From positions 7,724,157-7,788,156 of the forward strand of contig NC_084687.1 in NCBI RefSeq assembly GCF_028389875.1: a DNA stretch of 64,000 nucleotides, in the 5' to 3' direction. Origin of the DNA: Rhea pennata (lineage: Eukaryota; Chordata; Aves; Rheiformes; Rheidae). A model generated the notes under the pieces. That model was not told the origin of the DNA, ran no database searches, and saw nothing but the letters and a program-made list of their open reading frames with translations. Below are positions 1 through 64,000 of the stretch, in pieces. How positions within the stretch are numbered: the stretch's first letter is position 1; each line of letters opens with the position of its first letter. The translations under genes were made by a program, and so were the position numbers.

Positions 1-242
1 CAATATTATGGAGACTTCCTGAAAAGTTCTTGCCTCTGGGAAAAATGTACCTGTGCAGACAGTGTTAATGACTCTAATCAGTGCTGGATGTTCAGCAAGT
101 ATGTTAGAGCTAGAGTGCTTTCAAGGTTATATTGTATCTTCCCATATACTCATTCCTGAAGAGCAACATCTTTCTTCCTAGTCATTTTTGTTGTTTTTTT
201 TTTCCTCCCCAAACCATAGGATATGTACTAAATATGTACTAA

Positions 243-246
<4 letters not shown>

Positions 247-287
<41 letters not shown>
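247..287. repeat. A41 homopolymer
   Basis: An uninterrupted run of 41 adenines follows a direct duplication of ATATGTACTA (221-230 and 232-241). It could be the decayed tail of a retrocopy, but nothing recognisable precedes it. Confidence 0.95.
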
Positions 288-290
<3 letters not shown>

Positions 291-1770
291 GCATTGTATA
301 TTTTTATAAAAACAGAAAAAGGATTTTGGGATGATCCAAAATCTTCATGTTGATCCATTCCTAGATGGGACAGTGTGTGACTGAAGTCTCAGATGCAACC
401 ATACAGAATTACAGCTGAAGTTTTTTAGTCTGTGAATTGAGTAAATGAGTGGGGGGAAAAGGTGAGAATAATTATTTTCACACTACGCATAGATTATAGT
501 CACATCTGGACAAATGAGCAAATATTGTCAAGGACTCTTACTGTGCTCTCAAAGCAACCATAGGATAGCCAGCAGCTTTAGGAGGGAGAGGATTCAGAGT
601 TGTCCTTGACCTTTGGATAAAGTACAGAGAAATGGAGGTGTGTTAAACTCTTAGGCTTTGACATATGAAATATTTTAAGGTGTTACATGTAACACACATG
701 CTAAAAGAAGCACGTTAAGTTCTTTTCTGTATTTATTTCTTCCAGGCTTTTTCTTTCCAGACGGCATCTAAGACATAGTACTTATTTTCAATACAGACTT
801 ACCTGTGTTGCAGGAACCTGCCACAGTTAGAGTTTAAATTCAGATGAGAAATGTCAGCTTATGAAACTACAGCAACAGAAAAACTCATCCTTCTGGGCTG
901 CTTGCTGCTTTGTTCAAATGTTCATATAGGCTAAAGTGGCAGACTTGCTCTTTGGCATTTGCAGCACCATGATCTCCTGCTAGCAGAGGAGTAGCACTTA
1001 CCCTACTACTGCTTTGTCTCCCTTCACCATTTGGCAAACACTTGTTACTTTTTCTTCCTTCTCTCTTTTGTGGAGCAGAGCTAATGCAGATTTCCCAAGT
1101 GTCCGAAGATAACTATTGATGTGGAAGTGCGTGGGGGAATGCAAACCTTATGTGTACTTCAGGCACAACTTCTAGTATGATCAAATTCACGTTAGGTAAG
1201 ATGTGCTTGGCCAGGAGCAAGGCTTTGAAATTAATGCTGTCTGCACCAGGACAAACAAGCCCTTGAAGGTGTTCAGGAACTAAAGCTGCACTGATTTCAA
1301 TGAGATATTGTTCTCTAAAAGCTGCTCTTATGAATTAGAACATTTGCATCCTTACATAAGCAATGTATTTCTTTAAAGTCCATAAGCTGGTTGATAAACA
1401 TTTTGAAGCTTGTGAGTGAGTAAATAACCTGCTGTCCTTAATGTCCTTAATTAGCATTATGGAAAAACTTCCTGGGCAAACTTGTTGGGAGGAGGAATGG
1501 GGGGGGAGGGGGAGGGAGGAGTCAGGTCTCTTTTTCGCCCAGATAGCACAGAGTGGCCATTTTGTTTTCAGTGAACATGAACAGTTTCTTCAATCAATGC
1601 CAAAGTAGTAACAGTACAAGAACTGGGATTTTGTAAGACAGTGTGAGCAAAGCTATCTTTGCTCCCTGTTGCTATTTCCTTGTGTCTATTTATATTTTTT
1701 TTCATGTAAGAATGTATATTTTGTATAGCATGTGTAACATATGTTTGTCTATTGTAATATACCTTCATTC

Positions 1771-1776
1771 AATAAA
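1771..1776 (+). terminator. Candidate polyadenylation signal AATAAA
   Basis: AATAAA is preceded within about 70 nt by several TGTA motifs (TGTAAG, TGTATA, TGTAAC, TGTAAT), which resemble the UGUA sites bound by cleavage factor I. TTCGTTAGTTTG follows about 30 nt downstream as a possible GU-rich element. The arrangement is that of a genuine cleavage site on the plus strand. AATAAA alone is common in AT-rich DNA, so confidence is moderate. Confidence 0.4.
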
Positions 1777-1795
1777 ACACTATTATACATTGAGC

Positions 1796-4700
1796 ATCCA
1801 ATGTAACTTCGTTAGTTTGCAGTTGAATAATTCATTTTCCTTCTGATTTTTATTTTTCACAGGAAAAAGTGCAGTAAACGTAGTTTCAGGTGGGTTTCAG
1901 TCTTCTCAACATGAATATTACGCATATTCTTCACTTAAATTGTTGGAAGAACACTTAGTACTTAGCCTGGCTCATGGATTAACTTCTGTACATGCTAACA
2001 AAGCAGTAGCTGGCTGTATGCCTGGGTTTGCACCCCCTTTTCAGAGGCAGAGCAGGGGAATGAGACAGTCAGCTAATCCTGCCAGTGCCTGACACAGTGC
2101 TGCAGTCCAAGCTTGTTTCTGAAAAGAAGGAGCAAGGAAGGAAGAAATGACAGAGCAAAAGGCAGTCTGCATAAAAGCCACATAGCCTAGGTGCTGCAGA
2201 AACAGCTGCTGATCTTCAGATGGTGGCATGCACGCTGAGAGTCTCCACAGATCCAGGTAGGGTTGTTCTCACTGTCTAGACCCTAACTGCTGTTGCTATG
2301 TGTTTACAAATCTGGAATTTTGTATAGTTCATGCACACAATGCAAGATTCATTATAGTATTTCTGGTCACACAATTCAGGATCACTTTGCCACTTTTAAG
2401 TGCACCACACTAGTCCGGAACATGATATTTTTAAGATACTCCTTTTTTTTTTTTTTTTTCTTAATCATGAGGAATGGTTCATATGAGGAATCAAAATCAT
2501 TTGCAGAGAAGCTTGTGTGCATGAATAACCACTCCAAAACAACCTGTGGAGAAGGCCACCACTTGAATGAAATTCCACAACCATTATTTGTTACTGGAAA
2601 ATCAAAATCAAGTCACTTTAGCCCTAGCTAATATCCAAGCACGTCCAAGCAAGCAATTGGGCAAGGTGGTTGGCTTCACTAAAAAGAATTTTGCTTAGAA
2701 GGAGCTGAGCACTTAATATACCTGAGCTTTTTGCTTGCAATTCATAACACTGGTCTGGAAATCTGGAAGGAAAGTGTTCTACTTAAATAGGTTCACCTGC
2801 AATTTTGCAGCAGGTTTACAAAGGCAAGGTCTGGATTTGTCACTTGTCAGTTTTCTTGAAAGTCTATTGTTTGTTGTCTCAAGTGCCTTATATGTGCCAC
2901 ATGAAGCATCTGTGACCTGTGACAAATAGGGCTTTTTTTGTCCCATCTAGATCCGAATTATTTTCAAAATTAAAGTGTTTCCTAAAATAGCTTTTGCTAT
3001 CAAACATTTTTCTTATTTTAATTTTCTACTGGTAAGCTTCCTATACTTTCTTCTGAAAATGTGGAGATACTTATACAAAGATGCTGTTGACTCTGGACTA
3101 ACAGATTCGTATATTATTGTGTGCTCAGTGGTATATTCTTGCCATTCGGATCCTTCAAAGTAACGAAGAGCGGTTTTCTTTCTGGCAACAGACTGTCAGC
3201 ATAAATGAGCTAGTGACAGCATGCCCCTGCATACCTGCTGCGGGTGAGGGAGAGGTGAGTACCTCTCAACTGCCAGTTGCCTTAAGAGCTTCAGTAAGCT
3301 TTCTATTCCTTTGTATAACTTTTCAATTTCTATCACTATATTCTTGTGCTATTTCATGTTCTGGTGATTAATCATACCTTCATTCTTCTGTACTGCTTTT
3401 TGTATGCTTCACTGTTTTATCTGTTCACAGCTCTCAGTACTGTTTGGCCTTTCTCTACTTTAAACTAGTTGCTATGGCTGTTCTGTCCTCTGCTCTGTGC
3501 AACGAGTGAAGTTTGCACCCGGAGAAAGTTTGGCTCACTAGAGCTTAGCGTACATGCAGTTTGACATGCAAGTGTTAGTCACCCAGTATGGCATGCTTCT
3601 GTTTTTGGAAGCACAGTGCATGACGACCTTCAGTGTACAGGGTTTTTCTCTCCTAGCTCTAGCTGTTAGGGGTTGCCCAGGGGACCAATTTGGCACAGGG
3701 AAGCTCCAGATGCAGATTTCTGCACTGTGCTGCTCTAGGAGTGCCAGCCACCCTGTGCAGAGGTTGCTGCCTTGCTGACAGCTGTAGGAACAGGCTTTGT
3801 GGCAGAGGTGGGGTCGGTCAGCTGGCAGCTTTGCCTTGGGTCTGTGCCCACTTTGCTGAGGCAGCGTGTGATGTGTTTGGCAGTGCTGCCTGGTTCTTCA
3901 TGACCTACTCCCACAAGAGCAGAAGCGTATCATGTCTGGAGGACCTATACAACAATGTCCAAAAAGCAAAATCAAGCCTCAAACAGTTGTTGTTCTTCTG
4001 TTGTCTCTTTTCATGGCCCTAATAGTGTATTCCTTTGTTTTTCATTTCTAGCAAGAGTTCAAGGGCTGCCCTTTTCTACAAAGCACTAATGGCTGCGAGG
4101 GAAAATTTTTGATCTCTGGCTGTCAGCATGTAACTTCAGTGTGTCAGGTTGTATTTTTTTTTTTTTTTTTAAATCAAGAGTTGTCTCAGTGCTAATATGT
4201 GGCCTTAGGGAGTATATATATACCTGGCTGTGAAGTGGACAGTACACAAGCCTATCTCCTTTCAGCCAGCTCAGGAGGCTTGTTCACTCTTCATGTAGCG
4301 CTTTGAGGTTTCCTAGGGAAATGGAGCTGCAGCATTCATAGTGCTTTGCTTCTGGAGTGTGCCCAGAGCATTCCCCACATACCAATTTTTTGTATGTTCT
4401 AAGTATTTTCAGGCTACCATAATTGTAGGAGGCTGAGCTCAATGATAGGAGTCTGCCCCACAAGTCTCACTTTATCTAGGAGTGTGAGTGATATGAACCA
4501 CCCCCTCATCCTGTGATCATTTCAACAAGACACTCAGGAAAAACCAGTTATCACTTTCCCTGGAAAGTTTAGAGCTCCCTGGTTCATTATGTACATCTCA
4601 ACTCTGGCATAGTGTCAGAGAACCAACAACTATTGAAGATTAGATCATGAATAGTTAATGTTCTCAGTTACCCAAGCATATTTAAAAATTAACGCTGCAG

Positions 4701-6200
4701 CTTGGTGCTGATGAGATTAAAAAAAAATGAGTCATCAAAGGGAGGAAAAAACAGAAAACAATTGTGTCTACCCTCAAGCTTTGCTAATGACTGAGTCTGA
4801 GTTCTTGTGGAAGATCCTATCCCTTCTTTGCTTTAATCCTTCAGTGGTCTGAGCATACTGGTATACTTCATTAAACCACCTTCTTCCCTGCCTGCCTGAT
4901 TCCCTGCTGCTGGAGGCTTCTCTCCTCCCAGAGAACAGTCTGTGCCCCTTCAGAGACTGCTCCAAACTCCAGAGTGACAGATCTAGTTTGTGCTGTGAGC
5001 AGGCAACATGAGACTGGTGTCCATCTGCCCCATGCATGTCTCTGTCCCTAGTGGTGGGGAATGAGGGTAGCTTAGGTGATAAAAACCTATGTGTTTGCAT
5101 AACAAGCTCAGTGACAGTGTCCCTGCTGCATGGTGCACTGTAACAGCACGGGCTGAAGAGTCAGTCTAATGCACGGGTCATTCCCCAAGGGATTTATCTC
5201 CTGGGGAAGTGGGCAGAGGGCATGAACTGGGCCTGTGAGGAGCTGCAGTAATGTGCAAGCTGTCACAGCTCTCAGCATGTGCTAACACCGAGATTGTCCC
5301 ACTGGATCCAGACCTGCCTTGCACCACAGGCTGGCGGAAGTTGCCCAGTCCACAGCAAAACTGCTGCCTGAGCTACTGCAGCACCAGGATGCACTCTGCG
5401 TTTCTGGAGCTGCCATACATCATCTCATCCCTCCTCCAGGAACAGCACTGTCAGTGCTGGCTGGGAGCAGGTAAGGCTGCGCCATTGCTGGGATCCCTTC
5501 AATCTATGTTCCTGGTTAGAAAGGTGTTCGCCTGTCATTACGGGGCGTTGGCTTAACTTTCCATCAAATCCAGTCCAGCTTTCCAAATCTTTCAGGGTAT
5601 GAGCTTAACAAGAGAATAAGCAAATAATTGGGATTGGAGGAGAAGACTGGTTTGTGTGAGAATCTCAGACCCAGACAGGCTTTGGCAAGGCAGACTGCAG
5701 TGCCAGTGCAACCATGGCTCTTGCCTTCTTCAGGAGCCTGACCAGGGATTTGGGCTGCTGTTTCCACATGTAGAAAGCTAGAAGAGACAGAGAATATTTT
5801 TTCTAAATGGAACTAGTCATTTGTAAGCAGACAAAAATATTGGGAACAGATTAAATATCTTAATTTTTGTGGCTTTTGCCTTAAAGTAACTAACTGGGAA
5901 AGAACAGCAATGTGGATCTAGATTACCTCACTCTGGAAAGCATGCAGCTGTTTGGAACCAGATGTCAGACCCATGGGAGTGCTCTGGCCCTGATTGCCTA
6001 TATCGTGTGCATGTGTGTCTGGTGGGGCATATGCTAGATAGCAGGAAGTGTGCATACATGTCAAGCTAGCCAGTGGAAGCATTTCTTGGTGTTAATTCAG
6101 TTTATCGCCCTTCATGACCTGTGGATCGTAAAATGAGCAGAATTAACTTACTTATTAGCTGCTGTTATGTGTGTGCATGCATGTGTGCTTGATCTGTGAT
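1796..6200. other. Non-coding spacer, nothing recognised
   Basis: Open frames reach only about 110 codons, overlap on both strands and have no recognisable domain. Two T tracts occur (2443-2459 and 4154-4170). I see no RNA gene or promoter-like signal here. Confidence 0.6.
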
Positions 6201-6224
6201 TTCTAAAACACGTTAGGAGGATGG

Positions 6225-6345
6225 GTGATCTCATAACCTCCAGGTTACAGATGTGGAGGGAAAAAAGAAATAGCTTGCCCAGAAGACCAGCAAATGCGTG
6301 ACAAAATCAGGCCTGGAGCCTGGGAGTGAACACTGTTCTTCCTGC
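6225..6345 (+). repeat. Old MIR-like SINE (or L2/L3 3' end) fragment
   Basis: The order GTTACAGATG-GGAGGG, then TAGCTTGCCCAGAAGACCAGC, then AAATCAGGCCTGGAGCCTGGGA follows the known MIR layout (TTTACAGATGAGGAAACTGAGG, GACTTGCCCAAGGTCACACAG, AGCTGGGACTAGAACCCAGG) in the same order and at similar spacing. The match is strongly diverged, as expected of a relic older than the amniote radiation. Assigned from memory of the consensus. Confidence 0.5.
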
Positions 6346-9300
6346 TAGAATATAGCTGCTGCTTGGTTTTTCTTCCCATGTCTGAAACTCAGCTTTCTGC
6401 ATCTGCCCATTCTCAGTTTCATTGAGCAGGTCCGGACAGGAAATGGGATTCAGTGCAGCACTACAGAGAATGGAGCATCCTCAGAGCATGTCTCTTAATT
6501 AAGGGCCTTTGCTTCCTGCATCTGGGAGGCAGCCCCAGATTGGGATTCCTGTCTGCAGGAAAATGGAGCGCTATTAAGGCTACAGTTTATCTCATTTTCT
6601 CCCAATGAGATGCTATTGATTTGCCCTGTGAAGGGATGTATGCTGATTAAACTATAAATGTTTATTGACATGCACAGGAGGCTGATGTGCTCAGCCACGT
6701 GCTCTGCAGGCCCATGCTGTCTGTGCATCCTCAGAGCTGTCGCTGCCTCGGGGTCAGAGACTCTTCCTCCTGCTCTGCTTCTCCTTTCTGCTGACAAAGG
6801 TGTGTCAGAGCTTATCCCACAAGATGGCTGCTTTGTCCTTCAGGTAGAGGAAGCAAACTGCAGCTTTCCCCCTCGAACACTGCGGAAATCAGATGGCCCA
6901 GCTGTGCACCCTCAGCAGAGTGGGATACCAGAGCCTGTCCACCCGCACAGGACTGACCCTTGTCCCAGAGCATGATTCTGCACTGTGCAGGGGTAGCGCA
7001 TGCCTGGGGCAGGGCCAGCTGACCTGTTCCCCAGCATGCTCTCCAACTCGGTGCATGTGAGCCATGCTGCAGCCACTGGACTGAAACTGTCTTTCCATAG
7101 CTTCCTCCTGCCCACACACATCTGGCCTTGCTGCTCAGCCTGGGTTCTGGAAGAGTTACCCTCCCGTAGCAAATGCAAGTCCAGATGGCTGAATTACAGG
7201 AGATGTGCTACAGCAGCCAGCAGGTTTTGCTGTGGAAATTTAGGCCAGCAGCAGAGAGAATTGCTTAGCTGGGTGGGATGGTTTCAAGGGGCACAGCATT
7301 AGTCTGACTTGTGTAGCTGTGGTGCTCCTGATAGGAGTACAGTAACCTGAGCTTGTTGGGTTTGACCTGCTCTGGGCTGTGTAGCTATGCAAGGTTATGA
7401 CACGGCTCTGCTGAGTGAATGTCAGCAGAACCTACCTGGCTCTTCCCGACAGCGAGGTCCTAAAGCAGCAGTGGCCGCTGTCCCGCGCAGGGTAGTGAGC
7501 AAGGCAGGCAGCGCAACCCCTGTATGCACTGCAGCCTCAGCCTATCCATCCAAGGGGCTTTTCTGGGTTCCAAGTGCTTTTGTGGAGCTGGGTGCAGGGA
7601 CTGCTGTCTGTTCCTGGGCACAGTAGCTGCAAGACTGCAGGTGCCTGTATCCAGTGCAGGCTCCATGGGGATGTTTGCTGGGGATGGCTGGATACCAGGG
7701 GTGAAAGCATGGAGAGCAGCTGCTTTCCAACAGCAGCCAGCAGGCAGGGAGGTGAATTCCTAAACTATCTAAGCAGCACCTGGGAGATGCTCAGACCTAC
7801 AATGGCAGGTAGTTGCTGCCACAGGGGCAACCTCTAGCAGGGTTGTTCTTCCTAGGCAGCAGCACTGACACGTTCTTCCTCTGGGGCCCAGGATGGACCC
7901 TGCCTCTCCATCTGAACAGGCAGAAGCAGGCAAAGGGTGGTCGTGACCGTGATGGGCAGCAGCTGTGCCTTGGGGAGCCTGTCTGAGGCTGCAGGTAGTC
8001 TGGGGCAGGCTGTGCTGTGCTCAGCCACCATGCTGGGCAGCCCCAGCCACCAAGGAGAGCTGGGCTGGTTCAGCTGTTACTTGTAGTGCGGTTTGAGTTT
8101 GGGTTTGGGTAGGAAGTGATGCCCTTGTTTGTCACATGCTGTGTCTGTTGGGAACTGACCTCAGTGTGTTGCTCTTCCAGACTTGCTTGCTGTGCAGCTG
8201 TGGCTAATGAGATGAGCGTGCTGATGAGGTGATGGGAACAGCACCAGGATGGTGAGTTTACTCTTGTGTCTGTAATTCCCTAGCCTCAGGGGCTGCTGCA
8301 CTGTGTCCCTGTGCTAACATGTCTGATATTGCTTGGTGTTTAGCACAAGAAAGATTGCTGAAAATGAACGAGCTTTTAAAGGCTTGGAGTGCTGCTGGAC
8401 CTTAGGGGCTTTTGTGCCTTCAGGTTTTTTCTCTGTTGCATAGTGCCCTTCTGAGCCTGTTGCTCAGAGACCCCAGATGGTTCCTGGGTTGTCAGTTATA
8501 CCCTGCGCCATACTAGCAACCTCATGGAATGTCTCTGGGTAGGTTTGCAAGTCTGTTCACTGCTGCAAGTTTTCCACCCTGCTCCCGTAACTTTCTGTAG
8601 GAAAAAATATCGTCAGGACCCTGAAATCTTTGCTTACCAGTCCTTCATGCCCTACGTCTGTTGTGTGCGTCACTTGTTTGCAAGGGTAGCGTCGTGGAGG
8701 GGGTGCTGCGTTGGTGGGTTACGTGCAGAGTCCTTGGGGCCCTTCTGTGTTGCTAGCTGTGGCACGACCCTCTTAGAGTTCGTCTGGGCACTTGAAGCAA
8801 AACTAACTAGCCAGTTAAATTGTTAGATTCTAGCCTACAGCAGGGAGCTGCCTAAAATCTCCCTCTCCTAAATTCCCAGATAAGCTCCCTTCTGGAACAA
8901 GCTTGCCATTTGGCACCTGCCTGTTTCTAAGTAAGTGCCACCTCATTTTGACCTTCCCCAGGCCTTTTCCGCTGCCACAGCTGTCACCATGACCACGTCT
9001 GTGAGCAAGGCCCAGCTGGGGCTGCATCCAGGCAGCACAGACTATGTCTGCATGCAGTCGCTGAGCCAGTGGGGCGACTGGCTGTGCTCAGCCCATGGAG
9101 CCTGGCCTGCTGCAGCACCGTGGCATGGGCCTGGTGCCCTGCTGGGAACCAGCCCCATGGCTGTGCTAACACGAGTTCCAGCAGGAGTTTGGCCTCAAAC
9201 ACAACTGTTTTTGCTCTAGGGGTCTGCCCTGACTGCCCTTGCCTGTGACTCAGATCATTCCTGTAAATGCACATTACCTCAGCTCCCTTGCTGCCTCCAG

Positions 9301-9500
9301 CAGCTGCTTGTCAGTGCGTGTCTCGCAGGCGGGCGACGCTGGGCATTCACACAGAGGCTGGCCGGTGCTGCAGAGCCCCACTCCTTGCACTGCGAGAGCG
9401 TCAGGCGCACGGTGGTCACCAGCAGCCGCAAAGCGAAGCTGGATTAAGACAAGAGTTTAAACCTCATCCCTGGAGATGCAATGCATCGTCAGTGCTAGCA
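6346..9500. other. GC-rich spacer, nothing recognised
   Basis: The segment is rich in CTG/CAG/TGG trinucleotides, which lowers stop-codon frequency and gives many overlapping frames of 60-105 codons on both strands. None has a recognisable domain. Confidence 0.55.
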
Positions 9501-9509
9501 TGTTTTTGA

Positions 9510-10200
9510 AGGGCATATATTATAACTATCCAATTCCGGCTCATCTCTCTTGGCAAAGGCAGATTTTCTCTAAATAAGATCCTCTTATGCGTAACTTGTG
9601 TGTAACACCGTGTAACTGCTCCGCTCATCACTTCAAAGATTCAGTTTCACATTGGATTTAATGTCTCTTCTGAAGACTTATATGTGTAATTCTGCCCAGC
9701 ATTTAGAAAAATCTCCCACATACTTGCTCAGATTTATTGTTGATACCATTTTGCCTGACACTGAATGGTGCAGGCACATCTATTGAGTGGTAGACTGTGA
9801 TTTGTGACTCGCCAAAGGGGATTGCAGGATGCAGAAGTAAACGTGCCCTACTCGATTAATAGTAATAGTCTGCTGAGAGTGTCCCTGGCAGCATGGCTTG
9901 GCTTAGGGAAGGACTTGCAGAACAGGGTCAGGAGCTGTTCTGCGGAGCAGGACAGATCTTTTCTGAAAAAAATTTAATTAACTTAAAACAAATGTACAGG
10001 AAAGGACCAGCCATTAGCTGCCTTTGCTTCCTGAAACTCATCCCTGCTAATTAAGCAATGTGTCAGCAGAAGTGACCTACAGATAACACAGCATCCAATT
10101 TGCATTTAAATTAAAAAACATATTTTTAAAATAAAGGTTTCATTAAGCCCCTTTTGTTTGTTTTTCCAGATATGCACATTATCAAACCTTTCCATGCTTT
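9510..10200. promoter_or_regulatory. AT-rich enhancer-like block (candidate conserved non-coding element)
   Basis: Within GC-rich surroundings this block is AT-rich, free of simple repeats, and dense in homeodomain-type sites: TCGATTAATAG, TTTAATTAACTTAA, CTAATTAAGCAATG, and TTTGCATTTAAATTAA, which includes an octamer-like core. Such contrast is typical of conserved vertebrate enhancers, but conservation cannot be seen from one genome. Confidence 0.3.
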
Positions 10201-10309
10201 TTATTGACTGACTTTTGGACTGCCATTGACTTTTTGGTTCAGGAAGCGTCCCTGTTCAGGTAGCGTCGCTGGCCTATTCTGCCCTTGCCTGACTGAGCAC
10301 AGAAGCCAC

Positions 10310-10570
10310 GAGCCATGAGTCCCGCGAGAGGCAGGGCTCGCACGCTGGACGCCTCTCAGGGATCGCACCCACCGCGGGGCGCAGCGGAGGGCCAAAAGTG
10401 CCCTTACGAGGAGCCGGGTCGCCAGGAAAAGCAGCCAGGCTGCAGCCAGGGCCCCGGGGCAGAGAAGCCCATCGCGGCTGGCGGCACACAAGCCGAGTCC
10501 GGCACACTTTCAAAGGCACGGCAGCATTGTGGTAGGCGGCACAGCTGGCGGCTGGAGCCCAGGCTCTTCA
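10310..10570. other. CpG-rich patch without a recognisable gene
   Basis: CpG density rises clearly (for example CCCGCGAGAG, GATCGCACCCACCGCGGGGCGCAGCGG, CATCGCGGCTGGCGGCAC) and drops off on both sides. Short frames here have no known domain. It may be a weak CpG island or the start of a non-coding transcript. Confidence 0.4.
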
Positions 10571-10599
10571 GAGCAAGTGACGGAGTAAGTTTTCCTCGG

Positions 10600-12180
10600 A
10601 GCTTCTGCTGCTCAGCAATTTAATGAACTCTCTAGTAGTTAAAACTGTGGCTTCTTAATCAATGCTGTTTATCCTCAGGACAGTGTTTGATGCATGAAGT
10701 GCTCTTGAGGCTTATGATGTCCTTGTAAATGGAACTTTTTCTACCTGCTTTTTTTCCTCCTCCTGTTATCATTAAATACAGGAAGCAATAGTCAGCTCTA
10801 GCAGTTCAGGATTCCCTCTTGGTGCTCAAGTAGTATGTCCTGTGGCTACACCAGTGCTTTTGCAGAGAGATTTTCCTGAGTGACTCTATTTGGATGAGGT
10901 CACTCATGCAGCACCCATCCTGCACAGAACAAGGCAACCTTGCATGTCTGAGTGACTAAAAGCAATCTCCAGTGTCTGTGTCATCCCTGGCTGGCAGCTC
11001 CTAGCATCGTGAAGCGAGTGGGGGAGGGAGTGTTCTCCGATAAAATGACCAGCAATGAATTGCTGCTGTCACCGTGAAGGGAACAGGCTTAGTGGAGGAG
11101 AGAGGGCATTGCAGAAGAGATGGTGGAGAGAAGAAGGGAGCAAGGGGCAGCGCTGCTCCAGTCCAAGGTGCACCAGCACCAAAGGAGCTGGTTTCTCCTC
11201 TGTGCCCAGCATGGGTCGGGGTCAGCTGATGCCCCGGGAGAGCTAGTTGGGAATGCAGTGCATATGAGCACTGCCATGGCACACTGCCACTCCTGAAATG
11301 CAACGCTTGCCCGGCAAGTCCAGCTGCCCGAAGCTCCCCTGGTGTACGCTGAAATATTCAGGAGCAGATTATGTAACCAGTGTCATGGCCCCGCAGCTGC
11401 TTACGTTAAAAGTGGCACCGCACAGTCAGAGCAAGCAGCAGCAGCCGACACATGACGGCAGCGGATGAGTCCATCCTACGGACCAGCATCTTCTCCGCAG
11501 GGACATTGGCTTCTGAGGGGATACAATTTCTGCATGATTGTTTTTTCCATGTATGATCCTGTAGGCATCAGCACAGCGGGGCTGGGGAAAGGGGTGCCTC
11601 AGATGAGAAAGTGTGACATGATGATGATGTTACTCCCATTTAGCTTCCTGACCCCTTTCCTGGTGAGGAGGTCTTTGTATACAGAATATGTACCAGGGGT
11701 TTCATGCAGAACCTCCCAGGGTCTTACTACCCAGCAGTCTCCATCTGCAGTGCTGATTTCTCCTGAAGTCCTTAGCAAGGCTCAAGCACTTGCTGCCTTG
11801 CGGAGAGGGGGCCTTGCAAGGGGATCTGCTGAACTACAATGATGGAAGCATTTGTAACGCAGAAGCCTCTTACTAGGATTTCTGCATTTAAAGGAGGCTA
11901 ATAGTATGCAGAAATGCTCCAGCAGTGCTCCTTTTCATGGCAGGGTGCTTCTTCAAGGGCTCGGAATCCTATTCCTTTGTGTTTTTTGTATTACTGTGGC
12001 TCATAAAAGATAGCCAATATTTAGAAAAGGGGATCTAGGCTTTATGGGGACCTCAGTTTCTCACCCTCATTTTTTAGTTATAAGCGTAGAGTCACAAAGA
12101 GTCTTAATAAGATTTTGTCTGGTCACAACCTCTAAGGCTTTGCGTGGTTGACTGCTGCTAATCTGCAATCTGCATCCCCA
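10600..12180. other. Non-coding spacer, nothing recognised
   Basis: Mixed base composition; the longest frame is 125 codons (11465-11842, plus) and has no recognisable domain. Confidence 0.5.
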
Positions 12181-12197
12181 TGAAAAGGAGAAACGCC

Positions 12198-12224
12198 TTT
12201 TTTTTTTTTTTTTTTTTTTTTTTT
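12198..12224. repeat. T27 homopolymer
   Basis: An uninterrupted run of 27 thymines, with no recognisable retroelement next to it. Confidence 0.95.
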
Positions 12225-12769
12225 CCTCCCCTCTTTGATGAGCTGGGTGCCTTGATTTCACCTGATGTATTTCTCCAGAACAGTCGTGTTAATATTATTT
12301 GAAATTCTGTGAGCAAAATTGAATTACTGGGCACAAGCTCAAATTAAGTATGGGGGATATGCAAACATCCATAAATCCAGTGACCTCGTTAAAAGGAAAT
12401 ATTGCCCTGCCAGCCTAAGTTGGGCAGGTCTAATTGGCTTGAGCCAAGCAGCGCTGAGCTTTGGCGTTATTAGCAGCGACGGCATCTGCTCCGGCCAAGG
12501 GCCGAGTGGAGAGGTCGCTCTCAAAGCTCTGCCGCCCCGTTGTGCGTAATTATCCACGGGATTAGCAGAGGCTGGCTGCCCTCGCTGGCCCTTGCTGAGC
12601 CCGGGCAGGGTGCTGCGGGCTGGCCCCAGGCTGGGCACCCCGGGCAGGATTTCAGCCAGTCCCGGGAAACGGGACCCCCAGGGTCCCTCCTGCTCTGGCA
12701 AGTGGCGATACCTGGCTGCTGCACTTTAATCCTACCCTCTCTTTTGTCCGCCCTTGGCTCCTCTGCTGA

Positions 12770-13000
12770 AGCCTGACAGCTTTGATTTCTTTCCCTTGGT
12801 TAGAGAACATGAGGTTTTTGACAGCTGCCTTTGCCATTATTCTTCCCTTAATGCTGTTGTTGTGTTGCGTTACTGTCAAATCACATCTTATTAAAGCTCC
12901 TTCCCATCCTGTCGGCAGCAGATGAAGAGCACAAATAGCTACATAATCTCCCAGCTCTGTTGGGGGAAATTGCCTTTTATTATTGACAAGGAAGCACCAC
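12770..13000. promoter_or_regulatory. Enhancer-like block with paired TGACAG motifs
   Basis: The block carries TGACAG twice (CCTGACAGC, TTGACAGC) and the related ACTGTCAAATC, all MEIS/TGIF-type sites, with CTTATTAAAG and TTTATTATTGACAAG close by. It is AT-rich, repeat-free and set in GC-rich spacer. Function is inferred. Confidence 0.3.
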
Positions 13001-13596
13001 TATGGGAGGACATAACTCCACCGCGTGGCAGGGCTGGAGCAGGAGGGCAGCAGCCCTTGCGCTCCCTCCAGGGCCATGGGAGCCGGCAGGGTGATCCCTG
13101 CGGAGCTGGCAGCTGTCCCGCTCTCTGGAGGTGCCTCTCGTGTGGGAATTGCCTGCAGCAGGAATAGGCTGTTTCAGAGGCAACGTGTGGCCTAGGGTGC
13201 GCTGGGTCCTGGCTGCTCCGCCAGCTCCGCTCCCGCATTCCCTCACATCCGAGGGCAGTGACGTATTTGTTGCCATCATTCATCCGTCACTCCCATAGCA
13301 AATACGTAAAGCAGCACCCATAAGTGTGTGTTGATTTTGGCTCCAACAGGAGCCGTGGGAAGACCAGACAGGAGGATGGGAAGATCTGCTATCCCAGCTC
13401 ATTTCACCAGAGGGGTTTTATGCCTGGAAGTGGCCATGTGTCTGCCCCATGCAACCCCCTTTGGTCCCAATGTGGAGTCTGGGGAGAGGAAATCTAGGTC
13501 ATCTGAAAAACGCTCTCTCCGAACATTAAATATTTAGCTGTGTTTACAGCACGTTCCAGCTCCAGGCTGCGTAGGCAGGCTAGAAATGCCGGGAGA

Positions 13597-13597
<1 letters not shown>

Positions 13598-13630
<33 letters not shown>
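13598..13630. repeat. (GT)n microsatellite
   Basis: About 16 perfect GT units are followed by an interrupted purine-pyrimidine alternating tail (ACGTGCATGTGTATG) to about 13660. Tracts like this can adopt Z-DNA. Confidence 0.95.
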
Positions 13631-13633
<3 letters not shown>

Positions 13634-13659
13634 TGCATGTGTATGTATGCGTGTCCATG

Positions 13660-15190
13660 CATTAACACATAGGTAGGACAGAGGGGTGAAGGACCCCTCA
13701 TTAATTTTTGAGACAGGCAGGCGGATGCAGCCCAGGGGAAGGGACAGCATCTCCTCTTGATGCATGCTAAGTGAGGACAGAGAGAGCAGAGGAGCTAAGG
13801 GAGAGGACATTTTGTAAAATCTTCCCATGCATCTCCTCTGTCTGGCTTGGTTGCTTTATATTGCCCCGGTGCAGACCACAGATCTCTGGCATTATTTCAG
13901 CCACAGTGGTGGGAGAGCTGGAGGCAGCAGAAGGGCCAGTGTGCAGGGGCAGCCGCAATGGTACAGGAAGGAGGGGATCATGTGAGGACAGTGGGACAGC
14001 GCTATGAAGGGCCAGGCAAGGAGAGGACAGTGGTCCTCCACGTGGTGATGTCCCATTCACAGGGAGGATTTTGTTCCTTTGATGAGCTCCAGTTACCTTT
14101 CGCTCTTTGTGAACAGTTGCACCTTTGCAAAGCGGCTGACACTTCCCACGACTTGCTAAAAATTCCTTGGCACCCGAGCGGTTTCTCTAGCTTTGTTCTG
14201 CTGGAGGGAGCTGTTTCTACCAGCTGGTGTAAAAGACAAAATGCTTCTCAGTTGCTGAAGTGCCAGCAGGTCAGAGGAGCAGGGCAAATGCAGCTCCAAT
14301 CAGCAGACGTGGGCAGCTCGGAGAGCCAGAGCATGGGGCAGGCTGTGTGCCATGGGCAGGAGATTACACCGGGAGGTGTAATCCAGCTTTGCAGGAGTGC
14401 CTGTATCTTCCCATGCAGGTTTCATACTCTGCCTTGTTGGCCTGTTATGTGGCTAACGCTTGTCCATTCCCTTGCAGCACAAGCAGCACGACAACACAGG
14501 GGTGTTGCAAGCTGCTCTCCTGCTCTGCTGATGCTGCAGTGCAGGAAAGGCCTCCGCTTCCCTTGGGCTCACCATGCAGCCACCCAAAAGGGCTGGGATC
14601 TGACTGTAGGATCTGGGATCTTGGCTGGCATTGAACAGACTGTGGTGCTACGAAGATCATTCTCTTGGTCTAGGCTTCCTTTGTGCTCGACTTGTCTGCT
14701 TGAAGTGCAAGTTTGGTGGGACTGTGGCTAGGACTTTGTCAACTTTGGTGATTTGCACAGGGCCATGATATCAGCTCTGCTGCGTGGCACTAGCAACATG
14801 GGGAGCCTGAACCTCACATCCAAGTTCTGCGCCTGCCTTTGCACCCACGGCAGTGTCTGTAGGCCCTTAGCAATGTGCTGCTTTCACAGTACCTGCGGGC
14901 TGTGCCAGGGGTGAACGTGCAACTTGTGCCTGCGTTAGGAAAATCACTCTGAAACTCTAAGTCTTACATGTGAACCTTCCCACAGCTTTTACTGGATGTC
15001 TTCACACAAACGAATATTTAAATGTGCCCTAAAAATCCAACCTGTACGACTGAGTGAGAGATGCTGCAAAGTCTACAGATGTGTTTAATTTTATCCCTGT
15101 TTCACAGGACTTTTTTGTCAACGGTGAAGTGGGCAGCGCATTGCAGAGCCATGCCCCTGCACTAATGACTTGTAGGTATTTCTGCAGCAC
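13660..15190. other. Non-coding spacer with one unusually long unrecognised frame
   Basis: A 294-codon frame spans 13847-14731 (plus). Its translation is rich in Cys, Trp, Gln and Ser, has no signal peptide, repeat or domain that I recognise, and resembles chance translation of CAG/CTG/TGG-rich DNA. It is not called as a gene. Confidence 0.4.
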
Positions 15191-15201
15191 TTGCCACAAG
15201 C

Positions 15202-15223
15202 GGGGGGGGGGGGGGGGGGGGGG
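15202..15223. repeat. G22 homopolymer
   Basis: Twenty-two consecutive guanines flanked by C. It is a strong potential G-quadruplex and a likely site of length error in sequencing. Confidence 0.95.
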
Positions 15224-15229
15224 CGTCTG

Positions 15230-17400
15230 ACTGGGATGGTACCTTGGGCTGGCAGCAAGTCCCCTCCCCGGGTCTCCAGTTCCTCCCAGTGGTCCCGCTC
15301 CCAGACCTTGCCAGGTGGGTTCAGCTGCATCGAGGGTAGGTGACCGATGTGGGCAGGACAGCGTGGCCTGGCCAAGGCTCAGCCTCTAGCAGCGTTTGGT
15401 GTCAGATGGGGCAGGAATCTGCATATTCAGCACAGGCCCAGGGCAATGCTCTGGTGTACTTCTTGCAAGGCACCATAGCAAGCAGAGTCTTTTTTCTGAT
15501 AAATCTTGTTTTTAAATTAAGTACGTATCAAACTTGTAAATAATACATCTTGTAAATGAAAATGATGTTCAAATCAGGGCTGGAGCAAGCAGTCTACACT
15601 GCAGGTACAGCTAGTCCTGTGCAGCAGGGAGAGCAAGTGGCAGCAGCACCTGGAAGCACATTGCTTCCTAGGCTACTTTTCAAATTACCTTTTAAAATTT
15701 TTAGTTCCCACAACATATTCCATGAGCTTCTCCCATAAGCATAAATCAGGGAGTGGCTTTGATGGGAACGTAATGATTTTATACATATGAACTCAGAAAG
15801 CAGTAGAGAAAGCATGAGGCTCCAGAGGTTTGGGGGCTCAGAGGGAGCCAGGTCTCTCCCTCGTTTCCAGAAGTGTTCCCAGCCGTGTCAGAGCTCTCCT
15901 GGTATGCACCTTGCTTCAGACCCCAGCTGGCTGCCTGTCCCAAGCCCTTACACTGAGATTCAAGTAGAACAGATTGTTGGTTACCATTAAAAGTCCCAGG
16001 AGCTGCATGACACAACATGTTGCCTGCCTGCAGTGGAACAGATGGTGCTGCGGCTCCTGGAGCACTAGGATGCAGGTGGTTTTGCACTGGATAAAGCCCT
16101 CAGCCCTAAGTATTCTCTTGGGGATGTTCAGCCCGAAACAGGACATGAGAGGGAGGTCTGTCTTGTGTGTGGGAGACTTTGTGTCTCCTCAGCCCTGGCA
16201 GAGCAGGGTGCAGCTGTGAGTCTTGCCCTGCTTCATCTGAAGGGCAAGAGCATCGCATCACCCTGGCTGCTCAGCCTAAAAATTCAAATAAAGCAGGTGT
16301 GCAAAGGGCCATCACAGAGGCTGTTTGCAGCATGTCTCTGTCACACATTGTGTTGGTCATACAACACTCTGAAGCTGCGCTATTTGTTTTCCAGCACCCC
16401 AACAGACACCCCAGCTTGCTTTGTACATTCACACAGCCACAGACCAAAGGATTTTAGCCAGAAAAATGACTTAGATTCCAGTGCAGCTGGATTGCTGCCA
16501 TCAGGACCAATTTTCTAATGTCTGCAAGAGAATCAGCTCAGGGCAGATCCTAGTTTGCTTTGTCAGTCCTGCCACCACATGTTCTTGGGGCCTGGGACTC
16601 TTTGCACCTCAGTGGGATGGTCGTGGCCATCAAGGGGCAATAGCTTAGCACACACCCCGTTCCCAGGGCTGCAGCATTGGGCTGGGGCACAGTTGTTTGG
16701 CAGCAAATCTGTGCAATGCTTTGGAGGAACTTCATCTTTCCAGGAAATGAGCAATGTAGGGTTTCTGTCCATCTGCAGAGCTGCTGTCCACCTTGGAGCA
16801 GGCTGCAATGAGGAGAGTTTGTCTGTGATGAATTATGTGCTGCTATCAGAAGCAATTACTGGTCAGCAAATTGCTGTGAGCTAGTACTGAGAAGCCTGCT
16901 GGATAGACACAAAAATAGTATTTTAAACTCCTTGGATACTGCTAAATGGATAGAGAATAGTGAAGAGCTAATTAAAAATCTGGAAAGTTTTCAGGAATAA
17001 ACAAAATGGGATAGTCAGAGTACTTGTGAATTATTGTGAGAAGATGAGTTTTTCGCTTTGGGGTTTGAGACGAAGCACTTGCAGCAGCTCAGCATCCTCC
17101 AGGCCTGGCTCCCTGGCTCGGTGGGTGAAGCCTCTTCGAGCCAGGTGCCCTTCTCCCACGGGCCAGGCAGCAGATGCATGCGGTTTCTTGTTTGGTCTCC
17201 TGCCTCTGTGGCCGTCTTGGAGAGCAGGGCTGCGACCTTCGCGCTGTGGCTGATGGAGGCGGCTGCATCCCGTTCACTCCGTATCGGGAGACTGGAATCA
17301 GCCACTGCAGACATGTCTGTCTTAAACTTAAAAATAGAAACCGATTCCACAAATGTCCCACAGTCCTGTGCATGCTCCCTGTCAGGGAAGGTGACGTGTA
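15230..17400. other. Non-coding spacer, nothing recognised
   Basis: Overlapping frames of up to about 117 codons on both strands, none with a recognisable domain. No RNA gene seen. Confidence 0.5.
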
Positions 17401-17419
17401 AGCTGTTTGCTGGTGTTTG

Positions 17420-17960
17420 CCTTTGTGTTGAACTGCCAAACGGGCCCCGGTGGCTCCTGCCGTGCTGCGCGTGGGTCTGTGCGAGGGCAGCTCCGGGGCG
17501 GGGGGGCTGGCGGGGCAGCGTGCGGGAACCCTGAGTGCCGCAGCGAGCGCTGCAAACGTCACGTGGGAAGGGATGGTCGCTCACTGCTCCTCTCCGGTTT
17601 TCCTGCCGCAGCCCGAGCAGGGCTTTCATGGCCAGTGATTTGTCAGTGCTGCAGATGCGGGACAGTTTGCGCAATGAGGGGAAGGGCGTGGAAGTTGCTA
17701 CAGGGAGAGCTGGCTTTGAATCGCTGAATCGGCAACCAGGTTCGTGCTCGTGCCTGGAACAGCATGCTTCCTCCTGGGCCGTACCCACGCGTGCCAGAAT
17801 AGGATCCTGCGGACTCTGGTCTGAGCTGGCCTTGCAGCGTGAGGCGTTCTGTTTGCAGCGATGGTGTGAGTCGCGACCCCGCCGCCGCGCTGCGTGCGCG
17901 CGTGCCGGTGCTCTGCTCGACGGGGCTGTTGATCACACCAGGCACTGCTGTAGCCGCAGT
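17420..17960. other. CpG-rich patch without a recognisable gene
   Basis: CpG sites are frequent (for example GTGCGCGTGGGTCTGTGCGAGG, and CGACCCCGCCGCCGCGCTGCG near 17875-17895). Frames on both strands overlap fully (257 codons minus, 162 codons plus), which is what base composition produces, and none resembles a known protein. Confidence 0.35.
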
Positions 17961-18469
17961 AGACAGCTTGTCCCGCGTGTGTTCGCTGCCTCAGCTGTGA
18001 CTCCCTGCAGCTGCCATGGCTGAAGCTGAGGTACTGTGGCCTCTCTGTGCTGTTATTTCAAGTATTTTTCCTCCAGATGTTGTACAGAGCAGCTGCATAT
18101 GAAGAAGGAGCAGCATGTAGCCAAGCTGCTGGTGCCCGGCAGCAGTAAGTGCTCCCAGCAGCTTGGCCCAAGAGCAGTGTGACGGGGCAGTCACGGCTAA
18201 CCCTAGGCCCGAAGGTTCCCCCTTGCAGGCTGCCAGGTGGCTGCTGGTGTCCTGCAATTTTGCCCAAGTCTGACAATCAGGCCCTTGCCCAAGGAGATGG
18301 AGGCACTAGATTTTTTATTTTTTTCTAAGCCATGCTACCAGCTGCCTCATCAGCCGTGCAGCCAACGCACGGGATGGGGTTGCTCAGCCGTGGAGGAGGA
18401 CAAACAGTGCCGAATCTCAGTAGCGCCCGTCCTGCTACTGCTGCTGGTTCAGTTTAAACTCCAAAGCTG

Positions 18470-18660
18470 ATTTCCCACAAAGGTAATTTTCTGCTTCTCT
18501 GGCTCAATTCCGTTCATCTTTTAGAGGGTAATTAGTACCACTTTAGTGTTCTTTTATGCCCAAATAATTGCACCTTGCTTCAGGAGTAAAAGTTAATGCC
18601 TCTCCATTTAGGTTAGTGCAGCAATATCTAATTAGAGACTAGGCCAGGTAGAAATGCGTA
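18470..18660. promoter_or_regulatory. AT-rich enhancer-like block
   Basis: GGTAATTAGTACC, CAAATAATTGCACC, AAAGTTAATGCC and ATCTAATTAGAG lie within 150 bp in otherwise GC-rich spacer. TAATTA-type homeodomain sites recur at short spacing. Enhancer role is inferred. Confidence 0.3.
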
Positions 18661-19259
18661 CCAGGAGTACCGCTGTCTTCCTCACTGGCTTAGGACTTTG
18701 TTTGCACCAGTGGAAACATTTCCCATTTTATGTTTGAGCTGCTTCTGGATGCTTCAGCTATGTAGTAATGAGTCTGTGGCGCTAATGCTGGCTGTAGAGT
18801 GCTGCATGCAGAAGGCTCTGCATCTCCGAGAGCGGCTAGAAGAAAGAGGATTAGACTTCAGCTTTCACGGAGGCTAAAAGGTCTTGGCAAGCTGGGTCTG
18901 CCTGCACTCAAGTGCCTCTAGGCAGGAGATGGGTTTCAAGGACACACTGTAGCTGCACAGTTTTCAGAGCAAAATGCAAATAGTGTACTAGGTGTACCAT
19001 CTGCGCTTCCATCCGTGCAGGACCCTCGCCAGGGTTGTTGGCCTGCTGTGCCGCAGGAGGGGCTGAATCCCAACTTTGGGACTCTTCTGTTCCTGCGGGA
19101 TAAGAACAAGCGGCCAAACACCAGCTGCCGGGCGGTGCTGGTGCTCTCGCAGGACACGTTGCCGCTGCGCAGGGATACGTGCTCACCGCCTGCACCACAG
19201 CAGGAGACTTACATAACGTGCGTTCTTTTCTTTTAATAAGTCAATAGCGTCTCTGTCTG

Positions 19260-19540
19260 TGCTGACATAATTCCCAGCGCGTGAGGACGCCCTGCGCGAG
19301 CCAGGAGGCTGCAGTCGGAGAAGCCGGGGCGAGCGTGCCAGGTGTGCGGGCGGCGCAGGCGGCCGCGTGGGTGACCTGCTGCCCGGAGGGGTTCCCCAAG
19401 GCGGGGAGCGCTCGGGCTCTGCTCGGGGCACCAGGGCGGTAGCTGGTCGTGTCCGTCGCACCTCAGTGCCCCCCTCCCTGCTCACCAGCGCGGTGCTCCC
19501 CCACCCCGATAACAGAAACGTGCCGTGCGCCTCTCGAGCA
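19260..19540. other. CpG-rich patch without a recognisable gene
   Basis: Dense CpG (CAGCGCGTGAGGACGCCC, GCGGGCGGCGCAGGCGGCCG, GTCCGTCGCACC). There is no recognisable coding product. It may be an orphan CpG island. Confidence 0.4.
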
Positions 19541-20279
19541 TAACAGCCTCTGTGTGAGCATGAAATTGTTCGCTTCCTGTAATATTTACTCGACTGGCTG
19601 AATGACTGTTGGAAGCAGCAGTCTGTCAGCAGGCATCACGTGAGCAAGGCAGGTTCGTCTCCTGGCTGCCGTTGCCTCTCCTCCATCCTCTCCCAGGAGG
19701 TCACGGGCCCCTGGTGCTCCCTGGAAATAGTGCTCGGATTCGGGGTGAAACATGATTTTACTTCAGCAGGAGCACTTGGCAAGGCTGCAGGGCTTGCTGG
19801 AAACCATCGGTGCTGTGGGGTTTTGCATCCGTTTGGCCCTGAGCCGCAGTACTGCTCCCCGGCGAGGACCACGGGGCGGCGGCGGCTGGGCACGGGCCGG
19901 CTCGTGTGCACAGCACGTCCGGTAATCAGGTTTATCGACGCTTCTGGACCCCTGCTTTTATAGCTGGATGGCACTGAACACGGTATCCAATAAGCTTTCA
20001 AATCACGCTGGGGGGGGTATGTTAACTGCAGAGCGAGCAAAGGGAGCAGTGGTTATGAGCTGTTTCAGTAGCTCCGAGCAGCAACGAAGGAAGCTCAGAG
20101 GAAAAAATAGTGTCAAGGACTAGAAAGTAAATACTTCTAGCATAAATCTTGTCTCCTTTAAAGTAGGTTATATTTTCAAAGCGCTTTAGTTCTTAGGAAT
20201 TTAATATTGCGATGTCAATTGTAAGACAAGTAATTGGATGGGGAGAACGTTGTTGCTGGAACCTGAGATTAAAGGCAGG

Positions 20280-21280
20280 ATTTGAGAGGGTGTGTTGCGT
20301 GCGGGTGGGTTGTGGCGGTGGTGCGAGTGCGGATACGACTCTGGAGGTTTCACAGGCAGCGATTCTGTTTGAAGTCCGTTCGGCTGCTCCACGAGGTCGG
20401 GTGCTCATGTGGGGTGTCTTGCAACAGCTTGAACATGAGATTAGTCACAGAACCGAAGGTAGCAAGAGAATTTTTTTCCCCTCCAAAAAAGCAGCCGTGC
20501 ATCAGGCAAAACACTCGCACGCTGCTTTTCAAGTGCTGCCTCCCCTCCCCTCCCACTGGCCCCCAAGCCCTCCTCGGGCTGCGGCGGGTCAGTTTTGTGT
20601 CGGGCCTGGCGCAGGCTGCAGGAGCTGGTTGGGGGGCGAGCCCTGGGGACGCGTCAGCCTGCTGGCTCCCGCCCTGCCAGGTCCCTGCTCCAGCTGCGAT
20701 GAGAGGGGAGGCGACGCATGGCAAGACGTGGGGACTGCCCCTCGGCCCAGGGCCTGGGCGCCGTTCCAGGCTCCCTCTGCTCCCGGGGAGGAGGAAGGGC
20801 AGACGTGGCAAAAGCTGCCTGGCACATAACGTGACGCTGAATCTGCTTGGGGACCAAGGTGTCCTCCAGGATTCGTGCCTGGAACAGTCTCCGTTTGGGG
20901 TGCACCAGCAGCACCAATTGCAGCACCTGCGGGGTTTCACCTTTGGTTGCAGGAGAAACATCTTGTCCCCGCATGCTGCACATCCTGAGCCCTCTTCCGT
21001 GGGAGAGCAGCAAATCCGCGCGCTACAGGAGCCACAGTCCGTGCTTGACCCTTGCCGTGTGGGGGGTGCTGTAATCTCGTAGAGCAGTTTGCGCTGTTGG
21101 TTATTAAAAGGGCTTTGCGCCCGTGCCAGGAGACCTGGCCTGCTCCAGGGAAAGCCTGGAGCAGCCGGAGGGGGTTTCCAGCGCCCCGCCAACCTGTTTT
21201 CTGCGTCTGTCCCTTCCCAGCTCGTAAACTGCGCTCCTGTAAGGAGCTCCTGGCATTAGCTTTTTGAAGGCTGAAATCCA
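20280..21280. other. GC-rich spacer with overlapping long chance frames
   Basis: Frames of 266 and 205 codons (plus) and 280 codons (minus) overlap over nearly the same DNA. Mutually overlapping long frames on both strands point to low stop density from base composition. None has a recognisable domain. Confidence 0.45.
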
Positions 21281-21299
21281 AGCACCCTGTGGACCTCTG

Positions 21300-21700
21300 A
21301 CGCCCCTTTGCCTATTCTATCTGCCAGCTAAGGACAGAATTTGCTTGGTTTAATGACAAGAACTTTGTATTTCTAGGCCTAACCTTTCTGTAGCAGCAGC
21401 GACTGCCAGACAGGTGAGCTGGTCGGCCGTGCCTAATGCAGATAGATAGCGGATTGGCTTTTCCATCTTAATTTGCCTCCAACCTAGAGCATTAGTGAAG
21501 AGGATCCATTATCCTGCCAGCATACTAATGATGCCGGCAAGAGCGCAGCTCCCGAGGGAAGGAGTGGTATTTACTAACCTTTCCTTAGTTCGCTTTACAT
21601 AATAGCACATTGCTCCGAACATCCTCAACGTGACTGGCTACTCCTATTTTTTGTTCATTCTGTATATTTTTCAAGAGTATCACACAGTAAGAAAAGGTGG
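21300..21700. promoter_or_regulatory. Enhancer-like block
   Basis: Includes CATCTTAATTTGCC, AGAGCATTAGTG, GGATCCATTATCC and CATACTAATGATG within a few hundred bases, with no simple repeats. It has the same character as the other AT-rich blocks in the 9.5-31 kb interval. Confidence 0.25.
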
Positions 21701-22979
21701 TGGATTCCTGTTGTGTCCCTTGTCTTGCATCTCCCTTTGGAGTCTATTCTTAGATGCACCATCAGTTTAGGAATTCAAAACGAGGCAATTTTCTCTTTCA
21801 AGGTCTCTAAAGATTTTCTGTATCCATATGTCCAGACAGAAGAGAAAAACAACCTGAAACCTGAGGGAAAGTTATAATACTGTTCGCCCTTCTGCTTTCA
21901 CAGTAAACTGATTTTCTTCAAAACACTTTGCAGAGCTATGAGTAAAGGATAGAGCCTGTTTTTAGGGAGCAAGCAAGACACAAGAGCCCCATGCTGTGCT
22001 TGATGACCGGGGGGACACTTGCAGTCCACAGGAGCAACAGGATTGTGCAAAATGTCACAGTTATTCAGGATGCTAATTCTGGTCTCACTAAAAAAAAAAG
22101 ACTTTATTTTTGAGAGAGCAGTTAAAATTCCCCATGATATTTGAGAAACCCTGTTTGTAATGTAAGGACTAAAGCCATCCTTTTGCAGGCTTACAAGACT
22201 CTTTTTGTCTTGTCTTCCTAAACTTCTTGCTGAGATTTAGCCACCGTAAATGTGTGTCAGCCATGGAAGAAGCAAATGCGAGGTGCAGCACTCCTGTTTT
22301 CTAAAAGAAAAGCCGAGCTGGAGCTGGAGGCGTTGGGACACTTTGGGACAAAAACCACCCTTGCAGCACAGCAAGCTCGAGAGCGGCGCTGGGGAGGCCC
22401 CGTTCTCGGGCACAGCTTTGATAAATGACCTGTTGGAGTCTTCAGCCAGGTTTGTAATACTCACCTTAAAGACAAAAGCTGTGGCTCCCCAAGCCTTGCT
22501 GCTTTCATTTTGACGAGGCAGCTTTGGGAGTCTGGGTTTTTTCTGAGTAGTGGGCTTAACATTTTGCATGTTTGAGTTCCATCACTACTCAAATACCTCA
22601 GAAGGAAGCTGCTACCTGTCCTTTGCGAAGGAGACAGAGGGACCCCATGCGCATCTGTCCCCCAGTCAGAAGTGGCAAGGCCCAGAGACCAAAACCAGGC
22701 AGGTAAGAGCCTGATCGGGGGCACGTGGCTCCTGCAGCCACCGGGGAGCAGCTGCCTCCTGGGGATGAGACGTGGCAGCCTGGGAACTGGCACCTTCTCT
22801 GCTCTCCCCGCCAAAGCACAAGCAGTCATTCCTCACTCTGCACAGCAGTATCCCTTGGCTTTGCCCCCGTGGGGCAGATACTGTGTGCAGGGGGGTGTTG
22901 AGCCGGCTTTGTCCAAGCTGCAGCCGTGCCTTCCTGCAACCAGCATGTGCACACACGTTCCTCAGCCAGGCACTGCTCT

Positions 22980-23350
22980 CCCCTCAGTCAGCAGCAATCA
23001 ATGCATTAATTACCCCGACAGCCCAGCCAAAGTGCTAGCAGGTGCAGTTATCATCATTATAAGCTGTCATTTACGTATGTTTTTATTTCTACAGCTTCTT
23101 GCCATTAAAAGCCTGTAATTAAGATAATTAGAACAAAGGTATTTGCCTTGTAATCAGCATACATTTCAATAAGATACTTTAATTTACAGGCAAAAGTTGT
23201 TAACTTATTATTTAAATAAAGTTATATATATTGATGGTAGGCTAACAGTACCAGGGAAACATTTATAGATCTCATTTGTTTAAGATATTTATGACATTCA
23301 TTTCTTCTTTTAATCCCTTTCCATTTGATGATCACATATGAAACCTCTGG
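22980..23350. promoter_or_regulatory. Strongest enhancer-like block upstream of MAGI3
   Basis: About 370 bp of AT-rich, non-repetitive sequence with AATCAATGCATTAATTACC, GTTATCATCATTATAAG, CTGTAATTAAGATAATTAG (TAATTA at 23125), AACAAAGG (SOX/TCF type, about 23132), TGTAATCAGC and TACTTTAATTTACAGG. The density of homeodomain-type sites and the sharp contrast with flanking GC-rich DNA are what deeply conserved developmental enhancers usually show. Confidence 0.4.
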
Positions 23351-23699
23351 GAAATGACAGAGCAGATCTTGAACAGCCCTTGATCCTGGGATAAGGTGAA
23401 ATGTCCTGCTCCAAGGGACGGATGCGGTGGCAGGAGCACACCGTGCCACGGCCGAGTGGCCGGAGCTGCTTTTGCAGGGGCTGTGGGCAGGTTCGTTACG
23501 GAGCTGCAGTGCAGCCAGGGCACTCAGAGGTGCCCTGTAGCCTGATCCCGGGAGCCTCAAATCTCTCCAAAACGCTGGCAATAGAAATGCTGGCTCTGGG
23601 AATTTATTTCTCGCTTTCCCCATGTAGGAGGCTGTTCAAAATAGCTGCTGTCAGCACCTGAGAGTTAATTTGCGCTGGTGCTTTTGCAACGTGGAGACG

Positions 23700-24060
23700 G
23701 AGGTGGAAGGGGGCTGTGCGGCCATCCTGCCTCGCGCCGCTGCCGAAGCGGAGCTGGAGCCAGAGTGTTTCTGCCACCCGCAGCCCTTCCTGGGCACCTC
23801 CACAGGCCCCGTCCGGCTCTGGGGACCTCCGCAGCTCTTCATCCTGGAGAGCATCTTGGGGAAGGGTTTTTGCGGCGACGTTGTCCCCGCGAAGCTGTCG
23901 CGAGCGTTGTCACCTTAGCAGAGGGCGCGCAGAGCTGTTTGCCCGGGAGGCGATTGCAGCCAGTTCTCGGCCATGCGGCAGGACGTGGCGCGATGCCTCA
24001 TTGCGGACGTCCTTGTGCCGCCGCCAGGGGCTGGACGTCCGTTCCTATCACCTGGCAGCG
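23700..24060. other. CpG-rich patch without a recognisable gene
   Basis: CpG-dense (CTCGCGCCGCTGCCGAAGCGG, TTTGCGGCGACG, CGCGAAGCTGTCGCGAGCG). Three overlapping plus-strand frames of up to 143 codons follow from this composition and are not recognisable. Confidence 0.4.
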
Positions 24061-24439
24061 AGCTCTTTGTGGCTAGCAGCCCTTTATTTCCCAGGTTTAA
24101 AAATAGTTGCAGGCATTATAAACAACCTTGCACAGAACATGACTTAAAACTTGTTTTTCATCCTATCTGTGTGACTCGTGAGAATGAATGCTCTTATCTC
24201 TTTTCTGTGTGTGTGATTTACTGCACAGTGAAGGAGAGGAATAGGAACGACGCAGCACAACAGCTTCATGCAAGGAAATGATCTGTTTATTTACTTCTGT
24301 TTCTGCAATGCTCCAAGTTCTTCGGGGGCTTTGTGATGAAGAAGTAACTCAGCAGCCACCAGAGAGTAGCTTAGAGCCGGTTACCTACCAGGCAACAGTG
24401 CAAAAAATGTGCTTACAGTGAAAAGATTTTGGCTCTTTC

Positions 24440-25170
24440 TCAAAAGCCCTTTCCAAATCAAAGGTCTTTCTGACAGTCTCCATATTAATAAGCACTTGCA
24501 CATTAGCAGTTGTGAAGTTTTTATTTGCTGCTCAAATGGCATGAATTATGCAGCAGGGAAGTACATGAGTTAGCGGTGTGTAAATCGTTCGGAGCCGGTG
24601 GGGCTGGCTCGCCGGCCAGTGCGCGGTGCAGTGCCCTGGAGCACTCCTGCTGTGCTGAGCGCGGGGGCTGGCTGCAAGGTGGCCCCAGCGCTGCTTGGGG
24701 GCCGGCCCGCTCCTACTCCCCTTCCCCGGCCAGCCCCCACGGTCTGTGGTGCGCTGGCTCTGTCCTCCTGGCAGGGTGGCACCTGCCGCCAGCCCAGCTG
24801 GCCCTGCCACCACTGCAAAAGGTGAATGAAATCCAGCATTGCACCACCTTGCTGTAATAAGGTGATTACTCTAAGCCCAAGAGGAAGTTACATGTTGGAG
24901 AACTCGCTGGGACGCTGCATGGCAGCATGTCCCCGCAGGGCGCTCACCCATGTGCCTGAGCTGCCAGCAGCGCTGCACTGCAAACCTTATTTTTATCAAG
25001 TCAGTTACTATTTAGGCTTTCATTAAAGCTCTCCACAGTAACCCAAATATTGCAGTGTAAACGCTCGTTATTCATTATTTGGATTACAGTCCATTAAAAG
25101 TCCATTTGCAAATAAGATGTAGGAAGATCAGCTGCAGTGCAAACACCTTCTTGCTAAACAAACAGATGGG
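24440..25170. promoter_or_regulatory. Pair of enhancer-like blocks around a GC-rich core
   Basis: 24440-24570 (CTGACAGTC, CATATTAATAAGC, GGCATGAATTATGC) and 24980-25170 (TTTATTTTTATCAAG, CTTTCATTAAAGC, TCGTTATTCATTATTTGG) are AT-rich, repeat-free and motif-dense. The stretch between them is GC-rich spacer. Regulatory function is inferred. Confidence 0.25.
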
Positions 25171-25429
25171 ACCGAGAAGTGGGGAGAGAGGACGCCTGCG
25201 CCCCCAGCAGCGCAGGGACCAAGGCCCGGACCGCGCTCTCGCTGGGGTGCACGGCACTCTGCAGCACATCTCCCAAGCCCTATTCACTGCTCACGCCCAC
25301 ACAGTCCTCCTGCCTTATGCACTCAATCAGTCCTGAAATACTTGTTTTTTTTTTTTCTTTCTTTTTTCACATACAGCCCCTAACCAACAGCCTGGCTATC
25401 ACTGTGTAAAAGATTGTTACTCTTGTGCT

Positions 25430-25760
25430 GCATTTTTTTTCAGGATCTGTGAAAGTCTTGGGATGCCTGAGATATTAATTGACAAATTGAATCTTCTGCT
25501 GCTATTATTAAACGAAGTCTTCCCATGAAATAATTCAGCGATGGAGGAAAAGGTGAGAAAACAGTGCTTCCATATAGCTGCCCTTGCTTCTGTCTCTTGG
25601 TTCCTGTGAGCTGAAGGAGAGAGTTATAAATGAGCAACAGGTAAAGAGCTTTACACAGTTTTATTTTCCTCTAGCGCTGCGATGGTCTGTGAGCTGTCAC
25701 GGAGAGATCATTCCAAAGCAGCTATCATAAATCATAAATATTGATGGCGCTCGTCACAAG
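25430..25760. promoter_or_regulatory. Enhancer-like block
   Basis: GAGATATTAATTGACAAATTG, GCTATTATTAAACG, AATAATTCAGCG and CATAAATCATAAATATTGATG are closely spaced, directly before a CpG-rich cluster. Confidence 0.28.
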
Positions 25761-26450
25761 GCAGCAGCAGAGCGGGAGCAGCGGTACCGATGCCGGTGTG
25801 GTGCCCCCCGAGCGGCCGGCACAGCCGGGCTGCGCGGCTCTTCCTCGTGCGTTAGGAAGCGAGCCTGGAGCCTGCGCTGCGAGTCGCGGCTCAGACATCT
25901 TTGTGGAAGTGAGAACTGAGCAGCAGCAGCTTGGAAGCGATGAGGCTCTTTGGGCAAAGAGCCATTTTCTGCTGGAGGATTCAGCAGCCCTCTACTGTTA
26001 ATGAGTGTTTGGCTAGGAAAGCACTTCAGGGGTTTCCACAGCTTCACAGCCTGCCTATCCCTTCCCTCCAGACTAGTCCCTACAGATAGGAAAGGGGCCG
26101 GTATACGAGAAGCGGCGGGTTCCTTCTGCGCCCGCCCCCCACCCGGGCCGTTCCCGGGAGCTCCGGAGTCAGCACTGCAGGCAGTCCTCTGGTCCATGCG
26201 ATTCCCGCACCCTTACTGCCCTGCCACCGAAAGCAAGGTACCTCCCCTGTCCCGGGGTGTTTGCGGCCGCCCCTCGCGGAGCGGCACCTCCCCGCCGACG
26301 GCCTACGGGCAGCGGACGGGACGCCCCGCGTGGGGCTGCTGGCACCGCTGCTCGCCTCTCCCCGCTCAGCGGTGTTCCGCCCACAAGCCGCCCCGCCGCT
26401 CCCTGGGCCACTGCGGCTCCACATCCGTGTGCCGTCTCCCAGCTCGGAGA
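25750..26450. promoter_or_regulatory. Orphan CpG island cluster
   Basis: Two dense CpG stretches lie here. The first is at 25780-25890; the second, at 26095-26450, has about 39 CpGs in about 350 bp by hand count, including TTGCGGCCGCCC and GGACGCCCCGCG. This is at promoter-island level, yet no protein-coding exon is recognisable on either strand. A possible donor (AAG|GTACCT) lies at 26235-26240. It could be the promoter of a non-coding RNA or a regulatory orphan island. A smaller patch follows at 26740-26860. Confidence 0.5.
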
Positions 26451-26514
26451 AAAACAACACCAGGTTTCTCCTCGGCAAGCCAGTTCTCTGAACCTGATTC
26501 ATGGCACCAGGCAG

Positions 26515-26690
26515 CGTTTGACGTGAACCTGCAGTTAATTACATGTTCTTTCTAAAAATAATTGGGTAGCCTAAGTTCTGATCACTGTAATTGCATCCTA
26601 ATGAATTTATGTGTCAACTCGTTATGTGCAACTTTGGCTTCTACTGTAAATATCAAATTAAGTTCATCACTCAGTCATCGCTGTGAAGCG
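26515..26690. promoter_or_regulatory. AT-rich enhancer-like block next to the orphan CpG island
   Basis: CAGTTAATTACATG, AAAATAATTGGG, CTGTAATTGCATCCTAATG and CAAATTAAGTTCATCAC occur in 150 bp between two CpG-rich patches. Homeodomain-type sites dominate. Confidence 0.3.
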
Positions 26691-27220
26691 CAGGGACTTT
26701 GCAGTGCTCCATAACGGGCAGACAAATCGGCGGCTGCTCCGGCTTGGGCCACACACTCCGGTCGGGCGGCCCCGGGGCCAGAGGGTGGGAAGCGGCAGGT
26801 GGGGCTCAGCGGGCCCCCGGCCCGGACTGGATGCGCTCTGTGACTGAACCTGATGCCGAAAGCCACTGGCCGCTAGCAAAATGCTGCTGTGACTCTGCCG
26901 GCATGCAGGAGGAGGTTTCCTTGACTGCCAGAGACCAAACTCAGTATTTATAGACCAGAAATTAACCTAGAGCACAGAAATGGGTAATCCCATTGACTTA
27001 TGCGAGCATCACATGCAAAGAGCACTGTGTGTTATTATTGTTACAGTTTAAGGAGACCAGAACCCTTCTCTGTAAAACGAAGCTTCTGCAAAAGTTTTTG
27101 AAATGGTGCTGCATTCCCATAACGGCTCTTTACAGAAAGTTACTTACTGTCATTGTTTTTCATGTTCACCACCAAAATACCACCTACAGGTCTCCTACAA
27201 AGCTGTGCATGTTAGTTAAC

Positions 27221-27416
27221 CTCATTAAACCCTAAAGGATTAGTCAGCTGTTCCTTCAACCACAGAATTGTTAGGAAACATCTAAAGCTTGAAGTTATGT
27301 GGCTTGGAAAGTGATTTTCTAATACCCAAACTTCAAAGGAATTCTGAAATCCTGCAGCGTAAGGGAGACAGAGTAACATTAATCCACTGGAGCGCTGCTT
27401 AATGGCCTGTTTAATT
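27221..27416 (+). repeat. Diverged repeated element, copy A (upstream of MAGI3)
   Basis: This stretch is clearly related to 52652-52857 in the same orientation. Shared blocks in the same order include CTCATTAAA, AGGATTAG, AACCACAGAA, AGGAAA-A, TGAT/GATTTTC/TTTCC then CTAAT, a GAAGGAATT/AAAGGAATT core followed by AAATCCTG, AAGGGAGACAGAGT versus AAGAGAGAAAGAGT, ATTAATCC, and GCTTAATGGCCTGTTT versus GCTTAATGGCTTGTTT. Weaker similarity seems to extend about 60 bp further upstream in both. I do not recognise the family. It may be an old amniote mobile element kept for regulatory use. Confidence 0.7.
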
Positions 27417-27429
27417 TTTGTCTCGATAG

Positions 27430-28880
27430 GTCTTTAATAAGCAGCTAAGCATGAAGGCTGCCTCCGATAAGCCCCAGTCCAGCATTGCCTCCATGGGCAT
27501 ACCCCCTGGCCCTGCACGGCCTCCGGACAGCGCTGTCGCTTGGGCCGGCCATGCAGCTGAAACACCCCACGGCAGGTGCACGTGTCCCTGCACCATGCCT
27601 GCGGGTCACGCCTCTGCTGTAACCCAGCCCTGCATCAAGCCTGCTGCATGGTCGCGTCCTTGGGCAGGCAGAGGTGCCGCCGCGTCCCCACGGCCGAGCC
27701 CTCCTCGGCATCCATGTGGGAACCTGGCACCAGCCAGGCTTTGCACGGACAGCCCCGACGCGAATAAATAACGCTGTTAAGTCTGCAGTAATGAAGGGAC
27801 TGAACATGCACTGTTTTGAGAGCACAAAGCCCTGAAAGCTGCAGATTAATTAAGCTTCACAGGCCCTGTGAGATGCGGAGGTAATTGCAGTGTTCCTGGT
27901 GCACATGGGGAAATGGAGAAAGGGATCGGTTGTGGCCGTAGTGTCTCCATAGCGTGGTGGCAGCAGTGCAATGGGCATACCAGGCCCGGGACAGGAGCTT
28001 CCTCCTTGCCCACCTCCCACCTGGCTTTTGGGGAAACCAGGACAAATTCCCAGCGCCAGGAAAGGCGCTGGGACAGGGAGCCGTGCCGCGCCACACCGCG
28101 CTGGCTGCTGCAGCTGGCTCTGCCCCCAACGGTGCTGGCAGCTCCAGCACTGCAGAGTGAATCCCAGGTTTTCTGGCCACATCAGGGACAGTGATGTGTG
28201 GAGACCGCAGCCACGGCACTTGGCGAGCTAGATCGAGTAATGCATTCGGCAGCGTGTTGTCAGCTGAGAAATCTGTTAGTAGTAAAAATGCATGAGCAGC
28301 AGCGAGAGGACGTGAGTGTGTAATTGGCTGAGGGTGTCTGGGAGGACATCTGCTTTGCTGCCGCCCACGGGCCTTGCTGGAAGTGGCGACGGCAGCGCTG
28401 CGGGTGAGCACGGCGCCCGGGAACCCCTCGGCTCCGCGGGTAATTCCCGCAGCAGCCTTGCGGCAGGCTGCAGCAGCTTGCTGGGGCATGCTTTTTTGTC
28501 CTCTGCTTTTGGTGGGTCCTCAAGGTACTTCTGCATGTCCTTCCTGGGGCTGATTTTTATGCACCTGCAAACGGAGGGCGGCATGTTCTGCCGAGCAGCA
28601 AAGACTGTGGCAGCTCTCCAGCCTTATTTTTGGTAACAAATAGTGCCTAAAAGTCATCTGCAGGCCCTCTGCTAACAGGTCACTCTCTTTTCCTTTTTTC
28701 TTAGTGAAGCTGATTTTAAAAGCCTGATGCTGAAAAATGGAGAACCGGATACTCCACCACACTGTCTTTTGCAGTGAGTCGAGCCGAGCTGTGGAAGCTA
28801 AGAATTAGTATCTGTAGCATAAAATTTGGAGTCCATCAGCAAAGAAAGTCTCTGCTTTCTGAAAGGGAGATCAATTTTGA
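27430..28880. other. GC-rich spacer, nothing recognised
   Basis: Many overlapping frames of up to 210 codons on both strands; none recognisable. No RNA gene seen. Confidence 0.5.
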
Positions 28881-28889
28881 CATCTTGAT

Positions 28890-29260
28890 TATAAGTCAGA
28901 GGAAAGGTTGGTGCTGGACTAGTGATCTTTGAAGATTATTATTACATTGCCATTATTCATTAATGACTACAAAAGAAACAAGCTCTAAATGGTAATGATA
29001 AATTATAATCACAGACCTATGAAGCTGCTATTATATCCCATTTATTCTGAAAGAGTTTTTTACTATTAATAACAAAAAAATGGAGTATTAATAAGGCTTT
29101 GGCCTAGCATGCCATGTATTGCTATGTAAACACTGCCAAAGAAAAAAAATCTAGAAAAATCTATTTCTTTATGTTTCAAGCAACAATTACTTTTAAAAAT
29201 GAATTAAAATAGAACTTCATAATTATAGATGAGCTGCTTCTGGACCATGATCTAAATGCA
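28890..29260. promoter_or_regulatory. AT-rich enhancer-like block
   Basis: GATTATTATTACATTGCC, ATTATTCATTAATGAC, GGTAATGATAAATTATAATC, CATTTATTCTG and GAGTATTAATAAGG lie in 200 bp. There is no tandem repeat structure, and motif density is high. Confidence 0.33.
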
Positions 29261-30099
29261 CCTGGCCAACTAAGCAGCTCCAGGGCCGGAAGACATTTGG
29301 TGTCTTCTATCTCTGCTGTCTCTCGCCCCTGCACACCGCCTCCTTTTTAACTGAAACCGCTTTCGTGCAGCAGTTTGTAGTGACCTAGTCATTAGCAGCA
29401 TTTTTGTCTGTCTAGCAGGACTCACCAGAGAGAGGAAAGGGTAAAAAACAAAACAAAACACACACTTTAGAGGTAGGTGTCCTGCCAGTGCTCTTCGAGG
29501 AAGGTGACATTGGTAAATGACCTGTGAATCTGAGGGAACTTCTTAAAACACATCAAAACCCATCACTTCTGTTCTATGAATTGTGCTGCACAAATTGTGG
29601 TGTTACATGGCCCGTATGCTAGAGGATTTGGGCTTCTCACACCTCGAAGGGCATCCGTGACAGAGTCAGAGCAGCCCCAGGCCTGATTAGTCCTGTTTTA
29701 TTCCTCCACACAAGCTCATCCATCACCTTAGTTTCAAGTCATTGCATTTTATCATTGAAAATAATTGAAGAGTAGATGGAGAAACCCAATCTGAGAATTG
29801 AACAAGGTGCAATGGAAAGGTCACAACTTACTTCTTGGTTAATGGATCGTCAGCCATTACATCTCCACAGTGGCCATGGAAAATAAGGAAAGATTTTGTT
29901 TCTCAAGCTGTCCTGGTGGTCCCTTTTCCACCCTTTCCCACCATCTTATGTTCCTGCAGTTTGCTGAGAAGTGAAACAGAGAGGCCAAAAATCTTTTTGC
30001 AGATCTCTTCTGTATCCTCAGTGTATTTTTTGTCAAGTTCTCAATCTTCAATAGGGCCTGGATGGCCCCTCCCTTAAGGTGAAGTCTGCTCTGTCAGCC

Positions 30100-30560
30100 T
30101 GCTTGTTTGATTTCTTGTACTGAAATGTAAATTAGCTGAAACTCACTGTAAGAAGCTTATTTCAATATGAGCTGTAATTACTGCTAGGGCTGTGAAAAAG
30201 CTTTCTTTAAAAGTTTTATCAAAGTTATTCTGTGTTATTATTGCTTTCTGTGATGTGTCTGGATTTACCAAACAGCAAATAATTCTGCACTTATCTTGGT
30301 TCCTTTGATAATATTTTTTATGACAGATCTACTGAGACTCTACATTATTAACATTAAAAAAAGGAAGAATGGGGACAGTCTTTTCTAAATAAGTCTGTAA
30401 AAAACCTTGCATGCCATTGCTGCTGCTTAAATACTAATCATGGAAAGACAAGAAATGTATTAACCATATGGCTTTGTTCTGATTAATATAGGGAGATATG
30501 AATTATTAGGATGCTAGGAATAACCAGCACAGCCAGCGCTCCTCAGTGAGGCAAGGCTTA
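30100..30560. promoter_or_regulatory. AT-rich enhancer-like block
   Basis: GAGCTGTAATTACTGC, TTTTATCAAAG (TCF/LEF-like), CAAATAATTCTGC, CATTATTAACATT and GATTAATATAGGG occur close together. A small CpG-rich patch (30630-30750) with a CCCCCGGAACGGGGG hairpin follows directly. Confidence 0.3.
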
Positions 30561-30809
30561 TTTGCTCAAAAGCTGCTTTCTGAGACATTAGTGCAGGTGG
30601 AAGAGCTCCTCAAGATGACCAAGCCGGGCAAGGGTACAATCGCAGCTACGGAAGAGGGTGACCATATCTGAAGTGTCCCCTTCGGCCACGAGGGAATGAC
30701 CCCCGGAACGGGGGCTTGCAGACGGGCCGTAGTCGAGGCAGTAGTTCCCCTTCCAGATGAAGAAGAGGCAAATGGGGAAGAGAGAAACGTTTTTCTGGTC
30801 CCGACTATT

Positions 30810-33580
30810 ACTCATTGCTCCTTCTTCACTCTATTTTTTAGAAATAAAACTGACAGTGTGTTGATGCAGCCTAGCCCCGCTCTCTTCTTTCAAGAGGAAC
30901 AGTGTGATGGGAGAGGGCCAGGCTGGGCATGTCACCACCCCACCGCTGGCTCAAATCCAGCTGTGTTACTGTATTAGAAAGAGCTTGTTCCTGAAAGACC
31001 AGAGCAGACTGTAATATTGCCTTTAAATACCTGTAGGACTGCCAGGGCCTGAAGCACAGAAGGCAAAGATTTATCCGAGTGAGCAAGTGCTCTCAAGAAA
31101 CCATGTTTTCCTTCTGCAGCATGCAAGGCAGGCAGACTACGTACGCAGAGGGAGTGTTGAAGCCCTGGTCTGCACAGCTGGTCTGCTCCCCTGCACACCG
31201 GTTCCCTGCTCCCTGTACCAGCGAGGAGAGAGAAAGCAACAGGGGAAAAGTATCAGGAACCGTACTCGGAAAGGAGCTGGAGATTACATTTATCAGGCAG
31301 AGGTTGGGATCGGCTTTTGGGCCATGTGAGCCAGCCCAAATCCCCGTGAACAGGACTAGAAACCTTGACAAGGCTGCTAGAAATATTTCAGATCCCATTA
31401 AAGATGTAAAACCACTGGCAGAGCTGAACCGCTTATGGATGCTAACCGAGCTTCTAGTGAGGTAGGCTGACGCCAAGGAGAAGGTTCAAGCAAGGGATTT
31501 TCGTCAGTGATTATCAGAAACGCACTCAAATAGAGAGAAATGACTGAATTCACAAACATGGCAGAACGTGGTAAAAACAACAGCCTTTTGCTGTTATGAT
31601 AAACAGCATGTCTATGTGCTAAGTACATGTCTAAGTAATGTACTTGCTAGTCAAAGTTTGGTTTGGTTTAGAGGCAATGTTTGCAACAGGTGGTTGTGTT
31701 CCTACGGGTGGTTACAGATTCACAGACTGGAAGGCCTCCTTCCAGCGCACGAGCAGACAAACCAGGCAAGCCTAGCTTGACAGAGGAAAAGACAAACCAG
31801 TTTCTTGCTTCTCAGACTGGCTTGTTTGAATCAAAATGTACTTCCTGAGCTTGCAGTAGCCTGAACAGTGCAGCAGGCGGAAATGTCGTGAAGAGCAGCA
31901 ATCTGTCTCAGCAAACCAAGCCTACTCCGGGCTTTGGAAATATTGAGACCTGAGGGCACGTGCTGCAAACTGCATGCATTGGCACTGTGCCAGTGCCCCG
32001 TATCCGAGGCAGAGTTGTTCTCCCAGCCTGTGACATCCACGAACAAGGTTTTGCCCGCTATTGACAGCACGTGACAGGATTCAGGAGATGTGATACACCC
32101 TCAGAAGGCGCCAGCACCCCAGGAAGGTGCAGATAACTGCTGATGTAGTAGTAGAGGGGCGTGCAAGCTGGCGACGCGAGGAGAGCCTCATGGCTCCTAA
32201 TGAAATAGCTCCCGTGCCTCTGCGCGGCAAAGGGAACATCTCCCCTCTGTGATGCAGGAGGGGGAGCACCAAATACCTGATTAAATCTGTGAGTACCCAG
32301 ATGACTTTTAGGAGCAGCCCATCATTATGACTGCCTGCAAACACCTCTGTGGCCCTGCTGCACTTGCTGCTTTACTGACATGATATGTCACCCCCTGCTT
32401 TTTTCCCAGAGTCCTATCAGAGCAACCCACTGGTTTTCTCCAGCACAAAGCACCAAGCTCTAGATCCATACGTAAATGCTCCACTACTACTTTTGGCTCT
32501 AAATCCAGTATGCAGACTTCAAACCCCTGCTTAGATGTGAGTCTGTACAACTTTCTCAGTTCGCTGTTTGCCTGGCCTTTATCCTCGCTCCCTGTTCATT
32601 GGCGTCCACAGTGCTTGATCGCATTGCTCTGAAGGCCTTTAATGTGCATCCCAGGATGAGCAGCTGAGGGGTATTTGTGTAGGCTGCTTCTTTATTCACT
32701 TTTACAAGTCTTCTTAGCTCATCTTTTTTAACTCTGTTACAGAGAAAGCTACAGCAGCAGTTCACCACTCTTCTAGCAGGCATATGTGAAGCAATCTCTA
32801 CAGTTAGCTATTTTTTCTGTTTTTGAAGTTTGGACTCTTCAGGGAGAGCTGCATAGGAAACAGCAAAGTGCTTGTGAGTGTATTACTGAGTTCTGTGTCC
32901 ATGTCTGCACTACAGTTGTTGACAGAAAGTATTTCGCCTCTTCCAGCAATTCCTGCCTCACTTGTAGTTCTCCCTGTGCCAGGTCTGTGCTAGACTGCAG
33001 GTGGCTAAACACTGCTCTAATGGCACAGAGCACATACAAAGCTGGCCGGGAGCAGACTCCTCGGCCGTCCAAGCATTTTACCTGTAGGAGATACCTGTGC
33101 CAGGTGAACCAGCCAACCCTGCCCTGACAGCTACTGTTTTTTTTTTTTTTTTTTTTTTCATGTTCCCCATAACAGACATTTGCCCATACACAGCCCCCTT
33201 CATGGAGGTTTCTTACAATTTAATAAGTGTTAATTTAAATAAATTTGTGGTGTTTCAGAGAAGAAATATTGTAGAATGTGCAGTTGGGAAGTTGAGGAGT
33301 ACAGAGGATCTGACGTGAATTAATTTACAGTAAAGCCTTGGCCAAAACGTAGATAATTCCCAGACTAATGCTGCTGCTGTTTGAAAAATTTACATGATTA
33401 TTTATGAGAAGCATCCGAACACCTATTGTATGCAATGGTCACTAATTAATATTTGCAATGCTTAAGGATGTTTTCTTTTTACTTGCAGAGGGGAGGCAGA
33501 GAGAAGAGAGAGGGACACAATACTGCATGAATCCTATTCTTGCTGGTGCTGCCTGGTGTTTGCAGGCTGTGTAGAGGTGT
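30810..33580. other. Non-coding spacer, nothing recognised
   Basis: Frames up to 128 codons on either strand without recognisable domains. A T22 tract lies at 33137-33158. Confidence 0.5.
33137..33158. repeat. T22 homopolymer
   Basis: Uninterrupted run of 22 thymines; no adjoining retroelement recognised. Confidence 0.95.
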
Positions 33581-33594
33581 GTACTAAATATACA

Positions 33595-33725
33595 GAGATT
33601 TATAGAGCAGTTTTGTATCTGTGAAGCACTTTTTGATACTGATCTACAGCCTGTTGGGGCTGATGCGTTTTCCATTCCCAGGTGAGGATTCCAGACACCG
33701 AGGCTTAGTCAACCCAAGCTGACAT
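33595..33725 (+). repeat. Old SINE-like (MIR/L2-type) fragment
   Basis: TGTATCTGTGAAGCACTTTTTGATACTG resembles the AAAGC(A/G)CTTTGAGAT segment found in several old amniote SINE tails. CCATTCCCAGGTGAGGATTCC-GAGGC-TTAGTCAACCCAAG, 70 bp later, follows the MIR order CCATTTTACAGATGAGGAAACTGAGGC-TTAAGTGACTTGCCCAAGG. The match is diverged and assigned by eye. Confidence 0.38.
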
Positions 33726-33729
33726 AGAT

Positions 33730-35780
33730 CTCTATTAAGTCTTGGGTTTATTCTCTAAGCTTTTCTGGAGCTTGATGAAATCCCCTGGTAAAATCTTCTT
33801 GCTGGCAGCTCCTGCTCCAGTACAAGCAAATTTATGATGTGTTTAAAAGTTTGCTTTCAGATAACTGTATCCTAGGGGCACACAATTTTCAAATAGGCAA
33901 TCTTGGATATGTCTGTCCAGAGAATAGCAAGTGTGTGGCTTTGAACCACTCTTATGTAACAGTGATTTGTTTAGACTTCTTTAGAGACACCTCGCTTACT
34001 GAGTAAATTGCTATCCCATCTCTGAGATGAATGGTCCTGTCCAGGAGGACTGTTTTGCCTGCCACTCCTCTCTGAAAACGCTTCCTTTGAGCAGTTTTGG
34101 TTTCAGTTGGTACAATGGAGTCAAATATCGCTGCTGGTTCTCACAAAAGTTTTAACAGCATTACGGTCAGATAGTATTGTTGTGGGACAGTCCAAGCTCC
34201 TGGAAACCCAGTCCCTGTGAGGTTAGAGAATAACAAATTTCTATGTATTGCTCTTACTGGGGAAACTTGCTTTCATTTTCTTCTTGCTGAGCATGCAATG
34301 GTTCTTATCTTGTGTACGTGTGTTGTATGAGTATTTAGCTCTGTCTGGACCCCTCAAACACAGGACTGATGAGCTACATGTACCACATACAAGCATTGCA
34401 AGTGCACTAGGAGAATAGCTTCATGGCAATCCAGGCATAACACCACAATTCCCCTTTTTGTCCTCCCTGTGAAAGTGTCTCCACACAGTAACTGAACAGC
34501 AGTCTGACGTGTTTTTGCTGTTCTGATTGCCTTTGAACTTTGGCAGTGTCATAAACAAACTTTGCTTCACCACCTACCGAGCAGTTGCACTGTCCTGAAC
34601 CAGTTTCTCCCTTTAGTTCCGGTCTGCAGGGGCTTGGCAGCTTCTTTTCATGAGATCTGTTTGTGTTGAATGCCAACAGCAGAGAGGGGTGGCAGCTGCC
34701 ACAGCATGATGTGTGATGAGGATGTGATGGGGATGCTGCAACACCAACATTTCTTTGATGGCCCTTTTAGCTCGCTGAGATTTCAAGCATGTGTGGTCGG
34801 ACAGTAAACATCCAATTTTTCATACGTCTGCAGACCAGGGCTGGTGGCGGCGCAGGACGCGTTCCGCTGGTTGCTGGGAGGTGGCGCAGATACTTTACGT
34901 GTTTGTGAACGGTGGTGAGTAATCAGAGGGGAAGAAGGAATGCAGAATGAACATACTTGCTGTCAGCATGGCATAAATCAGAATTAAAATTGTCAGTTCC
35001 AGGCAGTTTGTTCATGTTTCAAAGTTTAGCTCTAGTTCTGTAATGAATAAATTCAGGAAGCAAATGTCACATGCACAAAGCATAAAATAGAGGGCCATCA
35101 TGGAAATGGGTTTGTTGAGGCCATTGACCTTTATTAAGATTCTGGACGCTGTCTTTACTGATACCTATGAGAAGAATAAAGCTTTTGCTTAACAATAATT
35201 TAGATTCACTGAATTATTTTGGATTTCACAGAGGTATTAGCTTCTGCTAGGAACTCATTCCCTGAACACCTTGGATGGAAGATTTCTTCAAAGATGACAA
35301 AAACTGACACAAACCCTGGAAATACTAGACCAACCAGTCTGCTCTGCACCTTGTGCTTTTAGTTTTGAAAATGCCTGGGTTGGTTTAATTTCCTGCAGTG
35401 GAGACAAGTGGATGAGGCCAAAGACTTTGGTGTATATGTGGCTAATGAGTTTTTTTAGTGTATCACAACATGTGGCAGTTTGCAAACAAGCTGGAAGTCG
35501 TAAGTGACAATATAGAAATCTTTATGTATTTAAGTTAGTATGGGAAGCTCTTTAAATATCTCCCTAGAGTCAGTATTGCCAGCTCTTTTAATGTGCATTG
35601 TTTTTCTAAAATCCTTAGGTCATGTGAGTGGAGTACCCTGGAAAATCAGAAGGGTTTTCATATTTATCAAATATCAACCCATCGTGGCTGTAGAGATAAA
35701 CTTGCAATTGTGAATCCTAATGTTAAAAAAAGAAGAGAAGGGACAGAGTAGATGCTAAATTGACCATTTTCTTATATGAC
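33730..35780. other. Non-coding spacer, nothing recognised
   Basis: Moderately AT-rich, with no frame above 90 codons. No repeat, RNA gene or promoter signal recognised. Confidence 0.55.
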
Positions 35781-35815
35781 GTATACATATATATTTATTT
35801 ATATATATATATATG
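35781..35815. repeat. (TA)n-rich tract
   Basis: GTATACATATATATTTATTTA followed by about eight TA units. An interrupted dinucleotide repeat. Confidence 0.9.
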
Positions 35816-36014
35816 TAGCTGTTTATATACGTACAACCACATCAGTCCAGGACTTAGGGTGTTAACATGGGAATAGTTGGCACTGCTCCAGCGTCAGCAG
35901 TTCATGTGCCTGTGAACAGAAAGGGGGAGCAGGACACCAAGAACGAAGCCTTCCGGCACGGCTGAATGGTGGGATCCCTGCGAGACTGAATGCTCACAGC
36001 CTCAAGATAAGGTA

Positions 36015-36180
36015 CAGCAAGATGAATAATTTAAGTATAACTCCACAGAAAAATGATCTGAGAGTCGTTGTAGATATCCCAGCCAAAGCCTTTCCTACGA
36101 GGCTATGGTGAGCGAAAGGCTAAACAAAATCTTAGGAAGGTCTGGAGCTGTGTAGGGAAAAAGACATCTAGAAATTGCCC
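36015..36180 (+). repeat. Ancient CR1/L3-type LINE fragment (3' end of ORF2)
   Basis: GAAAAATGATCTGAGAGTCGTTGTAGAT corresponds to the CR1 reverse-transcriptase end that reads AGATCTTGGGGTC(A/G)T(G/T)GTGGAT, encoding DLGVxVD. GAGGCTATGGTGAGCGAAAGGCTAAACAAAATCTTAGGAAGGTCTGGAGCTGTGTAGGG then follows the CR1 order TGTGGCAAAAAGGGCTAATGCGATCCTTGGATGCATAAACAGGGG. Divergence is high, so it is an old relic; reading frames are broken by stops. Similar to slowly evolving sauropsid CR1 lineages as I recall them. Confidence 0.5.
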
Positions 36181-36840
36181 ATATAGCAAAGTTTTCCACA
36201 GAGACGACAGAGCAAGCACCCAGGGAAAGGTGACAGCCACTCAAATACCCTCTGCTTCCACCGGTGTGGGAGGAAAGGCGGGAACCCGCCTCTGTGGCAA
36301 GAACTAATGTCTGAGGCATGGGCACATTTCTTAAGTGAAGAGACCAGGAGCGCGGAGGGAAGAACTGCAGTCCTGCACATGGGACAAGAGGCGTTAAGTG
36401 TTTTGGGGCAAGGAGAGCCAAAGCCCCTCTGTGTTTTATTCTGCATTTTAGCAGCAGAATAAGGCAGGTCCCGTGGCGCACAATGTGCTGGGCGGATGGG
36501 CTGCCCCAAAGCAGTGCTGTGCGGTGGGCTGGGTTACCTGGCCCCCAGCCACATCTGCCCTGCAGGGTGCACTATCCCCAGCAGAAGTGACACCAGGGGC
36601 TCCGGGCCCCGGGAGGGGCCTGCAAGTTGTGGTCACCATCTGAGCGAGGCTTTGCGGAGATGTTTAGTCTTCACATTGTGCTAGTGCTTCTGCACCCCCC
36701 TGGTACTGAAGAGGAGACAAGTGGTTAGTGAACAGTGCTGAGAAAATACGTCTGACATGTTAATTCTCTGCCAGAATACAACGATGAAACCGAAAGGTAA
36801 ACGTGCCGCTCCCGAAGAGGATCGTTACTCCGTACAGAGC

Positions 36841-36925
36841 ACAATTAACCTGGGCAACTTACTGGCATGAGGCACTGCGGAGGTGAGGAGCTTAATAAAA
36901 TTTACAACGGATTAGACAGCTTTTG
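36841..36925 (+). repeat. Ancient CR1/L3-type LINE fragment (further 3' piece)
   Basis: GGCAACTTACTGGCATGAGG...AGGTGAGGAGCTTAATAAAATTTACAACGGATTAGACAGC mirrors the known CR1 3' segment GGAACTCACTGCCACAGGATGTCAT-GAGGCCAAGAGCTTAGCAAGATTTAAAAAGG-ATTAGACA. Same strand and correct order relative to the fragment about 700 bp upstream, so both may be parts of one insertion; the GC-rich DNA between is not recognisable as CR1. Confidence 0.5.
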
Positions 36926-36929
36926 TTGG

Positions 36930-38430
36930 CTTTGAAATCTATATTGAAGTATATTGGTAAAGACAACAGGCTTTCCACTGCAGGAGCGGCAGCTGCAGTG
37001 CCTGCCTGTTACGAGCGGTTCCTCCAGGTGCTCGGCGTTTCTGAAAGCCGGACGCGTTTCAGTTGCCTGAGTACAGCCAGGATCCTACTCCGAGGTTTGA
37101 AAAGCTCAACTACAGAAATGTCCAAGTTACATTTTCATATGATAAAGTGTGTATAAGCTTTCTCTTTAAGGGGATAGACCAGCTACTAAATCTGGAACCA
37201 AAAAAGACACTGGTGTCCTCCTGGAAGTTTCTGTGCTGCACACATACGATTGCACGCGTTCTCTGAAGCATCTGGCACAGGCTGCTCTCATAGACTAACA
37301 TGTTTTGGACCATTTCTGTGCCACAATTCCCATGGAAAATATGGACATCTATTTTAAATAGTGTGACTGTGTCCCTTTAATGTCCAGACCCCCAGCTCCA
37401 CGCGGCTCCCAGCCTCCTTGCTTTCGTTCTGCAAGTGTGAAAGGAAATCTTTCTCTGGCAGTTCTTTTCTTGTCTGTTGGCAGACAGCCCGCTGTACCTC
37501 AAATAGCACTGAATACAATGAGCCAAATCTGTGCGTGGTGTAACTCCATTAACGCTGGAGGCATTGCACCTCAGATGCACTGGGAACAGTACAAACAGGT
37601 AGTGCTGGGTTACTGTCTCCGCACAAGTTTAGATTACATTATTTATCCCAGCAAGCATGACTTTATGGTAGGATTGGAGTTGTTCTTACTTTGGAAATAT
37701 ATATATATATTTTTTTTTTTTGTAAGATCTATGTAAGTCATACAGGAGCAGACCTGTAAAGGTAAGGGAATCTGTAAGGAGTGGAAAATGTCTAGTAGCA
37801 GAAGATGCTGATATTTGTTACAGGCAGGTTTCTTGATGGTGTCTGTACAATGAAGAAATTACTGCTTGCTGCTGTATACCACTGCAAAACTTCTGGTGCT
37901 CAGATCTGGTATTTCTAATGTGCTCTGCTGAGCAAACTGAGATGAACATAGTGATAGAGCCATGGTAGCAGAAATCCATTGTTTTATAACACAGTAAACA
38001 AATTCTTTGGACTCTGCAGAAACCTGCTTGTCCATTTCCTCCTGTGCCACAGAAAGAAGTATTTGAGCTATGCAAAGTTGCACCTCTCTATCTGCAAACA
38101 GGAGCACTGTGGCACTTTCCAGGACTTAGATTTTCATATAGCCCCGTAAGCCAGTGAGGACTTCTGCCCAAAGGGTGCAGCCGTTACCTTCGAGACGCTC
38201 CTAAAAGAAAGATTTGCAGTGAAATTTGGTCTCTGAGTAAAACAGTTGAAGGGGAATGGGCACAGGAATTTGCAACATGAAGCACTGTGCTTTCAAAGGG
38301 TTCATTTCCAGCTTTTAGAACAGAGGCGCTGATTTTAACTAACCTTCCCCGGTTAGTAGTGATTTTCGGTTAACTTGTTAAGCAGTTGTGCTGTGCTCCC
38401 CAAAACGGTTGTTTTAGAGCCGGCTACCTG
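36930..38430. other. Spacer immediately upstream of the MAGI3 CpG island
   Basis: Mixed composition; the longest frame is 118 codons (37380-37736, plus) without a recognisable domain. A short TA/T tract lies at 37698-37722. No other promoter signal seen. Confidence 0.5.
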
Positions 38431-38520
38431 GCATGTGCCCTGCACCTGGCAGCGCGCTCAACTGCCGCCCGCCCGGCCGCGGCGCTCGAACCCGCGCCGG
38501 GGCAGCCGCGCCCCGGTCCG

Positions 38521-38751
38521 AGCCCCGCCGCTGGCCCGAGCCCCGCCCCTGACGCGCGAGCCCCGCCCCTGACGCGCGAGCCCCGCCCCTGACGCGCGAG
38601 CCCCGCCCCTGACGCGCGAGCCCCGCCCCTGACGCGCGAGCCCCGCCCCTGACGCGCGAGCCCCGCCCCTGACGCGCGAGCCCCGCCCCTGACGCGCGAG
38701 CCCCGCCCCTGACGCGCGAGCCCCGCCCCTGACGCGCGAGCCCCGCCCCGC
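38521..38751. repeat. Perfect 20-bp GC-box minisatellite in the MAGI3 promoter (10 copies)
   Basis: The unit CCCCGCCCCTGACGCGCGAG is repeated ten times without a single mismatch from 38541 to 38740. It is flanked by one degenerate copy on the left (38521-38540) and a partial copy on the right (38741-38749). Each unit carries a GC box (CCCCGCCCC, Sp1/KLF type) and a TGACG half-site of the CRE type. The absence of divergence between copies implies recent expansion or homogenisation, so copy number is probably variable between individuals. Long open frames on both strands here arise only because the unit lacks stop codons. Confidence 0.95.
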
Positions 38752-38850
38752 GGAGCTGGTGCCGTGGTGGGGCGTGGCCAGCGCGGCCGGAGGGCCGAAG
38801 GGCAGGAGGGGCAGCGGGAGGCGGGGCGAGGCGGGCGGGCGTGGCTACGC

Positions 38851-38909
38851 GCGGGGCGGGGCGGGGCAGCGGGGGCGGGGCAGCGGGGGCGGGGCCGCGC
38901 GCGGGGCGG
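38851..38909 (+). promoter_or_regulatory. Cluster of GC boxes close to the MAGI3 start
   Basis: Several GGGGCGGGG motifs occur back to back, including a short repeat of GGGGCAGCGGGGGC units. They are in the opposite orientation to the GC boxes of the upstream minisatellite. They probably lie in the core promoter or 5' UTR. The G-runs could also form a G-quadruplex in DNA or in the 5' leader. Confidence 0.6.
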
Positions 38910-38982
38910 ACGCCGCCGCGCCGAGGGCGGCAGTCGGGCGGCAGCCGCGGCCGGTGCGGGAGGCGGCCGGCGGCGGCGCCCC

Positions 38983-39314
38983 ATGGTGCGGTATGTCCAA
39001 GACGCTGCGGAAGAAGCGGCACTGGCTGAGCAAGGTGCAGGAGTGCGTGGTGTCCTGGGGCGGCCCGGCGGGCCCCGACCCCGACCTGCTGCGCGGCGGC
39101 GCCGAGCGCGGCGAGTTCCCCTACCTGGCGGGGCGCCTGGCGCTCGGCGGCGAGGGCGCGCCGGGCCCCGCGCTGCTCTCGGGCAAGGCGCCGGCGCCGG
39201 GCGACGTGCTGCTGGAGGTGAACGGCACGCCGGTGAGCGGCCTCACGCACCGCGACACGCTGGCCGTCATCCGCCACTTCAGGGAGCCCGTGCGCCTCAA
39301 GACCGTGCGCCCAG
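38983..39314 (+). other. Out-of-frame upstream AUG overlapping MAGI3 exon 1
   Basis: An ATG at 38983 lies 10 nt before the MAGI3 ATG and in another frame. Its frame stays open through the whole exon; the genomic stop at 39316-39318 is beyond the donor, so in spliced mRNA the frame would continue into exon 2. Context: the upstream ATG has C at -3 and G at +4; the MAGI3 ATG has G at -3 and T at +4. If transcription starts upstream of 38983, ribosomes would need leaky scanning to reach the main start. The encoded peptide is Arg/Ala-rich and is not expected to be functional. Confidence 0.6.
38993..39314 (+). CDS. MAGI3: MAGI3 first coding exon (membrane-associated guanylate kinase, WW and PDZ domain-containing 3), partial gene
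   Basis: MAGI proteins are scaffolds at tight junctions and other cell contacts; MAGI3 is known to bind PTEN and various receptors through its PDZ domains. The exon encodes 107 residues plus one base of the next codon. It opens with [17 protein letters not shown], followed by [11 protein letters not shown] (residues 35-45) and the PDZ segment [15 protein letters not shown] (70-84) and [19 protein letters not shown] (87-105). These match remembered human MAGI3 closely. MAGI1 begins MSKVIQKKNHW and MAGI2 MSKSLKKKSHW, so MAGI3 is the better fit. The guanylate kinase-like, WW and later PDZ domains must lie in exons beyond the window. The frame stays open upstream to an ATG at 38759, but the family start is MSK, so 38993 is chosen. 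The exon ends CCAG|GTGAGC, phase 1, within the glycine codon that follows KTVKP in the human protein. The loop before GDVLLEV is Gly/Ala/Pro-rich, as expected from extreme local GC. Confidence 0.93.
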
Positions 39315-39320
39315 GTGAGC
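39315..39320 (+). other. MAGI3: Splice donor of MAGI3 exon 1
   Basis: The sequence reads CCAG followed by GTGAGC, a near-consensus 5' splice site, directly after the codons for LKTVRP. The phase (one base left over) agrees with the human protein, where glycine-lysine follows KTVKP. Confidence 0.88.
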
Positions 39321-42300
39321 CGCCGCCGCAGGCCGCGCCGCCCGCCCGCCGCGCGGTAGGCCCGGCCGCGCGGGCCCTGCGGGAGGGCCGCGGCGCGCGG
39401 CGCGGCGCGGCGCGGCGGGAAGTTACCTCAGGGCGGGCGGCGCGCGGCGGCCGTTACGGCGCGGCCGCGCCCCCCGCCCCCCGCGGCGGTAACGGTCGCG
39501 GCGGCGCTGCCCCACGCAGCCTGCCGCGACCCGGCGCTGCCCGGCGCGCCGGAGCCGCCTGCCGTCACCCGCAGCCCCTCGCGTGCGGGGGGGGGCGGGG
39601 TCGCGTGTCTGTGGTGGGGGTCGCGTGTCTGTGGGCGACGTCTGGCCCCGCCGCTGCTGCCATCGACTGGAGCGCCCGCAGCTGAAGTGCTGTTCGGGGG
39701 TTTGCCAGGGTGTTTGCACGAGCCGCTTCGGAGCGGGTGAATCCAAAGCGTTGAGCAGTCACGCGTGAGGGGAATGGGAACGTGTTTTGTAGGAATATGC
39801 TTGGAAAACTAGGAGATTGCCAGGAATTGGAGCAAATGCCAAAAAGACTCATTTTTTTTCCATAGATCTGTATTAATTTTGAGTACACCTTAATTAACTA
39901 ACAAAACAAATCACTGTGGTAAAACCAACATGCTTTTCAAAAGTGAAGTTAACACTGAATTGTGATACCTGCATTTCACATGGGCTAGCGATTCCATGTA
40001 GTACAGCTGGCCTCAGATTTAATGCTTTCCAAGTCAGCATGTTCCAGGTGAGCGTGATACATTTTAAAGAAACTCTCTTTAAAACCTTTTTTTCCTCTGA
40101 ATCCCAAACTAGTATCAGTACTTTCATGACTGACATCTGTAATATTTCTTACATCTTCCTTGTTTAGCACCTATTTTCCTTTTACTTACTTAACTACTGG
40201 GCTGTATGGATTTGCCTTAGTACGTATCTTAATTATGTCAGGTTTTCCTCTTTTGACTGCTAATGAAAAATCATCTTCTGTATAGAGAGTGAGCTCTCAA
40301 AGTCCTGATGTATATCACCTGTGAAAACCTCTTAACAGCATCTACAGAAGCCTAGTAGGCTTTGAAAGATGCTTTAACTTCCAAAATTGGAAAATAGAAG
40401 AGAACACAAGCTGCTGCAAGCTAAATGTGAAATGAATGGGAGGTGAAAAAAGTTGAGGAACAAACTGTTTAAGATATAAAACAATAATAGAAACTTTCTG
40501 AGAAAGGGAAAGCACATGGAAGATGAAACCATAGTAAGAAGACCAAATCAATTTTATGTATGTTTAGTTGGGAGGGAAATATGGAAAGGCCCAGTGTAGG
40601 AATATCCCTAAGAGAGGAAAGTCTCAACACTTCAAATTAAAACTGTCAGGAAAGATTTTAGAACTAATTGGTACAATGAATAGTAGCAGATTGGCAGATT
40701 CAGGTGGCTGATATTTGTTAGGAGTTTTAGAGACTTAAGTATGAGGTGCTAAAATACTTTAACTGTAGCATTTAAAGTATTTTTATATCATCTTTGGTAT
40801 GGAAGAGATAGAAGGTAGGAAGTATGGTGCTAGGTTAAAAAGGGGGTTGGGATCTGAAAGGAATCAACGGGACTGATACCTGATTCCAGCAGTTTGTTTA
40901 AAGAACAAAACTACTGTGTGCTCAACTGAGTATCAGGTAAGGAGAGTTAGTGTTGCTGTTGTGGAGGAAAGCATGTTAGAATTCTTTGAAGGTTCGCCAG
41001 TTGCTTTCATCAAATCCAAATAATTTGGTTTATTTGGATCTTCAAATAGACTTTCAACAAGGTACCAATACAATTTGAATAAGAGGTCTCACCAAATGTT
41101 CTGGTGGCAGTGTAGTTGCTTAAAGTGGTGAATTTTCCTGTGGATTAGTGACTGGTTAAAATTTGTAAGGCTCCAATAGTAGCTTCCTTCTGTTGAGAAA
41201 ACTATTCATAAAGATCTGCATTATTCAAGTCATATGGATTTATAAACTGAACACTGTCATATTACTATTTATTATTGATAATACAAAATATTTAGGGCAT
41301 TGAAAACTAAATTAACAGCAAATAATTACAGAATGAACTCTGAACTGGAAGAGGTGAAGAGAAGCAAGGAGGACAATCAGAAATACAGCACACTGCTGAT
41401 AGGAGAAGAGATTAATAGTTTGTAGCTTGTAGGTCTGGGGAGTAAACAAATGAGGACATGGCTGGGGGAATAAGATGGAGGTCTAAATGACTTGGAAAGC
41501 AGATGAATAAAGAGTAATTACTGATTCTTCCAGTACAAGACAGGTGCTGCTTTGTGAAGTTATCAGACTGCAGATTTAAAATAAAATATACTTTGTGGAG
41601 TTTGCTTTTCAGAAGCATAGACTTCTGAAATGTGATTAGGTGGATTGGCGTGGGCTGGGTTTGCTGGTTGTTGTACAGTGTTGCTAGATGCAACCCTGAA
41701 CTCAAAAGCATGTAGCAGCAGATTGCTGGGAGCCTGTGTCATGGGAATGATTGCTCTATCCATTGCTTCTTGCTCATGGTCTTTCCTTTCCCCTGATATT
41801 TATTACTGCCAGGCTCGAAGACGGGAGATTTACTAGAGAGAGATTTAAGTTCTGGTTTACTTTCTATTGAATTCTGTTTGCAAAACATACCCTTTAACAT
41901 CCTCCAAAAGCTGAGGAACAGAAATGAATCTTGGAATGTTTATTGTTTGCATCTTGTTCACAGCACTGTTGAACCCTTCATTTTTGGAAAGTCAAAATCT
42001 TTTGATCACGATGAGCCTTCACCAAATTCTTTATTCTTTTCCAATATTTCCTATATTACCAGTGGCATGAAAAGGTGTTGGACTATTTTGCTGATGATGG
42101 GGAGGCTGTTCTTTTACAGCTGAGGTGCTTATGCTTAATGCCTTATTTTGTTGAAGGTGTGACTGATAATGGCAAAACTTGCATATGGCAGAGAACATTA
42201 GCTAGTTCAATTGTAATTTGAGCTGTAAAAAGCTAGCATACTAATTTTGTATAACTTTTGGAACATACGAAATTCAAGCTTCAGTTTGAGTAGTTTCCCT

Positions 42301-43728
42301 CTGCTAAAATATATTGCAAGTTTATCAGATTTTTTTTACAGTAACTTACTGTGTTAGGCTTATAATGTGCTTAAATACAGTGTTTTAAAGCTTTTTTGCA
42401 TTAATGCCACAGTTGCATTCAGTGGAAGTATTTCAGCTAGGGTATCTATAATTAAGAAAGTTGCTGGCAAGACATTCTATGTAAAGATGTGTAACTTTGA
42501 ATTTGACTTCCCTTCTATCCCTTGTGATCCAGAATAATCCAGATTTACATGCGTCTTCAGGGCTGCATTCCAAAGGTCAGTATTTGTGTAAGTGTTTATG
42601 ATGAAATGAGTAAGATCTGTGGAGGTGGGGATCTGTGATACCCTTACAGTATGTCTAAATTCTCAGACTCTTCAGTTGTTGGTTACTGATTTTTTAATGC
42701 GCTGTTTCATATTACTTTCTTCTCTAGTCATGCAAACACACAAAAAAAACTCAGCTATCTTACAAGTTAGGCTCTGTATTAAAAGGAAGAGAATGCCTTT
42801 GTTAGTAGGCCTTAGTGTACCTGATGGCTCATCAATTTTGAGTGCTCTTAGGACAGAATCCTGAGGATATACCATGTTCTGCTGTTTTTCACTTGACAAT
42901 GAGGAACTTGTCACCTTGTCTTTCGATGTTAGTATGTTTATAAGGCCTTGATGCTCATTGTCTACCTCTGTGATTCAGGCAATACAACTTCTGTGTTTAA
43001 GACCCAGTTTCGTCTTTGAGGTAAAGTCTACTGCAGGTGTTCCAGTGGCTTTTGACAATATATCAGTAGACTAGATGTGCTTTATTTCAAGCAGTGGTGT
43101 CCTTAGAGATAGCAGCTTTAGTTGATAGCAGTGAAGTCTGTCTGTGATGCTTCTAACAAGCTTGTAGTGGATTTAAAATGGAAATTTCAAGATGCTGTTT
43201 AGTCTTGTTTGATAAGACACTTGAAAGATATGAATACTAATTTGAATGCCATCTGTTAACTTCACATCACAAATCATGGACCATTTTGTTGATGTAAAAA
43301 TTTGTTCTTCTCTTTCCTTACTCTATTTTTATTTGCTGAGGAGAATAAGATTTATATGCCACAGGCTCAGGTGTAGTATCTATCAGTGCAGAGTCAGTCA
43401 TAGCCGTTCTTCTGTCTGAGGTCTAATTCAGGTATGTACAGGCTAGTTCTATGCTTTTTAGTTCTGGTATTGGAAGTAGCCTAATTCTGACAGTAGAGGC
43501 CAAGGCAGCAAAATCTGCAGGAAGCTAAGTTTCAACACAGGTTGTTAATGGCTATGCTAAACTCTCTCTCAACATGCCTAAACTGATGTTGAGATCTGAG
43601 CTGTCTACATAAGTAAAGTCAAATATTTCTAGGTTTCCTTCAAGTCAGTGATTAAAATTATAACCATACTTTTATTTTTGTGTAATTAATCATCTTGATT
43701 GGATAAGAAAAATAGCAATGCGGAGAAA

Positions 43729-43746
43729 TAGTGTGTGTGTGTGTGT
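43729..43746. repeat. Short (GT)n tract in MAGI3 intron 1
   Basis: About nine GT units followed by an interrupted ATGTGTCTGTGCATGC tail. Confidence 0.9.
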
Positions 43747-44084
43747 ATGTGTCTGTGCATGCATAATAGCATATGTCAGTACTTCCTAATGCAGTGCACG
43801 TGTATTTTAGCCAGATTTGTTAAACGGTGCTTTCAAGCTCCTCACCTGGGTATATGCATTCAAATGATGGCTGGTGTAGCTCAAGGCTTTCAATGTCTGA
43901 TGTTACTTGGGTAAGTAACATAAGCTTTGTAACTAGCTGGTACTTCTCCTGGTTCTTCTATTAAGGAAAACTTAGAGCATTTTGTTTATAGTAAGTTAAG
44001 CTGTCTTTCTGAGCACCAAGTTCATCCTATAAATGTACCTTCTACTCATATGGTATTCAAATTTAGCTACCCCCTCCCAGCTCC

Positions 44085-44130
44085 CCTCACCCCCCCACCC
44101 CCCCAAAAAAAAAAAAAAAAAAAGAGAGAG
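44085..44130. repeat. Poly-C / poly-A / GA low-complexity tract
   Basis: CACCCCCCCACCCCCCC is followed by a run of about 19 A and then a short GA repeat. Simple sequence only. Confidence 0.9.
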
Positions 44131-45926
44131 ATGTGAAGATGAACCTACCTGTATCCAAACGGATGTGGAGCTGAATTTCTGGGCACCATGATAGATTTTT
44201 CTTTTTTGAGTTAATATCTTTCACTAAATCGTTTAAATCTTCTTGAGACTTAAGAATTTTGAAAACAGTATCTTAGATGCATCTATATCTTAGCAATGTT
44301 CTCTGAAGATCAAAATCTAGTACAAATTTACCAAAAGACCATAAGACAATTCAGAGATATTGCTGGATACACTTTCTCTTATCACTATGGAATTGCATAG
44401 TAGTAACTAGTCCATAAAGTGCCCACTATCAAAAAGAGTTAATAGGTATGTTTAAAAGCCAGCTTAAGCCAGCTTGTGCATGGGGGTCCTTTCTCTGAAG
44501 AAGAATGTATGAAAACAAGGATGACAAACACAGTGACTCAAACCAGGATCAGCACTTGAGACATAGTACTTGAAGCTGAGTATATAAGAATCATTTACAT
44601 TTTCTTTTGTGCTTGAGCTAGGTTCAAAGCTTCCATGGGGGGTAAATATTTGCATGTTTGGCAATGAAGCCAGAGAGGAGGGCACACAGCACTAGAGGCT
44701 GTTTTTGTAAAATCTGACTAATTCTAAATGTGCCATGTTAAAACAGAGATCAGAATACACATCAGGATAATTTTGCCTCTCTGAGGAAAGACATTACCCT
44801 AATTCGATGTTTCTCAGAAAGCTGGCAGTGGGCCAGCTCAGTGATTAAGCAGACTGTTACCCTTAGTTGGAGGAAGTTTGAGGAGCTGAGGAAGTCAGCT
44901 CAAGTCCTTAAGTTGCTGATATGCATTAGGTGGTGGGCTTCTGGATGCTGGCTTCGAAAGCTTTCCTTCCTCTTTGAGAGTACAGTAGTTATTGATCCAT
45001 TTTTAATCAAAACATGGAAATGGTGATTCACTTTACCACACTAAAGAGAAAACATTGAAGGTTGCTTGCATTCTTAAATCTGTAAGTTATCCCAGACTAA
45101 TGAAACTAGACAGAAGACAGATGATTATTGAGAAGGAATAATGAACAGGAAACACTTTTTACTGCACACACTCATTTCTTCAGAGCATCTGAGATAGCAA
45201 TGTTATGTCATATAGCAATTTGTTAGAACTACCTTGCATAAAAAGCTATGAGATTGCTTCTCGGATGTGTGGGTACAGAGGACTATCAAGCACTTGCCAA
45301 TGAATGGAGTCTTAGTATGTGTCTATAATTTGTCATCTTGTTTCCTCATGCTAATCTTTACATAAACATATTATTCTTGGCATTAGACATATCGTCATTC
45401 CCTTTCGCATACTTCTTCGTTTAAATTTTAGTTGGTGAGTATTGTGTACATGATTTGACCATAAATGCCCTTTAATTATTCCATTCTTTCATAGCATCAG
45501 CTGATCTCAAAATGATAACAAGGGATCCTGCACCTTCTGCCACTGTGCTGCTTCACTCTGTGGCTTTAATTTGTACTTTTTTGTTCACTTTGAGAGATGT
45601 TCTCTTCCCTGTACCATTCACTGATGACATTTCTCAGGAGAGATCCAGTAGAATAGCACAACATAAGACCTACAATTTATTTAGACCTGGCAGCAGACCA
45701 TGCAGTACAGTCAATGTTCCTCTGGTTGGCCAGATTCCAAAACCACCTCTTCCATGTGTCTCTGTCCTGTTTTAGGTGGATGAAATTTCAGTAGTATTGA
45801 AAGAGCAAACACTTGAGTACAAGTGTAAGTATTCCAGTTGTTCCTGGAAGGAAGTTTTCTCATTCAGGTAGAATATTTTATCTTTAAATTAAAGTCTTAT
45901 ATATGTGCTTATATTTCTTGCAATGA

Positions 45927-45958
45927 GGCAATTTTTTTTTTTAAAAAAAAAAATTGCC
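45927..45958. repeat. Perfect 32-bp palindrome GGCAA-T11-A11-TTGCC
   Basis: Sixteen-base arms meet with no spacer and no mismatch. The flanks do not continue the symmetry. T-run to A-run junctions of this kind are stiff, nucleosome-disfavouring DNA. Confidence 0.9.
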
Positions 45959-48079
45959 AGTTAAAGCTTATATGCCAGCAAAAAGCTAAATTTAAAATCC
46001 TAAAACTGTGTCACATTTTGCCACTACTCTGCAAAGGCAGGAGGTTTTACTTTCCACATGAATGAAGCCAAGAATGAAATAAAATATGAACCCTTATTAG
46101 AAGCCATAACTTTGGCCACAGTTTCTTCATAACCTTTGTCTTAAGTATTGCTTTGTTCTTGGCTGTCTTTAACAAAGCTTGAATGTCACTTGTAGAAAAT
46201 GACTGTTTCCTTATTCTTTTCAGAATATTTAATTTCAGATGTTTTAAAGTTGTATTTTGCTTTTAGAAAATGCACTTTGAAACTTTCTAGAAGTCATAAA
46301 ATAAACTGCTTCTATATCTTGCTGTATACTATGGTACTTCAATGTAACACCTACTTCAAGACATTTTTTAGCTGATATTCCATACCAAAATTTTAAAATA
46401 TAACAAGAATTTCCCATTCAAATTGACAGCTGACAAAGGTACTCTAGTTTTAATTATTGCTCTCTTTTAAGGTCTTTAAATTCATTCTTCTAGCTCTTGT
46501 TTTTAATTAATAATGTTTCCTTTTAAGAATTCTCATATTCATGGGCTGTTACTTAAATCATCTATTCTGTTCCCAGAGTGGAAACAGTTTTCTTTAAAGC
46601 AATAGTATTCTTAAGAATAACAGATTTTGATTAAGAAATATGTGAGCTCTTGAGTGTAAATTCCTCTACTCTTGAGGAATACTCTTATTCAGTACTGAAG
46701 AGAAAGTGAGGGTAAAATGTAGTAGGAATATTGCAGGCTTGTACTGATCTCTTCTGCCTGTCTTAGAAACCAGAATCCTAAGCGATTCATCTCAATTGCT
46801 GTTTGTCTTTGAATCTATGTTGAATTTATCTTTTTCGGACTCAGTGGGTCATAGTGGGAATGAGAACCGCTCCCTGGTGATGTACTAGCAGTAGCTGAAT
46901 AGGTTGGGGTGGCTTCCAAGCCCCGATCAGTTTTAAGAGCAAGAGCGTATCCTTTCAGTGGAAGGAGGAGTATGCCAGAGAAGGTGTTTGTCTATATAAT
47001 ATCAAGGAGACTGTCTAGGCATTACTGGAGAAAAAGAAATTCCTGCTGTGGATGCAGCAAGTCCAAGGACACTGTGAGGCTTATGTTAATTTTTTTCATA
47101 TTGGCTACTAAAATCTATGAACAGCTGCCGCTCTTTGAAATGCGAATGTTGGTGATTGCATATAACTATGTTCTGTGATTAGTCCAGTTTAAATATAAAA
47201 TAAAATCATGATCATTTTATGTTCACACTTAATGTCATTATGCTCTTTCGTCATATACAAATGCAATGTGTGAAAGTAATCTTGTGTAGAAATGCAATTT
47301 CATTTGTAAAGTGCACCAAGGTTGCCAGATATAACACTGGACTTCCTCTGACAGCATGTTTTTGTAGCTACCTGCAAAAACACTTGCTTAAAACTTTGTG
47401 TCAAGATGTATGTCGTTTTATAAATGTAATTGTTGATGAACTGTTGGCTGCTTTCTAGTGAGTGTAACTCTTTCAAATTGAAAATTATTAGTGTTTATTA
47501 TTAGTCCTGCATTACTTTCACTTTCTGAACAGCAGTCTCACTTGTATGGATTGCTCCACTGTAAATTATTTTAATGAAATATATAAATAGAACAGTTAAT
47601 TCCTTTAAGCTCTGGATCACTCTATCTTTCAGTTATCTGTAGCAAATTGACATATTAATTGTAAAACATAAATTCTAACTCTATCAGATCATGATTCTTT
47701 CTCGTTATGTTCTACTTCAGTGCGGTTTCATTACTGACTTGGTAATGAATACAATCAGATTGTAACAGCTGGTGTCATGAATATGGATTGTAGATGCTAT
47801 ATAAATATTGGAAGTACTGTATTCTATTTTTTGCAGTACAGCTGTCTAGAAATGCGTTATTTCTTTATGAAGGAATATCATACAGATAGATGATAGTCAA
47901 CAAGGTTAATGTGATCTTTTTGCGAGTTATCTACTACTAAAGTTGTCTTTTCTCAGATCTGTTGTGTTTGGAAATGGAGAAAATGTTGTCTTAAAAATGC
48001 AAAGTAATATTCTAACATGAGAACCAAAACCTTAACACAATAATTGCATTGCATTTGTACAAAAATAGGTTTATTTAGT

Positions 48080-48190
48080 AAGGCTGGGACCCATTTAGTC
48101 TAACACTGGCTACCACTAGATGCTTTAGAAGAAGCCAGTAGGAATAAACTTTTCTGTACCGGAGAACTCTTGTGTGAAACCTCAGTAGTT
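48080..48190 (+). repeat. Old interspersed repeat fragment (sauropsid CR1/SINE-like)
   Basis: GGGACCCATTTAGTCTAACACTGGCTACCACTAGATGCTTTAGAAGAAG resembles a motif common in sauropsid interspersed repeats, GGGCCCATCTAGTCCAG-ATCCTG...CAGTGGCCA--ACCAGATGCTTCAGAGGAAG, in order. The following GGAATAAACTTTTCTGTACC could be the diverged continuation. Family assigned from memory only. Confidence 0.35.
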
Positions 48191-50015
48191 AATTATAACG
48201 CTATCCATGTTGCAGGTTAATTATGCTGCAAGTGTCGAAGCTGACATTTGCAGGCCAGGCTGGGTCTAGTAGGGAACATGGAAGATGCAAGTAACAAGCT
48301 AGTATCAGTCTTCTGCAAATAATGTTACACAGTATTTTCAGTATAACCATTTACCTCCTCTGAGATAATACAGAAGCAAAAGAGCTGCAAAGAAAATGAT
48401 CTACAGCCTGAAAAAGCTCTTACAAAATGAGACAGAAGCCTGGGATTGCTTGGATCATGAAGGAAACAACTAAGAGGGATGATAAAGAGTGTGCAAAAAT
48501 AGTATAGAAGATGATTAGGAATTTTTCTTGTCTTGCAACACAAAAATATAAGGAGTTAAATGAAAGTAAATAATAACAGGAAATGTTTTTTTTTCAGGCA
48601 TGGGTAATGTGACAAGAAAAGACACTGAAGTCGAGAGTTCAGCAAAATTCAGTAATTGGGCTTTACCTAAGCCTTTGCAGTATTCACTATTTTATTGGCA
48701 TGTATGAGCCAATTAAGAATTGTGTACTAAAAGACATAGGTGTTTAATTTTTTTGATCTCTGTATATCTTGCCACTTGTTTACTCTCCAAAGTGGAGACA
48801 TTGGAACACTTCTCTCATGCTGTGTGTTATTTAAAACTCTTTTGGTGGGCTAGGTAGGCATTACACATACACACAGATCTTCAAGGGTAAAATTCTAATC
48901 TTGAAGTGCATTCAGTTCAGGTCAGAGCATGGAGGGGAATGAGTGCAGTCTACTTCTGGCTGTGTAAATGTTTTAAAACTTAATCCTCAAATCTCAGAGT
49001 ACCCTTGACATTTCCATCAAACTTGCCAGAAAACATTATAGCCACAAACACCCATACACCACTAGATTTCACTCGCATTTCTCAGTGGGGACCTGGAAGT
49101 CCTCCATCTATGACTATGCATCTCTGTCCAGGACTGAAGAGCATGGAAGTCTTAAAGGGTGTGAGGACAAGTTTGTCAGGGAAATCTTTAAAGTAACTCA
49201 CTAGAATATCTGCAGCCACCTCACAGATGCCTGCCTCTGTAGCTGACACTGTGCAGGTGGCCAGGAGGAAGCCACATGTGAGCGTTACTGGAATATTCTG
49301 TAATTGCTGGTGTGGTGGAGTGGTGCAGTACACCTGCATGCTTGCAGATGGCTGCAACCACATGGGGGTATCGGTGTGCTCTTCAGACTCAACTCCTGTG
49401 AGGCCTCAAATGTTTGCTTCACATAGTGAAGTTTTTATTTCTCTGTTCTGATGCACCTAGCAACTCTTCAAGTGTGACATTTGACACAGGTGCAACAAAT
49501 GTATTTCTGAACATGTGCATCTAATTCAGTATTAGAAAAGCACTGCACCTTCCCATGCAAGTTGATAATATATTGTAGTAGTAGTGTACTAGGGTACTTC
49601 AATGGCATGTGATGACCTTGTTCAAAGACCACTGCAACTACTCCTGTAAAGAGGATAACTGCATAATATGGGACAACATGGGTGTTTCCAGGGTTGATTT
49701 ATTAAGTTAATAACATTTTTAAAGAAGGATTTTTTTCCTTGAAAGTGATCACTGAACAAAATGCATGTCATTTTAAAAATGCACTTGGAAAACATGAGTC
49801 TTTGACATGAGTGGTTTTCTCCATCTTAGTAGTAAGCCATTCTTGGCTTGCAGATTTATAACATTCAGAAGCTGTCTGTGTACTGTTATGGGTTGACATA
49901 AAAATACCTTCCAAGTCTTCATCGTAAGATACGTTATAGACTAGAGACCAGACCTTGTAGACATTTAAAAGAATAACCAATCTTCTGCCTTCTTCCCTCC
50001 CCCCAGGGGTAAGGG

Positions 50016-50051
50016 AAAAAAAAAAAAAAAGAAGAAGAAGAAGAAAAAAAA
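50016..50051. repeat. A15 plus (GAA)n tract
   Basis: A run of 15 A is followed by about six GAA units and more A. It is a polypurine tract able in principle to form a triplex. Confidence 0.9.
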
Positions 50052-52651
50052 CTTTTTCTTAAGCCTAGGTATTAGACCTTTTGCTACTTTCAGGTAAAAT
50101 TATGAATAAAGATTTGATTTATTGGAAATAAAAATGAATGGTTTGTATGTTCCAGTTTTGCTTAATTTCTGGTAACCAAATACAGTTTGAAGTATACAAA
50201 ACCTTCCGGATTTTGTAAGCTATGGAGGGCACTTAAGACTGTTTTGAATTTTAACATATGAGTGAGGAAGTCTGTGCAGTCATCTGCCAGGAATTGTACT
50301 GAAAAATGGCCATGGCTACTTAGTGGTATAGCCTGTATGTGCTAGCTTTGAGTGTAGAGATATAAAAGCATTTATTGAATGCTTAGTTTCTTTCTACTGA
50401 AATGCCCCTAATGCCTTTGCCAGAGGATTTTGCTGAAATGTTTTGGGAGAAACTCATTTCCTTTGGACTGGAATTGTTTAACAGTTATATTTTGAGAGCA
50501 TTTTAGTGGTTGTTTGCTGTTACGTTTTGGGATTCAAACTGTGTCCCTTCTATTGAGGACTGTGTTAGTATGCGGGAGAGAACTTAGCATATGATTCAAG
50601 ATCCGTTTTGCCAGGCAGGGCTCATCTGTTGGCCCTTTGAAAAGGGTTCATTGGCATTCATGTGTTCTATGGGCAGAGTCAGGCGTGACAGTGTTTGGGA
50701 AAGAGACTGGTGTAATGACTAGCCTTGGGCCTTGCCTGTGGGAGTCTGTGGCTGCTGATTTTCTCCTAAAACGTTCTAGAATCCCCTTCAGCCATGGCAT
50801 AAGGCTGTGGTCTTGGCTCATCCTTCCCTTGCTTTGGAAGAGGTGTTAGCACATAGTATGGGGATCTTTAGAAGAACTGGGAGGGTAGGAGCATGAATGG
50901 TAGGTTTCTGGGTGCAGAGCTAAGTATTTTGAGAAACACCACCTTGAGATGAGAGATAACAAATAGCTCTCCCCCCTCCAGGGTCCTTGCTTAATACCAA
51001 AGCTGAATGCTGGCAGATCTAAAATGCTGTCAGAGTGCTATTTCAGCAGATGCCATTATGGAGGTGGGAGTGGCACGTAGTAAAATATGCAGCAGTTTTA
51101 TGCTTAGCTAGAAGAAACATGTTTAAAAAAAATCTTTCATCTTGATTAAAGAACAGATGAGACAAAATTCCATCTGAAGTAGCTGCCTAATTACTGCTTG
51201 ATATGGTGATGTAGTTTTTCAAATTAAGCTGTTAGTGGAAATAATTTTAGGGCAGAAAGTGCTTTTTGCTTTAAAGCACTTACAAGTTGTTTGTGTATGT
51301 AGGTTCTTAGTTGTTTTCCAGTGTCAGTGTCACTGAGTCTAGTATAGCAAAGTTAAGCCCATGTTTAATCTGTCTGCTTTTCTTAAATGTATTTTGTGAA
51401 CACCATAGAGGTCACTTGGGTGTTCTCAGTCTTCACTGACCATAAATCGTGTACTTGTCCTCCAGAGTCTCTGTAACTGAGAGAGGCTGCCCAACCTGTA
51501 GTGTCTGAGCAATAAGATTTTGGTGAGGAAACTTAAAATAAGGGCTAAGATATTTGAACCTGCATCAGTGCAAATAAGTAGCTCTTATAGTAAGTGCAAG
51601 TACTTTTTTCTTAGCTTATGAAATCAAGCTACTGGGTGGAACCAGATTGCTAAACCAGTTTTATTTCCCTTTATCCTAAGGAAAAAACTTAGTGTAAAGC
51701 ACAAGAAAATTATTCTTGTAAGTCTGAAAATAAACTTCCTATGGTGATTAAGTCAAGTAAAAATTACAGAGAAATAAGTGAGGCAGCTGATACACAAATC
51801 TGAAAAAAAAATGTGCTTTTGTGTTTTTAACAAAATCAAAGATAAAATGAAGTATAAATGCTTTTTAGATGGTTAGATAGTTTGCTGCCTAATTTAGTAT
51901 AGAAAGTCTCTTTAAAGTCTGTTGGTTATTTGCTCTAGTTATAGCCACTCTTTAAACAAAGGATTTTACGTAGTGTTTTGCACAAGCATTTTAGATTCAG
52001 GAAAAAGAGATGCATAAAAGGTGAGTAGTGTCCGAAGTAAAACTTTAATGAGTCTGAATAAGAAAATCACTTTCTTAAATCAAAACAAAAAGCAAAAGCT
52101 CATGCCTCAATGTCAATTTTCCTTTTCCTTGCAAGTCCCTCTAAAAGATTACGGCAAAAATATGGCTGAAATAGTAATGAGGGCCATTTTATTGTTTGGC
52201 ACATTTATGTTTGCACAGCTGGTGTCCTACCAGCTTTATCCTGCAGCTGAATAAGGAAATGTATGCATATATGTATGTTATTTCTTCTGCTCCTGACATT
52301 ATTTAAGAAAAAACAAAAACAAATAATTTGAAGTCAATGTAGCTTGTTTAACATGCTGATGAAGTATTTCTTCCTGTGTTAAGTGACTTGTATTAAAAAT
52401 AAAAAATAAAAAAAAAAAGAAAGAAAAAGTCAAGGACATAGGCGAATTGTTAAATTGCTTTGACACAATTTTTGCTTAAGTGAAAAATAACAACAGAAAA
52501 CATCCAAACCCAAAATACTGAAGCCTTCTCCTGTGTTTAAGATTTCATTGCCAGTATATGGAACTTTGTTTTGATTATGTGCCAAGTTTACAGTGACCTT
52601 CTTCCAAGCTGAAGGTTTGCTAATAAACAGAAACAGAGTTTGCTGGTACTA

Positions 52652-52857
52652 CTCATTAAATCCAAGAGGATTAGCATCCAGTTTATTTCCTCTGAAACCA
52701 CAGAACTATCAGGAAATAACTAAACCCTAAAGTTTTAGATCTGTAGAAATGATTTCCTCCTAATGCATGTATTTTGAAGGAATTTCAAAATCCTGTTATG
52801 TAAGAGAGAAAGAGTTCTATATTAATCCTGTGGAATGATGCTTAATGGCTTGTTTTA
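52652..52857 (+). repeat. Diverged repeated element, copy B (inside MAGI3 intron 1)
   Basis: Partner of copy A at 27221-27416, same orientation and colinear over about 200 bp with small gaps; by eye roughly two thirds of positions agree. Neither copy has an open frame, tail or terminal repeat that would name a family. A colinear match of this length at this divergence implies common descent. Confidence 0.7.
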
Positions 52858-55800
52858 TCCTTTATTGATCTAAAGAATTCCTCAGAAATCAGCTGACCAA
52901 AAGTGCCAGTGAAGTATTTTTACCTCTGTTGCAGAAACTATTATCGCTTAGTAATTTCACCAATCTTCTTTGCAGTGAGATTAGATTATAAATGCTTTGG
53001 TGCTGGGAGAACTGTGTTTGTAAAAACTGCTTAGCATTGTGGGTACTATCAAGTAGAGACAAAGTATCAATAACTTAAAAGATGTGATATTCAAATGCTA
53101 AGTAGTATTTAGAAATACTTATTGCCTTGACTTTGCTTCAAATTTTGCACTGTTTCTTTAGAAGATAACTTTTTAAATGCAGACTTTAATACATTTTGTT
53201 TGGTGTATAACAAAAAATCCTAATGACGTAAGTTTGAAGACAAAATTGCTGTGGTTTTTTTCATATTGGAAGTTGATCCTTTTTGTATAAAAAGTTACCT
53301 ATGCATAAATAAATAATTATTCTTGTCCATTATTCTAGCCTTCTGCGGTCTTTAGATGTCATTCATACAAATGCTTTTTGTTTGAAAGGGCTTGTTGTAG
53401 AAGAATTAATATGCCATATTTATAAATAAAAACATTTCTTTTTAAAACTTATTAATTGGCAGATAAGGTATGAAATGTTGACAGGCGTGTATAACCAGTG
53501 GTTAAACTATGTGAAATAGTGAGGTGACTGGCTAACAGCCTGCTTATGGTGTACTCTCCTCTGAATTGTAAAAAGACAAATACATCCTCAACAGACCTAG
53601 CCACAAGTATTTATTAAAAATCTAATTTGTAGCTTATTTAAGCAGGAAAACCTTTTTTTTCTCAATGTAGTGCTTACAGTATTGCTCATATAGTGGAATT
53701 AAGAACTATAGTAACTTGCCTTTGAATTGCCAGCTTTCCTGTCTGTCCTACTTACTCAATATAAAAATACCTAATCCCATGGATTTTATTTCCCTCTCTG
53801 TAGCACAGTGATGAGTAATTACTTTTCTCTAGTGAAGGTGGAGATGCTGGAAAAGTTTAATTAATGCCATTAGCAGATGCTGCTAGTAGTTAAAAGAATT
53901 CATTAGGGCAAGGCACTTAAAATTAAAGTTTCAAATAGTTATTGTGTGCTATATGTCGTTTGGAACTTACTGCATATTATGTCTTTTTGCATAATTCTCT
54001 CTATTCTGCAAAATGTTTTAAGGTATGTGCATCTTCCTGAGCCAATGAAATCTCTTCTAACTTGTATGTAAAGTACGTATATTGAAAATGAGTTTTGGAT
54101 TTAGATCATAAATCTGTAGATCTCTCTGTAGTCATGGTATATTGAGTAGTGTAAGTGGAAGAAGATGCGGTTTTCTATTCAGCCTTAGTATACTGCACCT
54201 CAAAATGTTTCACTGTCACTTAGCTTTGGTAGCTGAAGAGCCTTATTAATATGAATCTTTCATATTAATTTTTTTACCTTAGTAAATATCATACAAACAG
54301 CAGCAGAAGACTACTTGTCTTCTGCTTTATGGCCACTATATTTATTTTATGACTGCCGGTTTAGGCAAATCTACAGTCCATTAATACAGATGCGGAAAGA
54401 ATAATGTCACCAACATGTAAGCTAATGTGTAGATGAATGCTGCATTTTGAGACCTTCAGTTAGAGTAACTTGTCTCAGGTGATAGGTAAAGTGTCACTAG
54501 ATTTCAGAGGCAGTTTGGAAAGCTGATTAGATGCACTGTAATCACAGTTCAGATTGTATTTAATGGCTTCCTGTAGGTAGATGTTTTTAAGTCCTGAACA
54601 GTATCAGGATCTGTTTTGGGTTTAGTGGAATATTGTGTAGTGATACATTCACATATGCAAATGTGTGATTTGAACCTTGAGTTATAAATACTTGTCACTG
54701 TAAATCACAGCTATTTCTGCTATTGAAACAATCTTCTTAGCATATTTAGTAGACTTAAGCATAGATATATGGACTGCACAGTTTTTAATTTAATAGTTTT
54801 TGTCATGTGGTTAATTGCTTGATGTTTTCTGGGACTGTATCTAACTTTGTATTAAATAACTTCATGTTGTCCTTTGGTCTGCATGCATGTGGTAATGAGT
54901 GCATTTTCACAGTTTCCTTTTTTTGTGCTTGTGTTTCCTAGCATACAGAACTCCTTACTATCCCATTGCTTAATTTTCATTAAATATGGTTTGTATAAGT
55001 TTTCAGTTTGGCCTGGTATCTTCCTTTTGAAAAGAATAAATTTCTAATTACTAAGCAGAAATTATGGTACCTATAGGCCCTGATATACAGTGGAAGTGAA
55101 ATGGAGGAAACTGATGAGAAAACCCTCGTCTTTATAATGTAAATTGAAGTTACTTGATGTGAGATCTAAATGGAAACTGGAACCTATTCAAATCTTAGAA
55201 ACACGTATTCATAATCTTAGAATCTTAGTCTTGAAAGAACTTTGGTACTGGAAAATAGCTCTCTAAAAGACGGTCTTCAGCACTCCTCATTCCTTTAATA
55301 AAGATATGGAATGCTACTGCAGGACGAGTACCAGAAGAATAAATAGAGAGTTAAGTAAGGCTGTTTTCCAGTATTAGTTGTCGGAATTGACAGTTGCTTT
55401 AAAAAAGAGCATCAGCAGCATTTGTGATATTCAAATGGTTCCTTAATCCCAAACTTTTGAGATCTGGAACTCCCTTGTAACTGGAAAGCTCTGTTACTGT
55501 GCTGTAGTTTGCATGAATTTAATAAGCTGATTAGCCATGGCGTGGTTCTAGTTTTAGCACAAATTCCAGAACCCCTCCCCACCCCCCTCCCCCCCCCAAA
55601 AAATGGCAACATAGATATGTTAGGACATTTTTTCCCGATTTTTCCAGAGAGATGGAATTATTATGCTCAAAAATTAACATGAAAATTTATGTAATTGCTT
55701 GTGAATGGACTACTATTTAAAATTATGGTGCTGAACACTAGTTAAAATTGAATTATTTTAATCTGCAGTCCAGCAAAAACTTGAAGAAGTAAAAATGATT

Positions 55801-58800
55801 GCAGTTAAGAGCTGTCACAGTGCTCATTCAGTTTTTGAAAGTTGTGAAGGAAAACATCACAGTCCTGTAAGAGGATACTTTAGCATAAAAAAAGCTTACT
55901 CTCAGAGAATATGAATCAAATAGTAAAGAAGAGATGGAGTGAGGGTGAAGGGATGTTTAATTTCAGAATAAGATGAGCCAAGTGAAAATCTGGATGTCTA
56001 CATTTTGTAACCAATCCCTGTTTAGCCTGTGAGGAGTAAGATTGATGCCAATGGCATACCTCTCGTCAGCGTATATAAAGAGACTTCGGGGAGTCTCTCT
56101 GGGGACAGTCATAGCCCTGAGCTCCTGGATCATGAGTTTTTCCTTAACCTTTTTATTTTTACACAAGTACATGTAGTATTTCCACAGGGAAATTTTAATG
56201 CATTCAGAAATTACCAACTGTTCTCTGCTTTCTTTTCTCTCAAATTAGAAGTCTACTAAAAATAGAATATTCTGCATTCAGTCATCAAACTCTGGTGTGT
56301 AATGTAAAGTGTCATACTGTAGGAGCAGTACAAGAGTTTTTACTTGAGGATTTTTTTTCTGTTGACCATTTTTCCTTATATTGAGTAAAATGCAGCAGAG
56401 AGAAAAGGGTTTTAAATCAATTTCTGCTTTGTTGAATCTCCTTGAGGGGAATAAAAGTTGTTGTTTTGAAATCCTCAGTTGTTTCCAAGTGGCCTTTTGG
56501 CAAATGCATCTAGATTTTTGGTTTGGTAAGATTTTTTATTTTTATTTTTTTTTATTGCATTGTTAAGAGGTCCATTGCTTTTTCTGGTTTGTGGTGTTAC
56601 AGAGACTGAATGTTAGGGAGATTGTAAAGAAAAACTATACCTGTTCACACACTTGTGGATTTAATGGTATTTCACAGTTACTGTTATTACTTAGACTTTA
56701 AAAACTGTTTAAAGTTTGTTTAAAGAAGAGAGAGAGAGACATATTCTTTCCATCTCACAGATTTAATCATTACCCTAAGAAAATGAGAGAATAGATTAAG
56801 GGCTGGATATATTTTTTAGCTTTGTAGTAGCCTAAAATTTTTGAAAGTGAATGTTAGTAAAATATCTCTGCGGTATGGATCTGAGCTTTTAAGAAAGATT
56901 AAGAAATAAGCAAGCAACTGAACCAAGAAACCACATTTGCAGAAATTGTTCTTTCTGTTTGGAAGTATTTAGTATTCATTATTATCTGGATGTACATGCA
57001 CTAAATGCTAGATATGAAGCCTTTCTTACATTTATCAAAGATATGGAGATAAGAATAACATCTGATGTTTGAAATATCAATAAGAATCTGATTCAAAACC
57101 AGGAAATTTGTTGCCTGCAGTTTCAGACCTCAGTGCTACTGTAAATGTTACAAAATAAATTTAATAGAGGGTATTTAAAATTTCACTCTTCAAAATTTAT
57201 CCTTGGTCTCCATGTTAGAGGTGCTGAGCATTATTAGTATATATTGATGTCCTTCATACCAAGCATGTACAGCATTGGTTTTGCCTGATCGTTTTGACTA
57301 TGCCTTTAGGAAAATCCAGTAAGTCTCTTACTATGAATATAAACTGGCAGATAAAGACACACTAATCTTTGTTTCAGCACAATGTTTATTTGAACAACAA
57401 GATGCCTAGTTTCTTTTCTTTGCTGTTCTGTATAGTACAGCTGCTAAAAGTGACTAAGCCATGAATTCATGTTTAAATATTTTCTGTCCTTAAGTCATTC
57501 TAGACCTTGCTTGAAGAGTGTAACTTTGTCCATGCTAATGTCTTCTGAACCTAAAGGTTATCTTTAGGTCTTTGTTTTCATGCATCAAATTCATTTTCTA
57601 ACCATGCAAATTAGAAACTTAAAAGGATTTATGTAATTCTGATCTTCACTCACATGCCCTTTTTTAATTACTGGTACAAATTATATTAACTCTCTTGTAA
57701 CTTCTTTGGATTTTCTGTATATTTTTAAAGATCTGAACAGATGGAGATTTGTTAGCGTCCTTGAGGGAACAAAAATGTTAAATAGACTCACTGGATTGGA
57801 GAAGTCTGTTGGGGAAGCAGATGACAGAAGTGTAGGGATTATAAAAATGGTGAGAATTCTCTACTAACTTTCTGTATTTTCCTTACAGACTAAATTATTT
57901 TTGACTGCTTCAAAGAAAGGAAAATTTGATTCTCTGGAAATAGCTGGAAGATAGATGACACCTCACAGATTGATAAGCAAGTATCTTTGAGACCAGCAGT
58001 CTAGTCAGGGTTCTACGAAATACACTTTGTTGCTTTGTTTGCTTACCTTAAGTCAGTAAACAAATGTATTGCACTGATATCATGCTCCCCCCCCCTAATT
58101 AAAAAGAAATGAAATTTTAGCCTCTGTTCATTTTGAGAGCAAATTTATAATCCTAGTTCTACTGCACTGTTCTACTAGTTATTTCAAAGTGGTACATACA
58201 TGCTAAAGTCATATTCTGGAGGGAATCACACAACTGGAGAGGCGGCATTTAATACTCTTGGTTTTTGACACTAGGGAGAGAACAGCGAGGCATATGAGCT
58301 TCAGCCATGGAATTCTGCTGAAGGTGCTAAAAACTTAAAAGCATTCGAAAACTAGGTCTGTGGGGGGTTTTTTGATTTTGCTTTTTTAAATCTGGAGTTC
58401 GTTTGTCTTTAAAAAAGTGTATGGAGTACCTAGTTCAGACCCTTGAATAAGGAAACATTTTAATAAATAGTATCTATTGTGGGTAACAGTATTTGCTCTG
58501 TGAGGTGCTATATTCTGGCAATACTAAACCCTTTCTGAGAGATTACTCCAGAATCTATTAGGTCAGAAAATGATGACAGAAAAGGGACTGATGCAATAAA
58601 TAGACCAAAAAACTACTGTGCTGTCGTATTTGGTTTTCCTTTTTGGAGTGTGCATACATAGCTGCCTTCTGATTGATTGTGAATTGAGAACAGAAATGAG
58701 ATTTGGCTTTGCCTTCCATGCTATCTTTTTATTTGAAGTGCTTTCTTACAAGAATTCCATTTCTGTGTCAGTCTTGAATTTACTGAGCTCTTTAAGCAGA

Positions 58801-61800
58801 TATAAATGAGTCCAGCCTTTGGAGACAGCTGCATAAAGACTATGATTGGCAAACTTCCCACACTGAGTGCACCACAATCCAAGAGTTAAGTATTCCAAAT
58901 GTGAAACTGTTTTATTGTAACTGAACAACCCTTTCTGTCTCATAGGCTGTACAAATGTTGTTATTTTGCTTAACACATCTACCTACCTTGGGCAGAACTT
59001 TTGGAAGAAAAAATTAAGTTGAAAACAATTAGTGACATTTAAGTGAAAATTAATCACTGAGTCTAACAGACTGTCATCCAAACAGTTCTGGTAGAAACTG
59101 CTGGAGGGCAGTTATTTTTTGTTCTTTTGTTTAGGTGTTAATTCTTGGTGACCACTGATATGTCGATTTTGTGGTCCTTTATTGTGCATAAAGAAGAGAG
59201 ATTAGGTGGCTAGGAAGCTGACCATAAGTGAAGTGATATGCTGCCTTTTCTATCTGATTACAGTCATGGATGATGACTGTAAATCATTAAAATCAGGTTG
59301 ATTAGATTTCCAAGTATGGTTGTACATGACAACATAGACTTGTTTTTTTATGACTGACTGCACAAAGTAAAAATGAAGAAAAAGACAAACAGTTACTTTG
59401 CTGTCAAATTGCTGTCTTCGTTTTTCCTGTTTCAACTAGTTCTAGTTTCTACAGTGATAGAAATGCGAATAAATTTATTCTGAAGAGGAAAATAATTGAA
59501 AATTTCCCTAACATATTCCCCATGCAGAAGAGCACCTATAAAAATGAACAAATGCTATCTAGAACTTAATCTTCTGCAAAACTGAGCAGTGTTAAAATCT
59601 TGTGCAATATGATATGTTATGCTGTCCAGTAAATGTGTGTGAACTGCACCTCCTCCAATAATAAAGGTCTCACTATACTACCTGTGTACTTGCAGGAGTC
59701 TGTATGTGCTTTTCTCTTGTATCTGCATCTGAGGATTTAGCCCAAGGCTCATTTGTGCGGGAAGAGCTGGTTGGTTGGACTTCAGATGAGACTTCTCTAA
59801 AACATGAAGGTGTTGTTGGGAGATTAGGTCCTGCAGAATGCTACTCCAAAGAATGTGTGTTATTTCCATTGAGTATGTTCTCCTTCTAAGTTGAAATAAT
59901 CTGTAATAAATGCCTTGATACGAGTCAATTAGAATGTCACTGTATTTATTTCATTCTTGTTTTAACTGGTCCTTTCATTCTGTAAGACACATAGGTTCAT
60001 TAGTAGTCTGCAAGTTTTAAGTATTGATAGTCATTGGTTAATAACTCATTTATCAACTTATGTTTCCAAGTACTGATTACTGTATTCAGTTGAGATTGTT
60101 TTCTTAAAAACTGCTGATAGATAAGAAAAGCAGATGTTGTATGACCAAGTACCCAGCTGTGTACTAACGAAATGAATCTCATAGTGATTAGTTAACAATT
60201 CCTTGGCAGTTAGAGGCATATGTAAAACAGTAAACACAGCATGGGGAAATAATAAAAAAAAGAGCGTTTTCTAAGCTTAAAATACTGGCAAAATCAAGTC
60301 CACCATTTGTGTTACTGAAGAGCTGACTGTGTTGTGGGTAAGTCATATCAAGGTCAGTTGAACTGACATGGAAGTCCTTAACCCTTTTGTAGTAACATAA
60401 ACTATTTCTTTTCCTAAGCATGGGGTCTATGGTAATTTAAGTAACTGGTGACACACCATGAGTATTTGAACGTAAACTATCAATAAGGAAAATAATCATT
60501 AGTACTGTATGTTTTTTTTTCCTGCTATTAAGGTAAAGATGTTTTGTCTAAACTAGTAAAACACAAGAACTGAAAATACAGGCAGTCATTTTAAGTTTAA
60601 GTAAATTATTGTAATGGAGTTGCCGTTTTGTATCTTCAAGTAAGAGTGTGTAAAGAGAAAGATTAAGATCATTATAACCTTCTGGCTGTATAATTTAGTA
60701 AAGCTATGGCTATTGTTACAAAATTCTATCCTCTGGAATATTTTTTTTCTGCAATGCCTTTATTTTCTCATTAGATAAATGCATGAACATGTTCTGGCCT
60801 GTGAATGTCATCATCCCTCCCCTTTTACCTCCTTCACATCCCATTCTTGCCTCTGCTGCCCTACAAAATAACACTGCTATGTTTTTTTCTAATCAGTTAC
60901 TCGTCACAGATAGTAACAGTTTGATGAGAAAATTTGTTGGAGGCATGTAAGTGGTGAACACTGCTTTTTAGCGTTTGGGTGTAAGGGGATTTGACTGAAG
61001 AAGTATTTACAAACGTCTCTGAATGTTAATTCTGTATTATGTTTTTCTCTTAAAAAAAAAAAAATAGAACAGAGCCTTTCATTCGTATTGTTCAGAGATC
61101 TGGCTTTTAGTGTCAGCATTTCGCACAACATAGCATTAGCTTAGCCTGATAAGTTTGAGCATTTTATTGAAATAGCTGTGGAAGAGAACTTCAAATTCAT
61201 GGTTTAAGAATAAGTATACGTTTTTCATTTTTGAATGTATTTTGAAATTTCATTATTAGTGTGGTTTGTGGTATTAATGTATTACATCATTACTTAGACC
61301 TTGTTTTTCCTCCCTACAAAGGCACAGAACTGGTCAGTACACTATACTGTTTGCCCTTCTTAGCTTGTGCACAGCTTGTGCTATTGGAGTTGTTAGTTAT
61401 TCTTCAGTTCCACTTAAGAGAAAGCAAGATGCCATAATAGCTATTCTCGCAATTTGCTTGATTTTTAGATGTATTTTAATGCAAGTAGATAATGGAAAAG
61501 TGCACTAGATTTTAAAGTTAAATGCTGAAATTAATCCATGTTTTGGCAGCACAGCTTTGTGAATTGCAAGTATTGAATGTGTTGTACTGAAGTGCTATGC
61601 ACAGTCCATCTGGAAGTTTCCATAGGTGCAGATTTAAATTGAATCAGACTTTGTGCTTATGGGTGTGAGATACTCCTAAAAAGGAAAAGCTGTTGAGTGG
61701 GGGGTGTTGTTTGGCTGGTTTTTATTCTTTGTTTTGTTTACTGGCTCTTTTCTGAAAATAATTTCTTCATCAGTTAAAATGTTTTAGCCCTTATTTATGC

Positions 61801-63111
61801 TGTTTTATTTATGCTCTTCCACTAGTAGAGCAAATGCAGGAAATGTCATAAGGAATTAAGGCATTAAATTTTCTGCAAGACATTGGAAACACTCATCTGA
61901 TAATGTAACAAGAATTGTAAGGTTTTCCATTTTCAGATTTTTTTTCTTGTTTATTTTTGAAGATATTGTAGTATACATATGATCTGCTGTATAAAGCATA
62001 AACATGCATAAGATGAGTTTTCCATATTGAGTTTTAGAAACCTTTGCTGCCTCTGTAGCTTTTTGTATTTTTGTTTCAAGTGTAGTTCCACAATCAGATC
62101 GGGGAGTTCCTTTTTTTCTAGGTTGTTTCTGAATGTTGGATGGCTGGATTCAAGTTTTAGCTTAGATAATCTGATTCTGCCTTTGGAGGCTTTGGCAAGC
62201 AGCTATCTTAAAACATTCTGGGATAGTGGGTTTTTTGTTTCAATATTGGGACTGAAGATACTGAGTCCTGTGGATTACTTCTGTAGCATTACTTTGAAGG
62301 TATCATGTATATATGTCTACACTGTACAGTGGCTAAGATGATTTACAATATCTTTGACTTTTAAACTGTAAGTAGTCTTTAAAATTTCTTGGATAACTTC
62401 ATGTATGTTAGAGCATCTGCAAATAATAACTGAAAAATTGTATATCTGTCCAGTTAGTTTTACAACTGCCTACACTTTTGTGTAGTGTATTGTAGCTCTA
62501 CTTTATTTCTTACATTTCAAGAATATAGAAGATTGCCAAATATTGAGTTTGTGTTATGTTTCAACCTAAAAATAAATGTTTCTGTAAGCCTGGCAATAAA
62601 TTCCTTGAAGAACCTGAATCCAGAACATTAGCATTTATGTAGACAGTAAGTCTCTGCCCAAAGAAATGAACTAATTTAAATTAATTTTATTGTGAAAGAC
62701 CCAATAGTTCCCTGCGAAATCCTATTAGTTGTCAGATGTCAGAAACATTTACATGGTGTGCAATGTCTGGAAAGCAACAAGATGTGATTTTACTAGTCAT
62801 CAAAGATACTTCAAAGTAGCTATTGTCCAAAAAGCTGAGGTGTATCTCCTGATAAGCCCATAATCACTTGTTTCCAGGAAGTACTAAGGCAAGAAACACA
62901 TCTGTAGGAATCTAGCTGTTCCTATAATAATAATATTTTAATTTAGCAAGTTTGTAGTGGCTGCCATTGTTACAGGGCAAGCTTTACTCTGACCCTTTAA
63001 AGGTCTCTCTCCATGTATATCCTTTAAATTCCTAATTCTGTAATTTCCTTACCCCAGTTCACAATATTGCATTTCTTTTTGTGTTTTCTGTATATCTATT
63101 CGCTTACCCAG

Positions 63112-63247
63112 CAGAATATTGATGTTTGCGGAGATGTGTAGCTGGCGGATAGAAAAAAAATCTTTTTATCAGTATGCGGTTCTTTGCTGGGTTCCGGCAT
63201 TGACTCTTGTAGTGAATCAGATTGATGTGCTGGCTAGAGCCCTGCAG
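63112..63247 (+). other. Exon-like segment in MAGI3 intron 1 (candidate cryptic or alternative exon)
   Basis: A long pyrimidine-rich tract (63070-63109) leads to a tandem acceptor CAGCAG (cut after 63111 or 63114), and the segment ends CAG|GTAAGA, an excellent donor. One frame is open for all 45 codons from 63113 to 63247 (ILMFAEMCSWRIEKKSFYQY...NQIDVLARALQ). CpG is unusually frequent for this AT-rich intron. Joined directly to MAGI3 exon 1 (phase 1) it would meet a stop after two codons, so it would act as a poison exon there; its open frame would need a different upstream exon. I do not recognise the peptide. Chance cannot be excluded. Confidence 0.25.
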
Positions 63248-64000
63248 GTAAGATGATTTGGTTGATAGTTGAGACTCAGGATGGCTCTTAACCATACTGT
63301 GTCTTTGCGTCTTTGCTTCCTTCTTCCTGTGTGTTTTTTTTTTTTTAAACCACTTTCTATTACTTAGTACAGTAAATATAAATATCCAAATAACAAGATC
63401 TTGTATAATGATAATAACTTATGTTCAGCAGTTTTATTTCTGTTATGATGAGCTCAGGGATATAAACTACATTCTATATTGTTTTAGTAACTACTAGATG
63501 GATTGAAGTGGGAAAGGAGCAAAGATTTGGAAGCGGCAACAATAGTCTGGAATATGCAAAGGTGGGAAATACAACTTTTTATTATTTTAACTGCCTGAAA
63601 TAAGAGCAGAGAGCAGGTTTAAATCTAAAGTAATTTTAATTATTTGTGGGAAAGGGCATGGCCATAAAATATTTCATGATTTTGGTGATGTCAAAAATGG
63701 TGTAGTCTTGATACAAAAGTGATTTCTGTGGTTGAGCTTTTGTACTTTAATTCTTGGTTCAGATTGGAAATCTTCAACATCTATGTCCTGTGTTTAAAAC
63801 TATTGAATTGTTTTGCATCAGCCTAGTGGTTCCTACTTCATGTTGAAGAATCTCTGCTTGCATGACTATAAAAATAAATTTTGAACAATTGCTTACAGCA
63901 GGAAATGTAATCAGTTAAAGCCTAATGAAGCATATACCTCAGAGCAGACTCATCTGCTAAAATATTAGGTTGCTTGAATCTCTGCTGCAAATGAGTAGTT

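Follow-up and report, generated by a model that had tools for sequence, protein, structure and literature searches.

The MAGI3 locus of Rhea pennata raises the question of how two similar non-coding stretches of about 200 bp came to lie on either side of one promoter, and what role they may have there. The window analyzed is a continuous stretch of 64,000 nucleotides (contig NC_084687.1, 7,724,157 to 7,788,156), and the two stretches, here called copy A (27221-27416, 196 bp) and copy B (52652-52857, 206 bp), both lie on the + strand and share one orientation, at a distance of 25.4 kb from each other. Reading of both segments bore out the coordinates and the shared orientation given in the original prediction, as well as the common 3′ end that it had described, TGCTTAATGGC(C/T)TGTTT, which is present in A and B alike. 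Local alignment of the copies gave 148 identical bases among 190 aligned, with 42 mismatches and 20 gap positions, for a score of 444, compared with a mean of 117 and a maximum of 186 among 1000 dinucleotide-shuffled pairs and with a best score of 212 for either copy against the remaining window. The likeness therefore goes beyond shared AT-richness, and a score at the level of shuffled sequence, the outcome that had been named as counting against the pair, was not what was found. When the window was compared with itself by BLAST, the A/B pair had an E of 3e-20 and was outscored by only two rows, both GC-rich and both inside 38.4-39.7 kb, around the MAGI3 CpG island. A and B are confirmed as same-strand homologues.

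The promoter between them is placed by the first coding exon of MAGI3, which includes the start of the first PDZ domain and lies on the + strand at 38993-39310 (end approximate), as judged from translation and from a PDZ match with E 7.9e-5. We take the open frame from the ATG at 38993 to be MAGI3 exon 1 from its likeness to MAGI3, with which the PDZ match fits. Copy A ends 11.6 kb upstream of this ATG. Copy B, which starts 13.7 kb downstream of the ATG, lies some 13.3 kb inside intron 1 given the approximate exon end, and the claimed placement on both sides of the promoter stands. What was duplicated looks non-coding, as had also been claimed. In copy B each of the six frames is interrupted by stops, and copy A has one open minus-strand frame of 65 codons with no Pfam match, which rules against a coding origin. 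In the whole window there were 76 stop-to-stop frames of at least 110 aa, and 8 large ones among them, scanned against Pfam, gave no match. An RNA gene was also rejected, with no hits to Rfam at the gathering threshold and none by ARAGORN in the window, and with fold z values of -0.8 to -1.4 that are not unusual.

The extent of the duplicated unit bears on how it was copied. BLAST aligned 27200-27451 with 52631-52899, i.e. 20-40 bp past the ends given above, and homology is lost just outside this unit of about 200 bp. Flanks of 100 bp aligned no better than shuffles (scores as high in 63/200 on the left and 25/200 on the right), and the same was true of flanks of 300 bp (93/200 and 63/200). 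Longer flanks, of 1 kb and of 3 kb, did score above most shuffles (4/200 and 2/200 as high for 1 kb, 0/40 and 2/40 for 3 kb), with alignments that were off-register. An alternative explanation could be a larger tandem duplication, of tens of kilobases of the MAGI3 5′ region, in which only a constrained element is still recognizable. A duplicated unit of 25 kb would be compatible with both the spacing and the shared orientation. The scores of the longer flanks, though off-register, would also fit such an event, as would a pair of GT repeats at 13568-13690 and 43700-43823 in the same order and orientation (E 4e-4, soft-masked). However, this would not account for the shuffle-level flanks of 100-300 bp, and the GT pair is removed by hard masking, while its non-repeat sides are at shuffle level (158/2000 and 87/2000). 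When window positions 1-38000 were compared with the 70 kb running downstream from 40001, with simple sequence hard-masked, the A/B pair had an E of 2e-20 and the next best match an E of 0.06, with no second significant upstream-to-intron match. The larger tandem duplication was rejected for lack of a second colinear pair in this comparison, and we regard it as very improbable.

Whether the two copies are alone in the genome decides much between a local event and a mobile one. All 1,268,942,789 bases (1.27 Gb) in 180 contigs were scanned with four block patterns and with reversed patterns as controls. The patterns were built from positions common to A and B, and recovery of both copies was hence expected; with 0 mismatches, all four matched at A and B only. 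Allowing mismatches, the middle block (up to three) still matched only A and B, with no control matches, and the 3′ block (up to three) matched one further place, against none for its control. The 5′ block (up to two) added 19 places against 23 for the control, and the AACCACAGAA block (up to three) added 8 against 8, so that the four patterns together gave 28 mismatched places beyond A and B, compared with 31 for the reversed controls. At the 15 of these 28 that were inspected (the single 3′ place, 6 of the 19 5′ places and all 8 AACCACAGAA places) there was no extension along the element; the 13 left uninspected all derive from the 5′ block with two mismatches. A profile aligned around the inspected seeds covered at most 54 bases and scored at most 11.8 bits, compared with at most 3.2 bits for reversed copies of the same loci. 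The best of these places (L044 on contig C8) had an E of 0.0039, which passes the nhmmer inclusion threshold; as the places had been chosen by pattern, scores of up to 11.8 bits are to be expected.

The reach of the scan was computed with gaps ignored: the first three patterns jointly would recover 0.58 of copies at 20% divergence and 0.125 at 30%, where the 3′ block by itself would recover 0.05 and the middle block 0.03, and most copies would be lost if they were more than about 25-30% diverged or had gaps within a block. Within 264 kb, an nhmmer search with an hmmbuild profile of A and B found only these two above threshold, the next best having an E of 0.37. A whole-genome search in DNA mode, with A, with B and with the last 61 bp around the B end, returned only the query and missed the known second copy, and is hence uninformative; a scan of viral contigs with the 3′ block gave no matches, which says little. 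Self-comparison of 264 contiguous kb with hard masking gave 149 matches at E ≤1e-4, only four of which had GC below 0.62, namely the A/B pair and three matches from a single three-copy repeat. The three-copy repeat lies downstream of the window, at contig positions 7816210-7816615, 7840184-7840592 and 7890574-7890768, and is presumably of CR1 type.

The exact matches at A and B only, together with the failure of the inspected places to extend, make a large dispersed family unlikely and a local duplication in cis the best reading. A dispersed mobile family of SINE, MITE or UCON-like kind found no support, the many copies at unrelated loci that it implies not having been found in the four block scans. 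Judged within the reach of these scans, a family of hundreds of copies is unlikely, and a few strongly decayed relatives may exist. The check for many genome-wide matches proposed in the original prediction thus came out, within that reach, as two copies at this locus only and as no support for a large dispersed family. A narrower form of mobile origin is an ancient relic of the UCON, Eulor, MER121 or LF-SINE kind, nearly all other copies of which have decayed while A and B were retained. The unit length of about 200 bp and the limited extent fit this, and the median consensus length among ancient conserved repeat families is about 238 bp according to PMC3500645. A look for terminal inverted repeats gave weak inverted symmetry inside each copy, reached by 18/500 shuffles for B, 39/500 for A and 8/500 for A against inverted B; the ends of B read CATTAA...GGATTA and TAATCC...TTAATG. 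Neither a tRNA or 5S head (ARAGORN 0 and Rfam 0 in the window) nor a coding remnant (Pfam 0 for the open frame of A) was found. MITE-type elements need neither. Against a relic, none of the 15 places inspected, out of 28 with mismatches in the four scans, was a third copy extending along the element, and 100 copies at 30% divergence would be expected to give about 8 matches to the 3′ and middle blocks, gaps ignored, compared with the one seen, which did not extend. It would moreover be a coincidence if the two sole survivors shared one orientation and lay within 25 kb of each other. We consider a relic unlikely. Local duplication in cis is well supported as the probable origin of the pair, since the detectable copies are two in number, share their orientation and are separated by 25.4 kb; the chance of two copies landing at random with such spacing and orientation is about 2e-5 by an idealized sum.

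What a locally duplicated element might do is suggested by the blocks that the copies share, all read on the + strand. The 5′ block, CATTAAAYCCNARAGGATTAG, with a GGATTA core, is at 27223-27243 in A and 52654-52674 in B, and is followed by AACCACAGAA...AGGAAA...CTAAA, which carries AACCACA, at 27258-27286 and 52696-52724. The middle block, AAGGAATT...AAATCCTG...GTAAGRGAGA, is at 27336-27368 and 52777-52809, and the 3′ block, ATTAATCC..TGGA..G.TGCTTAATGG, at 27378-27405 and 52821-52848, has a TAATCC core that is inverted relative to the GGATTA of the 5′ block. We take GGATTA/TAATCC to be sites of K50 homeodomain type and AACCACA to be RUNX-like. In both copies the same aligned places are taken by GGATTA, close to the start, and by TAATCC, close to the end, and 4 of the window's 25 GGATTA/TAATCC sites fall in the 402 bp of A and B combined, an enrichment noticed post hoc. 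AACCACA occurs five times on the + strand of the window, two of these in A and B. The richness in homeodomain-type motifs that had been proposed was also found, with ATTA and TAAT together occurring 7 times in A and 6 times in B compared with about 2 per 200 bp windowwide. Given these motifs at matching places in A and B, the element most likely functions as a transcription-factor-binding module.

The reading we prefer, with a probability of about one half, is that A and B are products of a single old local duplication of a non-coding transcription-factor-binding module of about 200 bp, and act as partly redundant distal enhancers. An element of this size would have been copied once, long ago and intrachromosomally, at the MAGI3 locus; its GGATTA and TAATCC sites of K50-homeodomain type, its RUNX-like AACCACA and its ATTA sites would make up the module; and the upstream and intron-1 copies would both loop to the MAGI3 promoter. 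We infer that the sites may bind transcription factors, that either copy may have an enhancer role with MAGI3 as its target, and that both may have been selectively retained. Of the two origins offered by the original prediction, an old mobile family or an enhancer duplicated in cis, the genome scan supports the local duplication and not a large mobile family, while a duplicated or shadow enhancer is plausible but unproven, the identities between the copies showing no significant clustering.

A strong rival, which we hold to be quite possible without preferring it, is neutral local duplication, in which repair with template switching, for instance, placed a copy of a piece of about 200 bp at a distance of 25 kb, and the two have drifted ever since with no regulation of MAGI3. 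The K2P distance between A and B is 0.27, with 27 transitions compared with 15 other substitutions and with many small gaps, a pattern that could arise in a neutral duplicate. A K2P of 0.27 corresponds to about 60-70 million years at an avian neutral rate. No significant clustering of conserved columns was seen (p 0.54 by the longest run, 0.33 by the sum of squares and 0.08 by blocks of at least 8), and the shuffle-level flanks of 100-300 bp are as expected for a short copied patch. On the other hand, such a pair is uncommon here, A and B being the sole one in 264 kb (GC below 0.62, E ≤1e-4) besides the three-copy repeat, and the paired GGATTA and TAATCC are enriched, if post hoc, at conserved places; neither point is decisive.

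Within the enhancer reading, a more specific and more tentative proposal is that the cis-duplicated enhancer of about 200 bp has been long held in both copies on either side of one promoter, as a homologous shadow pair with convergent K50-homeodomain sites, GGATTA...TAATCC, close to its ends, buffering MAGI3 expression in birds. If both copies are active, they would constitute a sequence-homologous duplicated enhancer flanking one promoter, and the origin of shadow enhancers by plain local duplication would become directly testable. If the pair is neutral, it provides a bird-genome example of a short dispersed duplication, datable from the genomes of other birds.

Several known systems resemble the pair in part. 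Shadow enhancers, like A and B, are a pair of elements so positioned that both could act on a single promoter; they are defined by activity, whereas A and B are defined here by sequence, and they need not be sequence homologues. Duplicated or paralogous conserved non-coding elements (dCNEs) are likewise short, homologous non-coding pairs near a gene and are thought to be regulatory. As described in a portion of PMC4008492, however, paralogous elements sit beside paralogous genes, whereas A and B are both beside one gene. The ancient conserved repeats described in Repbase (UCON, Eulor, MER121, LF-SINE and AmnSINE1) share with A and B a diverged, AT-rich, non-coding unit of about 200 bp, to judge from a section of PMC5753468, but they are dispersed families, while only two copies of the present element were found, 25 kb apart. 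For segmentally duplicated regulatory elements (PMC13333887), duplication is considered apart from transposition, as it is here, but the title of that paper concerns human-specific rewiring. Among titles, abstract beginnings and passages of the open-licence literature, no description of the A/B pair at MAGI3 was found.

Two tandem arrays were observed close to the MAGI3 exon that lies between the copies. Just upstream of exon 1, at 38519-38749 in the promoter region, there is a minisatellite of 11.6 head-to-tail copies (98% match) of the 20-bp unit CGAGCCCCGCCCCTGACGCG, which presumably bears a GC-box. Just 3′ of exon 1, at 39597-39634, there is a short tandem of GGGGTCGCGTGTCTGTGGTG in 1.9 identical copies.
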